Source: Symbiodinium sp. CCMP2592 (Eukaryota > Sar > Dinophyceae > Suessiales > Symbiodiniaceae). From it: 64,000 bases of DNA. Under the pieces are notes generated by a model. The model saw only the letters and a program-made list of their open reading frames with translations. It was not told where the DNA came from and did not search any database. The DNA is taken from positions 757,501 through 821,500 of the forward strand of contig CAJNDT010000125.1 of the NCBI GenBank assembly GCA_905221615.1. The letters are read 5' to 3'. Positions 1-64,000 of this stretch are shown here, piece by piece (the first letter of the stretch is position 1; each line of letters opens with the position of its first letter). Both the position numbers and the translations under genes were made by a program.

Positions 1-234
1 TGAAGACACGTGGCTAAGTGGAGTATGTTTGTGTTCTGGGTCTGGGTTCTTGTATGGTGACGCCTGAGTCCACATTGCAATTTCGAGTTCTCTCGGGTTG
101 CAGGCCTGCTACCCTAAACCCTAAACCCTAAAGTTCAGCGCTTCTGATTTCAGGCCTTTGTCTGAGCACAGTAGTAGGGTCGTCACATTCCGACCACAAA
201 CTCTGCACCACCGAACTCTAAGCACCGCTTATTG

Positions 235-327
235 TAACCCTAAGGCTCAAAATAGCCCAAAAGCCTTATATAGTATGGTCTTCGGGCCCAAAAGCCTTAA
301 AATATGAGTCCTTAGAGCCTAAGGGTA
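235..327. mobile_element. Miniature TIR element, family G
   Basis: The inverted ends are CCCTAAGGCTC and GAGCCTAAGGG. TAA lies directly outside both ends, which suggests a 3-bp target duplication. A second copy with the same ends and the same TAA flanks lies at 36943-37135. It is too short to code for a transposase and so is non-autonomous. Confidence 0.7.
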
Positions 328-865
328 AGAGAGGCAAAAAGCAAAAAGCGCTCGGCACATTCCAAGTCAACGTCTAGAAGGTTCAGGAAGCTAGGTTCAT
401 AGGAAGATCAGTTCAGGTCGACGCCTTGTTCCAGTTACAGTGTTCTTGAATGGGAAACACATGTAATTCTGGATTAGACGTGAATTCGATGCTCTGGGAC
501 AGATTTGATTCGGCTTTCGGCAGTTAATCAGTTTCGCATCCTTCTTAACCACAACTTAATTCCGCCCTAAAGCCTGGATTTTTCCAAAGCTCTAGTGCAG
601 AGGGTGCAAAACCATGCAACGTACTAAACCTGGGGTGTCCGGTTTGCTGCAAACTTGCAGGTCAGAGGTAGTTCACCAGAGGGATTCAAGCTATGTTTGA
701 TTGAGGCCCTGAGCTGGTGTTGGCGTCCACATCAAGCCCTAGACCCGATGGCGACTTAGCGCTTCAGGGTTTAGGGTCTAGGCCTAAATGGGCAATCTGA
801 GCCCCACCCCACAAACGCTGAACCTTTATTGTCAGATGTGTTAAACGTTAAGGGCTTTTCTCCGC

Positions 866-965
866 TACACCTTAAACCCTTAAAGGGAACCCTTAAAGGG
901 AAGCCTTAAAAGGGAACCCTTAAAGTGAAGCCTTAGAGGGAACCCTCAAAGGGAACCCGAAAAGC
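866..965. repeat. Tandem CCCTTAAAGGGA-type run
   Basis: Units of about 15 to 18 bases built around CCCTTAAAGGGAA are repeated with small changes, such as AGCCTTAAAAGGG and ACCCTTAAAGTG. The unit is itself nearly palindromic. Similar CCTTTAAAGGGATCTATAGGG phrases recur later, near 42530, 43980, 49870 and 59370, so it may be a dispersed repeat fragment. Confidence 0.55.
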
Positions 966-2082
966 CCCTAAAGAGGGTCTTTCTCGGCCTGAGGACCTAT
1001 GCCTCCGCTGTTTTGATCTGTGCCAATGCCCGTCGCAACCTGGACCAAGTCTGGCCGTTTTTAGCTTAGGGTTTATATGGTTTAGGAGTTTAGGGTTTAG
1101 GAGTTTAGGGTTTGGTGTACATAGTGTCTAGGAGTTTAGGGTTTAGGAGTCTAGGGTTTAGGAGGAGTTTAGGGTTTCGGGTTTTTGCTTTTTTTGTCGC
1201 AGACCTTTCAAGGATCTAGAAGTGTTTAGTATTTTGGAACTCCGCCCCTGGAATAGATGTTATCCTACCTTGATCTTGGCTAAAATAGCAAACCCGCCCT
1301 GATACGCCCCCAGACACAAATTCCCTGACTCCTAAACCCCCAAAACAACCTGAACAGTTTCGTATTCACATTCTGAAGCTCACGTCAGTATTGGTGGGGG
1401 AGTAGAGCAGAATGCCTTGCCATCTTTTTCCAGTCTGTAGGACTCACGCCCAGGGGTTTTAGAGCCTCAGGCTATCGTGCTGCGACCCGCCCTGTCCCTG
1501 GGTCGGTCTGATATATTTGCTGGAACTAGCAGAGGGGTGATACCATGTCCTAAGACCTTCGGGCCCCAATACGCGGCCTCATGACGAATACCGCAAGCCG
1601 AGATCTTTGAATAAGCTGTTCTTGACCGAGCATGTTGTATGCAGAGCGGAGTCTGGAGTTGCGTCGAGGTGCCCGCGCAGAGACTGTGTTTAACCCGTTT
1701 ACTCAAGGATTGTAGGAACCACTGTAGCCTGCAGCCTTCCACGCTTCAGTGACCAAAATGTTAGTTTCATCATGGAGACATATCTCCGTGCATACTTCTG
1801 CAAGCTCTCGGAGCCTTTGCAGTGGGCAGATTGGTTGTCAGGCGCAGCTTCAGGAGCCTTTGCAGCCAGGTGCAGGGCGCTGGGGGCTTTCCGTCACTCC
1901 CGTGATCTATTGGGCAGCCACTCGCCTACAACATTAGCTACACCAACAGACTGTGTGTAAAGTAGTCATTGGATAGTTCCTAGTAAGGGGTCATGGCATT
2001 GCTACTTCTTCGGGTGGGCCCTAGTTCTGGGAGCTAGTAGCGGCAACGCCAGCAGGTACCAAAACTGCGGCATCGGTGTGGG

Positions 2083-3444
2083 TTGTGCCGACAAGCATCC
2101 AAAAGACATGCCGAGCTTCTGGTAGATGCAGATCAGTGTGGTCTACATCCGACCAAGGAGGCTATCGCACAGTTGAGGAAGGAAGGCTTCAATGTTCGTA
2201 CGACTGTTTACGCTGCGCCAGGCAGAAGGAACAGCAAGCAGTGGCGCAAGCTTTTCCAACACAAAGGGATTTCCTTGAGCCCTATTCCTCGAAGCGAAGA
2301 TGGGGAGGCAAACGACACGGCCATTGAAACAAAGTTACTGCAGCTGGCTCAGTCGAAAGGTTACATATGCATTGCCCTGTTGACTTCCGACAACGATTAT
2401 GTCGAGCAGGTTCGGGAGATCGCATCTTTGCCCAAGAAGGACATGTGGGTCTTCGTCCCTGTAGGTGGTGCAGCCTCTCTCGCCACTGTCCTTGGGAACT
2501 ACAATGAAACTAACGCACATGTTGTGCCTGTGGCCACCTCTGCCATACAGGCTGAACAGCAACGGCTTGGTCATGGCACGAAGGTTAGAGCCATTTTGGA
2601 AGCGGACGGACATGGAAGTGTGAAGATGGCGGAGCACGGGTTATCCCCTCCGCCTGAACACGAAGGATTGAATCAACTTCGGGAATTTCTGCAGAATCTT
2701 GACTATCGTGATGAGAGACGTGAGAGAGAACACCTTCTGCAGTCTGTGGCAAAGTTTTGGTTCATTAACCGCCTGGGACCACTGGCAGTGTATCCAACGC
2801 ACGCTGCATTTGTGGCAGCATGCGAGGTTCTCCGAGCTTCAAGCGGCAAAACTTCTTGGACTCGTTACCACAATGACCATGCGTTTTTCCTCCCCATAAC
2901 GAACAATGTTTCTAGGACTGACAAAACGCTCAGAGATTATGGTGGCAGGAAACCAAAAAGAGTTTTCAAAGGTGGAGGCCCTTTCATGATGAAGGATTCT
3001 CCAGGCATGGTAGCACAAGTTCTGCGAACCATGGGATATTTGGATGAAGCTTTCAACAGTGACTTGCCCGAGGCTTTGCTTTTGTTCGTGAACAGGTCGG
3101 AACACAAAAGCACTCTCCGCAAAATATTGGACCTACTACCCGTCTCCAGCGACACCGCCATCGACGTGGAGTACAAGCTACGGCATGCGTTTCTGTCAAA
3201 CCTTACCTCCGGCAAGTGGGTTGTTGCTCAAAGAGACACTCATGTACGGAAGACTCTCCGCAGGCACGGTTTCTTGCAGACAATCCAAGCGCCGCAGACA
3301 GACGTAATGGAAGCAATGAAGCGATTTGTACGCAGTCGCGGCTTGCGAGAGATGCGCAGCTACAATGGGTACGTTTCGAGCATCCAGCAGCACATGTATC
3401 ACAAGGACCCTGACAGAGTTGGAAACATCGAGTTTCAAATCTGA
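2083..3444 (+). CDS. NYN-domain (PIN-like) putative ribonuclease
   Basis: The predicted 453-residue protein begins with a NYN/LabA-like PIN-fold nuclease domain at about residues 10-165. Acidic metal-site motifs are visible: ELLVDADQ (D15, D17), EANDTAIE (D78) and LTSDNDYV (D103, D105). NYN proteins are usually Mg-dependent RNases acting in RNA processing or decay, so that role is inferred from the family. Residues 190-453 are charged and helical and I do not recognise them. The position given as the start is a TTG codon, and no ATG lies in frame between the upstream stop (2038-2040) and the nuclease motif. The true amino terminus is therefore probably supplied by an upstream exon spliced near 2041-2096. 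An ORF at 1772-1960 that begins with ATG could be such an exon, but I cannot link it. The frame is otherwise uninterrupted to TGA at 3442. Confidence 0.75.
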   Translation: MCRQASKRHAELLVDADQCGLHPTKEAIAQLRKEGFNVRTTVYAAPGRRNSKQWRKLFQHKGISLSPIPRSEDGEANDTAIETKLLQLAQSKGYICIALLTSDNDYVEQVREIASLPKKDMWVFVPVGGAASLATVLGNYNETNAHVVPVATSAIQAEQQRLGHGTKVRAILEADGHGSVKMAEHGLSPPPEHEGLNQLREFLQNLDYRDERREREHLLQSVAKFWFINRLGPLAVYPTHAAFVAACEVLRASSGKTSWTRYHNDHAFFLPITNNVSRTDKTLRDYGGRKPKRVFKGGGPFMMKDSPGMVAQVLRTMGYLDEAFNSDLPEALLLFVNRSEHKSTLRKILDLLPVSSDTAIDVEYKLRHAFLSNLTSGKWVVAQRDTHVRKTLRRHGFLQTIQAPQTDVMEAMKRFVRSRGLREMRSYNGYVSSIQQHMYHKDPDRVGNIEFQI

Positions 3445-3635
3445 GCTCGCTCCGAATGCCGCTTGCTTGGAAGTGGATAGGTGGACTAGGGCTTTGGGTG
3501 CTATTTAATACATATCAGGGACTGCGAAGGAATATGTGGCTTTTCTAGCAGCGTATGTAACTTACTTTCGTGTTTTTGGCATCCTGTTTTGTTGTAGGTA
3601 TGGTGCGCATATGCTGCCGGATCATGCTGGTTACT

Positions 3636-3705
3636 CCCTCTCCCTCTCCCTCACCCCCTCTCTCTCTCTCTCTCTCTATCCATCCCTCTCCCTCCCTCGA
3701 AAAGT
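3636..3705 (+). repeat. CT-rich microsatellite
   Basis: This is a run of CCCTCTCT and TC dinucleotides downstream of the NYN gene. The stretch from 3445 to 4070 holds nothing else I can name; short ORFs over the repeat are low-complexity artefacts. Confidence 0.8.
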
Positions 3706-4073
3706 CCGTGCACCTATACAGCAAACGCGTTCATCTGAAAGCACGGAAAGGCAAACCAAAGCCTAGATATGTTCTATGGACACAATGACCCTGACCGCCT
3801 ACGCAGCCTACATGGTACCCTTATACACAGCTCCTAAGCACGCGCATAGGACCCTTGTAGGACCTTTGGGGTAACATATCCATTCTAAATGAGCTCCTGC
3901 TAGTCGTGCACAACCGAGGCATAGAAGGCTTATGCCACTGTCGATGCTCTTGAAGAGGTGCAGCTGCATACAGAAATGCCGCAATAAGTTGCAGACACAC
4001 TGCCAGAACCTCCTGCCCTGTCACCTTGAGTTTGCGCACCGTTTGTTCAGAGCACGTGGTGACGTGAACAGCA

Positions 4074-4982
4074 TTTTTCAAAGGCGAGACGTCTTTGACG
4101 TTTGCTGTTCTCGGAGGCCATTTTGAATGTGTGCATTTGCTGCTGCAAGCCGGTGCTGCAAAGGATGAGAAGAACAGGAGTGAGAAAGGTCCTTATGCAC
4201 GTTGTCAATCGGGGACACGTTGAGGGTGCAGGTTTGCTGCTGCAAGCGAATGCCCGGAAAGGCTGCGAGTTCTATTCAACAATGCATTGTCATAGGCTCT
4301 AAACAGTCAGCCTCGGCAGCCGGTGTACGGCAAGCTGGGGTTGTGCAGTAATTGTTGCGCACTAGCGAGGCACCGGACGTGCTGGAGGACATCGTCGTTT
4401 ATAGAGTCTTTGCCGTGGCTGTCAATGCAGGTCGCAAGGAGGCTCCGCTTTCACTGCCGGAAGCCAGATTTTGGAGTGTGCTTTCGAGCAGTTGCGGGAG
4501 CATGTGGCTGCAACCTAAGCCTTAAACCCTAGATAGAGAGGCCACTGCATTGAGAACCTGACTTTTCAGCTCTGCGAGAAGCCCTGGCTGTCGAGCTGAT
4601 ACGCATGCTTCTGGGGTGGAGCGAAAGCCGTGAGCACCCTTCGGATCTCGAAATCCTTGGCTTTGAAATCCTCTCGGACCTCAGACAAGAACAGGACAGA
4701 ACTGGCAAAACAACACGGGCGACACAGCTTTTGGTGCCGCCTGCCCGACCGTCGGCTGCTGTTAGTCTACTGTTGGAAGTTCGGGCAGAATCGGACATGC
4801 CGGACGGCATCCGAGACACGCCTCTCATGTTCGCACTCGGAAACGGCGTCGAATTCGAACGTCTTCTCCCCGAAAATGGTGCGAGCAGGAAAAGGGAGAG
4901 CCATTGCGAAGACTTTGCCTGCAGCATTGCAGCTGCCATGGGCCATGCACAAATCTTAAGCTTGCTGGAAGACAACATGTGA
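4074..4982 (+). pseudogene. Decayed ankyrin-repeat gene fragment
   Basis: Three stretches read as ankyrin repeats but in different frames. From 4074 the frame gives ETSLTFAVLGGHFECVHLLL followed by QAGAAKDEKN. After a shift near 4190 another frame gives LMHVVNRGHVEGAGLLLQAN, then a stop. From about 4750 to 4980 a further frame gives AAVSLLLEVRAESDMPDG, DTPLMFALGNG and later AAAMGHAQILSLLE. The G-H-x-E/Q-x2-x-LLL pattern is typical of ankyrin units, which bind protein partners. The frame changes and stops between the blocks point to a pseudogene. Separate exons of a live gene are the alternative, but I see no good splice sites at the frame changes. Confidence 0.6.
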
Positions 4983-5345
4983 GAGAGTTGTTATGCGCAG
5001 CAGCTAAGACTCGGGCAATCAAACCAAGACGCTTCTCTGAAAGCCAGCATGCTCATGCTTAAGAGGCATTCTCGTAGAGCATGCCGGAAGGTTTGTGTCA
5101 TGAGGCTGTCTCCCAATAGCCAAATACAAATCTGGAATGGGCAACAACCCAGGTACCGGTACAGTAGTCTGCGATCCCGAGCATAACTTCGGGATGCTCC
5201 TTACTTTTGGCTGAGTTACACAAACACTAGCTTACCAAGCAGATAAAGCCTTTACAAGAGCTGCAGAATGCATCCAGCAGGCAATTGGTTTGGTAATAAC
5301 CTTTAGTCCTAGAGTCCTTTTTTGGTGACGATTTGGAAAGCTCAG

Positions 5346-5411
5346 GTTGGCCGGAGGCCGCCGATCTTCTGGAACGCATGGAGGGCTCGTCGATGAAGCC
5401 AGCAGCTGCAA
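5346..5411 (+). CDS. Exon-like segment, charged helix
   Basis: The segment follows CAG and one frame reads WPEAADLLERMEGSSMKPAA. The next bases are GCTATG, a possible GC donor. The composition is helix-forming. There is no homology I can name. It is one of a plus-strand series of such segments; alone it is weak. Confidence 0.25.
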
Positions 5412-5867
5412 GCTATGCGCCTTAGCAGGCATTTAGGGGCAAAGGCCGATAAACCCAAAGACCGTGCACCCGGAGCACTTTCACAGCTCTTTCAAGCCAA
5501 CACGCGTCTGCAGACCTGGACTGTACTTGGAGCTTTATTCTGAATTCCACTTGTCGGCGTGCTCTGCCTTCAGGCGGAACCACTAATTCTATGGATAGTC
5601 TCAACGGGACCCCAAAACAAAGGAGCCCTAAACCCCCATAGTAACCGATAGGAAACCCTTAAAGTAACCCTTAAAGGGACCCTGATTGCCTCAACAACGA
5701 GGCAGCTTGATTAAGGGTTACAGTCGTTTTAGCAATCCGAAGTTCATGTTTCAAGAGCTGGATCTAGTTTAGGGCTTAGGGTTTATAGGGTTTGGTTTGG
5801 GGTTCGAGGACTCCAGGGTTTCGAGATTTAGTTAAGGTTGTAAGGGCTGGCTCAGGACCCATGTCAC

Positions 5868-5935
5868 GGTTTAGGGTTTAGGGTTTAGGGTTTAGGGTTT
5901 AGGGTTTAGGGTTTAGGGTTTAGGGTTTAGGGTTT
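5868..5935 (+). repeat. Interstitial telomeric array (TTTAGGG)n
   Basis: About nine perfect TTTAGGG units lie head to tail. This is the plant-type telomere repeat, also used by dinoflagellates. Ordinary sequence lies on both sides, so this is not a chromosome end. Confidence 0.9.
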
Positions 5936-6670
5936 ATTTTCCTCCAGTGCTTTCCTTGTGTCCGAGCAAGTTCAGTTAGGACTCGGCACTGCATGTGCAA
6001 CCAGCACCCAACAAAAACCCACAACCCCAGATTGCCCCAAACGCATCATAAATAAAGCGTTTGTAACCACCGAGAATCAAAACTAGCGTCCTAAATCTGT
6101 AGTCACGTAGTCCTACTATTCTTCAGATTGCCTTAGCTTTACCTTTATTTGTAGTATAACCCCAGTAAAAGACTTGGTCCAATCATTCAGCCTCCTGTAT
6201 GGCTATATGAATCATGACAACATCCCAGCCGAGCCGTGTCCGGAAGTACGGAGTTTTTGTTGGGCACTTCTTAGCAGTCAGCTCTACACAAGAAATATCT
6301 AACCTGAAGATTCCATGAACAAGACCCCATAAAGGAGTTAAGGGCATAGGACGTGTTCAGGTTTAGGGTTCCAAGTTTCTGAAGCCCCCCCAAAGTCAAA
6401 GTTTTTTCAATCCGAAACTCTAAGAACCGAAACCCCAAACCCCATACATGCTTTTCAAACGGTTTAAGAAACAACAGTTTTTGTACAACTCGCGAGGCCC
6501 TGCATACAAATCACCCCAACGAACCTTAAAAACCTGCCCATCTGATTACACAACTTATGAAGCCTTACGCCCTGAAAACTCATAAGATTCATTCCCAGAT
6601 TGCAAGAACCCAAAGAAAATTTGTAAAGACTCTGCAAAACACTAAAAAATCAGAACATGCAGAGCATCCT
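5936..6670. other. No gene seen
   Basis: This is moderately AT-rich unique sequence with isolated degenerate telomere heptamers. No ORF of interest and no clear TIR element was found. Confidence 0.5.
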
Positions 6671-6674
6671 GCAG

Positions 6675-6786
6675 TCCTACAGCAAAAATCAAGCTACGAC
6701 CCGTTTCTCGAGGCTTTAGTTTTGTCGGAACTGGAGCAGCGTGCCGTCACGGGGCCCGAGCAAACACTCATGAGCCGTGCTTCTGG
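6675..6786 (+). CDS. Exon-like segment, charged helix
   Basis: The frame, which belongs to an ORF open from 6557 to 6814, reads FLEALVLSELEQRAVTGPEQ in its middle. CAG precedes it near 6674. The donor side is not clear. The peptide is coiled-coil-like with no recognised domain. Confidence 0.25.
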
Positions 6787-8920
6787 CTGCATCAAGGGCC
6801 CAGAGTTTGTCTAGTTTAGGGAAAAAAGAAACTTCTCTTCAGGGCTTTCTCGGGTTTGACGGCGTTCCTTTGTTTTTGTTCTATCTATCTGTCGTTGTAT
6901 ATGTATGTATATATATATATATATACATCTAGGCTTGTTACAGGAAGTTTTCAAAGCTGAGCTTTAGTGTTTCAGGGTGCAGGATTTCAGGGCTCCACAA
7001 TGTTCGGGTGTAGGGTTTCTGAGGCTCACAGGCTTCGGCGGCTTGCTTCAGCATGACGGCAACTAGCTGCACCCTATACAGTAAACCCCATAAAGTTGGA
7101 AACCGGCTGAAGGCCAAATAGTGCTTGGATTCCCTATACGTTGCTCTTAGGGATTGAGGCTACGGGGTTTCCAACTTTTGGGCTTCTACTGTAAGACCCT
7201 CCCTGTTAATTGGGGATCCTTGTTGTGATTTCTTTGTATCAGTCCGTAAGAAGGTAGGTTATTTGATTTGAAATCCATGTGAAGCCTATAGCTGGTATAT
7301 CTCAAAACTCTTTGACTATAAAATTAAAGCTCATCTCAACGCCCTGCAGCCTCGGGTTGTGTTTCAGAGTTTAACCCTTGACTCCACGCACTGACAAGCT
7401 GGGGAAATAGGTCAAAATGCTGGGAGTTTCCAAGGGCATGATTCGCAAATAGTTCTTAAGACTGACAGCTTCCGGTTCAGGGTCTAGGTTTAGGGGACCG
7501 TGAAACCCTGCATACGTTCGTACACATGTGTGTTGAGTAAAACCTCCCCAGACCAAGAACGTAATTGTCGCAGTCCTCCAAGTAGCGCTGGTTGCGACAA
7601 AACTCTTGTTGCCTGCACTAGTATCACCTACGGGGAGCCTTTTACAGCCCTTTCAACTCACAAGAACCTTACTCAACAATGGGACAGGAGCTTGAAGACC
7701 AAGTTCGGTTTTGATAAAGGTGCAAGAGCATGTACTTGTACAGTGTACAAATATCGTACATCTCCAGAAGCGCAAGTCCGTGGATTGACTGCTTGGCCTA
7801 GGTGTTTGGATCTACCTAGACCCTCAAATGTGGCACCCTTTCCCCTTTAACAGGATCCTACCCAAGGATTTGATTTTGCCCGAACATGTACAGGCAAGGT
7901 CCCTTTACAGTTAGGTCTCGGCTTTCAGCGGTCAGGGGTAGCTACGTCGGGCGACATAGTACCGGGGGGCTGAACGGCTGGTGAGGGTATCCCCTCACAG
8001 GCCCCATACGCTTATGCTACACTACTACACTATGAATTCCGAAACCAAAGGCCCTATCATCCCTAAACCCTCAATCCATCATCACTTATTCTAGCGCGGT
8101 CCAGTATGGGCTTGGCCGTGGCGCCCGAGCTTTATGTTTCCGGTTTATGCTTGTTGCAGCTCAACCCCTCGCAAGCTCAAACCCTGCCATAACATCAAAC
8201 CATCATACGATCCCGACATGACATGACATAGAATAGAGCCTTGTGAATGAAAAGGTTACAAATCGAATCGAACCCTGGAGAGAAGAGTTTTGGAATCCCA
8301 GAGCTTCCACGAACTTGTTCCAAGGTCTTTCTGCCGCCGCTGCCAAGACGCTCAGCCAACCGGCAACGGAAAATCGCTCGAACCCTGCGCCCAATAATCC
8401 TAAACCTTAAGCCAAAAACCCTTGCTTCGTGAAATAGATGTCTAACACGTCTGAGTCTCCACGACCCTAAACCTTAAACACTCAGCCCGGAACCTTACCT
8501 GGACCCAGAAGAATTCACCTACCTTCTTAGGTTTCCTTATCAAGAGTTCTCTTACATAAGTCCTCCAAAGAGTAGGTTATTTGGGGTTATGAGGTAAGCC
8601 CGAAAAGTCGAATTTGTCTGAGTCCCCGAGACATCCCTGAGTGTTCATGTTTCTTCCTTGGGGTGTGCAGTTTTCAGCACGTTAGGAAAACGTTTGGTCC
8701 GAGTCCATCTTGACCGGTATGTACCTGCCTGCCGCTATAAAAACATGCAGAGCTATGCGCATCTATGGTTGCAAGATTTACGGCTGAGACTGGCATGGTT
8801 GCTGTTCTTGCCGTTGTGGGGTCGTTTGTCTTCGGAGCCCCTGGCGGTGTAACGGGCTAAGGGTGTGCAGGCTTTCGAAACGAACCTGTATGCTAGCGTT
8901 GAGGTTCGACGGGGGCTAGC
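6787..8920. other. Gene-free stretch with dispersed repeats
   Basis: Contents include a TA microsatellite at 6895-6927 and two related repeats (family N) near 7190-7276 and 8505-8585, both ending in AAGRNGTAGGTTAT-like sequence. An ORF at 7500-7850 codes for 116 residues that I do not recognise and that lack repeat or domain signatures; I do not call it a gene. Confidence 0.45.
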
Positions 8921-8922
8921 AG

Positions 8923-8973
8923 GGTTTGCTAAGCGGCTCGAGGGGGCTGCTGAAGTCGAGCGGCAATTACGGA
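8923..8973 (+). CDS. Exon-like segment, coiled-coil composition
   Basis: The segment follows CTAGCAG and one frame reads FAKRLEGAAEVERQLRK, strongly helical with alternating hydrophobic and charged positions. The same ORF runs 8865-9047 but its end is a GA microsatellite. No donor is obvious. Confidence 0.3.
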
Positions 8974-8997
8974 AGCCACATTCACACAAGCTTGCTG

Positions 8998-9063
8998 GAA
9001 AAAGACAGAAAGAGAGAGAGACAGAGAGAGAGAGAGAGTGTGTGTGAGAGTGTGTAAACGTGT
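8998..9063 (+). repeat. GA/GT microsatellite
   Basis: Runs of GAGAGA pass into GTGTGT. Predicted peptides rich in RE dipeptides over this run are an artefact of the repeat. Confidence 0.85.
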
Positions 9064-9503
9064 GTTTGTGTCCGCACACCAAACCGTTCATGACCACCAA
9101 GCAAGGACAGCCACAGCCGTCCGGAAGTGAGCCGCAAGCTTAAGCAGAAGCCCTAAGCCGAATGCATCCGACTGAATCCTCATGAAACGAGATGCAACCA
9201 AACCGTGATAGTCCCATGCCCTGAAGCCCACCACAATTTCACATGTGACGGCCGGCAAGCCCTTACAACCCCCCCATCATGCCATGTTTCCCGTGACGAC
9301 ACTAGAGAGCAACGGCAAAACAGTCCGAAAACCCTGAGCGTCCGGCTCGCGACCCTAACACTCACGATCCCTACCTTGATCTAAACCCCTGCAGGTCTTA
9401 AACTCCAAACCAAAGCCGATTTCCGCTAGACTCTACACCTTACTGCTATTACTGCACACGCTACAAAATGCACCCCGAACCAAAGTACCTTGCACAAATT
9501 ACA

Positions 9504-9614
9504 TGGGAGTTTCCGAAAATAGGGGACCCATGGGGACCCTAATATAGTAACACATAAAGGAGGATGCTATAAGGACTTGAAAAATAAGGTATCCGTAATT
9601 TCGGAAACTCTCAC
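9504..9614. mobile_element. Miniature TIR element, family K
   Basis: The ends are TGGGAGTTTCCG and CGGAAACTCTC, with ACA outside both, suggesting a 3-bp target duplication. Other copies lie at 19341, 23651, 24680 and 34790. This copy directly abuts the exon-like segment that begins at 9615. Confidence 0.75.
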
Positions 9615-9698
9615 ATGACGTCCATCGCGGAATCGCTGGAGCTTCACCACAGCGAACGCTTGGTAGCAGCAGACGATGAGCGTGTTGCGGGGTGCTGA
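9615..9698 (+). CDS. Exon-like segment, helical
   Basis: An ATG opens the frame MTSIAESLELHHSERLVAAD, which ends at TGA 28 codons on. The peptide is amphipathic. Its left edge is the end of a family K element. It may be an exon trimmed by that insertion or a chance ORF. Confidence 0.25.
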   Translation: MTSIAESLELHHSERLVAADDERVAGC

Positions 9699-11210
9699 GT
9701 TGACGCTTTAGAGCTTTGGGTTTTCGGAGTTTGCCGTTTAGGCGTTTAGGGTTTAGGATTTTCGGAGTTTGCCGCTTAGGAGTTTAGGGTTTAGGGCATG
9801 GTTTCCAGGCTTAAACAAGTTTAAGGTGTAGGGTTCGCGGGTGGCTCTGGTTTGCTCCTGGAACCATTCTTGCGCGAGGCCTAAAACATGTTGCTCCTTG
9901 GCTACCTCAGAACCAACAGAACAGAATTTACTCCGTGTCACGAACATAGTTCATCTCGAAGAAGGCAAAAAATAGACGTTCAATTCATGGCAGACGACGG
10001 AACAAGCACACTTGCTAAACCTCCTTGGTCCCTTCAGTATAAAATCCTTTCAAATTATGGATTCCTTCGTTGAGCACATCCATATAATGTATGCCGGTAT
10101 AAGACTCGGAGGAAACCTATAAAACCCAATGTGGGACTGGATAGGGTTGAGAGTCCGTGTTTTTCAGGGTCTACGGGCTTTAGGGCTTTGGGGGTTGTGC
10201 TCAGGGTTTGCTCAACAGCTCCTTGAGGACTTTCGTGCTGTTTGGCAGCTGACTTCTATGTCCTTGGGCGTGGGCCTTTTCGCGATTCCGCTTGGGCCCA
10301 AGTGCCGCAGAGAGGGAGGCAGTGGCTTGGATTTCGGGGGTGTCGTGGTGTTTGGGACATTTGGGTGTAGTAGAGTTCGGGGCTTGAATTGAAGCCTAAA
10401 CCCTAAAGTCCTAAAGTAGCCTAAGTCCTGAAACTCCTAAATCTCAAACCCTAAACTCCCAGAACCTAGAACCTAAATCATAATCCCCCATAGCCCTAGA
10501 ACCTTAAGCCCTATACTCCTATTCCCTCAACCTTGAAGCCCCCAACTCGGGTTTACTGCTCCTCATTCGAGGGGTTTGGGCAAGACAAGGTTGACTCTTA
10601 CATCGAGTAGGGCTCCGTTAATACGGTTCGTTTCAAAGAGTGTAGTATGAGGGGTAGTAAAGCCCATATAGAAGGCATCTCACAGGGAATTTCTTGCAGC
10701 TGCCTCAGCTGCATCTGCAAATCGGGATTTCGTGGTTTCGCCCATTCACAGACTGCGAGTTCAATATCCTCAACTGGCTTCACTCACTCAACTCTTAACC
10801 TTTCGGAACCCCTGTAGGGGCCAACATATATCATAGTGTATATCTATATATACATAATGTACATATTATAATATTTTCATATGACAAACTGTCTTATGTA
10901 TAATTAACCGTTTATTGCATATAATGCCTCTCCACAGTTAGGGACATCGTAAGACCACCTGCACCTGTGTAAGAGCCGGCGCAATCCCCCAGCCCGCGAA
11001 GCCCCAAACAAGACCTGAAGGGTCATATCTAGGGTTTAGGGTTTAGGGCTTCGGAGGGTTAGGGGTACCTTACCTTCTTTTCTATAGAAATGATCCTAGC
11101 TACAGAACCCGGGTACCTTTCTAAAGACCAAGCAAAACTCAACGAATTACAATCTCCTTAACGTAGAGCTCCCTGCTATGGAACGAAAGCCCGAACACTC
11201 CCAACATCAA
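9699..11210. other. Gene-free stretch
   Basis: Degenerate telomere heptamers are frequent around 9720-9810, 10380-10520 and 11030-11050. An 87-residue ORF at 10129-10392 contains AQQLLEDFRAVWQLTS, which resembles the exon-like segments elsewhere, but I see no splice signals that define it. Confidence 0.45.
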
Positions 11211-11277
11211 CAGTGCAGTGACTTTGTTTATGGCAGCGAGTCGTTGGCTTACATACCGTGGGTATTTCGAATGCGGG

Positions 11278-11482
11278 GTGTGTGTATGTATGTGTACATT
11301 ATACATGGAAATATATCATTTTATATGTATATGTAGATGTACATGTATATGTAGATGTATATATATATATATATATATATACACAAAGTTCACAAACATA
11401 TACATATATGTATGTATATATGTGTGTGTATATATATATATATACATATATATACATATATATATATATGTGTGTGTGTCCG
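11278..11482 (+). repeat. TA/TG microsatellite cluster
   Basis: Alternating blocks of TGTATG, TATATA and TGTGTG cover about 200 bp. Tyrosine- and isoleucine-rich ORFs here are artefacts. Confidence 0.9.
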
Positions 11483-11706
11483 GTAGTACACCCTTGTTGG
11501 ATAGCCGGAGCCCTCCGTTAAGGGACCCTCATAAAGACCCTACTAGAGAGTAGGACTCTCCATCTATGGACCCCTGAATGGCGACCTCGATTTTGCTCAA
11601 GCCTTTCTTGTTTGCTCTACTTGTAGCCCCAAGCCGAAACAAATTGAATAGCAGGTCTTGACCCCTTCGTTGTAGGGTTTTTCGGATCCTAAACCCTCAG
11701 CCTTAT

Positions 11707-11811
11707 CGGTTGATGATATAAATCCTGCCTGCATTACCTTAAAGACCCTAAACTATGAGAATTATGGTATATTCCTTATCATGGGCAATGCAGGATTTAT
11801 ATCATCAACCG
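11707..11811. mobile_element. Miniature TIR element, family A
   Basis: Long TIRs begin CGGTTGATGATATAAATCC and end with the reverse complement. The centre reads near GAATTATGGTATATTCC. Copies lie at 36766, 46153, 48429 and 61630, and two of them show clear TA target duplications. Confidence 0.85.
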
Positions 11812-13097
11812 AAGCACTCAAAGAGAGAACCTATCGAGGTATTGCTTCGAAGCAGTGGGATGGCTGGTGGGTGCTTTGCTGGTGGTCGCCGGCACACTCA
11901 GTTGGGGGTGCAGCATTGAGGGTTTAGGGTCAGGGTTTAGGGTTTAGGGTCAGATGGCTCAGGGTTTCGTTTGTGGTAGAGACTTTTTTTGCATGGTGTA
12001 GGGCTTGCAAGTCCAAAGTGCTGGGCTGTTGGGGGTTCTACTCTAGGGTTTGAGGGATTGTTGGGTTTATGGCGGTTTGCTTAGGGCTTCTTAGCAATCA
12101 TGAGATTCTGCCATTGCAACAGAACCAATGCAGAGCTGGAACATTAGATGCAGCAGCGAAGAGCTTCGCATGCTTTAGGTTTCAACAGCCGTGCTTGGGA
12201 AACATGGTCCCGCTTAATGTAGGAACCTGATTAAGAAACCTTGGGCCTATAATAACCCCAAAATAGTAGGATTCATATAAGGAACCCTAATCAAGGCCCA
12301 AGGTTTCGGCATCAGGTTCCCACATTAGGATTTAGAGCATGCTCATGATCACGAGCTTCGTAGCTTCTGAGTAGGACTGACTCCTCAAGACGTCCCTCAT
12401 CCTGTAGCAGTTCCAAAGTCCAAACACGATACCTTAGCTGGGTTTTGGGTACCTCGAAGCCCTTTCATTACGTACTTGGATCCCTCATAACAAGATGTCT
12501 GTTGTAAATTCGTCCAGTTTTGGGCAGGTAGGGAGTGCGAAGTAAGAGAATGCGAAGGGTGCAGTGCTAAGGTCTACAGAATTACGGTTTAGTGAAAATT
12601 TAGTGCTTGTGAGGTTGAGGGTTGGTATGGTTCAAGCTTTATGTTTGCGGTGTTGTGCGGTTTGTTGGGGCTTGCATAGGGTTTAGGGTCGGCCAATATG
12701 TATACAGGGTTTCGGGTTCATAGGGTTTTGGGCTCACAGGGCCAAGCGCTTGTAGGGTTCTGAAGCCCTGAAGCCTTAAACCCTAGACTCAGACGTTAAA
12801 CCCCAAACCCTAAAGCCTTGAAGCCGTAAGTATCAGAGGTGATCCGTATGCCTGCGTCCGCTTCGGCTGAAGCTCCAGCGATGGCCGTAGGATTCGGGGT
12901 CGTGCTCGAACGCCCGATCCCTCCCCCCCTCCCCAAACTCCTGAACTCGTAAACTCTAAGCCCTAAACTCATCAAGTGTAAATTACAACTGATTTGTTAG
13001 CACGCAAGTTCCAAGCAGCCGAGATGATCTTTTGCGCAGGCTACGAACATGCGTCTCTGAGCCCACCAAACGGACAGAACTCCGTGCCGACCGTGTC
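11812..13097. other. Gene-free stretch
   Basis: Apart from a family P element there are only scattered TTTAGGG and CCCTAAA heptamers and no ORF over 60 codons that I can support. Confidence 0.5.
12217..12332. mobile_element. Miniature TIR element, family P
   Basis: The ends are TAATGTAGGAACCTGAT and ATCAGGTTCCCACATTA, with an inner inverted pair AACCTTGGGCC and GGCCCAAGGTT. I see only this copy in the window. Confidence 0.7.
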
Positions 13098-13250
13098 CCA
13101 GAGACTCCAATACCCCTTAATTAATGAAGGAAACACCTCAAATTAATCTAGGATCCCTAATCTGATATAAGGATTATACCTTAAATTATTCTACGATTCC
13201 TAATATAATTTAAGGGATATTCCTGAATTAAGGGATACTGGAGTGTCGGG
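13098..13250. mobile_element. Miniature TIR element, family C, with long flanking repeat
   Basis: The ends are CCAGAGACTCCAATA and TACTGGAGTGTCGG, with an AT-rich palindromic core. The 16-base phrase CGTGCCGACCGTGTCC occurs immediately outside both ends, far longer than the 2 to 4 bp duplications of sister copies at 42824, 49825 and 56728. Confidence 0.75.
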
Positions 13251-13354
13251 GTTCGTGCCGACCGTGTCCAAGCATGGCACCCGGGCCACCTCCGCCGCCA
13301 GAGACAATCAGCTTCCATGGCTGGGCAAGGCTGCACGAATCTTGGCATCGATTT

Positions 13355-13490
13355 TGGGCTTTAGGGTTTAGGGCTTTAGTATTTAGGGTCTATAGGGTTT
13401 AGGGGTTTAGGGTTTAAGACTTTAGGGTTTAGGGCTTTAGGGTCTATAGGTTTTACGGGTTTATGGTTTAAGACTTTAGGGTTTAGGGCT
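13355..13490 (+). repeat. Degenerate telomere-like array
   Basis: TTTAGGG units alternate with variants such as CTTTAGGG, TCTATAGGG and TTTAAGAC. The phrase GACTTTAGGGTTTAGGGCT occurs twice, about 60 bp apart, indicating local duplication. Confidence 0.75.
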
Positions 13491-13515
13491 GAACGATTCT
13501 TGGCATCGGTATAAT

Positions 13516-13630
13516 GTAGGGGCCTCAATGATTAGAAAAGGGTTCTGGAGATCCCTTGTTATATTTGTATTATTATAGCTTATAAAATTAACCCCAAACC
13601 CTATTCTAATTATGAAGGCCCCTATATCAG
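13516..13630. mobile_element. Miniature TIR element, family L
   Basis: The ends are TAGGGGCCTCAATGATTAG and CTAATTATGAAGGCCCCTA. Related copies lie near 18660, 20694, 35770, 51190 and 54356. Confidence 0.75.
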
Positions 13631-14498
13631 GGCTTGCGGGGATTGGGGTTTGAGGGTTTAGGGAAGTGATTCATGGCCACGGAGTTTGGTGGTTTGGCAA
13701 GGATAGCGTCTATGTGTTTCAGCTATGTAGGTTGCAATCTTGTAATAGTATCGCACATACTACTCATACTACTGACACTGTAATGGTTAAGCTGTGGAAT
13801 CTTACAATCAGATGGAGACAGATGCAAAAGGAGGAGCTGTTTCCCCGAAGGCTACTCTAAACATGTCGCCAGCTTTCTGATAGCATACTGGCGTCAGGTT
13901 TTACGAAGATCAGTTCAACATGTTGTACACGTGCCGCCACAAGACTGCTTCAAACCCACTGCTGCCCAACGATGACATTCTGTGGCAGTATGCCTCCGGC
14001 CCGGGGAATACAGGCAACAGATCTGCATCCATAAAGTTACAATCTGTAGAGATGCCGGCTGACATGCACTTTGCGCCTTGAAGAAGCCTTGGTTGGCAGG
14101 CCCGATGCATTCAAATGTGTCATGAACCGTCAACAAGGGACCCTAAGTAGCTCTCACTGAGAAGAAGCAGTGGCTGATCCTGCTAGTATTGGTATTGCTT
14201 CTCCTGTCGGCACCTGGTGTTAGATAACCACGTCACTATTCCCCACTCACCCCAAGGGCCCCTCGAAAACGGCAAAGTCATCCCGAAAGCAGACAAGCGC
14301 ATTTGAGGAGTCGTCCTTCTTGCTGAAGGTCCAACAGAGTGCCAGGGTTAGAATCATGCATCCGCTTCGGGATACTGGGCTTCAGTTTGTTGATCTGTAA
14401 GTTTGCAGCTGACAGGGTTTGCAGAAACCATCTCTCGGAATCAGAAGCTGTTCCACCGGGTTCTGTCTATAGCACCTGTTGGTTTAGAAACGAGTCTA
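13631..14498. other. No firm gene seen
   Basis: Unique, less repetitive sequence. Short ORFs at 13666-13860 (+) and 13910-14136 (-) are not recognised. A hydrophobic stretch KKQWLILLVLVLLLLSAPG is encoded near 14163-14220 (+) but its ORF is only about 20 codons, so I leave it uncalled. Confidence 0.4.
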
Positions 14499-14588
14499 CC
14501 CTAAGGCTCCATAGTAGTTCCTTTTTAGGGTTCATACTTAGAATCCTATAAGGTATCCCCAAAAAGGAACTACTTTGGAGCCTCTGGG
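14499..14588. mobile_element. Miniature TIR element, family H
   Basis: The ends are CCCTAAGGCTCCATAGTAG and CTACTTTGGAGCCTCTGGG, with TA directly outside each end (14497-14498 and 14589-14590). Copies at 17043, 37938 and 44963 also have TA flanks. Confidence 0.85.
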
Positions 14589-14660
14589 TAGAGTTTAATC
14601 AGGGTTTACAGAGCTTAGGGATTGGGATTTAGGGTTAGGGTTCAAGGCATCCCTGACCTA

Positions 14661-14773
14661 CGGTAGAAGCCAGAAAGTTGGAACATCATTCTCCTCATGC
14701 CCTTCAGGTAAAGTATAAGGGATCCTAGCATTAATCCTCCTAAAGCCATGTTCCAACTTTCTGGCTTTTCCTG
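14661..14773. mobile_element. Miniature TIR element, family E
   Basis: The inner TIR is GCCAGAAAGTTGGAACAT with its reverse complement. TA duplications flank it at 14659-14660 and 14774-14775. Other copies are at 33781 and, nested, at 49036. Confidence 0.85.
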
Positions 14774-15194
14774 TACTGGAACTCACCTTCGGATTTGGCT
14801 CCTACATATAAATCCGTGGCACAAAGTTTGACCATAAACCCTAAGCCCTAAACCGTACTTAATTTCCTGGACCTTATCCAGGATAGGGGCAGCAATACGT
14901 AATTCGTTGAAATAGGGCATAGGCTCACATGACAGTAGTATACTTTTTCTAGCAGATGTTTAGAGACCATAAGGGGATGATGTTTTCATTTATTCTGGCT
15001 CATGTACAGTGGTCTATTCCAGGGTCACCGGTTCGTTTCAAGGCAGTTTTGCGATTCATAAATGAATAGAGGGTCTGCAGGGTTGTACGGTTCATAAGGC
15101 TTTACATTGTTTGTATGAAGCAGGGTCTCTCGCGGTTTGTCTGCATCACTGCATGCAGCTAGCGTGGGATTGGTCTAAGCGGGTTTGGATATCA

Positions 15195-15322
15195 AAGGGG
15201 CAAAGGAGGGTCCCTTGATGGGGACCCCTGCCCTATAATGGGCTATATAATGGGTATATAATAGCTATATTAAGGGTATATACCTAGGGGTCCTTATTAA
15301 GGGTCTCTCCTTTTACCCCTGG
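15195..15322. mobile_element. Miniature TIR element, family J
   Basis: The ends are GGGGCAAAGGAGGGTCCC and GGGTCTCTCCTTTTACCCC. The core has repeated GGGTATATAATAGCTATAT. A close copy lies at 26042-26171 and a partial one at 49652-49735. Confidence 0.8.
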
Positions 15323-16313
15323 AGGATATTTCGACTTCGGTAAAATACATCGCCTCAGGGCCTCATCTTCATCTCCTTCGGCCGGAGTGTAGGTGATTTG
15401 CTCGTGACTGTGAAGGTGATCCGGATTCGGAGCTGTGCTGCGCATGTTCGATTTTGAGTTTTAGTGTACACCCTTGGCTGAATGTTTTGTCTAGATTCAG
15501 CCGAACAGGTTCATCCCAATTTATATAATATGCCAGATGCGAGACCAGACAACCGCTCCACTCCCTAAGCCCTCAACACCCAACACTTTAAGAGTTCCAG
15601 CATGTTCCTGAAACCTAAACCCTAAACCCTAGACATTTGAGGGCCGTTCGCTTAGACATCTCTGAGGTACTGGGTTCCAGCGACTCATTGGCAACTACAG
15701 CAAGCTCTTCAGTGTGCCTCTGGACGACGACAATCTGCAAAGCTTCGCGGAGGTCAGAAGTCGTCTTGTGATCATGCCGATGATTCTTGTTACTATGACG
15801 AAAGTAAAGTTATTGCTATTCTTGTGTCGGATTTGCTTTATATACCGTTCATACTGTCAGTTTGAGTCTGAATATGTTTCTGCTTTGTGGGTTTGGTTGC
15901 AACAGTATAGGAGCTGTGACTGGTGGGTGAACTGCTTCCAAGCTCAGTCGTCTTGCCACCGTGGGCTGTTGACGAACTGTCTGGGGTCAATTTTCTCTCT
16001 GTGATGGGCTGATGGGCTTGATTCTATAATTGGGTTTTTTCGGAAGCGTTGCTATTCGGGTCTTTGAAGGCATTTGGGGTACATGGACTCGGGACAGCGG
16101 GACAGGTTTGAGTGTATGTGCTGTTTCGCGGGATGGGTAAGACCAGGCGTTTGGGTTCAGTGTTTGAGGGTTGCATCTTCTTCGATGGAAAAGAAACTCG
16201 TTCCGGTGCTCTACGGGAGCCGTAACAGGTTTTGTCCGCAGTAAGACCCATGGCCTTCGCCGTCAAGCCTGAACCCAAACTCTGCCTACTGCGACACTAT
16301 CCCCTCCATGCAG
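15323..16313. other. No firm gene seen
   Basis: An ORF at 15714-16004 (+) gives 96 residues with a hydrophobic middle (KVKLLLFLCRICFIY). I do not recognise it and cannot define exon edges. A few telomere heptamers lie near 15610. Confidence 0.4.
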
Positions 16314-16429
16314 GATGTGTGCCGCTGCTGCCTCAGCGAGGCAGACGATGCGATGTTCAACTCCGCATCACTGGAAGCGGCCCTTCAGGCCGCTCGTCTG
16401 ATGATGACTTTGAGGCTAATGCGATGCAG
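16314..16429 (+). CDS. Exon-like segment, Cys-rich start then helix
   Basis: The segment follows ATGCAG. One frame reads DVCRCCLSEADDAMF and then SASLEAALQAARLMMTLRL, with GCGACG (possible GC donor) after CAG at its end. It is longer than most of the series and open throughout. I recognise no domain. Confidence 0.35.
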
Positions 16430-16712
16430 GCGACGACCATGACGACGACGACGATGGGAGCAGGACAGTCAGGAGGCAAACCATGGTTCCCATGGTGATG
16501 ACACTGCCGTGTTCATGATCTTGGCAAACTGGTTGGTAGGAGGTTGGTAGGAGGATGAGTGGTAGTAGTCGTCGTCGCATCGTTGTTGTCGTCGGGGTCG
16601 TCGTCAGTCGTGCCGAGAAGGAGGAGCAGCAGAGCCATCACTGGTATGAGTAGGCACTGGTAACCCCACGTTTAGAGAAAACGGTTGTCCTGCCATGACT
16701 CACTTCGCAAAG

Positions 16713-16757
16713 GAGGTGGAGCATTACAAGCAGAAGCTGAATCTTTGCAACTCGCCT
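16713..16757 (+). CDS. Exon-like segment, coiled-coil composition
   Basis: Exactly 15 codons, EVEHYKQKLNLCNSP, lie between AAAG on the left and GTGCAC on the right. It could instead start at the in-frame ATG at 16695. The heptad-like pattern suggests a coiled coil. A similar charged run, AEKEEQQSHH, is encoded just upstream at 16612-16642, before GTATGA. Confidence 0.35.
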
Positions 16758-17042
16758 GTGCACATTGGCTTTGGCCTTTGCTGAGCGATGGCGTCTCAGA
16801 GCTTCAGAGTTGTGACAGGCATACTCCTGAAGTGGCTACTACTGCAGGGTCTAGAATCTAGACTTCCGCTTACTGGACACTCCCTGACTGTCGCACGACC
16901 TGTCGACAGTCGACAGTATCGAGTTCCGAGTTCACAGAGCCGTAGATACACACCTCAACTTTAGTCCGGACGATGCTCTAGCGCCGAAGCTAACGTTGTG
17001 AAGAGATCGCCTGCGACGGCTGGTCTATGGATCCAATAAATA

Positions 17043-17132
17043 GCCTAAGGCTCCATAGTAGTTCCTTTTTAGGGCTCATATTTAGAATCCTATAAGGTTT
17101 CCCCAAAAAGGAACTACTTTGGAGCCTCTGGG
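17043..17132. mobile_element. Miniature TIR element, family H
   Basis: Nearly identical to the copy at 14499 across its whole length, and flanked by TA at 17041-17042 and 17133-17134. Confidence 0.85.
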
Positions 17133-17574
17133 TATGCAGGAAGCATTTCTGTGCGATTCACGTCGGCTTTCTGGTTGGATTAGTGCAAACATACGCCTCA
17201 CAAGAGGATGTTCAGTTGTTTCCAGTAATTAGCCATGTCAACGACTCTCCGAGCTAAAGACAAATGGCCAACGAGCCGGACGTTAACCGGATAGGTGTAC
17301 AGAGCGAGAGAGCCCGACAGACCTTGACTTATATTATAGACTCGATCAGCGGTCACATGCACAACATAACGACAAGATAAACAACGTGGCTCGAAGATTG
17401 AGCCACCTAGTTACAACTGAACCACACTCCAGTAGCTAAAACCCAATACCCTAAAGCGGGTCAGTCATTGATACCACTCAAACTCTAAAAAAACCCTACA
17501 ACCCAAACCCGAAACACTTCCCTATCGCCCCAGAATACATAGAAACCAAAACCCTCAGAGAGGCAACTTGTCAG

Positions 17575-17662
17575 CCATGAAGCAGATCGCAGCCATGCGC
17601 GACGGCCATGAGTCCGATATGCTCAAGGCACCTCAGCATCTGGCATTCAAGCTTGCTGAAGG
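17575..17662 (+). CDS. Exon-like segment, helical
   Basis: The segment follows TTGTCAG. One frame reads MKQIAAMRDGHESDMLKAPQ and then HLAFKLAEG, and GT (GTTCAT) follows. The right edge coincides with the start of a family I element. Confidence 0.3.
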
Positions 17663-17767
17663 GTTCATGGGACTGAGTATCTGGACTTATAGATAAGGCA
17701 ACTTTTCCTATAGTTGATTATAACCCTTAAGCTACTTATAAAGTTACTAAGTCCCATGAACCTCCAA
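17660..17767. mobile_element. Miniature TIR element, family I
   Basis: The ends read GGGTTCATGGGACTGAGTA and ACTAAGTCCCATGAACCTCC. The AT-rich core contains TTATAACCC motifs. Other copies at 18276, 21873, 22927, 42607 and 58552 match these ends. Confidence 0.75.
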
Positions 17768-18130
17768 GTGGGGTTTGGGAGCTAGGGCTCCATGACTTTC
17801 GGACTTTCGGTTTTGAGGTTTGGCGTTTAGAGTTTACGGGCTTCGGATTTGAACTGGGATTGTTGGGGGGGGGGGGGGTGGCGGCTTTCTAGTTCGGGTC
17901 TTGGCTTTTTTTGGGAAAGACTGCTAGAACCCCAAAATAGCAGACCTTCAACTTTAAACCCAGAAACCCCCAATCCAAATTCCGAATCTCTTGTGTGCCA
18001 AAGCTCTGAAACCTAAACACAACTCCCTCAAACTCCCTACTGGCCCACTCCAGAACAAAAAAAATCCTAGAATTTTGATGGAGCCCGTAAGGGAAGCATC
18101 CTTTTTGAAGCCTTTCTTGCAACCTGGGAC

Positions 18131-18280
18131 ATGAGATTTCGTACGAGATTATGCAGCCTCAACAAAATCATAAGAAAGCCTCCTAAGACTCAGACACCTG
18201 CGTCCCTGGAGGACGACACCATCGTTTTTCATGAGCCGCTGCACTACATGGACGAGGCCCCTCCGCCTCCGTGTTCTTGG
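18131..18280 (+). CDS. Exon-like segment
   Basis: The frame opens at ATG and reads MRFRTRLCSLNKIIRKPPKT, TPASLEDDTIVFHEPLHY and MDEAPPPPCSW before running into a family I element. It is compositionally protein-like (basic, then acidic, then proline-rich). No homologue is recognised. Confidence 0.3.
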
Positions 18281-18399
18281 AGGTTCGTGGGAGTTAGTAA
18301 CCACAGTTACATGTACCTTAAGTGGGGTTATAACTAGTTATAAGTATAGTTAACTTAATTATAACCGTAGCCACTAAGTCCCATGAACCTCTAAGTTTG
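18276..18399. mobile_element. Miniature TIR element, family I
   Basis: The ends are CTTGGAGGTTCGTGGGAG and CCCATGAACCTCTAAG around a TTATAACTAGTTATAA core. It abuts the exon-like segment to its left. Confidence 0.75.
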
Positions 18400-19340
18400 A
18401 CGTTGTTTAGGGAGTCGGTGGTTGGGCGCCAAAGTAGCAGTGGGATTGTCCTTTTCGGGCTCACGTCAAAGCTGCCACAAGGGCTTTGGTGATTTTTATC
18501 AGTAAATTCAATTGCAAGTTTTGCAGAGGTTTCGGTTCTTGCTACAGACCATAGTCACAGGGACTGTCAGTGTACATTACTACTTCGTATTCTCGTTGAG
18601 TATACAGCTTGGTCATGAAGACGGTCCTCCAAGCTGGTGTGGGACTTCTTTACCTTGTCTAATGTAGGGGCCCTGATATTAGTTAGAATAGGATTTTGGG
18701 CGTTGCTTATTATATTTAAACTGTAGTTAGATACCACCCAAAACAAATGTTTTGCAAATATTAAGGTTCCTGCATTAATTACTTTGGGGAAGCTGTTGGT
18801 ATTATTGTCTGACCGCCACGCATCCAGAAATCATTTTGTCACACAAGTCTGACTCTGTCGGCCTATGTTACAATGTTAGTTCTATCACCGCGAAACACTA
18901 AACTCCTGAAACCTTATAAATAAATTATATATATATATATGTATATAGAGAGAGAGAGAGAGAGAGATACATGTATATGTAGGCCCGTCCCTTTTTAAAC
19001 CTACCAACCCAGGAGCAGCAGAAGTTGGTTCTTGCCGTAGTCTGTGACAAGCATCTCGGAGCCGGAATGGGGTGAGGGTTCCTGGTTTAGGGCTGTTTGT
19101 TTTCACGGCTTTAAGCAGGAGAGTTTTTTCACCTTTTCAGGTAAACGGTTCAGGTTTTGCTGTTTTGCCCTAAACCCTTCGCCCACGAAGTGTTGTTGCT
19201 TTAAGGTGGTCTTTAGCAGCTTGGGCCACGGCCTCCTAGGCCTTGTGCGGCTCTTTGGTTCAGTCTTTGCTTAGGACTCAGAGTTATGTGCTTCCGGTTT
19301 AGGGTTTAGGATGTAGAGCTCGGCGTTTGTTTAGGACTTG
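18400..19340. other. Gene-free stretch
   Basis: Holds a degraded family L element near 18660-18785 and a (TA)n(GA)n microsatellite at 18925-18968. A 76-residue ORF at 19044-19274 (+) is not recognised. Confidence 0.45.
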
Positions 19341-19411
19341 TTTAATAGTAGGATCCTTATTATAAGGACCCCAAAACAAGGTACCCCCAATTTTCGGAAA
19401 CTCCCAACATT
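19341..19411. mobile_element. Family K element, left-truncated
   Basis: Only the core with GGATCCTTATTATAAGG and the right end TTTCGGAAACTCCCA are present. Confidence 0.65.
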
Positions 19412-19987
19412 CAAGGGTCTTACGGACATGTGCTGGTCAGTTTTCGGGTGCTAAGGCCTGTCGGAGTTCAGGTTTGCGAGCTTGGGGCCTTTAGTGGAGT
19501 TCTAGCGGGGGTTGGTGCCAGACAGGCCTCGGTTTGTGTGCATGAATTCCATTGAGCCCCAAACCCAGTCTTCTGAGGTTCGAAGTTTCGTAACGAAGAT
19601 TAGGGTATACGGCTCAGGGCTTGGCTTAGATGTTTGGGATGGTTTACATGGGCCGTAGCCGCAGCGTCTTGCAGCCAAGGCTCCGTCAACTAGAGAACGG
19701 CTCAGCGCCGGCCTCCTTGGCTACTTGTGCGTGAGGAGTTTCTACCATGCCTTTCTCTATCTATAAACCCTACAAAACCCTAAACCCCGAACCTCTAACC
19801 AGACCCTAAACCCTACTACCTACTGAAGCCTGAACCCCTAAACCCTAAACACTAAACCTTGAGGTAGCCCAAACCTAAAACGTCACCTGCTTGCTGTTCA
19901 GGCGGAAGATGACCCCTGTCATGTTACCTAACATTCCCGACTACGCGCAGCAGATTTAGGGCTTTGGGTGGAGGTTGTGTTATCTCC
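19412..19987. other. No gene seen
   Basis: Unique sequence, with CCCTAAA heptamers clustered at 19760-19860. Confidence 0.5.
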
Positions 19988-20094
19988 TCAAGGCTCCAAG
20001 TACCCAAATAGCAGGGTTTCAAGGTCCAGAAACCATTCAGAGTATGGATTTTGGGACCTAAAACCCTATTATTTGGGTACTTGGACCCTCTGGG
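19988..20094. mobile_element. Miniature TIR element, family B
   Basis: The inner TIR reads CCAAGTACCCAAATAG on the left and the reverse complement on the right, with a central GAAACCATTCAGAGTATGG. Copies lie at 22301, 25351, 40842, 42806, 46574 and 47050, making this one of the most numerous families in the window. Confidence 0.85.
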
Positions 20095-20164
20095 CCTTGT
20101 ATTTCCGGACTTCGGGGTCGCGCGCGAAGGGGTCGATGGAAGGAGCCTCCATGGCGGTAGAGAG

Positions 20165-20250
20165 CCCAAAGGCTCCATGTACCCCTTAAGGGTTCCTTTA
20201 AGGGTTCTATAAGGGCTCCTTTAAGGGTTCCTATAAGGGTTCTATAGGGT
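20165..20250 (+). repeat. Tandem AAGGGTTCCTTTAAGGG run
   Basis: Short units of GGGTTCCTTTAAG and GGGTTCTATAAG repeat about five times. The phrase resembles those near 42530 and 59370. Confidence 0.65.
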
Positions 20251-20255
20251 TTAGG

Positions 20256-20365
20256 GTATAAGGCTCCATGGTACCATTATAGTAGAGACTTAAGCCTTAA
20301 AGGGGTCCCTATATGGGTACTTCAAGGCCTAAGTATATACTATATGGGTACATGGAGCCTTAGGG
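20256..20365. mobile_element. Miniature TIR element, family D
   Basis: The TIR is AAGGCTCCATGGTACC on the left and GGTACATGGAGCCTTA on the right, with a core of AGTATATACTATATGGG type. Other copies are at 26470, 26885, 36460, 48971, 53049, 55423, 56899 and 60876. Confidence 0.8.
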
Positions 20366-20693
20366 GAGGTGGAGGGAGGGGGGGAGAGAGGAACAGGCAG
20401 ACACTTAGTATACAGAGTTCTGAGAGTCTCCAGTTTATGACTCGGTTGCAGGGAGTTTAGTTCATGGCCTGAAGCCCTAATCATCAAGCTGAGCACTGTA
20501 GAATGCTTGTTGTTCGGTTTAGGGTTTAGGGGTTTAGGGTTTAGGGGTCTTTGAAATACAGCTACTTGCCATCGAACCCCGGTGGATGAGGTCCCACAAA
20601 ACTGTGTTCCAAGATCCGAATTGGTACTACCGACAGACCCCTGCACCTGACCCGTCCCCGCAGCTGCCACTCTACTTCAGAGTCATGACATGC

Positions 20694-20787
20694 TATAGGG
20701 GCCTCAATGATTACCTATACTCTTTTGTGGGTTCTTTATTACATAAATGTACCCCAAAACCCCTATTCCAATTATGAAGGCTCCTCT
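20694..20787. mobile_element. Miniature TIR element, family L
   Basis: The ends are TAGGGGCCTCAATGATTAC and CCAATTATGAAGGCTCCT, matching the copy at 13516. Confidence 0.75.
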
Positions 20788-21453
20788 GTTACTGGGAACA
20801 GGTCAGTTCTCTTGAAATTGGTGTGCACTCTCTATACATAGAGCCCACAGCCTCAGCCGTGCATGCTTCACGAACGCGATGACAGAACTCCAAGGTGGAG
20901 GCACTGACTCGGTATGCGAATGCGTTGCTTCTTGGCTAATCGATGTTCAGCGTTCGAGCTCAATGCCAGTCGGGTTCGAGAACAGAACGGAGGTTCTACA
21001 GGAAGATTTGGCGAGTTTATTGATTGGGTGGTTGGTTGACTACGTCTAGTAAGAGAGGTTACTTTGGACAACGGCCGAGTACCATTCAGTGACGAGACTG
21101 TCATGTGGAAAGTTGCGCATTTCGTGTGTTTCGAGAGCGTTGGCCGTAAAACCTGAACTGCATGTTTGTGAGCTTGGGCCGTATTATGGGGTCTAGGAAG
21201 CCACTGGACTTTGTTGAGATCGCCGTAGCACATCACGCCCCAAATCCCGATTTCTTGAACAACAGCCTTAAACCAAAAACCCTAAACTCTATGCCTGGCT
21301 TGTTAATTCGGCAGAACTCTAAGCGCCTTGCGTGAAAACTCTACACCCTCAGAGCCCCCAAGCCCAATCACCTTCAATCGCCCTGTCAAAAACATGCTCA
21401 AACCCTACACCCCTTAAACTCTAAGCCCTTGTATCAAGTACCTTACCCCTGAG
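20788..21453. other. No firm gene seen
   Basis: A 122-residue minus-strand ORF at 20868-21236 has unbiased composition but no motif I recognise; it may be chance. CCCTAAA-like heptamers become dense from 21240 onward. Confidence 0.4.
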
Positions 21454-21518
21454 CCCTAAACCCTAAACCCTAAACCCTAAACCCTAAACCCTAAACCCTA
21501 AACCCTAAACCTTAAACC
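21454..21518 (-). repeat. Interstitial telomeric array (CCCTAAA)n
   Basis: About nine near-perfect CCCTAAA units, opposite in orientation to the array at 5868. Confidence 0.9.
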
Positions 21519-21527
21519 GAACCACAG

Positions 21528-21590
21528 AGACAGAAAGGCTGATGCAAGAGGAGTGCGCTGGCCTCGATGAGTTGTTGGAGGTCTTGGGTT
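21528..21590 (+). CDS. Exon-like segment, coiled-coil composition
   Basis: Preceded by CCACAG and followed by GTCTTG. The open frame reads TERLMQEECAGLDELLE. A telomeric array lies immediately upstream where the intron would be. This is one of the better members of the series. Confidence 0.35.
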
Positions 21591-21872
21591 TCAGTGTTGA
21601 TTATGAGGGTGGCTTGATGTTTGTTTAGAATATCGAATAATGTTTTGGGGTGTGTATAAATAAATATATATATATATATATATCTATATGAACAGGAACC
21701 CTGAGCAATGATCTTGATAGTTTTGTTCAGACTTCTGCAGTACGTGTTGATGGAGGGGAACCGGGGGACTGCAGGAGTCGTTTTTGATTTTGCTGGAGGG
21801 AGGGTGTGTGTGTGTGTTGTTTTGTTGGCGGTTCGCCTGTTTGGGCTTCAGGGTTTGGGGTGTTGTGGGTTA

Positions 21873-21992
21873 CTTGGAGGTTCATGGGACTTAGTAACTA
21901 GGGTTATAAATAAGGTAACTCTACCCATAATGACCTTTGACCCCAGTTAAGGTACGTATCGCTGTACTTACGAAGTCCCATGAAACTCCAAG
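21873..21992. mobile_element. Miniature TIR element, family I
   Basis: The ends are CTTGGAGGTTCATGGGAC and GTCCCATGAAACTCCAAG, flanked by TA at 21871-21872 and 21993-21994. Confidence 0.85.
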
Positions 21993-22300
21993 TAGCTTGA
22001 GGGCCAAAGCTTGACTCCGTGTCCTGGGTTGTCGAGTTTTGTCGATGGGTTAAATGTGTTTTGAACCTGCTGCTCAGGTTTCGATAGGGTTGCAAAAAGT
22101 GGCGTATGATTTTTCTCTGGGATGTTTCGAAATTGAAGGGTTTTGGGGTTCACCGCTTTTGGGATTTTACGATAGCAAGTTTCAGGGTCTAGAAAACATT
22201 GGCTCTTCGGGGTCAAAGAGTCCAGGTCTTCCCCGACTGTTCAGTCCGTGGGCTCACTTAGGTTCCTGAAGCGTGGCGTCATCAATGTCTCGAAACCCAA

Positions 22301-22409
22301 CCCAGAGGGTCCAAGTACCCAAATAGTAGGGTTTTAGGTCCCAAAATCCATACACTGAATGGTTTTTGGACCTTGAAACCCTACTATTTGGGTACTTGGA
22401 CCCTTAGGG
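22301..22409. mobile_element. Miniature TIR element, family B
   Basis: The ends are CCCAGAGGGTCCAAGTACC and GGTACTTGGACCCTTAGGG. CAA occurs outside both ends, consistent with a 3-bp duplication. Confidence 0.85.
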
Positions 22410-22657
22410 CAAGGATCTAAACCAAATGCCTTCAACCATGAATTACATTCATTCATCATAGTTCGCAGCGACACCATAACATCAACAAAAGTGTACAAGT
22501 AAAGTAGCCGTGGCAGTATTCAGCAGAAACGAACACAGACGTAGTTCATGGTGATAATAGCACAGTGTTAGAGTTGCAAGCCAGTGAGCGCCCCTGTTAC
22601 CCTGAACCCTAAAACCCTAAACACCAAGCCCTAAACCCCCCAACCCTAAGCCGCCAG

Positions 22658-22705
22658 GTCCAGTCAGGCTTGGAGAAGGTGCGCGTGCAGAAGAAGGCGG
22701 TTCAA
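22658..22705 (+). CDS. Exon-like segment, coiled-coil composition
   Basis: Exactly 16 codons, VQSGLEKVRVQKKAVQ, are bounded by CCAG on the left and GTGAGG on the right. The basic, heptad-like pattern and the canonical splice dinucleotides make this one of the most credible small exons here. Confidence 0.4.
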
Positions 22706-22926
22706 GTGAGGCCATGACTGAACATATCCTTCACAGCGGGGTCAGTCAATCTTCTTCTCATGAGAGACTCGTTGGCCTAAACCCTAGAAACCCCAGACGC
22801 AAAGTCCCATAAGGCCTCCGAAACCCTATAAACCCTAGACCCGAAACCCCAGAAGCGTTGCACTCTCAATCAAAAAATTCCTAAACTCTACAATTAAACC
22901 AGTGGTCCTAAGCCCGATAAACCCTA

Positions 22927-23046
22927 CTTAGAGGATCAGGGGACTTAGTAAGTAAGGTTATAAGTACCGTAACTGGGGTTATAAGTAATTATAAGTATGG
23001 TTACTTTATTTATAACCCTAGTTACTAAGTGCCATGATCCTTTAAG
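22927..23046. mobile_element. Miniature TIR element, family I
   Basis: Ends diverge somewhat from the family (CTTAGAGGATCAGGGGAC and GTGCCATGATCCTTTAAG), with TA flanks at 22925-22926 and 23047-23048. Confidence 0.75.
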
Positions 23047-23214
23047 TATAGCCCCTACATCCAATTTGTAAACCCCGTAAGCAATATAGGTTCCAAACCC
23101 ACTAAGCCACCCTAACCTATCAGAACCTGCTTGTTTGCAGGTCCCCACAAATCCCAAAATTCGAGTTGATGATAAGAACCTACACTCGATACACTAAAAA
23201 AGTAGTTTATGGTA

Positions 23215-23348
23215 CCCTAAACCCTAAACCCTGAACCCTAAACCCTAAACCCTACCTGTGACTCCAAACCCTACTAAATAGTAGGTTATGACCCCTTAAT
23301 TAGAGGGTCTGACCCTTAAAACGGTAGGTTTTTGGATCCCCAGGTAAA
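23215..23348. repeat. CCCTAAA cluster and family M element
   Basis: Five to six CCCTAAA-type heptamers at 23215-23254 lead into a palindromic element (23257-23348) with CCCTACTAAATAGTAGG and TTAAAACGGTAGG. Copies of family M lie at 40445 and 59073. Confidence 0.65.
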
Positions 23349-23650
23349 CCCAGAAGCCACTTTAAGACTTCGACTGGTAAGCTTCCCCTGACGGGGATCC
23401 CGGGGTTCGCACTGTGTTGGTCGAAGTTTTTTGGGTTTCAGGGTTTATAGACTTGATAGGATTTGGGATTGAGTAGTGATTGAGTTTTAGGTTTTGGGGT
23501 TTCTGGGTTTAGGATTTCGAGCTTGGGGTTTAGGACGTAGGGTAATTTGTTAATTATAGGCTTAAGGATTGAGGGCTTAGTGGTTTTTTGTTGTCCACAT
23601 CTGTTTCAGCGAGCGTTGTCGGATTCGCACTAGGATGCTTGGGTTCGAAA

Positions 23651-23735
23651 TGGGAATTTCCGAAAATTAGGGCTTGTGATAAGGATCCTACTATTTGGGG
23701 TACTATATTAGGGTCCCCTATTGTCGGAAGCCCCC
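23651..23735. mobile_element. Miniature TIR element, family K
   Basis: The ends are GGGAATTTCCGAAAATTAGG and CCTATTGTCGGAAGCCCC. AAAT lies next to both ends. An exon-like segment follows within 40 bp. Confidence 0.75.
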
Positions 23736-23775
23736 AAATCCTCTACCCAAGATTGCCCGCATCTGAACTGCGCAG

Positions 23776-23828
23776 GCTGGACCATCAGGAGAAGGAGAGC
23801 AGTCGCCTCAAAAAGGAACTCGAGGACA
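23776..23828 (+). CDS. Exon-like segment, coiled-coil composition
   Basis: Preceded by TGCGCAG and followed by GCTGTC, a possible GC donor. The frame, open from about 23748, reads LDHQEKESSRLKKELED, a strongly coiled-coil-like peptide. Confidence 0.4.
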
Positions 23829-23927
23829 GCTGTCGCTGTTGTTTTCATTCTTGTGGTATGTTCATGGTTTTTTGAGAAGAAATCGGCTCACGTGCTCGTG
23901 GTGCTGCATGTTTGTGTGTTGTGTGTG

Positions 23928-23930
23928 CGC

Positions 23931-23962
<32 letters not shown>
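23928..23962 (+). repeat. GT microsatellite
   Basis: About 16 GT dinucleotides. Downstream, to 24350, the sequence is T- and G-rich, and hydrophobic ORFs over it reflect composition. Confidence 0.9.
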
Positions 23963-23965
<3 letters not shown>

Positions 23966-24353
23966 TGTGTCTGTGTCTTTGGTTGTGACTGAAGTTGGTT
24001 CGTTGGCGTGTTGTGCATGTGCTTGTTGGATTGCTTGATTGATATTGTTTGCATGACCGTTTGATATGCATTGCTTCTGTGGTTGTGCTGTGTGTGCTTA
24101 TATCAGCGTTGCTTTTTCAAATTTGTTCATTGTATGCGTGGCTCTTTGTGGGTGTGCGTTCTTGTTTTATGTGTGGCTGTTGTTATATGTGGTTGTCGCT
24201 GTTCCTCGTAAGTGTGGGTGAGGTTTGCTTTGTTGTTGTTTTTGTGATTGGGTGCGTTTGTGCTTGTTTCCTTGCTTGCCTACTTGCTTGCTTGCTTATG
24301 TTGTTTTTTGTTGCTGGCGCCTCTCCACTTTACGCGTTTACGATACCGCCAGT

Positions 24354-24375
24354 CCTGCTGCTGCTGCTGCTGCTG

Positions 24376-24417
<42 letters not shown>

Positions 24418-24434
24418 TTACGACTACTACTACG

Positions 24435-24509
<75 letters not shown>

Positions 24510-24512
24510 GCG
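24354..24512 (+). repeat. CTG/CTA trinucleotide array
   Basis: About seven CTG units pass into some 40 CTA/TAC units with rare interruptions (TTACGA). Long ORFs of poly-Leu, poly-Tyr, poly-Thr, poly-Ser and poly-Val exist in every frame and are artefacts. Confidence 0.95.
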
Positions 24513-24614
24513 ATTTCTCTTCCTACTCCTGCACATACTGAAGCCCCAGAGCCCGAAATGCATGCATAAGACCCTATGGGACTCGGGAAGTCCGGAAACC
24601 TGTTCCTCTTCACC

Positions 24615-24679
24615 GGAGGAGGTCAGGAGTAACCTTGCCGAGACTGCAAAAGCCTACGAGGCATCTGCTCGCACCAAAT
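24615..24679 (+). CDS. Exon-like segment, coiled-coil composition
   Basis: Preceded by CACCGGAG. The frame reads EEVRSNLAETAKAYEASART, strongly helical. Its right edge is the left end of a family K element, so any donor may have been displaced or lies inside the element. Confidence 0.35.
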
Positions 24680-24780
24680 GGGAGTTTCCGAAAATTAGGG
24701 GTACCTTATTTTGGATCCTTATAAGAAGGATCTCACTGTTTAGGGTACTATATTAGGGTCCCCTATTTTCGGAAACTCCC
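24680..24780. mobile_element. Miniature TIR element, family K
   Basis: The ends are TGGGAGTTTCCGAAAAT and ATTTTCGGAAACTCCC, with AAA outside both, a 3-bp duplication. Confidence 0.85.
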
Positions 24781-25350
24781 AAAACAAGCATAAGTAATTG
24801 CCAGTGCTATCCCTTGGGGCTACGTATCTTTACTTTACTACACTAGCCCCACCCACGCCCTAGTTAATCATTAAGGCCGGTTTTAAAGATCCACGAATGT
24901 TTCTCCGTAGAGTTCGACAGCGTTATACAGAACTCGATCTTGGTTTTGTACAGCGTGTTACAGAGCTTAATGGGGCTGTTTTTGTGATACAGACACAACT
25001 TGTGACGCCATAATTGCAATGGCTGGTTTGTTTTGTGTCCGGGCGTGGGGGGGGTCAGGGAGGGTTCCGTACTGGGCACCCTTCCGGGATGATCTTACTT
25101 ATAGGTTTTGTGGCTTTCGGATTCAGGGTGTAGGGGATTAGGGTTATAGGTTTGGGGGTGTATGGGTTTAGGGTTGGGGTTCCGGCGGTTCGAGGTTTTG
25201 GGGGTATGTTCGGAGGACTTCGTGTCGAGGTTAGGTGAGTGGGGCTTGGGGCCTTTCTGGGTTTTAGCGTTTAGGGTTCAGAGGGTTCGGGGTTGTGAAG
25301 CCTGTTACTTTTATAGGGCTTATTGAGTCAGCGGAATCAGGGTTCAGGAG
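24781..25350. other. No gene seen
   Basis: A 71-residue minus-strand ORF at 24864-25079 is not recognised. Telomere-like heptamers occur at 25120-25290. Confidence 0.45.
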
Positions 25351-25457
25351 CCCTAAGGGTCCAAGTACCCAAATAGTAGGGTTTCAAGGTCCAAAAACCA
25401 TTAGGAGTATGGATTTTGGGATCTAAAGCCTACTATTGGGTACTTGGACCCTCTGGG
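25351..25457. mobile_element. Miniature TIR element, family B
   Basis: The ends are CCCTAAGGGTCCAAGTACC and GTACTTGGACCCTCTGGG, with GAG outside both ends. Confidence 0.85.
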
Positions 25458-25779
25458 GAGGTTTCCGGGTGTTGGTACTATATAGGCTCATCTCTTCTCT
25501 GGGCATCGTATTATAACTACCTGGACCCTAAGGAACCTACCTTTTTAGAGTTTTCTCATATGATTTCTTTATATAAGTCCTTAAGAAGGTAGGTTACGTG
25601 GGGTTAAGGTGTAGTATACCCTAAACCCTAAAAAACACCCTAAACCGCTATAATATACCCACCCAGCGATGATCTAATCATGAAGCGACCCTGACATTAT
25701 TCTAGTCCGGCTGTCGGGTTTGAGGGGCGACAGTGATCTGAGAGGTCTGGAAGCTTTGTGGGTTGAGGGGTGGCTTATA

Positions 25780-25888
25780 CGGGTGGTTGTCAATATTAGG
25801 CTCCCGTTTTAGATTTGGGTCCTTATAATATTACGGCGCCGAATACTTAGGGTACCCAAACGGCGACCATAATTTCGACAACCACCCA
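25780..25888. mobile_element. Miniature TIR element, family F
   Basis: The ends are CGGGTGGTTGTCAATATTAG and AATTTCGACAACCACCCA, with TA at 25778-25779 and 25889-25890. Copies lie at 36975, 48754, 50185 and 61915. Confidence 0.85.
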
Positions 25889-26041
25889 TAGAAACCTTTT
25901 AAGGTTCCAGGTCTTTACTGTGGGGTTTTGCTTGGCGGATGCGAAACAGTCGTGTTTTTTTTTTTTTTTTTTGCGGGCTTCAGGTTGGTAGTTCAGAGGC
26001 TTTCGTAGAGGGCTGCGGAATTTAGGGTGTTTGTGTTAGTC

Positions 26042-26171
26042 CGAGGGGAAAAGGAGGGACCCTTAATGGGGAACCCTACCCTATAATGGGCTATATAATG
26101 GGTATATAATAGCTATATTAAGGGTATATACCTAGGGGTCCCCATTAAGGGTCCCTCCTTTTACCCTTGGA
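26042..26171. mobile_element. Miniature TIR element, family J
   Basis: Nearly identical to the copy at 15195, including the GGCTATATAATGGGTATATA core. Confidence 0.85.
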
Positions 26172-26469
26172 GTTAGGCCTAGCTCTTCTGTAGGGTGCCC
26201 GGTACTGCACATGTCAACCTTTATGTCGGAAAGCCGCGGAACAGGTAACAGCAGCATCAGGAGCCTAAAGCCCCGTACCCCTAAACCCTACCTAGACCGT
26301 AAAGTACCTACCTGTTTAAGGGCTTAATTATGCCTTATGCAAAAAAGGAAATGATGATAGGGGAACCTTAAAAAGGTAGGTTCTATAGGGTGCCTACCGG
26401 TTCAAGGGCTTGTACAATACAGACATCATAATAGGGAACCGTAAAAGAAACTAGGTTCTTTAGGGTCCA

Positions 26470-26580
26470 CCCTATGGCTCCATGTGCCCATATAGTATAT
26501 ACTTAGACCTTCAAGTACCTGTATAGGGACTCCTTTTTGGCTGAAGTATCTGCTATAAAGGTACATTTGGTTCTTCAGGG
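26470..26580. mobile_element. Miniature TIR element, family D
   Basis: The left end CCCTATGGCTCCATG pairs only loosely with the right end, which has lost the CATGGAGCC motif. This is an older, diverged copy. Family N-like fragments precede it at 26290-26465. Confidence 0.65.
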
Positions 26581-26606
26581 TCCGGTAGACCGTACCACCG
26601 ATCTGT

Positions 26607-26646
26607 GAGAAGGAGCTGAAAGAGCTTGAGCCGACGTGGCAGGACG
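26607..26646 (+). CDS. Exon-like segment, coiled-coil composition
   Basis: The frame reads EKELKELEPTWQD, with GTCATC downstream. The acceptor is uncertain (GTGAG lies across the first codon). Confidence 0.25.
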
Positions 26647-26884
26647 GTCATCTTCAGCTTATGAGTTTATGGCTTTAGGGTTTCGAGGTTTAGGGTTTAG
26701 AGGTTTAGGGTTTATGGGTTCAGTCTTTAGGGGTTATGGGTTTAGGGTTTGTGGGTCCGGTGTTTAGGGTCTAGGGGTTTGGCGTATAGGGTTTGGGTTC
26801 AGGATCGAGTTCTGTTTGAAGATTTACGCGGGTAGGGCTTCGTCCTTGGGGTTTAGGCTTTCTGAAGGCTTATGAACTCTAAGC

Positions 26885-27002
26885 CCCCAAAGGCTCCATG
26901 TACTTTTATAGTAGATACGTATTGCCTTAAAGGGGTCCCTATATAGGTACTTTAAGGCCTAAGTATATACTATATGGCATATGGGTACGTGGAGCCTTAG
27001 GG
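26885..27002. mobile_element. Miniature TIR element, family D
   Basis: The ends are CCCAAAGGCTCCATGTAC and GTACGTGGAGCCTTAGGG. It lies just outside the left 197-bp repeat that brackets the retroelement. Confidence 0.8.
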
Positions 27003-27035
27003 ACCGATGTGTTGTTTGCACCAGGGCGTCCATAC

Positions 27036-27110
27036 CGATTTGCGCTTGCAGTCGATGTAGGTTTCTTGGATGTTTGTTGTTGTTCCTGGCCGTGGTTTCT
27101 CCCCAAGGGT
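27036..27110 (-). CDS. Exon-like segment inside the 197-bp repeat
   Basis: On the minus strand, 25 complete codons (TLGEKPRPGTTTNIQETYID, then CKRKS) lie between CAATTTAG on the 5' side and GTATGG on the 3' side, a canonical AG...GT arrangement. In the right-hand copy of the repeat the same peptide is joined in frame to the retroelement ORF. It may be a host exon or the element's own leader. Confidence 0.4.
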
Positions 27111-27220
27111 CTAAATTGTCTCAGGTAGTACATATATATGTATATACATACTCATTTATCTATGTATGTTTCGGTGGTAAACTTCCTACTTTAAAGTCCT
27201 TCCTTCAAGGCCACAGTGTA

Positions 27221-27233
<13 letters not shown>
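27037..27233 (-). repeat. Left copy of identical 197-bp direct repeat
   Basis: Base for base identical, as far as I can read, to 33116-33312 and in the same orientation. Both end in a TA microsatellite on the right. The copies bracket the retroelement ORFs. Confidence 0.9.
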
Positions 27234-27260
<27 letters not shown>

Positions 27261-27322
27261 GCATTTTCTCGCATTTGGGGCATAGACTCCATGTTGGTTG
27301 CAGCCCTTTGAGCTTGCATTAA

Positions 27323-29461
27323 TTAAGGAGAAGTGAAACGTTGGAGCATTTGAAGGGCGCTGGTCTGAGCAAGCAAACAGGTGCCGTCCCTGTGGTAGCG
27401 GAGCACCCCGGGAAGTGCAGAGACTGCCTGCAAGTCAAGCTCGGCAGACTCATGGACGGCAAGGAGGCTTGCAACACCCAGTAGCGAAAGACGGAGGAAG
27501 AAGCGTACTAAGTCTCCCGCGAAGACAGCTGCGGCAAGTTTGTCAGGGAGTGTATGCAGCTTCTGTTGCGCCGTCAGTGTCCGTCCAAGCGTGGGGAGAC
27601 CCCTGACATCCAAGACAAACGCAACGCCATCAAAAGGCCCTTCAAAGAAAGTGATGGGGCACCCACACCTGATACGGTGAAGGCACTCAGTATGACCGTA
27701 CACGATGACATTGTCACCATCAACAGTGCTCTGACTAGTCCGTTCCTCCGATCGGACCCAGACAATCGTGGAATCAGACTCGAAAAGGTCTGGTTGTCGA
27801 GTGGCGACCGGTGACGTATCGAGCATACTGAGGATGTTGCCAGCGTCACGGAACGAGCACGTCTGCACCTGCCTGTCGGCGGCATGCGGGATCAGCCAAA
27901 GGATCAGGTCCGCGGAACAAAGCCATTCTGCACACGCCTTGAGTCGAGGACACCCCTCCTTGGCGTCGAGGTGGTGTCTCCAAGCAATCACAGTCGCCCG
28001 AAGTCTGTCGGTGGGCGCACACACGCAGGAGAAGGCAGTGCGGACCCTCTGCCAGAGCTCGGCTTCAGTGGCATTCATGAGTCCCCCGTCAAAATCAAGG
28101 AGGTGAAGACAATCCCAGACTTCAGCAACGGGGCATAAATCCTGCGAAGCCGGAAAGGCTCCTGGAAAACGGAGGCAGGGGCCCTCGGCTACGAGCGGAG
28201 GACAGAGGCCTGACTGCTTGTCATCATCCTTGCGGCTGCCAACACCAGGCACTATGTCGCATGAGTGCCCTGTCGCTTGGAGGCTCTCACGACAGGACGC
28301 ACTATAGCGCAAATGCCGACACAACCTGACATTGCTGGCATAGGTCCGTAGGCATGCCTGACATTGACGGCCGGCCAATATCCCTCGACCCTGGGCACGG
28401 CGTCCATGTCGCTTAAACGCATGGACTGCCCAGCTCTGCCTGGACTTAAAGATGCGCTGACACGGCGCGCAACCATGTACCGCATCAGCGTGATCAAGCG
28501 TGGTGCCGTGCAGAAGCGCGCCATGGAGTTTGAGCTGGCGTACGAGTAGGGCATGATGTTGCTGGAGCGCAGCAAGCCTTGCTTCTTGTTGAACAGTGTA
28601 GGCTGCAGCCTTTCGCAGCAAACGCTTCCATCGACCCGGTGCTTCCTGCAGAAGGACGAGCCAGTGCCGCCATGCGACTGTCCAGTCACCGTATTGGACT
28701 CCACCATCTACAGCGTCCCATAGCCAAGCGAGTGAGTCACGCACCGAGGCTAGCCAGCCACCTTCCCAGTGGGCGAGAGCCCAGAGCTGGGGAATGCCAA
28801 GTCTGACAAAGAGAAGAAGGTGCCGCAATCGGTGGATGTGGAGCTGGGCTGGAATGGAAAGGATCCCGACAAAGGCGAGTACCTGGTCTCGACCAGCGTG
28901 CAGAGCAGTGTCGAAATCCCATGTGGGTCTGCACATGTGGCATGCCATAAGTTCCTGTGCCGAACTGACAGCGGACAAGACCTTGGGACCCGGCAGAGGC
29001 CAAGTGCCGGCTCCGTGCAGGAGTACAGACAAAACAAGTGACGTGAAGAGGCTTGCCTTTGCTGTCACCGGCACGGCCGGGGATCCGAAGACCTGTCTCT
29101 TGCGTTTTTGAGAAGCCTCATGGGCCTGCGCGGCACGCGCCCGGATTTCACGAGAAAGATCCCCAGCACAGTGAAGTATCCCTCCAAGGTGTTTGTAACT
29201 GGTGACGAGCCGAATCTTAGCCTCCGGCCACAGAGCAGCAGGGATAGGCAAGACTGGATCTTTGTCTCGGAAGAGTGCGGCCCGGACCTTCTGAGAGTCC
29301 TTACCAGTAGGCACGAGGATGAGCTCAGTTTTACCACGCTCTAAGTTGGGGAGCATGGCTCTTGACAAGCAGGCATCGAGCAAGACGCCGGAGGCAATGC
29401 GTGCCTTCTCGACAATGCCAGCTGCAGAGTCGGACATCAGCATCAGAGCAAGGTCATCCAT
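27323..29461 (-). CDS. Retroelement reverse transcriptase C-terminal half
   Basis: This 712-residue frame opens with the RT motif C, read as ATWMDDLALML when the codons upstream of the first Met are included. The two Asp residues are the polymerase catalytic pair. It continues through the thumb and connection (SYKHLGGILH) into a long C-terminal region. Two zinc-finger-like motifs follow: CAPCQRIFKSRQSWAVHAF with a further KRH (C-x2-C-x12-H-x4-H), and CQACLRTYASNVRLCRH (C-x2-C-x12-H). These probably bind nucleic acid. It is the second half of a single polyprotein: the in-frame codons before its Met run back to a stop at 29492-29494, while the upstream ORF ends at 29476 in another frame, an overlap of about 18 bases. 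Confidence 0.85.
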   Translation of the reverse strand: MDDLALMLMSDSAAGIVEKARIASGVLLDACLSRAMLPNLERGKTELILVPTGKDSQKVRAALFRDKDPVLPIPAALWPEAKIRLVTSYKHLGGILHCAGDLSREIRARAAQAHEASQKRKRQVFGSPAVPVTAKASLFTSLVLSVLLHGAGTWPLPGPKVLSAVSSAQELMACHMCRPTWDFDTALHAGRDQVLAFVGILSIPAQLHIHRLRHLLLFVRLGIPQLWALAHWEGGWLASVRDSLAWLWDAVDGGVQYGDWTVAWRHWLVLLQEAPGRWKRLLRKAAAYTVQQEARLAALQQHHALLVRQLKLHGALLHGTTLDHADAVHGCAPCQRIFKSRQSWAVHAFKRHGRRAQGRGILAGRQCQACLRTYASNVRLCRHLRYSASCRESLQATGHSCDIVPGVGSRKDDDKQSGLCPPLVAEGPCLRFPGAFPASQDLCPVAEVWDCLHLLDFDGGLMNATEAELWQRVRTAFSCVCAPTDRLRATVIAWRHHLDAKEGCPRLKACAEWLCSADLILWLIPHAADRQVQTCSFRDAGNILSMLDTSPVATRQPDLFESDSTIVWVRSEERTSQSTVDGDNVIVYGHTECLHRIRCGCPITFFEGPFDGVAFVLDVRGLPTLGRTLTAQQKLHTLPDKLAAAVFAGDLVRFFLRLSLLGVASLLAVHESAELDLQAVSALPGVLRYHRDGTCLLAQTSALQMLQRFTSP

Positions 29462-29475
29462 CCATGTGGCATCTG

Positions 29476-32400
29476 TCAGATCGACCTGCTCTCAGTAGAT
29501 CCTGCTGCACTGGCTGGTCGGTCAAAAATGCAGTCCCGCATGGAGGTGGTGAAGGGGAGTTGCGTGCAGCAGCCTTTGCACTTTAGCTCTTGAGTGAGGT
29601 CGGCGAGGACCTGCGAAAAGAGAAACGAGAAGATGACGTCTGCACAGTTATCTCCTGGTCGGCTACCTATTCCTGTGCGAATCAGTGTTTGACCCGACCT
29701 GAACCTGAACCAGGTAGCATCAAGGATTTCAGTCATGGATGCCGCCAGCCACGGCGATGCACCACTCTCTGCGAAGATCGACTGTTCCTTCAAGTGTCTA
29801 TGAAGGGAGTGCATGACTCCCGGAGGGAGTTTAACAGTCGCCGCAATGTGAGCGACCGTGCTGTCATCAACCGTCGTGCCTGTAAGCAGAGGCCGACAGA
29901 CACGATAAAAGGCCTCTTGGAGGTCAAGAAAGAGGACAGCGAATGACACTCTGTGCTTCTTTGCGGCTGTGATGAACATGCGGACTGAATGTGAGACTGC
30001 CGTGACGGGGCAGGCGGGTAGCCCGCCGAGTTGCAGAGGCGATGCCACCGAGGCGAGTGGTGGCACACACCTAGCTCTGAAGAGTCGATGAAAGGCTTTT
30101 CCCGTTGTGGCTGAGATGAGCAGACCTCGATGGGATGAGCAGAGCGCCGGCGAGCTCTTGCCTTTCCAAGCAGCCTGCAGGCTCCCTCCTTTGAACTGGA
30201 CCGGCTCCGAAATCCTGAAGCTCGTCTTGAGCAGGATGGGGTACAGGGCAGATGATGCATCAGCGGCAGCAAAGTGGAGAACTTCTCCCGGAATGAGGTC
30301 CAGTCCAGCTGAGCGTCCGGTGGCTGTGGCACGGAGTGCCGTCTCAAGCTCAATCCTCGTCGGCAGCTCAGATCGGCAAATGTCGAGGGCGTCTAGATCC
30401 CTCGCGAGCTGTTGACGCATGCAGCTGGTGGCGAGTTCATGGGGAGTGACTCTTTGCCCATCTTCTATCCCAGCGAAGTGGTCAATCCAGGCATCCTCAA
30501 CCTCCTCAGGTGTGGTTGCAGGAAGTCCATCTGAGCGGAGGACGAGTGGGAGGCCGTTTCGCGTCTTGGCACGCCTCTTGGGTGGGCCCAGGATAGGCTT
30601 GAGTCGTCGGACTGCCTCCGCAGGGGGACAGCGGGTGGCAAGCTCCGCTGTGTCGACAATGTGCCGTACAGTATCTTGGCGTATGGACTGCCGAAGGGCT
30701 CGCTTGGTCGCCTTGAGCTGTGCAGCGAGGTCACCAATGCGCCGATGTTGCGAGGCGACAGCGAAGAGCGAGGAGATTTCGCACGCCACAAAGCCTCTCC
30801 TCCACGCCCTGAACGGTGCTCTGAGCATAGCATGACAGATGAAGTCACGTAGTCTGACAACCTGTCTGCGGAGCCAGACCCTGCGTTGTCTCAACTGCCA
30901 AGTGTGGGTCCCAAAGTGCGATGAGCGGCAGTGTCCCCTTCGGTTGGGGAACGTCTCGGTTAGGGCGTCCTGTAGATAGGCTTCCAGTTGTGCCCAGTGT
31001 CGATGGACGTTCACACACCAGGGCACTTTCGGCGCGTTGCGCCAGATGTCAGCCAATGCCTCCTGCCCGCTCTGTGTACCAATGGCTGCACGATCGACTT
31101 GGAGACCTGTACGGGCAGTACGCTGCATGGCACCTGCCTGTGCATAGACCTCCAGCTGTGGGGCAAAGTGGTCAGTGTGGCCCTGCCCCCAATCGAGCTC
31201 GTACTGCACACAAGAAGCTCCCGGCGCAACGCGCCAGGAGATCGGGAGCAAAATGTAATCGATGCGTGATGACGAAGCTCCACTTGGTGAGACCCAAGTA
31301 ATGGAGGAGCCACTGTGAACTTCTGGGAAAGTAGAGGGAATCCAGAGATCCTGTGAGTGCAAGATTCGGAGAAGACCCTCCGGCACGCCGCCCTGTCCCG
31401 GGATGGTCAGTGTCCCTGCGCGGTGTGGGATAGGCTGCGTAAAGTGGGTATTTAAATCACCCATGAGGACTACTTCGTGTGTTTGTCCGAATTGCTGGAG
31501 GCGGTCATGCAGGTTGGCCCACCAGACGGCTCGTTGTGGATCGCTGGTAGTGGGCGCGTGCACACAGACAAACAAAACCTTAGCTCCCCCCCTAGAGAAC
31601 CTTACAAAGAGCGTCCTAGGGTCGGCGAAGGGAACCAGAAAGTCATTTGGGTCGAAGAAGAGGTCAACCGACCCCTCGCCTGTGAATGGCAGAAGACGGC
31701 TGAACCAACACTCTACCCCATAGTTGCCCGCCGAGTCCTTGCCCGAGCAGAAGCGTAGGTGGGTTCTTGAGCTGATCGTCTCGGAAGCTGCGACTCGCGT
31801 TTCTTGCAGACACGCAACATGAATGCCGAGGTCATCAAGTTGCTCCCTGAGAAAAGCAGCCCGGCCCTTGAAGCCCTCCTGGCATGGCGTATTCTCTCCG
31901 GTGTCCGCGAGGGTTTGGACATTGACCGTAAGAAGCCGCAGTAAGAGAAGGCGACCTTTCTGCCCGGGTCTCTTGCCCTCGGGGTCCCCGTATCCAAACC
32001 ATTGCTTTGCCTCAACTTCAGAAGGGGGCAGGGCGTCTGTAAAGCGGTCCCGATCAGCGAGAGAGGACCCGGTGGCAGTAGGCCAAAGGTGTGGCGCTCG
32101 GGCGGTTTCGAAGACGAGCCACCACCATTGGACCGTGCCGTCCTGTATGGCCTGTGCAGTGATCCGCTGAGCAATACAGAGTGGGGTGGGAGTAGCACAT
32201 TTCAGGAAGTGTTTGGCAAGCGAGTCAGCCAGCTCATTGCAAGGGTGTCCCTGATGGGACTGAACGTGATGAATGCGACCCCGAAAGGCCGTCTGCACGG
32301 AGCAAAGGAGCTGCAACAGGGCTCTGGCAGCCGAAGCGAGCCCCTCGGCGGGTTGGAAACCCCATGCTCCATTGGCTTGTTGAAGTGCGACAAGGCAGTC

Positions 32401-33057
32401 GGAGTAAAGGTCCAGCCCAAGGCTACTCGGTGTCTGCACACTCCACAGCAAGGCCCATATAAGAGCCGAATATTCCCCAGCTATGGCAGAATGGCATGTC
32501 GCCCCAATATAATCATGACTCTGTGCATTGGTTTGTGTGACGCCGGCCTGCCAACCCAGAAAGTAGGGATGTGAGTCAAGCCAGCCGAAGACGACAAAAG
32601 CCCAAGAACTGTGGCAACCGTCGAAGGACCCACCTGTGTGCACTTCAAAGTATTCCATGGGGCCGAGTGCGGCAAGGGTCCTATCGGCACGATTGTCGCT
32701 GCAGTGTTCCAGCAGCCAGGCTGCCGAAGGATGTAACTGCAGATGGTAGGGCAGAGTGTCTTCGAGTGGGTAGGCTCCCTTTGCACATATCTGCATGACT
32801 AGATCGACATGACAGCTCAGGTCGACGGAAGTCGCAGTCAGATCGAAACTGCGGCCGGCAGGCAATGCGGAAGTGAGATCAAGCACAATCGTGGCATTGC
32901 ACACGGCAGGAACAACACCAGACCCTGCTGCGGCCGGTGGGCGATTGGGAATGGTGTGCTGGGATGTCTGTCCCTCGATGGCGTTGAGTCGGCCAGAGGG
33001 GCTGACCTCTGCAAAGTGCTCCTCGAGAGTCTCGAGAAGCGTGCTGGCGAGTAGCAT
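29476..33057 (-). CDS. Retroelement RNase H / endonuclease / RT N-terminal part
   Basis: This 1193-residue frame has three domains. Residues 136-285 are RNase H-like: HTGGSFDG, AGEYSAL (E195), LYSDCLVAL (D220) and HPCNELADSLAKHF (D278). The first catalytic Asp of the usual TDGS motif is Gly here. Residues 374-640 are an APE-type endonuclease: LLTVNVQTL (N379), CLQETR (E419), LMGDLNTH (D534, N536), SSRIDYILL and GHTDHFAP. Residues 830-1193 are the RT fingers and palm: GRSAGLDLIPGEVLHF, AVLFLDLQEAF (D1045) and GSRPGDN. The frame stops just before the catalytic MDD, which continues in a second frame. Upstream of the first ATG the frame stays open for 44 codons to 33189, where TTTAG precedes it, so an upstream exon may supply the start. 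Confidence 0.85.
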   Translation of the reverse strand: MLLASTLLETLEEHFAEVSPSGRLNAIEGQTSQHTIPNRPPAAAGSGVVPAVCNATIVLDLTSALPAGRSFDLTATSVDLSCHVDLVMQICAKGAYPLEDTLPYHLQLHPSAAWLLEHCSDNRADRTLAALGPMEYFEVHTGGSFDGCHSSWAFVVFGWLDSHPYFLGWQAGVTQTNAQSHDYIGATCHSAIAGEYSALIWALLWSVQTPSSLGLDLYSDCLVALQQANGAWGFQPAEGLASAARALLQLLCSVQTAFRGRIHHVQSHQGHPCNELADSLAKHFLKCATPTPLCIAQRITAQAIQDGTVQWWWLVFETARAPHLWPTATGSSLADRDRFTDALPPSEVEAKQWFGYGDPEGKRPGQKGRLLLLRLLTVNVQTLADTGENTPCQEGFKGRAAFLREQLDDLGIHVACLQETRVAASETISSRTHLRFCSGKDSAGNYGVECWFSRLLPFTGEGSVDLFFDPNDFLVPFADPRTLFVRFSRGGAKVLFVCVHAPTTSDPQRAVWWANLHDRLQQFGQTHEVVLMGDLNTHFTQPIPHRAGTLTIPGQGGVPEGLLRILHSQDLWIPSTFPEVHSGSSITWVSPSGASSSRIDYILLPISWRVAPGASCVQYELDWGQGHTDHFAPQLEVYAQAGAMQRTARTGLQVDRAAIGTQSGQEALADIWRNAPKVPWCVNVHRHWAQLEAYLQDALTETFPNRRGHCRSSHFGTHTWQLRQRRVWLRRQVVRLRDFICHAMLRAPFRAWRRGFVACEISSLFAVASQHRRIGDLAAQLKATKRALRQSIRQDTVRHIVDTAELATRCPPAEAVRRLKPILGPPKRRAKTRNGLPLVLRSDGLPATTPEEVEDAWIDHFAGIEDGQRVTPHELATSCMRQQLARDLDALDICRSELPTRIELETALRATATGRSAGLDLIPGEVLHFAAADASSALYPILLKTSFRISEPVQFKGGSLQAAWKGKSSPALCSSHRGLLISATTGKAFHRLFRARCVPPLASVASPLQLGGLPACPVTAVSHSVRMFITAAKKHRVSFAVLFLDLQEAFYRVCRPLLTGTTVDDSTVAHIAATVKLPPGVMHSLHRHLKEQSIFAESGASPWLAASMTEILDATWFRFRSGQTLIRTGIGSRPGDNCADVIFSFLFSQVLADLTQELKCKGCCTQLPFTTSMRDCIFDRPASAAGSTESRSI

Positions 33058-33115
33058 CGCCTGGTTGTTTGCATCCCATAGGCTCTGTTCAAGGAGTGTG
33101 TGTAGGGGCTCATCA

Positions 33116-33312
33116 GATTTGCGCTTGCAGTCGATGTAGGTTTCTTGGATGTTTGTTGTTGTTCCTGGCCGTGGTTTCTCCCCAAGGGTCTAAATTGTCT
33201 CAGGTAGTACATATATATGTATATACATACTCATTTATCTATGTATGTTTCGGTGGTAAACTTCCTACTTTAAAGTCCTTCCTTCAAGGCCACAGTGTAT
33301 GTGTGTGTATAT
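33116..33312 (-). repeat. Right copy of identical 197-bp direct repeat
   Basis: Same orientation and sequence as 27037-27233. Here the coding part of the repeat is fused in frame to the retroelement polyprotein (KRKS followed by DEPLHTLLEQ). Confidence 0.9.
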
Positions 33313-33411
33313 TGTATATATATATATATATATATGTATGCATGTATGAATATGTACGTATACCTCTCTCTGTCTATATAGAACTGTTCACATATACATA
33401 TGTGTCTATGT

Positions 33412-33416
<5 letters not shown>

Positions 33417-33454
<38 letters not shown>
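33417..33454. repeat. TA microsatellite
   Basis: About 17 uninterrupted TA units after a mixed TA/TG tract at 33300-33360. Confidence 0.9.
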
Positions 33455-33455
<1 letters not shown>

Positions 33456-33780
33456 TTATAAGCCCAGTGGCCCAGGGGCTCTGTTTTCCTCGTGGTTGAA
33501 GGTTTAGGGCGAGTTGGGGTTCAGAATTCGATTTTCCCCAAGCCCTAAACCCCCAGAAGAACATTGGCTCGAATATGGCGCTGTAGAATTTTCTAAAAGT
33601 TCCAATTCCGGGCTCAATGCTCAATGACAAGGTTCTGTAAGTTCTCGGTATGCTTGTCTCGCGTGTTGGGTTAAGATCTGTAGGCTGCTATAGAATCCTG
33701 AAAGTTGCAAGCCCGGCGCTAAATCCTGACAGTGAAGCAACCTCTATAGATCCCTGGCAATACAGAGGTAAACCCTCATA
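33455..33780. other. No gene seen
   Basis: Unique sequence with a few TTTAGGG-like heptamers. Confidence 0.5.
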
Positions 33781-33883
33781 AGGTAAAAGCCAGAAAGTTG
33801 GAATATTATTATCCTAACCTTTCTATGGTAAATTATAGGGTATCCTACCATTAATCCATATTCCAACTTTCTGGAGTTCCCTG
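33781..33883. mobile_element. Miniature TIR element, family E
   Basis: GCCAGAAAGTTGGAATAT pairs with ATATTCCAACTTTCTGG, with TA at 33779-33780 and 33884-33885. Confidence 0.85.
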
Positions 33884-34069
33884 TAAGACCTAAAATCCTA
33901 TCCTAGAGCCCTACAGCCCCATGTTCTCCAAAAGGCCCCCAGACCCTAAAGCTGGCGTGGATCCCCACTGGTGAAGAGTGCCACAAAGCCCGAAACATCC
34001 CAAAGCCCCAATGCCTCAAAACCCGTGCAAAAGGCCCAGCCAAGATCCCAAAAGCCCCGAAGTGTCATA

Positions 34070-34249
34070 TTGGGAGGGTCATGGGACTTGGCAAGTAAGG
34101 TTATCAGTACCTTGATCGGGATCAAGTATACGTATGTTACTTAATTGAACTTGATAACCCTACCTTGATTGGGTCAATTATATATACGTATGTTACTTAG
34201 TTGACATTGAAATTTATAACCTCGCTCACGAAGTGCCATGATCCTTCAA
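34070..34249. mobile_element. Family I element with internal duplication
   Basis: The ends are GGAGGGTCATGGGACTTGG and AAGTGCCATGATCCTTC. The core phrase TACGTATGTTACTTA occurs twice about 55 bp apart, indicating an internal tandem duplication. Confidence 0.65.
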
Positions 34250-34425
34250 AAAGCCCCCCCCCCAAACACGAGCAAAAGGCCCCCGAAGCAAGCCATGAAG
34301 CCCTAAAACCCCCACAAAAGGCCTCATAAAACGGGGCCGTTTCATGTTTAGAAAAATCCAAAACGCTTGCAAATGGCTCGGAAGCCCCCCAAAAAAAACC
34401 TAAAACCGACATAGCTCCGGCTCAG

Positions 34426-34485
34426 AAGGAGAGCTTAGAAGAGCTGCGCGATCTGTCCGAGAATCAGACGCTTCGCCGCAAAAAG
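34426..34485 (+). CDS. Exon-like segment, coiled-coil composition
   Basis: Preceded by GGCTCAG. Twenty codons read KESLEELRDLSENQTLRRKK, one of the most coiled-coil-like peptides in the window. The bases after it (GATCTT) would be a non-canonical GA donor. Confidence 0.35.
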
Positions 34486-34789
34486 GATCTTTGTTTTTGT
34501 TTGTGTGCTTTCTTCGTCTTACATAACAGTCTCCCTAAACTCTACCCAATCCCGAAACACTAAACCATAAACCATGCCTGTCTAGAAATTTGGGCTTGCC
34601 TCCTAAGTTTTTCAGGGGAGTCCAGTCTTTTCTCTTTAGCGCTTACGGTGTAGGGTGGCTTCAACTTATATGGGGCTCGTAAACGTAACTCAGGGTCTGT
34701 TTCTTGTGTAAGGCTTGTGTCAGGGCTTCTGGATTCATTGACAGCATGTGTTTACGTTACTTGAATAGAGCTTTTTCAAACCCTCATAT

Positions 34790-34893
34790 GGGAGTTTCCG
34801 AAAATAGGGGACCCTAATATAGTACCCTAAATAGTAGGATCCTTATTATAAGGACCCCCAAAATCAGGTACCCCTGTTGTCGGAAACCCCCAT
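34790..34893. mobile_element. Miniature TIR element, family K
   Basis: The ends are TGGGAGTTTCCGAAAAT and TTGTCGGAAACCCCC, with ATA outside both. Confidence 0.8.
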
Positions 34894-35167
34894 ATCTTGA
34901 GTTCAAGTCCCAAAAGGTCCCTACGTACTAGCTAATAAGTCTCGTTCAGCTCCACGCATGTAGACCATGTAGATCCCGAAAGCCTTCATGAACCCAACCC
35001 TAATCCCCGAAGCCCCAAAGCCCGAAAACCCCCCTGAACCCTAGGTATTACATATCCTGGGAAATCTTGCACAAACCCTTGTGACAGCCGTATACAGACC
35101 CTGCATAAAGCCTACAAGAACTTGTATGACACCCAAAGCACCTTAACCCTAAACCTCACCCTAAGGG

Positions 35168-35258
35168 CCTAAGGGTCCATATACCCAAACAGTAGATACT
35201 TTGGTGCTTTGGGGCCAATGTTTTTTTTTAACCATCTGGGTACATGGACCCTTCGGGT
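35168..35258. mobile_element. Miniature TIR element, family S
   Basis: The ends are CCTAAGGGTCCATATACCC and GGGTACATGGACCCTTCGGG. Other copies lie at 36680, 37225 and 49180. Confidence 0.7.
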
Positions 35259-35269
35259 CATACTTTCAG

Positions 35270-35315
35270 GAAAGCCCAGATCGAGCAGCAACAGATGGAA
35301 ATCGATGCTCATCAG
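35270..35315 (+). CDS. Exon-like segment, coiled-coil composition
   Basis: Preceded by TACTTTCAG (good acceptor) and followed by GCGCCC (possible GC donor). The frame reads KAQIEQQQMEIDAHQ. It starts 11 bp after a family S element ends. Confidence 0.35.
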
Positions 35316-35559
35316 GCGCCCCGCACCCCGCTCCCTTGTTTGCATATAGGGTGGGTTTGGTATTCTTAGGTATGTTGTCTTACTGTATGGGTTACAGGAA
35401 ACAAAGGGCTCCTCTTATCTATAGTCTTATAGCGTAGAAATCAGGCTGTTATGAGAGCTGTTAGGTTCTTCTGTGAGGATGTTCGGTTTCGTTGTCCCTC
35501 TCGTTCAGGGCTGTCGGGAATGCAGCTATTACGATTCTGTAATTGGGTGGTGACACCGA

Positions 35560-35700
35560 GTTTGCGGTTGCTGTTGCCGTTGCTGTTGCTGTGGTGCTGG
35601 TGGGTGGTGATGGTGGTGGTGGTGCTGGTGGTGGTGGTGGTGGTGCTGGTGGCCTCGGTGGTGGTGGTGGTGGTGTTTCGTGGAAATGGTAGTCGTTGTT
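35560..35700 (+). repeat. GGT/GTTGCT-rich simple repeat
   Basis: TTGCTGTTGC units pass into GGTGGT runs. Poly-Val ORFs here are artefacts. Confidence 0.9.
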
Positions 35701-35769
35701 GATGTTGCCTGCGGTGCTGCTTGCTTTGGCCGTTGCTTTGCGATTAATCGCGGCTTCTTGGACTCACTA

Positions 35770-35876
35770 TAGGGGCCTACATTCGAATAAATACCTATAC
35801 TATTTTGGGGGGTTCCTCATTATACTTATAATAAAACGGGCCCCAAAACCCTAGTCTAATTATCAAGGCCGCTGTA
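35770..35876. mobile_element. Miniature TIR element, family L
   Basis: The ends are TATAGGGGCCTACATTCGAA and CTAATTATCAAGGCCGCTGT; the termini have diverged. Confidence 0.65.
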
Positions 35877-35950
35877 TCGCACCTGCTAGCCCTTCAGACT
35901 TCCTGTCCCCGGCTCCGACTCTCACTTCGGAGCTTCTGCGAGCCAGGCAG

Positions 35951-36008
35951 TGATTGAACGTCAGCAGCGCGACATGCAGCAGCAACGAGAGGAGCGAGAT
36001 GCAATCAG
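35951..36008 (+). CDS. Exon-like segment, coiled-coil composition
   Basis: Preceded by CCAGGCAG and followed by GTATAG after CAG, a textbook donor. The frame reads IERQQRDMQQQREERDAI, a glutamine- and arginine-rich coiled coil. Confidence 0.4.
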
Positions 36009-36249
36009 GTATAGTTCGTCCTGGTCGATCTTGTTTCCGCTTGATCCCGTGCATCAGGTTCCTTTACAATTGGTCAGTTTGGTTGGTGAACTGGGTGTTG
36101 GCATCAGGCTTCTGTTGCGGTTTCTGTTGCAACCGCGGCGACAGGATTGCCGCAAGACCTGAACCCAGACGCGTTGAAGGACATGCCATGCAAGCAAGAC
36201 CAGACGTGCTAAGCTGTGCACCTAACATGCCGTTGACTCCATTCGGCCG

Positions 36250-36309
36250 TCCCTTTCGAAGGAGTCTCGGCGCTTGTCTGAGGAATTGGAGCTGCAGAAG
36301 GAGGAGGGG
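36250..36309 (+). CDS. Exon-like segment, coiled-coil composition
   Basis: The frame reads SLSKESRRLSEELELQKEE. Splice signals are not clear. A further short helical frame (LPQDLNPDALKDMPCKQDQ) lies upstream at 36150-36205. Confidence 0.3.
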
Positions 36310-36459
36310 GGAGGGATCGCAAGCCTGTTTGGCGCTGCACTTTTGGAGCTGATGTGGTCTTTTCGCTAAGAGGTTAAGGTTAGCAACCACTAGGGACGAT
36401 GATCCCGCCGCTTTAATAACTCTGAAAGCCCCACAAGTAGATCCCTACACTATAGCTAA

Positions 36460-36559
36460 CCCTAAGGCTCCATGTACCCATATAGTATATACTTAGACCT
36501 TAAAGTGCCTATATAGGGACCCCTTTAAGGCTTATATAGAGATACATGGAGCCTTTGGG
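36460..36559. mobile_element. Miniature TIR element, family D
   Basis: The ends are CCCTAAGGCTCCATGTACCC and ATACATGGAGCCTTTGGG. TAA lies outside both ends (36457-36459 and 36560-36562). Confidence 0.85.
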
Positions 36560-36679
36560 TAATTCAGCGAATTCTTAAGGGCAAGGGGCCTCGTCTTACC
36601 TCGGGCCACACTAGGGTCTCCCAAACGCCCACGATGGGTACTAGTGGTAGTCTGTAGACCCCCCAAAGTACGTACTATT

Positions 36680-36890
36680 CCCTAAGGGTTCATGTGCCCA
36701 AATAGTATATACTTCGGCCCCGAAGTATGTAAAGAGTGACTACTTTCAGGCCAAAGTATATACTACGGTTGATGATATAAATCCTGCAGTACCCTTAGTG
36801 GGGAGTATACCATAATTCCCATAGTTTAGGGTCCTCAAGGTAATGCAGGATTTGTATCATCAACGGTATTTGGGTGCACGGACCCTTAGG
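36680..36890. mobile_element. Family S element interrupted by family A
   Basis: The outer ends CCCTAAGGGTTCATGTGCCC and GGGTGCACGGACCCTTAGG pair. A complete family A element occupies 36766-36866, flanked by TA at 36764-36765 and 36867-36868. Removing it and one TA restores the family S core AGTATATACTATTTGGG. Confidence 0.9.
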
Positions 36891-36942
36891 TATTTGCATA
36901 CTTGGAGGTTCAGGGTTGGAGCTCTGGTTCAAGCCGGGCTAA

Positions 36943-37135
36943 CCCTGGGCATCAAAATCGCCCCAAAAGCCATGTGGGTGGTTGTCAAAATTAGGGTCCC
37001 TTTTTTGGGTACCTTAAATATTAGGTGCCGTGCTATATTAGGGACCCAAAAAGGGACCATAATTTTGACAACCACCCATGCATAGTATGGTCTTTGGGCA
37101 AAAGCCTTCATATATGAGTCCTTGGAGCCCTAGGG
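36943..37135. mobile_element. Family G element interrupted by family F
   Basis: The outer ends CCCTGGGC and GAGCCCTAGGG are flanked by TAA on both sides. A complete family F element lies at 36975-37078 with TG next to each end. Confidence 0.85.
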
Positions 37136-37224
37136 TAAGAGTTCTGCTGAAATTCCGGCACGTCGTTGTCCATCTTCGTGGGACTTGGGGTTTGGGGTTA
37201 AGAGCTTTTTTCTGGTTCATATAT

Positions 37225-37333
37225 CCCTAAGGGTCCATGCACCCAAGTAGTGTATATTTCGGCCTTAAAGTCGTCCCTATATATGTACTTTGGGGCCAAA
37301 GAATATGCTGCTTGGGTGCCTGGACCCTTAGGG
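37225..37333. mobile_element. Miniature TIR element, family S
   Basis: The ends are CCCTAAGGGTCCATGCACCC and GGGTGCCTGGACCCTTAGGG, with TAT outside both. Confidence 0.8.
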
Positions 37334-37937
37334 TATATGGAGTTTAGGGTTTAGGCTTCAGGGTTTACGGGTTTATAGGGTTTCGGGTTTGGTTTTAGAG
37401 GGTTTAGGTTCAAGGATTTGGGGTTCAGGATTTAGGGGTTGACGGTTGAGAGTTTTTTGGAGTTTAGGATAGGACACCCTTCCTACGACCCCAACCCTAA
37501 ACACAGAAAGAGCAAGAACCTAAACTGCCAACTGCCTGAATGTAAAAGCAACCTAGAAGCTTTGTCTCGACCCTCTACATCTCAGCCCAAACCCGTAGGT
37601 TATGCTCTAGGGCTCCAAGCTCTAAGTTTTTGGCACTTTCAGAGTTTCGGGAGTCATGATGTCGGATTTGGGGTATTGGATCTTTCCCGGGTTGCAACGT
37701 TCAGGGCTTACGTGGTTAGGGTTCGCGGGGTCGGGTATCAGCGTTTTGGATACAGGGTTTAACTTAGATCGAGCTGCGGTATTCGCTGGCTTTGCCGTTC
37801 ACGCCGCTGGTTCTGTCGTCAGTGATTGAAATGTACAGTGACTTTATATGCTGAGGAAACACTTGCCACGCGTCTGAAGTTTCAGCAGTTCAGGAACAAG
37901 TCGCCTTTTGGCTGCTGCCTCCAGCAAAGTGAAATTA
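37334..37937. other. No firm gene seen
   Basis: Telomere-like heptamers at 37330-37440. A helical frame AEETLATRLKFQQFRNKS near 37850-37905 (+) resembles the exon-like series but is not delimited. An ORF at 37439-37762 (+) is not recognised. Confidence 0.4.
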
Positions 37938-38027
37938 CCCACAGGCCCCAAAGTAGTTCCTTTTTGGGATTACCTTATAGAAATCTATATATGAAGCCCA
38001 AGACGGAACTACCTTGGGGCCCATGGG
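37938..38027. mobile_element. Miniature TIR element, family H
   Basis: The ends are CCCACAGGCCCCAAAGTAG and CTACCTTGGGGCCCATGGG, with TA flanks. It ends 49 bp before the ATG of the next gene and so lies in that gene's leader or promoter region. Confidence 0.85.
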
Positions 38028-38076
38028 TAAGCACAAAGCAAGGTCCCATGGCCTATAAGTGTTTCTTCGCAGCAGC

Positions 38077-39402
38077 ATGTCGATCGCCGTCGAAGTCTCG
38101 CTGCTGAGCGGCAAGACAGCTACCGTGCAAATAGGCTTGGATGAGGAGGTGAAGGCATTGACACTTCAAGCTCAGATCTATCTCGGGGTTGCGAAAGGGA
38201 GGCTGCTGGACTCTTCTGGAAGTGTTCTGGATCCATCTGCAACGATCAAGCATACCAATCTACATAGTGGCGATGCATTGACCTTGCACGTATCTAAAGT
38301 TCAGGTCCAAGCCACTGGTTACGCTTTTGCTGCCGTTCTTGGTGATGGATCCGTGGTGACGTGGGGCCACTATCAAGGCGGTGGTGACAGCAGCCCGGTG
38401 CAGGATCAACTCAAAGACGTGCAGCAGATCAAAGCCTCTGACAGTGCTTTTGCTGCCCTTCTTAGCGATGGATCTGTCGTGAGCTGGGGTTACCCACGCT
38501 GCGGCGGCGACAGCAGTGCTGTGCAGGATCAGCTGAGCAATGTGCAGCAGATCGTCGCCTGTAGCAGCGCTTTTGCTGCCGTTCTTGGCGATGGATCTGT
38601 GCTGACCTGGGGTCTTGCTGAATGTGGTGGTGACAGTAACGCTGTGCAGCATCAGCTGAAACATGTGCAGCAGATCCGAGCTTCTGAGGGCGCCTTTGCT
38701 GCGATTCGCGTCGATGGATCTGTCGTAACATGGGGTGATGATGAGTATGGTGGTGACAGTAGTGATGTGCAGCTTCAACTCAAGAATGTGGAGGAGATTC
38801 AAGCCTCCAGTCCTGCTTTTGCTGCCATTCTAGGCGACGGATCGGTCGTGAGTTGGGGTGATGCTGATTTTGGTGGTGACAGTAGTGCTGTGCAGGATCA
38901 GCTGAAGACTGTGCAGCAGATCCAAGCCTCTTACTACGCTTTTGCTGCACTTGTTGGTGATGGGACGGTCGTGACCTGGGGATCGTGTTCGTGTGGCGGC
39001 GACAGTAGTGCTGTGCAGGATAAGCTGCAGAATGTGCAGCAGATCCAATCCTCTCAGGATGCATTCGCTGCCATTCTCGCCACTGGATCCGTCGTCACTT
39101 GGGGAGATGATATCAACGGCGGTGACTGTAGCCGCGTGCAGCATCAACTGAATGAGGTGGAGCAGATAGTGGCTACTGACAATGCCTTTGCTGCCATTCT
39201 CCGCGATGGATCTGTCGTCACCTGGGGTGCTGCTGACGATGGGGGTGACAGCAGCATCGTGCAGGAGCAGTTGAAGAATGTGCAACAGATCCAAGCCACT
39301 CGCAGTGCTTTCGCCGCGATTCGCAGTGATGGGTCCCTTATCACCTGGGGTGCTGCCGAGTATGGTGGTGACAGTAGTGCCGTGCACGAGCAGATTAAGT
39401 AG
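38077..39402 (+). CDS. Ubiquitin-like / RCC1-like repeat protein, paralogue 1
   Basis: The 441-residue protein starts at the ATG of MSIAVEVSLLSGKTATVQ, because the ORF upstream of it has no ATG and the paralogue at 62367 starts at the same place. Residues 1-76 look like a ubiquitin-like beta-grasp domain ending in HSGDALTLHV. Nine tandem repeats of exactly 41 residues follow (123 bp each), with the consensus AFAAILGDGSVVTWG, then a variable quartet, GGDSSAVQDQLKN and VQQIQAS. The GDGSVVTWG core resembles RCC1-type propeller blades, but the repeat is shorter than the usual 51-68 residues. Related dinoflagellate proteins are often annotated as HERC- or RCC1-like; a binding or scaffold role is inference. 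The gene is intronless as read. It ends at the ninth repeat without the membrane anchor of the paralogue. Confidence 0.85.
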   Translation: MSIAVEVSLLSGKTATVQIGLDEEVKALTLQAQIYLGVAKGRLLDSSGSVLDPSATIKHTNLHSGDALTLHVSKVQVQATGYAFAAVLGDGSVVTWGHYQGGGDSSPVQDQLKDVQQIKASDSAFAALLSDGSVVSWGYPRCGGDSSAVQDQLSNVQQIVACSSAFAAVLGDGSVLTWGLAECGGDSNAVQHQLKHVQQIRASEGAFAAIRVDGSVVTWGDDEYGGDSSDVQLQLKNVEEIQASSPAFAAILGDGSVVSWGDADFGGDSSAVQDQLKTVQQIQASYYAFAALVGDGTVVTWGSCSCGGDSSAVQDKLQNVQQIQSSQDAFAAILATGSVVTWGDDINGGDCSRVQHQLNEVEQIVATDNAFAAILRDGSVVTWGAADDGGDSSIVQEQLKNVQQIQATRSAFAAIRSDGSLITWGAAEYGGDSSAVHEQIK

Positions 39403-39589
39403 CTTGTAGAGCTTGCCGATGCTGTTAACGTTCTGCGCAGGCAGTGACTGCTTCCCTTACAAAACATAGAGCAGCAGAACGCCGGATCTGCGATGATGTA
39501 GCATTGGCCAGGGGCTGGCAGCCCGAGCGTTCTTGCTCCTGGTCGTTGCCGTCGACGCCTTAATTCTTCGTTTTTTTGTGCGAATTTCG

Positions 39590-39899
39590 CACTGACGACA
39601 ACATCGACGAGTACGACAACGCTAGCGACGGTAGCCGCAAGGAGGATGACGCCAGCGAAAACGAGCACAGCGACTGCCGCAACCGAAACAACCAGTGCAC
39701 AAACAAACACACCACAAGCGGCCACAATGACAGCAGCGACGTGAAAACGTCCGAGAACAATATCAAGAGCATTGCAAAGAACAACATCAAGAACTACTAG
39801 AGCACAAACACGAGCACGAACAGTGGCAACAACAACAACAGCAGCTGCAACAACAACCACGTTGACGACAACGACGACGACAACAGAAACAACAGCACC

Positions 39900-39930
<31 letters not shown>

Positions 39931-40075
39931 CCACCAACAACAACAACAACCACGACGACGACGACAGTGGCAACGACGACGGCGATCACAACCACATCCA
40001 CAATCACAAACAAAACCACAACCGCAACCGCAACCACAATTGCAGCAACAGCAGAACAGCAGCAGCAACGATGAC
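39590..40075 (+). repeat. CAA/GAC/CAC trinucleotide-rich tract
   Basis: Nearly 500 bp of interleaved ACAACA, GACGAC and CACCAC units follow the repeat gene. Minus-strand poly-Val and plus-strand poly-Thr ORFs here are artefacts. Confidence 0.9.
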
Positions 40076-40294
40076 AATACATCAGGAAGCCTTTCGCAAT
40101 TGCACCCCCCGAAAGAAACTGTACATCAAACTGCTCTTCTTGTCTAAAACGTTTGTAGCCAACGAAGATCAGGAAAACAGCATGAATTTGGTGCCTTTAC
40201 CTAAACCTTGAACCCTTCAATAAACCTTCAGCTTTTCGGCCACTGCCTTACAATCTTCAAGAAGCCCCTGAGACCTGCGAACAGTTTCGTCCAG

Positions 40295-40333
40295 AGAGGC
40301 CGCCGAAGCGCTTCGAGATCAGCTCAGCCAGTC
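40295..40333 (+). CDS. Exon-like segment, coiled-coil composition
   Basis: Preceded by TTTCGTCCAG and followed by GTACCT. The frame reads EAAEALRDQLSQS. Both edges look like proper splice sites. Confidence 0.35.
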
Positions 40334-40444
40334 GGTACCTTGCCATTACAAGCAGATCTGTGTTGATATGTCTGTATAGGGTGCTTTCAAAACAATCCTG
40401 TGTGCGGTTGCAGGCCGGTGATTATGCGGCTTGAGGTCCCTAAA

Positions 40445-40548
40445 CCCTACCTGTATCCCCAAACCCTACAAAATAGTGGGTTATGACCCCTTAGTTAGAG
40501 GGTCTGACCCTTAAAACGGTAGGTTGTTGGATCCCCAAATAAACCCTA
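40445..40548. mobile_element. Miniature palindromic element, family M
   Basis: Contains CCTACAAAATAGTGGG, GACCCCTTAGTTAGAGGGTC and TTAAAACGGTAGG in the same order as copies at 23257 and 59073. Confidence 0.75.
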
Positions 40549-40841
40549 AACGGGCTTCAGGGTCGAAGGGTTTAGGCTAAAATCGGGCGACGCGACAAGC
40601 TTTTCGGTATTGCAGGAGGCCGCGGGGGTGTATGCATGTGTAACAGGGTGTGGCCGATTTTACCAGATGGGGTGCTTGGGCTGGGATATGGTGGCTAACA
40701 ACGTTCCGAGCTATTCAAGCTGCCTCAGGCGCCACAGAGGGTAGTCATTCGGGTTCGGTGAAGGGTTCCACATAGGCTTGATCGGATTGCAGGGTGGCTT
40801 ATAGTGTTTTCTGTAGGTGGTTTAAATGGCCCATGCACTAA

Positions 40842-40950
40842 CCCAGAGGGTCCAAGTACCCAAATAGTAGGGTTTTAGGTCCCAAAATCCATACTCTGAA
40901 GGGTTTTTGGACCTTGAAACCCTACTATTTGGGTACTTGGAGCCTTAGGG
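40842..40950. mobile_element. Miniature TIR element, family B
   Basis: Starts with CCCAGAGGGTCCAAGTACC and ends with GGTACTTGGAGCCTTAGGG, about 109 bp. Confidence 0.85.
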
Positions 40951-41012
40951 AATCGAAGCCTCTAGCAACCTCTCTTGACCCTGCGGGGTTGAAGGTGGGA
41001 CTTTACTTGGGC

Positions 41013-41101
41013 GTACTTGGAGAAAAGAATGAAAGCTTTGGGTTATTATAACCCCTAAGAAACAGCTAATATTATAATTTTTGCTAGGGTTCTAAGTTCA
41101 G
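41013..41101 (+). mobile_element. Dispersed repeat O with intron-like ends
   Basis: Begins GTACTTGG and ends GGGTTCTAAGTTCAG, with CCCTAAGAAACAGCT inside. Copies at 53680 and 58336 share the same ends but have no clear TIRs. GT...TTCAG edges and about 85-90 bp length suggest an introner-like unit. This copy is followed within 10 bp by an exon-like segment. Confidence 0.55.
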
Positions 41102-41106
41102 TATAG

Positions 41107-41166
41107 GGTTTTCGATCCGGAGGAAACGACAATCAAGGAGCTCCATAGAGAGCTGCCTGGCTGCAA
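41107..41166 (+). CDS. Exon-like segment, coiled-coil composition
   Basis: Preceded by TATAG (with TTCAG five bases earlier) and followed by GTGGGA. The frame reads FDPEETTIKELHRELPGC. Confidence 0.35.
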
Positions 41167-41832
41167 GTGGGAGTTGAGGGGTTTGGGCTTCAGGATTGGC
41201 CGGGATCCTGAATCCTAAACCCTAGATTTCGTCTATATATAATTCTATATTCATTGATTTGTTTACTTGTCTGAACACATGTTGTCACCAAAAGTGCATT
41301 TTTCGGTGGTTCGCATGCTACCTGGTCTGCGTGAGTGTCAGGGAGAGATTCGCTGCATGTATCCGACAATTGTTGGGGCACAGTACTCCGGCAAACAGCT
41401 GCCATCGTGGAACGTCCGAAACATTTCGAACAACCCTAAACTCCCAGGCCCAACGGCCATCTTTTGGACAAGCCGGAGGATCCGATAATGTATGATACGG
41501 ACAAGACTAGCCTCTAACTAACCATGCCATCGTGGTCCATGTGCACATCTAGCCTTATACTTGCTCCGGAAGTAGGTGTATACACTCTATACCTATGAAA
41601 TTCAGCATGAATATATATACATACATATGTATATACACATACACACAGGTATTAGGTTTTCAAGGTCAAGGATAAGAGAGCATGTGTACATGTGTATAAT
41701 GCATGTATAGAGAGACAGAAAGTATGTGACCAAAGATTAGACACGCTCTGCAAGGCGACAGTATATCTTAAACCCTAAGCCTTAAACCCTAAACCCTAAA
41801 CCCCTAAACCCCAAAGCTCTGCATGGGTAAAC
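41167..41832. other. No gene seen
   Basis: Short ORFs at 41190-41495 are unrecognised. A mixed TA/CA microsatellite lies at 41615-41655 and a CCCTAAA cluster at 41773-41808. Confidence 0.45.
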
Positions 41833-41945
41833 TTGGCGTTCTTCTGGTTGGCTCTTCAGACTTTAACTTTTTGGGTTTCTATATGAACTATAGTAAGGAC
41901 GCTAAAAGTTTAACTTTAGGAGGGGTTCAGAAGTCAGCCAAGAAA
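41833..41945. mobile_element. Dispersed TIR repeat, family Q
   Basis: Left end TTGGCGTTCTTCTGG, right end GGTTCAGAAGTCAGCCAAG, inner pair ACTTTAACTTTTTGG and AAAAGTTTAACTT. A copy lies at 55248. Confidence 0.7.
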
Positions 41946-42225
41946 AGTTAAGATGGCCCCTCGCCTGATAGCTGTATGAAACCCACGAATCACGGTTTAG
42001 GGTTTAGGGGTTTAGGGTTTAGGGGTTTAGGGTTTAGGGCCCACGAACAATAGCAACGGAAAAGGAATGGACAAATAATGGAACCAAGAATCAAAACAAG
42101 AGACCAGGACCCACCCAGGGAATCGAATAATGATACAAAATATACCATGCATGCGAACAACAACAAAAAGAAATCAACCGAAAACAATCAAAACAACTGC
42201 CAGGGCCAGAGCATCAGGGGGGACA

Positions 42226-42431
42226 CTTGGAGGGTCGGGGGACTTAGGAAGTAGGTAGTAAGTAGACTTATAAGTACCCTAAAAGGGACCCTAATTGGGG
42301 TTATGGTACTTATACGTCCCTAAAATAACCAGTTGCTAAGTCCCCTAAACCCTAAACCCTTATAGAATCCCTATAGCTCCCTTTAAAGGGGCACTTAAGG
42401 AATCCCTTATAGTTACTAAGTCCCCCTCCAA
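42226..42431. mobile_element. Family I element, rearranged
   Basis: The outer ends CTTGGAGGGTCGGGGGACTT and AAGTCCCCCTCCAAG pair. The interior has gained telomere-like and CCTTTAAAGGGG phrases, so it is about 80 bp longer than other family I copies. Confidence 0.65.
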
Positions 42432-42606
42432 GCAGGTTCCAAGGAGGACTTGGCTGGACAAGCATTCCCCTAAGGGTCCAAGTACCAAAATATCCTACGG
42501 TTTAGGGTCGAGGGTTTAGGGTTTAGGGCTCCTTAAAGGGATCTATAGTATTATAGGGTTCCTTAAAGGGATCTATGGGTTTTAGGGTTTTAGGGTTTAG
42601 GGTCTA

Positions 42607-42726
42607 CTTGGAAGGGCAGGGGACTTAGTAAGTAGGTTATAAGTAGGGTTATAATTGGGGTAACTCCATCTAGGGTACTCATAACCCTACTTATAACCTA
42701 CTTACTAAGTCCCTTGCCCTTCCAAG
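42607..42726. mobile_element. Miniature TIR element, family I
   Basis: The ends are CTTGGAAGGGCAGGGGACTT and AAGTCCCTTGCCCTTCCAAG, flanked by TA at 42605-42606 and 42727-42728. Confidence 0.85.
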
Positions 42727-42805
42727 TACGGTTTAGGGTCGAGGGTTTTTAGGGTTATATCGAGTTTAAGGGCTTATGTCGGGGTTTAGGGGTTTTGGGG
42801 ATTTT

Positions 42806-43025
42806 CCCTAACGGTCCAAGTACCCAGAGACTCCAATATCCCTTAATTAAGGAATATACCTTAAATTATAGTAGGATCCTTAATATGATTTAAGGAATAT
42901 TCCTTAATTAAGGGATATTGGAGTCTTTGGGTACCCAAATAGTAGGGTTTCAAGGTCCAAAAACCATTCAGAGTATGGATTTTAGGACCTAAAACCCTAC
43001 TATTTGGGTACTTGGACCCTTTGGG
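42806..43025. mobile_element. Family B element interrupted by family C
   Basis: The left arm of B (CCCTAACGGTCCAAGTAC) is split after GTACCC by a whole family C element (about 42824-42932), after which TACCCAAATAG resumes. The C insertion is marked by repeated TACCC on both sides. Confidence 0.85.
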
Positions 43026-44729
43026 TTCTGAGTTTGGTGCTTCCCCCATTTCTTTTTCCATTGCATGAGGGTCGGATTTGACCTCCGCCCGAAGGGGCCT
43101 CCATCCTGGAAAAAACACCAATTCCCCGAAGCATTTGCAAAAACAATGGGAAAGAATGTAACCAAAAATGGAAAATGAATGGAGCCAAAAATGGAAGGAA
43201 CAATAAAAGATGGATCGGGGCTGCACGGGGACTGGGAAAAACTGAACAAAAAATCAGATGCCAAGTGCACCCTCCAACCAAATCGGAAAGACGTTGAAGT
43301 CAGAACGCAACGGGATTCCAATCCCGTTTTTCCCCAATGTTTTCCATTGCGTGTTTGATTGCCTTAGTGCCACGATTCCATTTGCAATCTCAAAATAGTC
43401 CCATTATTTATTATTTCCCGAGATAATAGCGTTCACAGGACCGGGACATCATGAGGGTAAAGCCCATGGACCCTAAGGGCTATACTCCGAAAGACACACT
43501 TGCCCCCGAAACCGTGCTGCAGCAAGTGTAGAGTTAGAATTCGTGGCTCGGGCTCATGCGGTTGTCTCCACAACAAATGAAAACACAGTCCTCTACGCCT
43601 AAAGCCGTAAACCGCCACCTCACCATTCACCATTAACTCTCAAGCGAAACCCAAGTCCCGAAATGGAACCGACAGCCGTAAACTATAAGGCTTAGTAAAT
43701 CGAGGGTATAGGATTTTTGGGGGGTTGGGCTTTTTACTCTCCCAAACCCTACGTCTCCATGTTCCAACATAGCATATACTCAGGCCTTGGCGGGAATTCT
43801 GTTTAGGCTAAACTATACCCTAAACCCCTAAACCCTAAACCCTAAACCCTACCATATGCATATAGGAGCGTGGAGACTCAGGGAAAACCTCTCAGTGTTC
43901 AGGATCACGAACTTGACACGCAGCTGGCAAGAAGAGCAGATCAAAGTTGCAGGGCTCCAGGAGGAGGGATCTACAGGGGGTTCCTTTAAAAGGGATCTAT
44001 AGGGCTTCATAGGGTTCCTTTAGAAGGGTTCCATAGGGTTTAGGGTTTTGGATCTGCTTTCTTTCACCAACTCCCATGTTTAATGGATCTTGGGATTTCG
44101 ATTTCACGGTTTGAGGTTTGAGATCTGGTTTCTGGGAAGGACACGGCCGACGAAACTTCCATGTATCTATACTTGTATCTACTATTATGGAAGTAGGCCT
44201 TAACAGACCACCCCCATTATGGTTTTGGGAAGTTTTGGGAACCTACTTCCACAATAGTAGTCTATATGGACCCTCTTGGATTTATTTATAACCCTTCTAG
44301 GGCCTTAGGGTTTAGGCTTTTGGGTTTAAGGGTTTGGGTCCAGGTTTCAGGGTGTAGAATTTAAGTTACTTATACCTGTATTACTACATCCCACGAACTT
44401 ATTAGTTATGGTTTAGGTTTCTAGGTCTAGGGCATAATCCCACGCACGTTCAGGGCCTCTTGGTGTACTGAGGCTAATCGGACCCCTTTTGGCAAGGATC
44501 TCAGAACTTTTTCCTGTAACTTTCCGAAGGTACACAGGTAGCTGAGTAGGTAGGCTGCAGCGGTGTGTAAGGATCGTCCTAAGGACTGAACCTAATCTGT
44601 CAAGTGTGCAGATTTGGGGCTCATGTTTTACACCTTGAGCGTCAGCAACCCGTAGCTTAATACCCGAAAACCACGCGAAGGTTGAACGCCGAACCCGTAA
44701 ACCTTAAGTCCTACTTAGAAATGTTTGAG
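43026..44729. other. Mostly gene-free stretch
   Basis: Contains a TIR element at 43745-43885 (TCTCCATGTTCC paired with the region near CGTGGAGACTC, with CCCTAAA units inside) and another at 44158-44285 (TACTATTATGGAAGTAGG paired with CCTACTTCCACAATAGTA). A possible helical exon frame, DHELDTQLARRADQ, lies after TTCAG at 43902-43943 (+). Minus-strand ORFs at 42861-43321 and 43433-43633 are not recognised. Confidence 0.4.
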
Positions 44730-44797
44730 AGGAGATCGCAGAAGAGCGCTCTGTGAGCAACGGCCTGCGTGGCGAGATCGGACAGCTGCAGTTGGAG
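44730..44797 (+). CDS. Exon-like segment, coiled-coil composition
   Basis: Preceded by TTTGAG and followed by GTCGGT. The frame reads EIAEERSVSNGLRGEIGQLQ and then LE, a clear heptad-like helix. Confidence 0.4.
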
Positions 44798-44936
44798 GTC
44801 GGTGTCTCGTAGGACAAGAATTTGGGTTTGGGATTTAGGGTTTCGGCATTTGAAGGTCAGAGTCTTGTGAAGGTTGACAGAAGATTCAGTAGCGGCTTTG
44901 TTGTGTCTGTGTGCGTGTTTCTGTTTGGTTGCAGGG

Positions 44937-44955
44937 TCTTGCAGATGAAGAGCTA
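44937..44955 (+). CDS. Very short exon-like segment
   Basis: A strong acceptor-like context, with a TG/T-rich tract ending TTGGTTGCAG, precedes the frame GLADEEL. The donor is not clear (GCTAAA at the end) and a family H element starts 8 bp downstream. Confidence 0.3.
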
Positions 44956-44962
44956 AACCCTA

Positions 44963-45052
44963 CCCTAAAGCCCCATAGTAGTTCCTTTTCGGGACTACCT
45001 CATAGGATTCTATATGTGAACCCCCAGAAGAAACTAATTTGGGGCCTTAGGG
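44963..45052. mobile_element. Miniature TIR element, family H
   Basis: The ends are CCCTAAAGCCCCATAGTAG and CTAATTTGGGGCCTTAGGG, with TA at 44961-44962 and 45053-45054. Confidence 0.85.
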
Positions 45053-45113
45053 TAAAGCTTAAATCCTCAACCATGGACCTTAAGTCTCAAACCCCTGGGC
45101 AAAGGCTTCCCTA

Positions 45114-45221
45114 GGATGCCCAGTAGTACCCTTATTCCCTTTTTGTAGTCCTAGCTTCCTTTTAAAGGTACCCAATACCAAAAAGGGAGCTCTTTTTAAT
45201 CCTGGGTTACTGGGCATCCTA
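45114..45221. mobile_element. Miniature TIR element, family T
   Basis: AGGATGCCCAGTAGTACCC pairs with the right end, which reads GGTTACTGGGCATCCT. An inner pair has TTCCCTTTTTG and CAAAAAGGGAG. It is the only copy seen. Confidence 0.75.
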
Positions 45222-45633
45222 GTAAACCCCTAAACCCTATATACCCTGAGATGGGACTAAGATAGTACCCTAAATAGTGGCATCCTTCTTGTAAGGACCC
45301 CAAAACATAGTGCCCTAAACCCGAAACCCCTAAACCCCTGTTCAGGTGTTGAGGGGTCGGGGTTTTCCCTATCAGGCCTCTTCTCCACCCTTGGATGCAC
45401 CCAGAAGCCCGAAACCATGAAACTCTTACAAGATCTCTAGTTAGGGTTTAGGGGTTTAGGGTTTAGGAGCCTCGAAAGCTGTGAAGGTCATGACGCGCAA
45501 ACCCAAAATCGATCGTTGGAAAACAGCCCCTCCCCCGTAAAGCCCTCTAACGCCCATATAAAACCATTCCTGAGCCCTAAACCCTAAGCCATGCTAAAGA
45601 TAACAAGTCTTCAATACAGTGGGATGGAGGTTA

Positions 45634-45772
45634 CAGGCCCAAGAAGAACATAAGCATACGCATCTCATGGGGATATCCCTACCTTCTTATTTTTGGGCTT
45701 CATTATAAGGGAGCTTATATGGGATATCCCTCTCTTTATTTTTGCTTATGCGCTTTGTTGGGGCCCCATGGG
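45634..45772. mobile_element. Miniature TIR element, family R
   Basis: The GGGGATATCCCTACCTTC and TATGGGATATCCCTCTC motifs are both self-complementary, with CATGGGG-type outer ends. Single copy seen; boundaries are approximate. Confidence 0.5.
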
Positions 45773-45796
45773 GTAACCCTAAACCTTATACCGGCC

Positions 45797-46152
45797 CTAA
45801 GCCCCACCTGGACCCTGGATAACCTGTCTGTTTAAGGACTTGCATGCGGATATCATGATCAGGGATCAGGAACCTTAAACAGGTAGGTTCTTTAGGGTCC
45901 AAGTCGATCCTAAACCCTACACCCCTAAATCCCAAACCTTAACCCCTAAACAACACCCCTAAATCCCAAACCTTAACCCCTAAAACTCTCAAACCCCTCT
46001 ACTTCTAATTCCCATGAGCCTAAACCCCTGAAGCCTTAGACCCCTAAATCTCAAAACTCTAAAGCCTTACACCCTTCACCCTAAACCCCTAAACCTCCCA
46101 TATACGCCCTTAAACCCTAAATACCCCTAAAAGCCCTAGACGCTCAACCCTG
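45797..46152 (-). repeat. Family N fragment and degenerate CCCTAAA field
   Basis: A family N-like repeat (45797-45902) with CCTGTCTGTTTAAGG and CCTTAAACAGGTAGG arms is followed by about 250 bp of degenerate CCCTAAA and ACCCCTAAA units. Confidence 0.65.
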
Positions 46153-46255
46153 CGGTTGATGATCTAAATTCTGCATTACCTTAAGGACCCGAAACTATAA
46201 GAACTATGGTATGTTCCATTACTTATTGGGGTAATGCAGGATTTGTATCACCAAC
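46153..46255. mobile_element. Miniature TIR element, family A
   Basis: Left end CGGTTGATGATCTAAATTC, right end GGATTTGTATCACCAAC. It is diverged, and the TA flanks are not preserved. Confidence 0.8.
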
Positions 46256-46460
46256 ACCCTAAACCCTAAACCCCAAACCCCGTTTAACTAACCAACTATA
46301 TATTAAAGATCCTATAAGGTAACACAAAAAAGGAACTACAATGGAGACTACCTGTGGCTCCGAAAACCTACAATTTTATGAGTTCTACCCTTTAATTAAG
46401 GGGTCACAACCTACTATTTGGGGTCACAGGTATAGGTAGGGTCTGAGCCTCTGGTACCAG

Positions 46461-46500
46461 GCCCAAGCTCGGCAAGGAGAGCTGGCCGAGCTGCAGTTGC
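46461..46500 (+). CDS. Exon-like segment, coiled-coil composition
   Basis: Preceded by GGTACCAG. The frame reads AQARQGELAELQL. No GT donor follows directly. Confidence 0.3.
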
Positions 46501-46573
46501 CCTGCCGGATTTCATTTCGCCCACGTACTACAGGGTTTCTAGGGGTTCTTTAAGGGATCTATAAGGGTTTCTA

Positions 46574-46682
46574 GCCCAGAAGGTCCAAGTACCCAAATAG
46601 TAGGGTTTTAGGTCCCAAAATCCATACACTGAGTGGTTTTTGGACAGTGAAACCCTACTATTTGGGTACTTGGACCCTCAGG
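46574..46682. mobile_element. Miniature TIR element, family B
   Basis: The ends are CCCAGAAGGTCCAAGTACC and GGTACTTGGACCCTCAGGG. Confidence 0.85.
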
Positions 46683-47049
46683 GGAGGGTTCTTTAAAGGA
46701 TCTATAAGGGTTTCTACAGGGTTTCTCTAGGAGTCCTGCAAGGGATCTGGAGGGATTTCCGTAGAGTTTCTGCAAGGTACTACAAGGGCAGGTTTGGGGT
46801 TTAAGGGTTTAGTTATATATAACCCAAACCCTTAAAACGCCTTGTAGTGCCTTACAGGTTTTGGGTTTTCTAAACTAGGGTCCTTTGGGGGTCCGCACAA
46901 GTATTACGGCACCCTTATACAAAGGAGCTTAAACAGGACCCGAATCTGGAGAACTACTCATATATTACATAAGCAGTGGGCTTGGGGATAGGCCTTTCAG
47001 GGTTCTATAAGGGCTTTGAATGACGGTTCCATCCAACGGAGCCAGGCAG

Positions 47050-47159
47050 CCCTAAGGGCCCAAGTACCCAAATAGTAGGGTTTCGAGGTCCAAAAACCAT
47101 TCGGAGTATGGATTTTGGGGCTTAAAACCTCACTATTTGGGTACTTGGACCCTCTGGGT
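47050..47159. mobile_element. Miniature TIR element, family B
   Basis: The ends are CCCTAAGGGCCCAAGTACC and GGTACTTGGACCCTCTGGG, with the family core TTCGGAGTATGG. Confidence 0.85.
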
Positions 47160-47162
47160 ATG

Positions 47163-47191
47163 GGTTTAGTGAGTGAGTGAGTGAGTGAGTG
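47163..47191 (+). repeat. GTGA tetranucleotide repeat
   Basis: About seven GTGA/GAGT units. Confidence 0.85.
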
Positions 47192-48428
47192 TCGACCAGC
47201 ACTTACGGTGCGGCCTACCTCCCACGTCCCTCTCAACATCTAAGGGGGGCTCCGCAAGCGTCATCGCCTCCCTCCGTCCCAGAGTTCAAGTGGGGGAAAA
47301 ACTAGCTAGTGCAGACAGGTCACGGTGTAGAATACTAAGGTACATGTTTCAAACCCAAGAATCGGAGAGGCATAGTCCTTGCTTGATCAGGGATATAGCA
47401 GGCAGGAGGCCAAGCCAGACGTCACCAACCGATAATACTTATGCTTGTATGCACCAAAGAACACACCAAGTAACCGGCAGCACACGCAAAGAGTTGAAAG
47501 GGGGCGAACCGTGCGGCCAGTGCCGAGGGAGCGAGGCTCCATGCACAGAGGGCACACACAAGGCGACCCAAAGGCGTGCGCCATGTGCCGAGGGAACACT
47601 GCCATGTTCCAGCACCGAGGGGGAGCACACCACCAATCAGGTACAGTAAATGAACATGCGCACCACCGCGGCAATGAACAGCACAGAGGCGCAGCCCTGG
47701 AACAAGGCCGATAACAAAGGTAGCAATCCAGGGAGTTGCTAATGCATAAATACCTCACATATACACTGAATGTCCTCAGGCCCATGATGGGTGGAGACGT
47801 CGGCATCGCCGGATCAGTTGCAACAACAGTTGAGCCAGAATACTAGAGGGCACTGTCGCCCTAGCACAGGGGAGGGCGGGAAAGGGGGTGCTCATCGGGC
47901 AAGAGCCCTTAGTGCCGCCGCCCGGGGTCCACACCTTTCCATAAGAAACCCCCGCCCCAAGAGAGTGCTAGGCCCGGGGGGTAGGGGTTTAGGGTCCAGG
48001 GCCTTTCAGAGTTCAAAAGGGTCTTTGTTGACGGTCTCATAAGAGTTAGCGTCTTAGCGTTCAGGATACAAGATTTAGCACTTTGGGGTTTTAGGATCAA
48101 TTTAAGGGTTACGGGTGTTGTTTTGGGGTTGGTCTAGGCACTTACATGTTTCTATCAGAGCTTTACAGCCTCTGTTTCGTGGTTAATCGGGCTTGGTGGT
48201 GGGCACTTCCTTTGAGGGTGTTGGTACAGTTGCGAGTCGGATTCTAGGAGGTTTCGTTTATGTACGAACCTTTGCCCCTTAAGTTCGGAAATTTGGCACT
48301 AGATCCCAAGCCCTCAACGCTAAGCTGATCTAAACTCTATAGTATATGGACCGTAAGCCCGAAAAAAACCGTAAACCCTAACTCCTGCGTGAGCCCTTAC
48401 AGAACGCTTGAAGGAACTCTGTCCGGAA
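47192..48428. other. Unassigned low-repeat stretch
   Basis: Overlapping ORFs at 47185-47649 (+, 154 codons) and 47387-47806 (-, 139 codons) cover a region largely free of TIR elements. The plus frame has two Cys-pair repeats (PCGQCRGSEAPCTEG and APCAEGTLPC). I do not recognise either product. The segment differs in base usage from its surroundings and may be a fragment of another element. Confidence 0.35.
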
Positions 48429-48529
48429 CGGTTGATGATATAAATCCTGCATGACCCATAATAACGAACAAACCATAATTTTCATAGTTCAGGGTCCTTA
48501 AGGTAATGCAGGACTTATATCATCAACCG
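48429..48529. mobile_element. Miniature TIR element, family A
   Basis: The ends are CGGTTGATGATATAAATCC and GGACTTATATCATCAACCG, with AA outside both. Confidence 0.85.
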
Positions 48530-48639
48530 AAGTTCTGGGAAGCTAAACCATAAACTTTTAAAGGAAATCCTATAGAGCCCTGAAAGGAGCCCATAAAGGA
48601 AGCCCCAAAGATCCTGTAAAGGAATCCTCAAAGACCCTC

Positions 48640-48731
48640 GTCCTTAAGGCCCCAAAGTAGTTCCTTTTTTGGGTTCATATATAGAAACCTACAAAGTAAT
48701 CCCAACAAGGAACTACTTTGGGGCCTATGGG
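48640..48731. mobile_element. Miniature TIR element, family H
   Basis: Contains GGCCCCAAAGTAGTTCC and GGAACTACTTTGGGGCC with a right terminus CCTATGGG followed by TA. Confidence 0.8.
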
Positions 48732-48753
48732 TAAGTAAGGCTTAAGTTTTATA

Positions 48754-48857
48754 TGGGTGGTTGTCAAAATTATGGTCCCTTTTCTGGGTCCCTAATATAG
48801 TACGGCACCTAATATTTAGGGTACCCAAAAAGGGACCATAATTTTGACAACCACCCA
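48754..48857. mobile_element. Miniature TIR element, family F
   Basis: The ends are TGGGTGGTTGTCAAAATTA and TAATTTTGACAACCACCCA, with TA at 48752-48753 and 48858-48859. Confidence 0.9.
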
Positions 48858-48866
48858 TATACCAAA

Positions 48867-48962
48867 GCTCTGCAAAGGCTCTGCCATGCAGCGCTGCAAG
48901 AGGAGGCAGAGGCTCTACGCGCGGAGCTTGCTCGAAGGATCCTCGACGAAAAGATTGCTCGG
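48867..48962 (+). CDS. Exon-like segment between two TIR elements
   Basis: Thirty-two whole codons lie between CCAAAG on the left and GTGTTT on the right. The peptide (LQEEAEALRAELARRILDEK in its middle) is an excellent coiled-coil candidate. A family F element ends 9 bp upstream and a family D element begins 8 bp downstream, so almost nothing but this segment survives between the two insertions. Confidence 0.45.
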
Positions 48963-48970
48963 GTGTTTGT

Positions 48971-49174
48971 CCCAAAGGCTCCATGTACCTTTATAGAGTA
49001 GATACTTCAGCCTTAAAGGGGTCCCTATATAGGTACAGTAGGAGCCAGAAAGTTGGAACATCAATATCCCCATGGCCTTAAAGCTACAGTTTAGGGGACC
49101 CATGTTCCAACTTTCCGGGGTTCACTCTACTTTAAGGCCTCGGTATATACTGTATGGGTACGTGGAGCCGCAGG
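48971..49174. mobile_element. Family D element interrupted by family E
   Basis: The outer ends CCCAAAGGCTCCATGTACC and GGTACGTGGAGCCGCAGGG pair, with TGT outside both. A family E element (49036-49127) splits the core at TA, and TA is present at 49034-49035 and 49128-49129. Confidence 0.9.
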
Positions 49175-49179
49175 GTGTA

Positions 49180-49302
49180 GCCTTAAGGGTCCATGTGCAC
49201 AAATAGTATATACTTATACTTTGGCCGCAAAGCACTTACATAGGGACTACTTTCAACTCAAAGGCGAAAGTCTATACTATTTGGGCACATGGACCTTTCG
49301 GG
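49180..49302. mobile_element. Miniature TIR element, family S
   Basis: The ends are CCTTAAGGGTCCATGTGC and GCACATGGACCTTTCGGG. Confidence 0.75.
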
Positions 49303-49554
49303 TAATAAGGTTTGTATGCGTTTTGACAGGGGCTGGTGCTGGATTTAGCATGAGGTTCAAGTTGAGGATTTACTAGGGTTTGTAAGCCTATATTCTTCCA
49401 ACGGGCTTTAGCAGATTTTGTATACGGTTTGTGCCGTTGAGGGCTTAGAGATTTAACTCAATAACCCCTTGCAAAATCCCATCATACGCGCTTATAAACC
49501 CAAAAAGCCACTCTAAACCCCTAAACCCTGAAGGCTTGCCAAACCCTTTCACAT

Positions 49555-49662
49555 TACCCATAGGCCAGAAAGTAGTTCCTTTTTGGGGTTCATATATATA
49601 TATATATAGAATCCTACAAGGTAATCTCAAAAAGGAACTACTTTGGGGCCTATGAGGAACCC
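49555..49662. mobile_element. Family H element with TA-repeat expansion
   Basis: CCCATAGGCCAGAAAGTAG pairs with CTACTTTGGGGCCTATG. The centre has an expanded TATATATATATA, which makes it longer than sister copies. A partial family J element (49652-49735) follows. Confidence 0.75.
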
Positions 49663-49760
49663 TTAATGGGGACCCCTAGCCTATAATGGGTATATAATGG
49701 CTATATTAAGGGTATATACCTAGGGGTCCTTATTCACCCTAAACCATGAAATTCTACAAG

Positions 49761-49824
49761 GAACAACACGCTGACTTGCGAGACGCAGACGGAGATCACC
49801 GGCGCTCAGACACTGAGCTTGAAT
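49761..49824 (+). CDS. Exon-like segment, charged
   Basis: Preceded by TTCTACAAG. The frame, open from ATG at 49746, reads EQHADLRDADGDHRRSDTEL. It runs directly into a family C element. Confidence 0.25.
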
Positions 49825-50139
49825 CCCAGAGACTCCAATATCCCCTTAATTAAAGAATACCTAGGGTTCCTTTAAAGGGATCCTTTAAGGGATCTATAGG
49901 GTTTAGGGTTTAGGGGAGTCTAATATCCCTTATTTAAGGAATATACCTTAAATCATATTAGGGATCTTAGTATAATTTAGGGTATACCCCTTAATTAAGG
50001 AATATACCTTAAATCATATTAGGGATCCTAGTATAATTCAGGGTATACCCCTTAATTAAGGAATATACCTTAAATCATATTAGGGATCCTAGTATAATTT
50101 AGGGTATATTCCTTAATTAAGGGATATTGGAGTCTCTGG
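49825..50139. mobile_element. Family C element with internal 61-bp triplication
   Basis: The outer ends CCCAGAGACTCCAATATCC and GGATATTGGAGTCTCTGG pair. Inside, the phrase AAGGAATATACCTTAAATC recurs at 49936, 49997 and 50058, an exact 61-bp period. An extra left-arm copy (GGAGTCTAATATCCC) and telomere-like bases lie at 49860-49930, so the element has been rebuilt by duplication. Confidence 0.85.
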
Positions 50140-50184
50140 AATCTGCAGGGTTCGGGTCTCGCTGAAGTCCCATCTGCCCACATA

Positions 50185-50287
50185 GGTAGTTGTCAAAATG
50201 ATGGTCACTGTTTGGGTACCCTAAATATTAGGTGCCGTACTATAATAAGGACCCATAGAGGGACCCTAATTTTGACAACCGCCCACA
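50185..50287. mobile_element. Miniature TIR element, family F
   Basis: The ends are GGTAGTTGTCAAAATGATG and CTAATTTTGACAACCGCCCA, with TA at 50183-50184 and 50288-50289. Confidence 0.85.
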
Positions 50288-50292
50288 TAGTA

Positions 50293-50691
50293 TATATGAT
50301 CCCGGTTCGGCCGGCCCCCCCCCACTCCCCCCCCCAATGGTTCCTCCTCCCCCCCTGTGGTGTGGTGTGGTTGTGGGTTGCTTCCCCCTCCCTGTGGTGT
50401 GGTGTGGTTCGGGAGTGGGTCTGCTTAGGCTGGTTACCCCACTCCCCTTGTGGTGTGGTGTGGTTTGGGTTTCCTGCGTGGGTCTGCTTGGTGTGAGCCC
50501 TCGTGTGGAAAAAGCTTGCCCCACTCCCCCCTGTGGTGTGGTGTGGTTTGGGTTTCCTGCGTGGGTCTGCTTGGCGTGTGAGCCCTCGTGTGGAAAAAGC
50601 TTGCACAGTTCGGCTTGGGGAGCGGGGGGGGCGAGGATACCATTGGGGGGGGGGGGGGGGTGGTCGGTGAACCGAGAACCGGGATCATATA
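50293..50691. mobile_element. GTGTGG-rich inverted-repeat element, family Z
   Basis: TATATGATCCCGGTTC at the left matches GAACCGGGATCATATA at the right, followed inward by C-runs and G-runs ending in AATGG and CCATT. The interior holds several copies of CTGTGGTGTGGTGTGG. Two near-identical units with period 83 (from 50449 and 50532) contain TTCCTGCGTGGGTCTGC. ORFs across it are repeat artefacts. Confidence 0.75.
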
Positions 50692-51189
50692 GGTCCCCTC
50701 TTGGGTTTTAGAGGAGTCTGCTGGGTTATTACCACGATTTTTGTCGAGTAGCAATGGGTCTGCAGGGATTTTTCGGAGGATCTGGGCAACTTTGACGTGT
50801 AGGCTTCAGGGCGAGAGGAGAGAGGGTCGTTTCGTGTCGGGCAAGTATGCATGCAAGTAGATTTCGAAGTAAGCATGCATCTGCAGGTTTTGGCGTGTGG
50901 TATCTTTGTCCTTTTGGTGGTAGAAGCTGTTATATGCTTGTATGCACAGTAAGTACGAGACCAGTGTGTTGAACAGGTCGCTGCAGGAACGGGAACGTAC
51001 AGTTAGGGTTCACCTGCTGTGATCCCCAGGGTCAGGGTTTAGGGTCTGATAGCCCAGAATATGCCAAAACCCTAAACCCTAAACCATAAACCCTAAACCA
51101 TAATATAACATAGCAGCTGCTTGTGGCTCCCAATTGCAACTTGGTTCGGGCACACTTTGTACCACCCATTCCCCTATCCCCAAGGCTCT
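50692..51189. other. No gene seen
   Basis: Unique sequence, with telomere-like heptamers at 51030-51105. Confidence 0.5.
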
Positions 51190-51310
51190 GTACTATACGG
51201 GCCTTATAATGATTAGATTGATAAGGTTTGCGGGTATATTATACTATAGTTGTAATAGGGAACCCCCAAAATAGTTTTGGCAGTTGTCTAGGCCCTGATA
51301 CTAGACAACT
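51190..51310. mobile_element. Family L element, diverged
   Basis: Left end TATACGGGCCTTATAATGAT; the right end is degraded. The core resembles the copy at 13516. Confidence 0.5.
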
Positions 51311-51710
51311 TCCCGCACTTTAACGAAGCACAGGGTGGCTACCCGGCACGATCAGGGTATCAATGCAACATCATGAAAAGCATGGTGAGCAAAACTTGAA
51401 CTGCCGGTCCCTGCATATAACCTTGAAACTCCTACGAAGATAGAATTGAAGCCTAGTCAGAAACTCCACAACCAAGAACAACCGTTCTTACACCCAAGCG
51501 CAAGACCCTAAGGCTCCATGTACCCAAATAGTATATACTCATGCCTTGCACCTATATATAGAGAGTCCTCTAACACTGAAGTATCTACTCTAAAGGCACA
51601 TCCCTAAACGCTAAAACCTCAAAACCCAATCCCGAATCCCTAAACCCTAAACCCTAACCCTTAATCCCTAAACCCTAAGCCCTAAACCCTAAACCCCAAA
51701 CCCAATCAAG

Positions 51711-51786
51711 CCGAAGAGCCCTCTGAGGATGGACGAAGAGGCAGCGGAGACGCAGAGGCTTAGAGTCATGATCGAGGACGCAGCAG
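51711..51786 (+). CDS. Exon-like segment, coiled-coil composition
   Basis: Preceded by CAATCAAG and followed by GTTCCT after GCAG. The frame reads PKSPLRMDEEAAETQRLRVM and then IEDAA. Both splice dinucleotides are present. Confidence 0.4.
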
Positions 51787-52536
51787 GTTCCTTTAAAGGG
51801 ATCTATAGGACTTCCTTTAAGGGGTTACAGGGTTTCGGGCTCCTTTTTAAGGGGCTTTAGGCTTTCTTTAAGGTTTAGGGTTATAGGATTTTGGGGGTTT
51901 AGGGTTTAGGGTTGTTAGGGCTCTAAGGGCTCTTAGGGCTTAAGGTTGAGAGGGTTTTGGGGGGGCATGTTGTGGGTACTGGAAAGCGGCTTAGGCTTAG
52001 GGCTTAGAGTTTAGGGTTGAGATCTTTTTTGGGGGGCATGGTGTTTAGGGTTTAGAGAGAGATAAGGACTAGTAGAAAGCGGCTTGGATGGTTAATGGTT
52101 CAAGGAGGCTTATGTTTTTGCATGTGCTAACTACTAAAGACATTCCTGATGTCTATATCTCTTTCGCTGTACACCGACTAGGCCTTCAAGTCCTTGCTCG
52201 TTCGATTGCATCCCCGAAGGCTGGTGCATACATGGCCCAACCTTTACACTGTCCTCCTCACCAGCAAACGCATCCAGTGCGCCAGCATCAGCTTCCGGGT
52301 GCATGTATGGCCCAAGCTTGATAACGTCCTGTCCGAGTCAGGTCCCAACTGGTTCCCCACCATGGCAACGTCCACTCCGTCATCCATGCCCCATCCAGGC
52401 CCCAGGATGGTGACTCATTGCTTCGAAGCTCTGGTTCGAAGCACTTGCCTCAGGACTTAAACTCGGCATCCAAAATTTCATCTTGAACCCCGAAGTGTAC
52501 AAGTACCTGCAAATACCAGCATACACCCTTACGCAG
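51787..52536. other. Telomere-like field and unassigned stretch
   Basis: TTTAGGG variants dominate 51800-52060. An imperfect duplication follows: GGTGCATACATGGCCCAA at 52222 resembles GGTGCATGTATGGCCCAA at 52299. ORFs over it (VHTWPNLYTVL and VHVWPKLDNVL) look like two diverged copies of one peptide. Confidence 0.4.
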
Positions 52537-52619
52537 GAAGCCTCATCTGAGCCATGAAAGACAGGAGATGCAGATGAAAGTCCGGGATGTGCTGGAGCGA
52601 TTTAGGCGCCGATTCGGCA
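52537..52619 (+). CDS. Exon-like segment, coiled-coil composition
   Basis: Preceded by CCTTACGCAG and followed by GTGAAG. The frame reads SHERQEMQMKVRDVLERFRR and then RFG. The ORF continues past the GT for another 30 codons, so the donor is only a possibility. Confidence 0.4.
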
Positions 52620-52884
52620 GTGAAGCCAAAGAGCTTTGCAGAGACTCTTGGCACACACTGCCACGCCCAGCATGCCACCAAGTCTTCCTAAACACCCAAA
52701 CTCTGAACCATTTATGTGGCCTTCTCTAACCTTCTTCACTAAATTCAGTGCATCTTTGTCGCAATGAAGGCCAAAAACCCTTGAGGTCAGGGAGGGCCTT
52801 TAGGGTTGCCTCTTTCAGGGTCGAAGCTGGTGAGGCCTTGCTTTTTGAAAGCATCTCAGCCCGACGCCCTCACCAAGTATGGTT

Positions 52885-52990
52885 GAGGGTTTTGGGCTTA
52901 GGGTTTAGGGCTTAGGGTTTAGGGCTTAGGGTTTAGGGTTTAGGGCTTAGGGTTTAGGGTCTAGGGTTTAGGGCTGAGGGTTTAGGGCTT
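52885..52990 (+). repeat. Alternating telomere-variant array (14-bp)
   Basis: TTTAGGG and CTTAGGG heptamers alternate, giving a 14-bp higher-order unit over about 100 bp, with occasional TCTAGGG and CTGAGGG. Confidence 0.85.
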
Positions 52991-53048
52991 AGGGCTTCGA
53001 TCTGAAGGTCTGTTTGGGCCAACCCCAAAAGAAAGTCTGCGGACAAGG

Positions 53049-53277
53049 GCGCCTCAAACCCTAAGGCTCCATGTAATGTACCCATATAGCTTCTTGGCTG
53101 TAAACTCAACTTTTCAACTTTGGGTTCTTGTAAGGTAGACGATTCTCAAAAGATTCAACTTGTGTTACCATGGGTTTTCGGCCAGTGAGATAGTATATAC
53201 TTAGGCCTTAAAGTACCTATAGGGACCCCTCTAAGGCTTTAAGTATCTGCTATAAAAGGTACATGGAGCCTTGGGGA
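53049..53277. mobile_element. Family D element interrupted by another repeat
   Basis: The outer arms CCCTAAGGCTCCATGTA and GGTACATGGAGCCTTGGGG pair. About 100 bp between 53090 and 53190 (CTTCTTGGCTGTAAACTC to TTTTCGGCCAGTGAGA) interrupts the core between TATAG and TAGTATATAC. The insert resembles family Q. Confidence 0.75.
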
Positions 53278-53679
53278 AAGGCAGTCTGGGTTCAACCTGA
53301 CACGTCGTTGCCCGCCAGAGCCAGTAAGTCCTTGTCCCTTGTTCCCCCAAACTCTGGGGCTTAACCTTTGGGCTGTGGACTCATGTTTTGATGCAAAGTA
53401 GGGTAAGGTGGGTTAGGTTGGGTAGGTAGGGTGGGCAAACTATACTCTGGAGTGGGAGCGGCTTCCAGGCACAGCTAGAAGCGCCGGCAAGTCTTCCCGC
53501 ACACATCCTAGAATGTAGTGCCGGTTTTTCACAACCTAGATTTTGTCAAGGCGGAGTCAAGGCTACCAGAGTTAGAAACTACATTAACCAACGAAACCGT
53601 ATCACAGTCTAGTCTCCAGGTAGCTACTTGGGCCTACTTTGGCATCTCTAGTCTCGCCATGGTACCCTTTTACTTGGGC
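53278..53679. other. No firm gene seen
   Basis: A 64-residue ORF at 53518-53712 (+), not recognised, runs into repeat O. Confidence 0.4.
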
Positions 53680-53763
53680 GTACTTGGATTTTTTAATTTT
53701 TGGTTATTATAATCCCTAAGAAACAGCTGAAATTAATTAAATTTTCTAGGGTTCTAAGTTCAG
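53680..53763 (+). mobile_element. Dispersed repeat O
   Basis: Shares GTACTTGG, CCCTAAGAAACAGCT and GGGTTCTAAGTTCAG with the copy at 41013. The bases before it (TTTTACTTGGGC) also match that copy. Confidence 0.6.
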
Positions 53764-53909
53764 CATAGTTTATATCGAAATGTAGAAACACGAGTTCATT
53801 CCATTTGTGTTTCGCGTCCTCATCTATATGTCCAAGCCTATGTCTATGTATATATATATATATACGCACATGAAGAAACAGAGGTAGTATTCAGACAGCA
53901 CATCTAAAG

Positions 53910-53999
53910 ATGGACATGTAAACCTGGATCCCGATTTGCAACTGCCTAAGGACATGAACTTGGAGGAATGGCTGCGCAGCTGGGAAGCAAAGACGGCTG
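53910..53999 (+). CDS. Exon-like segment
   Basis: Preceded by ATCTAAAG and followed by GTTTCG. The frame reads GHVNLDPDLQLPKDMNLEEW and then LRSWEAKTA. It is protein-like but I recognise no family. Confidence 0.4.
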
Positions 54000-54355
54000 G
54001 TTTCGGCTCGTAAGCCTGGCTTCAGAGTTCGAGGGCTGCTTCGAATTAGGGTTTATAAGGGTTTAGGGGTATAGGGGTTTAGGGTTTTAGGGCCTTAGAG
54101 TTTAGTAGAATCGGAAAGTTTAACCTTTTATTTCTGTGGCTTATTGGGGTAGTAAGACTCAGAGCAATATACCTTATACTAGCTCCAGCTGCAACAGTTT
54201 CACATGGGCTCCTCTGTCGGCTGTCTGTGAGTGCAGGGTCTTACTCGGGCTTCAAAGGGGGGTTTCTCGAAATTCAGACCTATATTATCTTTACAGGGAT
54301 CCTTAAGGGTTCCTTTAAGGGGTCTATAAGGGATCTATAGGATTTAGGGTTTACT

Positions 54356-54450
54356 ATAGGGGACTTAACAATTGCCTATACTTATTCGGAGGCTCCTTAT
54401 TATAGTTATAGTATAAAGGGCTCCAAATATTCAGGCCCCTACATTACAGA
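54356..54450. mobile_element. Family L element, diverged
   Basis: ATAGGGGACTTAACAATTGC with a TTATAGTTATAGTATAA core, ending in a GGCCCCTACATTA-like terminus. Confidence 0.5.
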
Positions 54451-54920
54451 CGCCTCAATAACTGGATTGGGTTTCGGTGAATTTTAGACTTATTGCATTA
54501 TAGTACTAGTAATTACTATCTAAAGAAACACACCAATCTACTTGCAAAGGCCCTATGTTCAATGTTTTGCCAGGTATGAGTCGCATGAGGTCTCCATGAG
54601 GTTATTTCGCAGGTGCCAAGGTGCCGCAGCTCTGATGTACTTACAGTAGGTGTTGGCTACGTCTTTGTATGTGAAAGTCCGGAACAACCGGCTCCAGATC
54701 GAATTTAAGCAGTTGTCAGGGCTAGCATACCCGATATATTATGTAACCTCGGGCTTCGTCGAAATCACGACAAACCTGCGAAACCATCTAATCATACGGA
54801 CCCTTACGAGGGTAGGGGGGAGAGGGGTGGAGGATTATACTTCCTTAACTAGGCCAATAAAAGTCCTTATTATGGGTATTAAGGCCCCCTACCCCCCTCC
54901 CCTGGGTGCTATGATCTAAG
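54451..54920. other. Unassigned, with one possible TIR element
   Basis: An ORF at 54650-54919 (+) is not recognised. An inverted pair GAGGGTAGGGGGGAGAGG and CCCCCTACCCCCCTCCCC suggests a further TIR element at about 54808-54903. Confidence 0.4.
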
Positions 54921-55011
54921 GAGAAGACACAGCACTCCAGTGCCTCTACGACGACTGCTTAGCGCGTGTGGATCTCTTGGAGAAGCTGCGCGACAAGGTC
55001 TCTGGGGCTTG
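54921..55011 (+). CDS. Exon-like segment, coiled-coil composition
   Basis: Preceded by GATCTAAG and followed by GTAAGC, the strongest donor in the series. The frame reads EDTALQCLYDDCLARVDLLE and then KLRDKVSGA. Confidence 0.45.
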
Positions 55012-55247
55012 GTAAGCGGATGTTCAACTGTCTTCTTTCCCTGTCAGTTTCCCGAAGACACTTGACAGGGTTTCTTGACGGAGGTGAACCTTTTTGAAAG
55101 TTCCGACACAAAGTATCGGCACATGCACCCTTGGGTCCTTTTAGTCAGGGAGGAGCCCTGCGGCAAGCACACCTAAACCCTCAAGGCAAAACCCTGAACC
55201 CGGGCGAGATCGAACCAGAAAGAGGGTCCAATGCATCGAGCCAAAAT

Positions 55248-55361
55248 TTGGCGTTCTTCTGGTGGACTCTTTAGACTTTAACTTTTTGGGTTTCTATATT
55301 AATTTTTTTTAAGGAGGCAAAAGGTTTAACTTTTAGGAGGGGTTCAGAAGTCAGTCAAGTA
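55248..55361. mobile_element. Dispersed TIR repeat, family Q
   Basis: Matches the copy at 41833 through TTTAACTTTTTGGGTTTC and GGAGGGGTTCAGAAGTCAG. Confidence 0.75.
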
Positions 55362-55422
55362 AACACTGGTCCCTAAATGCCTAACCCTGACCTCAAAACC
55401 TCACAACCTAAGCCAAAGGCTC

Positions 55423-55523
55423 CATGTACTTTTGTAGTAGATACTTAAGCCTAAAAGGGGTCTCCATAAAGGTACTTTAAGCCTCAAAAGTACATACTAT
55501 GTGGGCGCATGGAGCCTTATGGA
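55423..55523. mobile_element. Miniature TIR element, family D
   Basis: The ends are CCAAAGGCTCCATGTAC and CATGGAGCCTTATGG. Confidence 0.75.
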
Positions 55524-55545
55524 CCCTAAACCCTAAACCACGAAG

Positions 55546-55599
55546 GTGAAGAAGGAGCGTTCGAGGCTGGGGATGTCGGATCCAGACGAGGCTTGGACG
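55546..55599 (+). CDS. Exon-like segment, charged
   Basis: Exactly 18 codons, VKKERSRLGMSDPDEAWT, lie between CCACGAAG and GTTTTG. Confidence 0.35.
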
Positions 55600-56093
55600 G
55601 TTTTGGGATGGGGGCGGCCTAGTTTGGGCTGGATTTAGGGTTTAGGGTTGTTCGTTGATGGGTGCTGAAGACAGGAGGCTTGCCAGTTGAAGTCAGGTTT
55701 GGGCTTGTGGCGACGGACGCCGGGATTTCTAATTTCAGGGTGCTATGGTCTTTTGTTCTATGAGTTCGGCATATTTTCGTTTAACTTGGACATTGTTTTA
55801 GGGCTTGGTTCAGGTTCAGGTTGAAGTGTCTGACGGATAGGGAGTGAGAGGTTAGCACGCGTGTCAGGTACAGGGCTAAGGGTTGTGGCTGTGTCGCATG
55901 GACCTGAGAGTGCCTGAATTTTACCTTTCAGTGACAGACTGTGTATGCGCATACGAGGATCCTCTGTACGTGTATGTAGGCATGTTCAAGTGTTCTTGTC
56001 AATCCACCCAGAAGCCCATTCAGATTGCCCTTGACATCGAAGAAGCCTTGCAACACACTGTGATTGCCTTTTCAGCTCACCCCAAAACCGTAA
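55600..56093. other. No firm gene seen
   Basis: A 74-residue ORF at 55883-56107 (+) includes ACPKTVN-like telomeric translation at its end and is otherwise unrecognised. Confidence 0.4.
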
Positions 56094-56466
56094 ACCTTAA
56101 ACCCTAAACCTTGAACCCTAAACCCTAAACCTTGAACCCTAAACCCTAAACCTTGAACCTTGAACCCTAAACCTTAAACCTTACACCTTGAACCCTAAAC
56201 CTTAAACCTTACACCTTGAACCCTAAACCTTAAACCTTACACCTTGAACCCTAAACCTTGAACCCTAAACCTTAAACCTTACACCTTGAACCCTAAACCT
56301 TAAACCTTACACCTTGAACCCTAAACCTTAAACCTTACACCTTGAACCCTAAACCTTGAACCCTAAACCTTAAACCTTACACCTTGAACCCTAAACCTTA
56401 AACCTTACACCTTGAACCTTACACCTTGAACCCTAAACCTTAAACCTTACACCTTGAACCCTGAAC
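56094..56466 (-). repeat. Telomere-variant satellite with 28-bp higher-order unit
   Basis: The whole block divides into 7-mers. The dominant unit is four 7-mers in fixed order: CCTTGAA, CCCTAAA, CCTTAAA, CCTTACA. The left edge uses a 21-bp order instead: CCTTGAA, CCCTAAA, CCCTAAA. Phase of 7 is kept throughout. Confidence 0.95.
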
Positions 56467-56727
56467 CCCAGCCCGACCTTCTCCCTGCTTTCAGGTTGTC
56501 CTGGGTTTCAGGATAATCGAGTCCTTGGGGTTCACGGTTTCGACCAAAATCTAGGTGGCCCAAGGGTTTAGGGTTTAGGGTTTAGGGGAAACTGTTTAAT
56601 TTCCCTTATGGTTCCTACAGAGGTCCTATTCCTAAATACTTTTCAGAGCCCCAAAACTACAACCCAGAAATGTATGCCGTGGTCTTTGATTTGAGAACAG
56701 CAACGCCTACAGCATGCTCAGGAATGC

Positions 56728-56837
56728 TGGAGACTCCAATATCACTGATTCAAGGAATATACCGTCAATTATAATAGGATCCCGAATATGATTTAAGGAA
56801 TATTCCTTAATTATATAAGGGATATTGGAGTTTCCGG
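56728..56837. mobile_element. Miniature TIR element, family C
   Basis: TGGAGACTCCAATATC pairs with GATATTGGAGTTTCC around the GGATCC-containing AT-rich core. Confidence 0.8.
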
Positions 56838-56898
56838 AAAGCCTCTTTAACACCCCGGTTGACAGGGGTACGCCAGATCATGGAAAGACAGGCCCTAA

Positions 56899-57012
56899 CC
56901 CTAAGGCGCCATATGCCCATATAGTATAAGCTTAGGCCTTAAAGTACCTATACAGGGACCCCTCTAAGGCTTCAGTTTCTTTTCTACTATAAAGGTACGT
57001 GGAGCCTTTGGG
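56899..57012. mobile_element. Miniature TIR element, family D
   Basis: The ends are CCCTAAGGCGCCATATGCCC and GGTACGTGGAGCCTTTGGG, with TAA outside both ends. Confidence 0.85.
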
Positions 57013-57224
57013 TAAGCCTCAAGCCTCACAGGCTCAAGCTTTAAATCTCGATGGCGTGCAAGAACTAGCCCCTTGCAACCTTGTAGATCCCAACCCCATA
57101 GGCCCATGTAAGCCTTGTAGTATCTTGCAAGCTGCAAAACCCCGAAGCCTTTGACCTTTTTGCGCCACAAAGACTCTAGACCCTAAAAGCCCGTATCATC
57201 CGGCCCTCAAGCAAAGCCCATGTA

Positions 57225-57225
<1 letters not shown>

Positions 57226-57273
<48 letters not shown>
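57226..57273. repeat. TA microsatellite
   Basis: More than 20 uninterrupted TA units. Confidence 0.95.
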
Positions 57274-57274
<1 letters not shown>

Positions 57275-57431
57275 CCCATACGGCCCTGGGAAAGGCCTCC
57301 GTGCTTGCCACAGTCGGACGGAGCGACCTCAGAGGCGGAGTGGTTGAGCCTACGGGTCCGGCATCCTTGAATTGCAGGGCTCCCTTAACGGGTTTAGGCT
57401 TTAGGTTAATCCGGTTCAAAGGTCCTGTAGC

Positions 57432-57477
57432 AGCTCACACGAGGTGCTGAAGGACTTGCTTGACGATGCCTTTCAAG
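57432..57477 (+). CDS. Exon-like segment, helical
   Basis: Preceded by CTGTAG. The frame reads SSHEVLKDLLDDAFQD and then stops. The donor is not clear. Confidence 0.25.
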
Positions 57478-58335
57478 ACTAGGATCGTTTCAGATCTGCT
57501 TCAACTTGTGTAAAATTCATGGTGGCTTCAATTCCATGTTTTTGTTTAGTGTTTTTGATTGCTTATGTATGTCTGTTATACGGGAGTCAGACATTAGGTT
57601 CATACTTTGGCCATGGTTCTGAACTCGGTTTCCTTCTGCACAGAGCAGCCTACTAAGTATCATGCGACTCGCAGCTTCATGTCCAGATTCTCTCGAAAGG
57701 ATCCTAAAAGGCAACAGGATCGGGCAGATGTGGCGTGCTGCCCAGTTGCATGGCAGCGAACACACAGTGTCTGCAAGTATCTTCGTTGTTGTTCACATAC
57801 CTTCCCCTTTTCATGATTGTTAGCGTGAGGTTCACGTAGATCACCATATGTTTTGCCCCTTGGTCGTCAACCAGATCATGTCCCTGGATCTTGATCGTGC
57901 TCATGCTCATGACGGTGTTCACTGTGTTCATCAACACCCCCGCCGTTATCAATCTTGCATTGGTCGTCATTACCATCTCGAACTTTTATCACGAGCAGTG
58001 CTGCCCTCTCTTCCTCATCATCAGTGGCTGGCCAGGCATCCATAATCGTCCACTCTAGGAATCAACCCTACACCCTACATAACTTACATAACCCTAAACC
58101 CCCAACCCTGAACCCCTAAACCCCTAAGCCCCTCAACCCCTCAACCCCCTAAACCCTAAAGCTGTAAAGCAGAGCTAGCCCAAGACCCTCACATCCCGCC
58201 AAACCTATCGGTCCCAGAGCCTCGCAACTTAAGTCCACAAAACCACTCTAAGGCCTGAAGGCAGGGGGTCTAATTCGGGTCGCGAGATCTTCCAGGGGGG
58301 GGGTTGCTGTTTTCCTCAACGGCCTGAACTTCGGC
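57478..58335. other. Unassigned low-repeat stretch
   Basis: 57600-58050 is unusually free of repeats. Several overlapping frames are open: 57607-57816 (+), 57704-57976 (-), 57848-58045 (+). A hydrophobic plus frame reads WILIVLMLMTVFTVFINTPA near 57890. None is recognised and the coding frame cannot be chosen. CCCTAAA-like units follow at 58080-58165. Confidence 0.35.
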
Positions 58336-58422
58336 GTACTTGGCAAAAATTTTTAACTGTTGGTTGCTATAATCCCTAAGAAACAGCTAAAATTGCAATT
58401 TTTGCTAGGGTTCTAAGTTCAG
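58336..58422 (+). mobile_element. Dispersed repeat O
   Basis: Shares GTACTTGG, CCCTAAGAAACAGCT and GGGTTCTAAGTTCAG with copies at 41013 and 53680. Confidence 0.6.
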
Positions 58423-58551
58423 CATAGTGAACGGGTTGAATCGATCCAGAGCCCACTTGCAGGTTCATGGGACTTAGCAGCTTAAAAGGCTCCTTAAAGG
58501 CATCTATAGGACTCCTGAAAGGGATCTATAGGGTTTCGGATTTAGGGTCTA

Positions 58552-58672
58552 CTTGGAGGTTCATGGGACTTAGTAAGTACAGTTATACGTACCCTAATTG
58601 GGATTTAGAAGTACATATAAGTGTAGCTATCTTGATTATAGCCCTAGTTACTAAGTCTCATGAACCTCCAAG
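58552..58672. mobile_element. Miniature TIR element, family I
   Basis: The ends are CTTGGAGGTTCATGGGAC and CTCATGAACCTCCAAG, with TA at 58550-58551 and 58673-58674. A broken left end of another family I copy precedes it at 58457-58480. Confidence 0.85.
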
Positions 58673-58820
58673 TATACCCTAAAGCCCAGACCCTTAAAGG
58701 GAAGCCTAGCATACAGCCCTATAGTACCCTCAAAAGGAAACCTAGTTACTAAGCTCTCAGTATAAAGCCGGAACAAACAATCTGAGACCCTCAACCCTAG
58801 GCCATAGCACCCTAGACTTT

Positions 58821-58862
58821 GGGTTTAGGGTTTAGGGTTTAGGGTTTAGGGTTTAGGGTTTA
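58821..58862 (+). repeat. Interstitial telomeric array (TTTAGGG)n
   Basis: Five to six perfect TTTAGGG units, immediately followed by CCCTAAA-type units in the opposite orientation, so two tracts meet head to head. Confidence 0.85.
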
Positions 58863-59048
58863 CAAACCCTGAGCCCGAGCCCTAAACCCCCAAACTCGAA
58901 ACCTGAAGCCCTAAAGCCCAAAGTCTAAACCTGAAACCCTAAACCCCAAACTTTAAACCGAAAGCCCCTCTGTGACCTCAGCGGGAGCAGAAAGAGGCCC
59001 TCGACAAAAAAAATACAAAAACTTAAGCCCCAAAGCCTACACCCGAAA

Positions 59049-59330
59049 GCCGAAGAGGCCTAAACCCTGAACCCTACCTGTATCCCCAAACCCTACAAAA
59101 TCGTAGGTAACGACCCCTTCATTAGAAGGCAGACCCCTTAAAACGGTAGGTTTTCGGATCCCAAGGTAATCCCTAAACCCTGAAAGCCGAAGAGGCCTAA
59201 ACCCTAAGCCCTTAACCCTTAACTCCCTTAACCCCTAAACCCGGAAGCCGAAGAGGCGCCAAGAAGTTCATCAGTGACGTGAGCTCGTCGCACAGCTCTG
59301 ACCAGTCCAGCGACAGAGGGCTCCCGTGCT
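59049..59330 (+). repeat. Triplicated GAAGCCGAAGAGGC phrase around a family M element
   Basis: The phrase (A)AAGCCGAAGAGGC occurs near 59053, 59189 and 59244. A family M element (59073-59172) sits between the first two. After the third the frame AKKFISDVSSSHSSDQSSDR is open to 59332, so the phrase may be an exon edge copied twice. Confidence 0.5.
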
Positions 59331-59332
59331 GA

Positions 59333-59927
59333 AACTCCTCGGGGTTTAGGGGTTCATAGAGTTTTATAGGGTTCCTTTAAAGGGATCTACCTAGGGCTCC
59401 TTTAAGGGGATCTATAATACTATAGGGGATCTGTAGGGTTTGGGGTTTAGGGGTTAAGGGGTTTAGGGTTTAGGGGTGTAGGATTTACTGGGGTTTTAGA
59501 CTTCCTGTAACGCAGCCTGCAACCAGTTCCTTTCAGGGTTCAGCTACAGGCACAAGCCCCGAGAAACTGAGCTTAAACATTTCTCCTGATATAAGCTTTA
59601 GGAGTTTTAGGTTTGAAACAAAGGTCTGGAGTTTAGGGGGCCCTTCCTGTTGAGTCACGTTGCGACAGGGCTGCAGCGGCTCTCTTGCATGCTGGCTTTT
59701 GGGGTCAGCAAATTGTTGGAAATTTGTCGCCAGTGAGGTACAGAAGAATACTACTGCCCTGCCCCTAAACAGAAAAGCCAAGCCCTAAACCGTGGCATTT
59801 CGTCGCTCCAGGTATCCAATGGATCGTGCGGCAACAGAGGCCGGAGTGTATTTGTGTATATAGATAGATAGATATAGATATAGATGTGCATGCTGCATGC
59901 ATATATGCTCTCGGGTCCCGGGCCGCC

Positions 59928-59932
<5 letters not shown>
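59333..59932. other. No gene seen
   Basis: CCTTTAAAGGGATCTATAGG phrases at 59365-59435 and TTTAGGG variants to 59490. An 82-residue minus-strand ORF at 59533-59781 is not recognised. A GATA tract is at 59861-59885. Confidence 0.45.
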
Positions 59933-59961
<29 letters not shown>

Positions 59962-59962
59962 T
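59933..59962 (+). repeat. Poly-C tract
   Basis: About 30 consecutive C. Poly-Gly and poly-Pro ORFs across 59751-60394 depend on this tract and are not credible genes. Confidence 0.95.
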
Positions 59963-60329
59963 GCTGGCCTGCTGCTGGTGCCCACCCGCCCTGCGCCCCG
60001 GCCGCCCCCGGCCCACCCCCGGCCCGCACCTTGCCCGCTCCTGGGCCTTGTGCGCGGATCGGGAGTGTCGCACTATGCCCTGCCGTGTGCGGAAAGCGGA
60101 AAGCGGCAATGAATGGCAATGCTGATTTATGAGGGTTGTATGGCGATGGTGATGGTGGCAGATATTCGAGGAAGGTATTAATGATGAAGATGACGACGAC
60201 AAGGATGATGTTGAGCATGGTCTGATTGTCGACTCATGTCCCGGTCTAGAGCAGCACAACATCATGAGCAGTATCACCGGTGCCACAGCAAGAGGGAAGA
60301 CAAGGAGTAACACATAAGAACATCGCGGC

Positions 60330-60425
60330 AAAAAGAGTACCACCACAGGCCCCACACCACAGGGGGGGCGGGGGGGAAGGGGGGAGGATACCATGGGGTG
60401 GGGGGGGAGGGGGGGTGTGGCAGCC
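60330..60425. repeat. G-run block related to family Z
   Basis: CCCCACACCACAGGGGG and GAGGATACCATGGGG match the inverted arms of the element at 50293-50691. It appears to be a partial copy. Confidence 0.55.
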
Positions 60426-60672
60426 CTGCATCATATATACATATATACACACACATATACACCTACATTGTCCTACATAATCGAACACACCTACATATAC
60501 ATAGCAAATGCAGACACATATGCATGTGCATATGTTGAAGGTACCTTGGTGAGCTCAGGTTGGGCTATCTTGAGCGCACACGCGTTAAGGAAATTAAATG
60601 GAGAAAGAGTAGCAACTAAAGGGGCATTCCGAGTCCTGAGACACTGGAGTTGTAGCAAGTCCCAGAGGCTAC

Positions 60673-60722
60673 ATACATACATATATATATATATACATAC
60701 ATACATACATACATACATACAT
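60673..60722 (+). repeat. TACA/TA microsatellite
   Basis: TATATA followed by about seven CATA units. Confidence 0.9.
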
Positions 60723-60875
60723 GGAGCCGGGAAACCCAAAGCCCGAAACCCTGATCCCTAAACCCTAACCCCTAAACCCGAAACCCAAAGCCCAAAACCC
60801 TGCAAGGAACCCATGCTTGTAAGAACCACCGAACCGTGTAAAACAAACAGCAAAAGCAAGAATCCCTGTATCGTC

Positions 60876-60973
60876 CCTAAGGGTCCATGTGCCCAAGTAA
60901 TAAATTCTTTGGCCTTAAAGTACCTATATAGGGAGCCCTTTAAGGCTTAAGTATCTGCTACAAAGGTACATGG
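60876..60973. mobile_element. Hybrid family S/D element
   Basis: The left end CCCTAAGGGTCCATGTGCCC is typical of family S, while the right half (AAAGGTACATGGAGCC) is typical of family D, suggesting recombination between families. Confidence 0.6.
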
Positions 60974-61629
60974 AGCCTATGGGTATCATCGTGCTGGCCC
61001 GCAGCAGAAGCCCTTGAACATCTTGTAAAGCGGTGTAAAACTCTGAGCCTCTAAGCCTCTTAACCGCCATAAAAACACTAGAATACTCTGAAATCTTATG
61101 TAAACTCACACGAAAAACTAAAACGAGAAGAACCGTGTAAAACCCTATAGTTACCCTAAGCCCTAAAATCCTAGACGCTAAACCAACCCTTAGCTCCAAA
61201 CCCTAAACCCTATACTTACCCTAAGCCCTAAACCCTAAACCTGATAGAGAGCCTCCGGAAGTATATCTTGTGAGGTGCCGAAGGCTCCGCCACGGGGAGC
61301 TGAATCCTCACAGAGCTTGTCGAGGATGAGCTCGTCCGCCGGGGCCTTTCAATCCTGGGTCCTAAACCTATAAGCCCTAAACACACACCCTATGCCCTAA
61401 GCCTACACGGCCCTAAACTCTAAACCCGGGTGTTTCGGTTTTTTCGGCTCCTCTGGGGATTCCTAATCCAAATTGGTTCTCTTACGGCTAGTTTTAGTAC
61501 ACCTACAACATACACCTACTACCGCTAGTACTACGACTCCTCCTACTCCTCCTCCTGCTGTTGCCAGTATTCGTGCTACCACGAGCGAGTATGATCATAT
61601 CACAGCAGCTGTTACTACCACTGCTACTA
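60974..61629. other. No gene seen
   Basis: CCCTAAA-like units at 61160-61240 and 61360-61430, and a CTACTA/CTCCTC trinucleotide patch at 61500-61630 that leads into the next element. Confidence 0.5.
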
Positions 61630-61730
61630 CTGTTGGTGATATAAATCCTGCATTACTGTAAGAACCCTAAACTATGGGAATTATGGTATATTCCTTCTTA
61701 TGGGTAATGCAGGATTTATATCATCAACCG
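61630..61730. mobile_element. Miniature TIR element, family A
   Basis: The ends are CTGTTGGTGATATAAATCC and GGATTTATATCATCAACCG, with TA at 61628-61629 and 61731-61732. It is inserted in a trinucleotide repeat. Confidence 0.85.
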
Positions 61731-61900
61731 TACGGCCGGCCCTTACAGGGGTTACAGACCCAACTGAACCAGTGCTGCAGGCTCAAAGCATCGCCAACCT
61801 GCAAGCAGAGTTACCCAAGACGGTCCATATACACGGTTGAGGGTTTAGGGTTCAGGGTTTAGGGTTTAGGGCCAGTCTAGGGTTTAGAATTACCGAATTA

Positions 61901-62074
61901 CCCCAGAGGGTCCAGAAGGGTGGTTGTCAAAATTGGGGTCCCGTTTTGGGGTCCCTATTATACTACGGCACCTGATTTTAAGGGTACCCAAAAAGGGGCC
62001 ATAATTTTGACAACTACCCATATACACTATTAAAGTCACTATTATGGAAATAGTAGTGTACACGGACCCTCTAA
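61901..62074. mobile_element. TIR element interrupted by family F
   Basis: The outer arms CCCAGAGGGTCC and GGACCCTCT pair. A family F element (about 61915-62018) has inserted next to the left arm and is followed by TA. The outer core, ACTATTATGGAAATAGTAG, is unlike other families. Confidence 0.7.
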
Positions 62075-62366
62075 GTGCGAGGCGAAGTGTAGATCGGAAA
62101 TGAGCCACTGATACATCTGTACCGGATGCCTTCCAGATCTTGTGATACCCGTCCGTGCAGAGATCACCTTCTTCCTCCTCCTCGTCATCATCACCATCAG
62201 CACCAGCATCATTTTCATTCCTAAGTTTGGTGTGGTTAGGTCTTTAGGGTGTGAGTGTGACTGCTTCTGATAGATCATAATCCCTGTCGTTGCATGTCGT
62301 TGTTAAAGTGGTCAGTAGTACGGTTAAAGCTCACTTGCATATTCTGTGCAATCTCCAGCGTGCGAC

Positions 62367-63884
62367 ATGTCGATTACGGTGGAAGTGGGGCTTCTCAGTG
62401 GCAAAACAGCCGCCGTGAAAGCTGCGGCCTATGAACACGTGGCAGAACTGAAACATCGGGCGCAGATCGCTCTTGGAGTCGGACCAGGGCGGCTAGTAGA
62501 CTCACATGGAACTGTTCTGGATGCAGGCGTGTCGATTAAGCTAGCCGGAGTGCGAAGTGGTGACTCACTGACCTTGCACATTGGCCGAACTCAAGCTTGT
62601 GGCACTTCCAAAGGATTTGCTGCCATTCTTGGCGATGGACGCGTCGCGACCTGGGGACACAGTGCATTCGGCGGTGACAGCCGGGCTGTTCAGGATCAGT
62701 CTCAGGATGTGCAGCAAATTCAAGCATCTCCCGGCGCATTTGCTGCCTGCCTTGGTGATGGATCGGTCGTCACCTGGGGTGGTGCTGGCTATGGTGGGGA
62801 CAGTACTGGTGTGCAGGATAGGCTGAAGAATGTGCAACAGATCCAAGCCTCTCTCCGTGCTTTCGCTGCCATTCTTGGCGATGGCTCGGTCGTGACCTGG
62901 GGTCCGGGTAGCTGGGGTGGTGACAGCAGGGCTGTGCAGGATCAGTTGAAGAACGTGCAGCAGATCCAAGCCAATGACTGCGCTTTTGCAGCCATTCTTG
63001 GAGACGGATCGGTCGTCACTTGGGGTGAAGCTAGCTTTGGCGGTGACAGCAATGCTGTGCAGGATCAATTGAAGAACGTGAAGCAGATCCAGTCTACTAG
63101 ATTTGCTTTTGCTGCCGTTCTTGGTGATAGATCCGTCGTGACCTGGGGTGATGCTCACCTTGGTGGTGACAGCAGGGCTGTGCAGGCTCAACTAGGGAAT
63201 GTGCGGCAGATCCAAGCCACTCACCTCGCTTTTGCTGCTATTCTCGGGGATGGATCTGTCGTGAGCTGGGGTGCTGCTGGCGACAGCAGTGCTGTGCAGC
63301 GTCAGCTGAAGAATGTGCAGCAGATCCAAGCCTCCTGGCATGCTTTTGCTGCTATTCTTGGCGACGGATCCGTCGTGTCTTGGGGTTCTCCTGACCATGG
63401 TGGTGACAGTAGTTCTGTGCAGGGTCACCTGAAGACTGTGCAACAGATCCAAGCCTCTATCCGTGCTTTCGCTGCCATTTGTGGCGATGGCTCGGTCGTG
63501 ACCTGGGGTGATGCTGGCTCTGGTGGTGACAGCAGTGCTGTGAAGGATAAACTGAAGAACGTGCAGCAGATCCAAGCCAATGACCGTGCATTTGCAGCTA
63601 TTCTTGACGACGGATCGGTCGTCACGTGGGGTGAGGCTGCCTGTGGTGGTGATAGCAGGGCTGTGCAGCAGCAGTTGAAGAAGGTGCAATCGATACAAGC
63701 CTCTGACCAAGCTTTTGCTGCCATCCTGGAGGATGGATCCGTCGTGACCTGGGGTGACAACGGTGCTGTGCTGGATCTCCCTAAGAAGCAAGGCTTTAGC
63801 AGATCCGTCGCAACCTGGATCGTGCTGGCCTTGGTTGTAGCAGTTGTAGCAGTGGTGTTGCACAGGACCAGATCAGGTAAATAG
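62367..63884 (+). CDS. Ubiquitin-like / RCC1-like repeat protein, paralogue 2
   Basis: The 505-residue protein starts at the ATG of MSITVEVGLLSGKTAAVK, aligned with paralogue 1; the ORF upstream lacks an ATG. Residues 1-77 are the ubiquitin-like domain, ending RSGDSLTLHIG. About ten tandem repeats follow, mostly 41 residues, of the form AFAAILGDGSVVTWG, a variable quartet, GGDSRAVQDQLKN and VQQIQAS. The sixth repeat is three residues short (VVSWGAAGDSSAV). The tenth is truncated and leads to a basic linker (LPKKQGFSRS) and a C-terminal membrane segment, TWIVLALVVAVVAVVLH, with a short basic tail (RTRSGK). This predicts a tail-anchored protein with its repeats in the cytosol. Function is inferred only from the RCC1-like fold; related proteins bind partners or regulate GTPases. 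Confidence 0.85.
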   Translation: MSITVEVGLLSGKTAAVKAAAYEHVAELKHRAQIALGVGPGRLVDSHGTVLDAGVSIKLAGVRSGDSLTLHIGRTQACGTSKGFAAILGDGRVATWGHSAFGGDSRAVQDQSQDVQQIQASPGAFAACLGDGSVVTWGGAGYGGDSTGVQDRLKNVQQIQASLRAFAAILGDGSVVTWGPGSWGGDSRAVQDQLKNVQQIQANDCAFAAILGDGSVVTWGEASFGGDSNAVQDQLKNVKQIQSTRFAFAAVLGDRSVVTWGDAHLGGDSRAVQAQLGNVRQIQATHLAFAAILGDGSVVSWGAAGDSSAVQRQLKNVQQIQASWHAFAAILGDGSVVSWGSPDHGGDSSSVQGHLKTVQQIQASIRAFAAICGDGSVVTWGDAGSGGDSSAVKDKLKNVQQIQANDRAFAAILDDGSVVTWGEAACGGDSRAVQQQLKKVQSIQASDQAFAAILEDGSVVTWGDNGAVLDLPKKQGFSRSVATWIVLALVVAVVAVVLHRTRSGK

Positions 63885-64000
63885 CGCAGGTGTGGGGCGG
63901 CTTTGGATCTTGGTTAAGGGTTGGATGAGGCTTTGGAGGATCGAAACCACTTCAAGCCGTGAACCTCATCTAGGGTGTAGGTTCTGTTGCCAAGAAGATC
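63885..64000. other. 3' flank, no feature seen
   Basis: Unique sequence to the end of the window. Confidence 0.5.

Follow-up and report, generated by a model that had tools for sequence, protein, structure and literature searches.

Candidate small exons and orientation-sorted telomere-like tracts on the plus strand of a Symbiodinium contig

The window analyzed here is a stretch of 64,000 nucleotides from a contig of Symbiodinium sp. CCMP2592. It carries ankyrin-like exons, a scattered set of small candidate exons on the plus strand, a retroelement and an RCC1-repeat gene (Table 1). The putative introns measure ~0.2-8 kb and contain foldback elements, telomere-like heptads and simple repeats. 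The hand-joined ankyrin-like peptide matched Ank_2 with an E value of 0.00046, a match too weak for the curated cut-off. An earlier note had counted the segment at 5346 as a member of a coiled-coil series; it encodes the peptide WPEAADLLERMEGSSMKPAAASYAP followed by a stop, adjoins the ankyrin-like exons and fits the end of that upstream gene. If the series were one gene, the retroelement would sit in an intron. Searches of viral contigs gave no confirmed relative of the RCC1-like protein, the foldback-element word had no exact match among viral or prokaryote contigs, and Rfam returned nothing at gathering thresholds. In the parts of the Polarella glacialis CCMP1383 account considered here, 8.4% of predicted genes are located inside an intron of another gene (PMC7245778), so nesting of the RCC1-like gene and the retroelement would be nothing unusual.

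Table 1. Genes, elements, tracts and candidate exons in the window
Feature	Position	Strand	Remarks
Ankyrin-like exons of upstream gene	4370..5427	+	possible last exon from 5346, TAG end; outside coiled-coil series
Scattered candidate exons	12839..18272	+	mostly not coiled-coil; e.g. 15681-15752, 16314-16388, 17563-17662, 18157-18272
Earlier-listed segment of that group	16713-16757	+	
Candidate exon LMQEECAGLDELLE	21538..21580	+	13 bp past CCCTAAA array
Candidate exon VQSGLEKVRVQKKAVQ	22658..22705	+	abuts CCCTAAA-type tract upstream; automated start 22668
Candidate exon LDHQEKESSRLKKELEDS	23776..23831	+	other-prior exon finder
Retroelement	27037..33312	-	endonuclease-type ORF flanked by two identical 197-bp direct repeats
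Candidate exon KESLEELRDLSENQTLRRKK	34426..34485	+	3' end uncertain
Candidate exon KAQIEQQQMEIDAHQ	35270..35315	+	GC donor
Candidate exon AVIERQQRDMQQQREERDAI	35947..36008	+	acceptor ccag/G, donor CAG/gtatag
Candidate exon ESRRLSEELELQKEEGG	36262..36320	+	3' end uncertain
RCC1-repeat gene, single exon	38059..39402	+	possibly nested in intron
Candidate exon AAEALRDQLSQS	40297..40334	+	absent from automated published-prior list
Candidate exon VFDPEETTIKELHRELPGCKWELR	41107..41180	+	other-prior exon finder
Candidate exon	43866..43948	+	immediately 3' of CCCTAAA array; ambiguous frame
Candidate exon EIAEERSVSNGLRGEIGQLQLE	44732..44797	+	in published-prior list
Candidate exon AQARQGELAELQ	46461..46498	+	absent from automated published-prior list
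Candidate exon LQRLCHAALQEEAEALRAELARRILDEKIAR	48868..48962	+	foldback element end at 48861, 6 bp upstream
Candidate exon	49761..49814	+	ambiguous frame
CCCTAAA-type tract	51604..51710	+	example just upstream of exon
Candidate exon MDEEAAETQRLRVMIEDAA	51728..51786	+	flanked by that tract and TTTAGGG-type 51857-51928
Candidate exon KPHLSHERQEMQMKVRDVLERF	52537..52605	+	in published-prior list
Hand-picked exon	52819-52881	+	TTTAGGG-type tract just downstream, 52882..53002
Candidate exon DMNLEEWLRSWEAKTA	53951..53999	+	possible upstream extension to 53895; in both finder runs
Candidate exon EDTALQCLYDDCLARVDLLEKLRDK	54921..54997	+	in both finder runs
Candidate exon VKKERSRLGMSDPDEAWT	55546..55599	+	CCCTAAA-type and TTTAGGG-type tracts either side
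Possible last coding exon VLKDLLDDAFQD	57444..57482	+	then TAG

An arrangement of small exons on the plus strand, with long introns rich in repeats between them, had been proposed for this locus, and this part of the proposal is supported by the strand bias, by the comparison with shuffled sequence and by the orientation-sorted flanking tracts. An exon finder using splice frequencies published for dinoflagellates as priors gave an exon chain score of 171.1 on the plus strand, compared to 77.4 on the minus strand, 76.1 for the reversed sequence, 53.6 for the complement and 41.7 +/- 9.1 (maximum 66.8) in 100 shuffles; the minus strand was likewise above the shuffles. Candidates scoring at least 1 numbered 45 on the plus strand and 19 on the minus strand, against a shuffle mean of 13.0. 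With other priors the direction was the same (plus 153.6, minus 82.4, shuffles 36.9 +/- 9.2 with a maximum of 68.1, 60 shuffles). The codon table of both runs was derived from four open frames in the window and neither run was retrained. A coding signal above chance on one strand, as a spliced dinoflagellate gene requires, was found in both. An iteratively retrained model was discarded as it drifted to one-base exons within TTTAGGG arrays, and inspection of thirteen stretches near tracts for missed exons revealed nothing clear. Copies within the window were found for 3/31 automated plus candidates compared to 81/200 intronic controls; as 0/17 minus candidates were repeated (8/17 of these overlap plus candidates), single-copy status does not discriminate between strands and was dropped as strand-specific support.

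Coiled-coil-like windows of 15 residues numbered 32 on the plus strand and 18 on the minus strand, compared to 16.8 +/- 4.0 (maximum 28) for the plus strand of 100 dinucleotide shuffles. An equal frequency on the minus strand or in shuffles was looked for and the plus strand exceeded both; the plus-strand excess is real, as it is for the exon chain score. Given the shuffled mean, chance would account for roughly half of the plus windows; the series described in the earlier note holds in outline, but these counts do not bear out that most such segments are real. The three peptides quoted there do lie on the plus strand (34426-34485, 48894-48953 and 35953-36006, the last 2 bases off the reported 35951). 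Coiled-coil composition, measured as the E+K+R+Q fraction of automated plus candidates binned by position, was 0.19 at 5.6-20 kb (n=13), 0.41 at 20-27 kb (n=3), 0.35 at 33-38 kb (n=3), 0.33 at 40-56 kb (n=9) and 0.17 at 56-62 kb (n=2), with one more candidate outside all bins. It is limited to about 20-56 kb and does not extend over the entire range first claimed. Among 22 hand-picked peptides, amphipathic periodicity gave p 0.027 at 3.5 residues and 0.030 at 3.6.

All 31 automated plus candidates have AG/G acceptors and 26 have GC donors, both of which the priors favor. Each of the 29 hand-set exons follows an AG, in 24 cases as AG/G, and nine hand-set 3' ends are off G(T/C/A). Exon size and AG/G acceptors suit a dinoflagellate, though the exon model itself favors both. 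Whole codons between AG and GT, previously noted for four segments, are present at 16713-16757, 22658-22705 and 55546-55599 but not at 48867-48962, where AAA precedes 48867 and the AG ends at 48867, placing the exon start at 48868, inside a codon. Exon phases gave no support for continuity of the series: chaining was no better than with rotated phases in all four ranges (p 0.945-0.96), a comparison of low power if exons are missing. Profile searches of the joined peptides found no Pfam family above cut-off, and there was no convincing solved structure. Neither phase chaining nor family match provides evidence for a single gene. The proposal of a very long coiled-coil gene, or of a few such genes, is no more than possible, with a coiled-coil part of at most ~20-57 kb, phases that do not support continuity and no family above cut-off.

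Telomere-like tracts are ordered around the plus candidates. Within 120 bp upstream of the 31 candidates, CCCTAAA-type tracts were present in 10 cases and TTTAGGG-type tracts in 0, and within 120 bp downstream TTTAGGG-type tracts were present in 9 cases and CCCTAAA-type tracts in 3; the 17 minus candidates showed no such ordering. For the upstream orientation (published priors, n=31, window 120), 0/3000 were as extreme, and 0/2000 circular shifts were so at windows of 60 and 150 bp, both for the curated set and for coding segments called without splice signals. Downstream, p was 0.001 with published priors, 0.10-0.14 with the other-prior exon list and 0.07-0.20 for the segments called independently of splice signals. 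On the minus strand, no circular-shift test of tract orientation gave p under 0.05. Furthermore, CTAA occurred 8-50 bp upstream of 16/31 plus candidates against a background of 0.20 (p 8e-5) and of 2/17 minus candidates; in tract-free plus candidates it was found in 7/21 against a background of 0.13 (p 0.014). Outside tracts, keto skew near plus candidates was weak, with p 0.0085 over 10-150 bp and 0.10 over 10-60 bp, and minus candidates showed some over 10-60 bp when tracts were masked (p 0.017).

Taken as a whole, the explanation that we consider likely is that most of the plus segments are genuine small exons, belonging to at least one spliced nuclear gene of a dinoflagellate. The candidate gene or genes would be transcribed left to right; exons at 20-56 kb would encode a helical, coiled-coil-prone protein, and those at 5.6-20 kb, which are not coiled-coil, may belong to another gene. 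Introns would then house the retroelement and the RCC1-like gene, either as insertions or as nested genes. That the segments are instead open frames arisen by chance in DNA rich in repeats, or remnants of old genes, and do not function as exons is quite unlikely: it would accommodate the chance share of coiled-coil windows, the failure of phases to chain, the Pfam and structure searches that found no homologues and the equally single-copy minus candidates, but not the strand bias, the excess over all shuffles or a tract orientation confined to plus candidates. A single coiled-coil gene across the entire 5.3-57.5 kb, holding the retroelement and the RCC1-like gene in its introns, is distinctly improbable. 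The non-coiled-coil candidates at 5.6-20 kb, the segment at 5346 with its stop and the phase chaining argue against it, despite a plus-strand bias throughout, the composition at 20-56 kb, the nested genes known in Polarella (PMC7245778) and the putative terminal exon at 57444-57482 with its TAG.

If the candidates are small spliced exons, the simplest reading is that the upstream CCCTAAA-type tracts probably act as branch-site-like sequence (CTAA), with TTTAGGG-type tracts, which carry TTTAG/G decoy acceptors, kept out upstream of exons. A wider reading, which we regard as unlikely, is that telomere-type heptad arrays serve this genome as splicing landmarks sorted by orientation: CCCTAAA arrays would give repeated branch-site-like CTAA before acceptors, and TTTAGGG arrays (unit G/GTTTAG/G) would be tolerated downstream of donors and eliminated upstream of acceptors. 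In its bolder form, introns would have arisen from gene breaks that were telomere-capped on both sides and then rejoined, a history that predicts exactly the order exon-TTTAGGG...CCCTAAA-exon. TTTAGGG is described as the dinoflagellate telomere unit, and the accounts of interstitial telomeric repeats considered here describe their insertion at double-strand breaks for mammals. Such sequences resemble the window in having telomere-type repeats within chromosomes, but as described there they differ from its tracts, which are sorted by orientation around exons.

Introner insertions with the tracts as terminal inverted repeats (5' TTTAGGG, 3' CCCTAAA) are a distinctly improbable source of the introns. 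The tract orientation agrees with them, introners of Prorocentrum cordatum and Amoebophrya are reported to carry inverted repeats at both ends, and the window holds many foldback elements, one of which stops 6 bp short of an acceptor. However, the two ends of an intron did not match better than ends drawn from different introns (mean 8.8 vs 10.1, p 0.97; 26/29 putative introns, three shorter ones omitted), and C-to-G and G-to-C tract pairs were spaced alike (p 0.22-0.52), with no shorter C-to-G gaps; missed exons would weaken both tests. As a general explanation of the tracts, RNA pairing of an intron's two ends was rejected on the same end-match test. The introner reading concerns intron origin and is compatible with real small exons. 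In the portions of the literature considered, introners of Amoebophrya, Prorocentrum cordatum and Polarella share with the window repeats at intron ends and intronic inverted-repeat elements; the window differs in its tracts, which consist of telomere-like heptads and vary in length, and in that same-intron ends show no special match.

The intron-rich genes of Polarella and Symbiodiniaceae resemble the window, in what we considered of their descriptions, in small exons and long introns and, at candidate sites that the exon model itself favors, in AG/G acceptors and GT, GC or GA donors. Published means for Polarella and three Symbiodiniaceae are 99-120 bp for exons and 486-1408 bp for introns, with 96-97% AGG acceptors and GT/GC/GA donors, and Prorocentrum (exon 240, intron 4709 bp) and Amphidinium (exon 185, intron 3732 bp) differ, in the sections consulted (PMC10666404). 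The dominant (TTG)n repeat reported in Polarella (PMC7245778) is absent from the tandem-repeat list of the window, and, unlike the window, the consulted parts of the Polarella and Symbiodiniaceae accounts do not mention telomere-like tracts near exons. Passages on dinoflagellate introns, introners and telomere-like repeats likewise contained no such tract arrangement, which does not prove its absence.

The order of CCCTAAA-type tracts upstream and TTTAGGG-type tracts downstream of the candidate exons is unexpected. Dinoflagellate 5' splice sites are weakly conserved and their recognition is described as an open question in the part of the account considered (PMC4201569). The orientation of the tracts around exons is the part worth following. 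Should the exons be real, the window would illustrate how large an intron share a dinoflagellate gene can have.

Segments running from AG to G followed by T, C or A were scored as exons by a codon table drawn from four open frames of the window (2041-3444, 4554-4982, 38059-39402 and 62328-63884) and by general amino-acid frequencies. Masks had first been placed over simple repeats and exact runs of the heptads, as well as over the retroelement and the other single-exon genes. With generic splice priors, the best chain reached 153.6 on the plus strand and 82.4 on the minus strand, compared to 36.9 +/- 9.2 in 60 shuffles (maximum 68.1). With published Polarella splice frequencies, taken from PMC10666404, the corresponding values were 171.1, 77.4 and 41.7 +/- 9.1 (100 shuffles, maximum 66.8). 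The minus strand likewise scores above shuffles. No mask covered the training frame 4554-4982, whose exon contributes 26.1 with generic and 22.0 with published priors to the plus score; without this exon, the plus chain still exceeds the minus chain and every shuffle. Candidates scoring at least 1 with published priors number 45 on the plus strand, 19 on the minus strand and 13.0 on average in shuffles; by these ratios, 30-40% of the plus candidates, taken one by one, may be false. Beyond 5.6 kb, 31 plus candidates score at least 2, and their median length is 86 bp, a value partly set by the model. In that range there are 17 minus candidates, of which 8 overlap plus candidates. Further copies within the window exist for 3 of the 31 plus candidates, whereas 80-mers from introns have them in 81 of 200 cases (Fisher p 0.0005). 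None of the 17 minus candidates is repeated, so that coding-like segments of both strands avoid repeats and low copy number is not peculiar to the plus series.

One or a few very long coiled-coil genes had been proposed in the earlier note. The peptides it quoted are on the plus strand where it had placed them, save for small offsets, and three of its four segments of whole codons between AG and GT are as described; the fourth, 48867-48962, has no AG directly before 48867. Coiled-coil-like windows, called by a composition rule, are indeed commoner on the plus strand, with 32 compared to 18 on the minus strand and 16.8 +/- 4.0 (maximum 28) on the plus strand of 100 block shuffles. By these counts, the plus strand has a real surplus, and chance accounts for about half of its windows. 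The E+K+R+Q fraction of automated candidates is 0.19 at 5.6-20 kb (n=13), 0.41, 0.35 and 0.33 in three bins within 20-56 kb (n=3, 3 and 9) and 0.17 for the two at 56-62 kb; 22 hand-picked peptides give weak evidence of an amphipathic period of 3.5 residues (p 0.027). In Pfam, no match of the joined peptides passed the cut-off (best E values 0.092 and 0.11), and among solved structures nothing was better than E 0.49. The reading of the earlier note probably holds in part, as gene architecture, while one long coiled-coil gene is only a possibility: exon phases chain no better than rotated phases in all four ranges (p 0.945-0.96), and the candidates may belong to one gene or to several.

Genes, exons and elements in the window
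Feature	Position	Strand	Remarks
467-residue open frame	2041-3444	+	NYN-domain match E 9e-5, just under curated cut-off
Ankyrin-like exons	~4.4-5.0 kb	+	Ank_2 E 0.00046, under its cut-off
First segment of the earlier note's series	5346	+	ends in stop; fits the upstream ankyrin-like gene
Retroelement	27037-33312	-	endonuclease/exonuclease/phosphatase domain (E 3.7e-11); between two identical 197-bp direct repeats
Single-exon RCC1-repeat gene	38059-39402	+	only weak N-terminal ubiquitin-like match, E 0.18
Possible last exon	57444-57482	+	VLKDLLDDAFQD then TAG
Another candidate	59256	+	follows 57444-57482; could end in TGA
Single-exon RCC1-repeat gene	62328-63884	+	RCC1 repeats

Direct terminal repeats are unusual for a LINE-type element. 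The window also holds many short foldback elements of several families, often ~95-125 bp (for example 22306-22404, 42605-42728, 46575-47158 and 48750-48861).

Around 30 curated exons, CCCTAAA-type density 20-50 bp upstream was 12.6 per 100 positions (window mean 2.27) and TTTAGGG-type density 20-50 bp downstream was 8.4 (mean 2.28); at a window of 60, the upstream value was reached in 0 of 2000 circular shifts and the downstream p was 0.001. As the curated set was chosen by eye, automated sets weigh more. For the 31 plus candidates, none of 3000 shifts reached the upstream value at either 60 or 120 bp (p 0.0007 at 250 bp), and downstream p values were 0.0097, 0.001 and 0.006 at 60, 120 and 250 bp. 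When a preference for pyrimidines was included (n=26), p was 0.0007-0.022 upstream and 0.010-0.046 downstream. Coding segments called without splice signals (n=43) and the generic-prior candidate list (n=42) both gave 0 of 2000 upstream at 60 and 150 bp (0.0065 and 0.012, respectively, at 300 bp), with downstream p of only 0.07-0.20 for the former and 0.10-0.14 for the latter. Tract orientation in the minus lists (n=22 and 29) gave no p below 0.05 (lowest 0.054). Upstream of the 31 plus candidates, 10 have a CCCTAAA-type tract (C) and none a TTTAGGG-type tract (G); downstream, 9 have G and 3 have C (random windows 0.16 and 0.15). Taken singly, these counts are modest (p 0.019 for upstream C, 0.0065 for upstream G, 0.034 for downstream G and 0.25 for downstream C). 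The nearest tract is C upstream and G downstream for 16 of the 31, a context making up 19% of inter-tract sequence (p 5e-5); stricter thresholds gave 12/31 vs 0.16 and 6/31 vs 0.10. Outside tracts, plus candidates retain a polarity of base composition at 10-150 bp (p 0.0085), but so do minus candidates at 10-60 bp (p 0.017).

CTAA occurs 8-50 bp upstream of 16 of the 31 plus candidates (expected 0.20), 2 of the 17 minus candidates (expected 0.19) and 7 of the 21 tract-free plus candidates (0.13, p 0.014). The enrichment at plus candidates would suit a branch-site role of upstream CTAA. TTTAGGG units contain the acceptor-like TTTAG/G and, because of this resemblance, the lack of TTTAGGG tracts upstream of acceptors is what would be expected if selection against decoy acceptors kept them away. 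The same tract orientation may arise if breaks were capped by telomere repeats and then repaired. It may also arise if introns began as introners, inserted elements with telomere-like terminal inverted repeats. Against these insertions, and likewise against pairing between the two ends of an intron, the ends of one intron match no better than those of different introns (same-intron 8.8 vs cross-intron 10.1, p 0.97, 26/29 putative introns); a spacing signature of tract pairs was not supported in the window, and both tests lose power if exons were missed. Exact CCCTAAA arrays are also present in 18 viral-contig stretches (loci L001-L018), with three matches apiece, in 28-bp steps, in L001, L014 and L015.

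We take the window to be of dinoflagellate type from its heptads of the TTTAGGG type, its series on one strand and its two RCC1-repeat genes with a single exon (38059 and 62328); no relatives were found in the viral and prokaryote contig collections searched. In PMC10666404, Polarella and three Symbiodiniaceae have mean exons of 99-120 bp and mean introns of 486-1408 bp, whereas Prorocentrum (exon 240 bp, intron 4709 bp) and Amphidinium (185 bp and 3732 bp) differ from them. Nested genes occur in Polarella, according to PMC7245778. Most probably, the finding reflects the ordinary gene architecture of a dinoflagellate; less expected is how the telomere-like tracts are oriented around exons.
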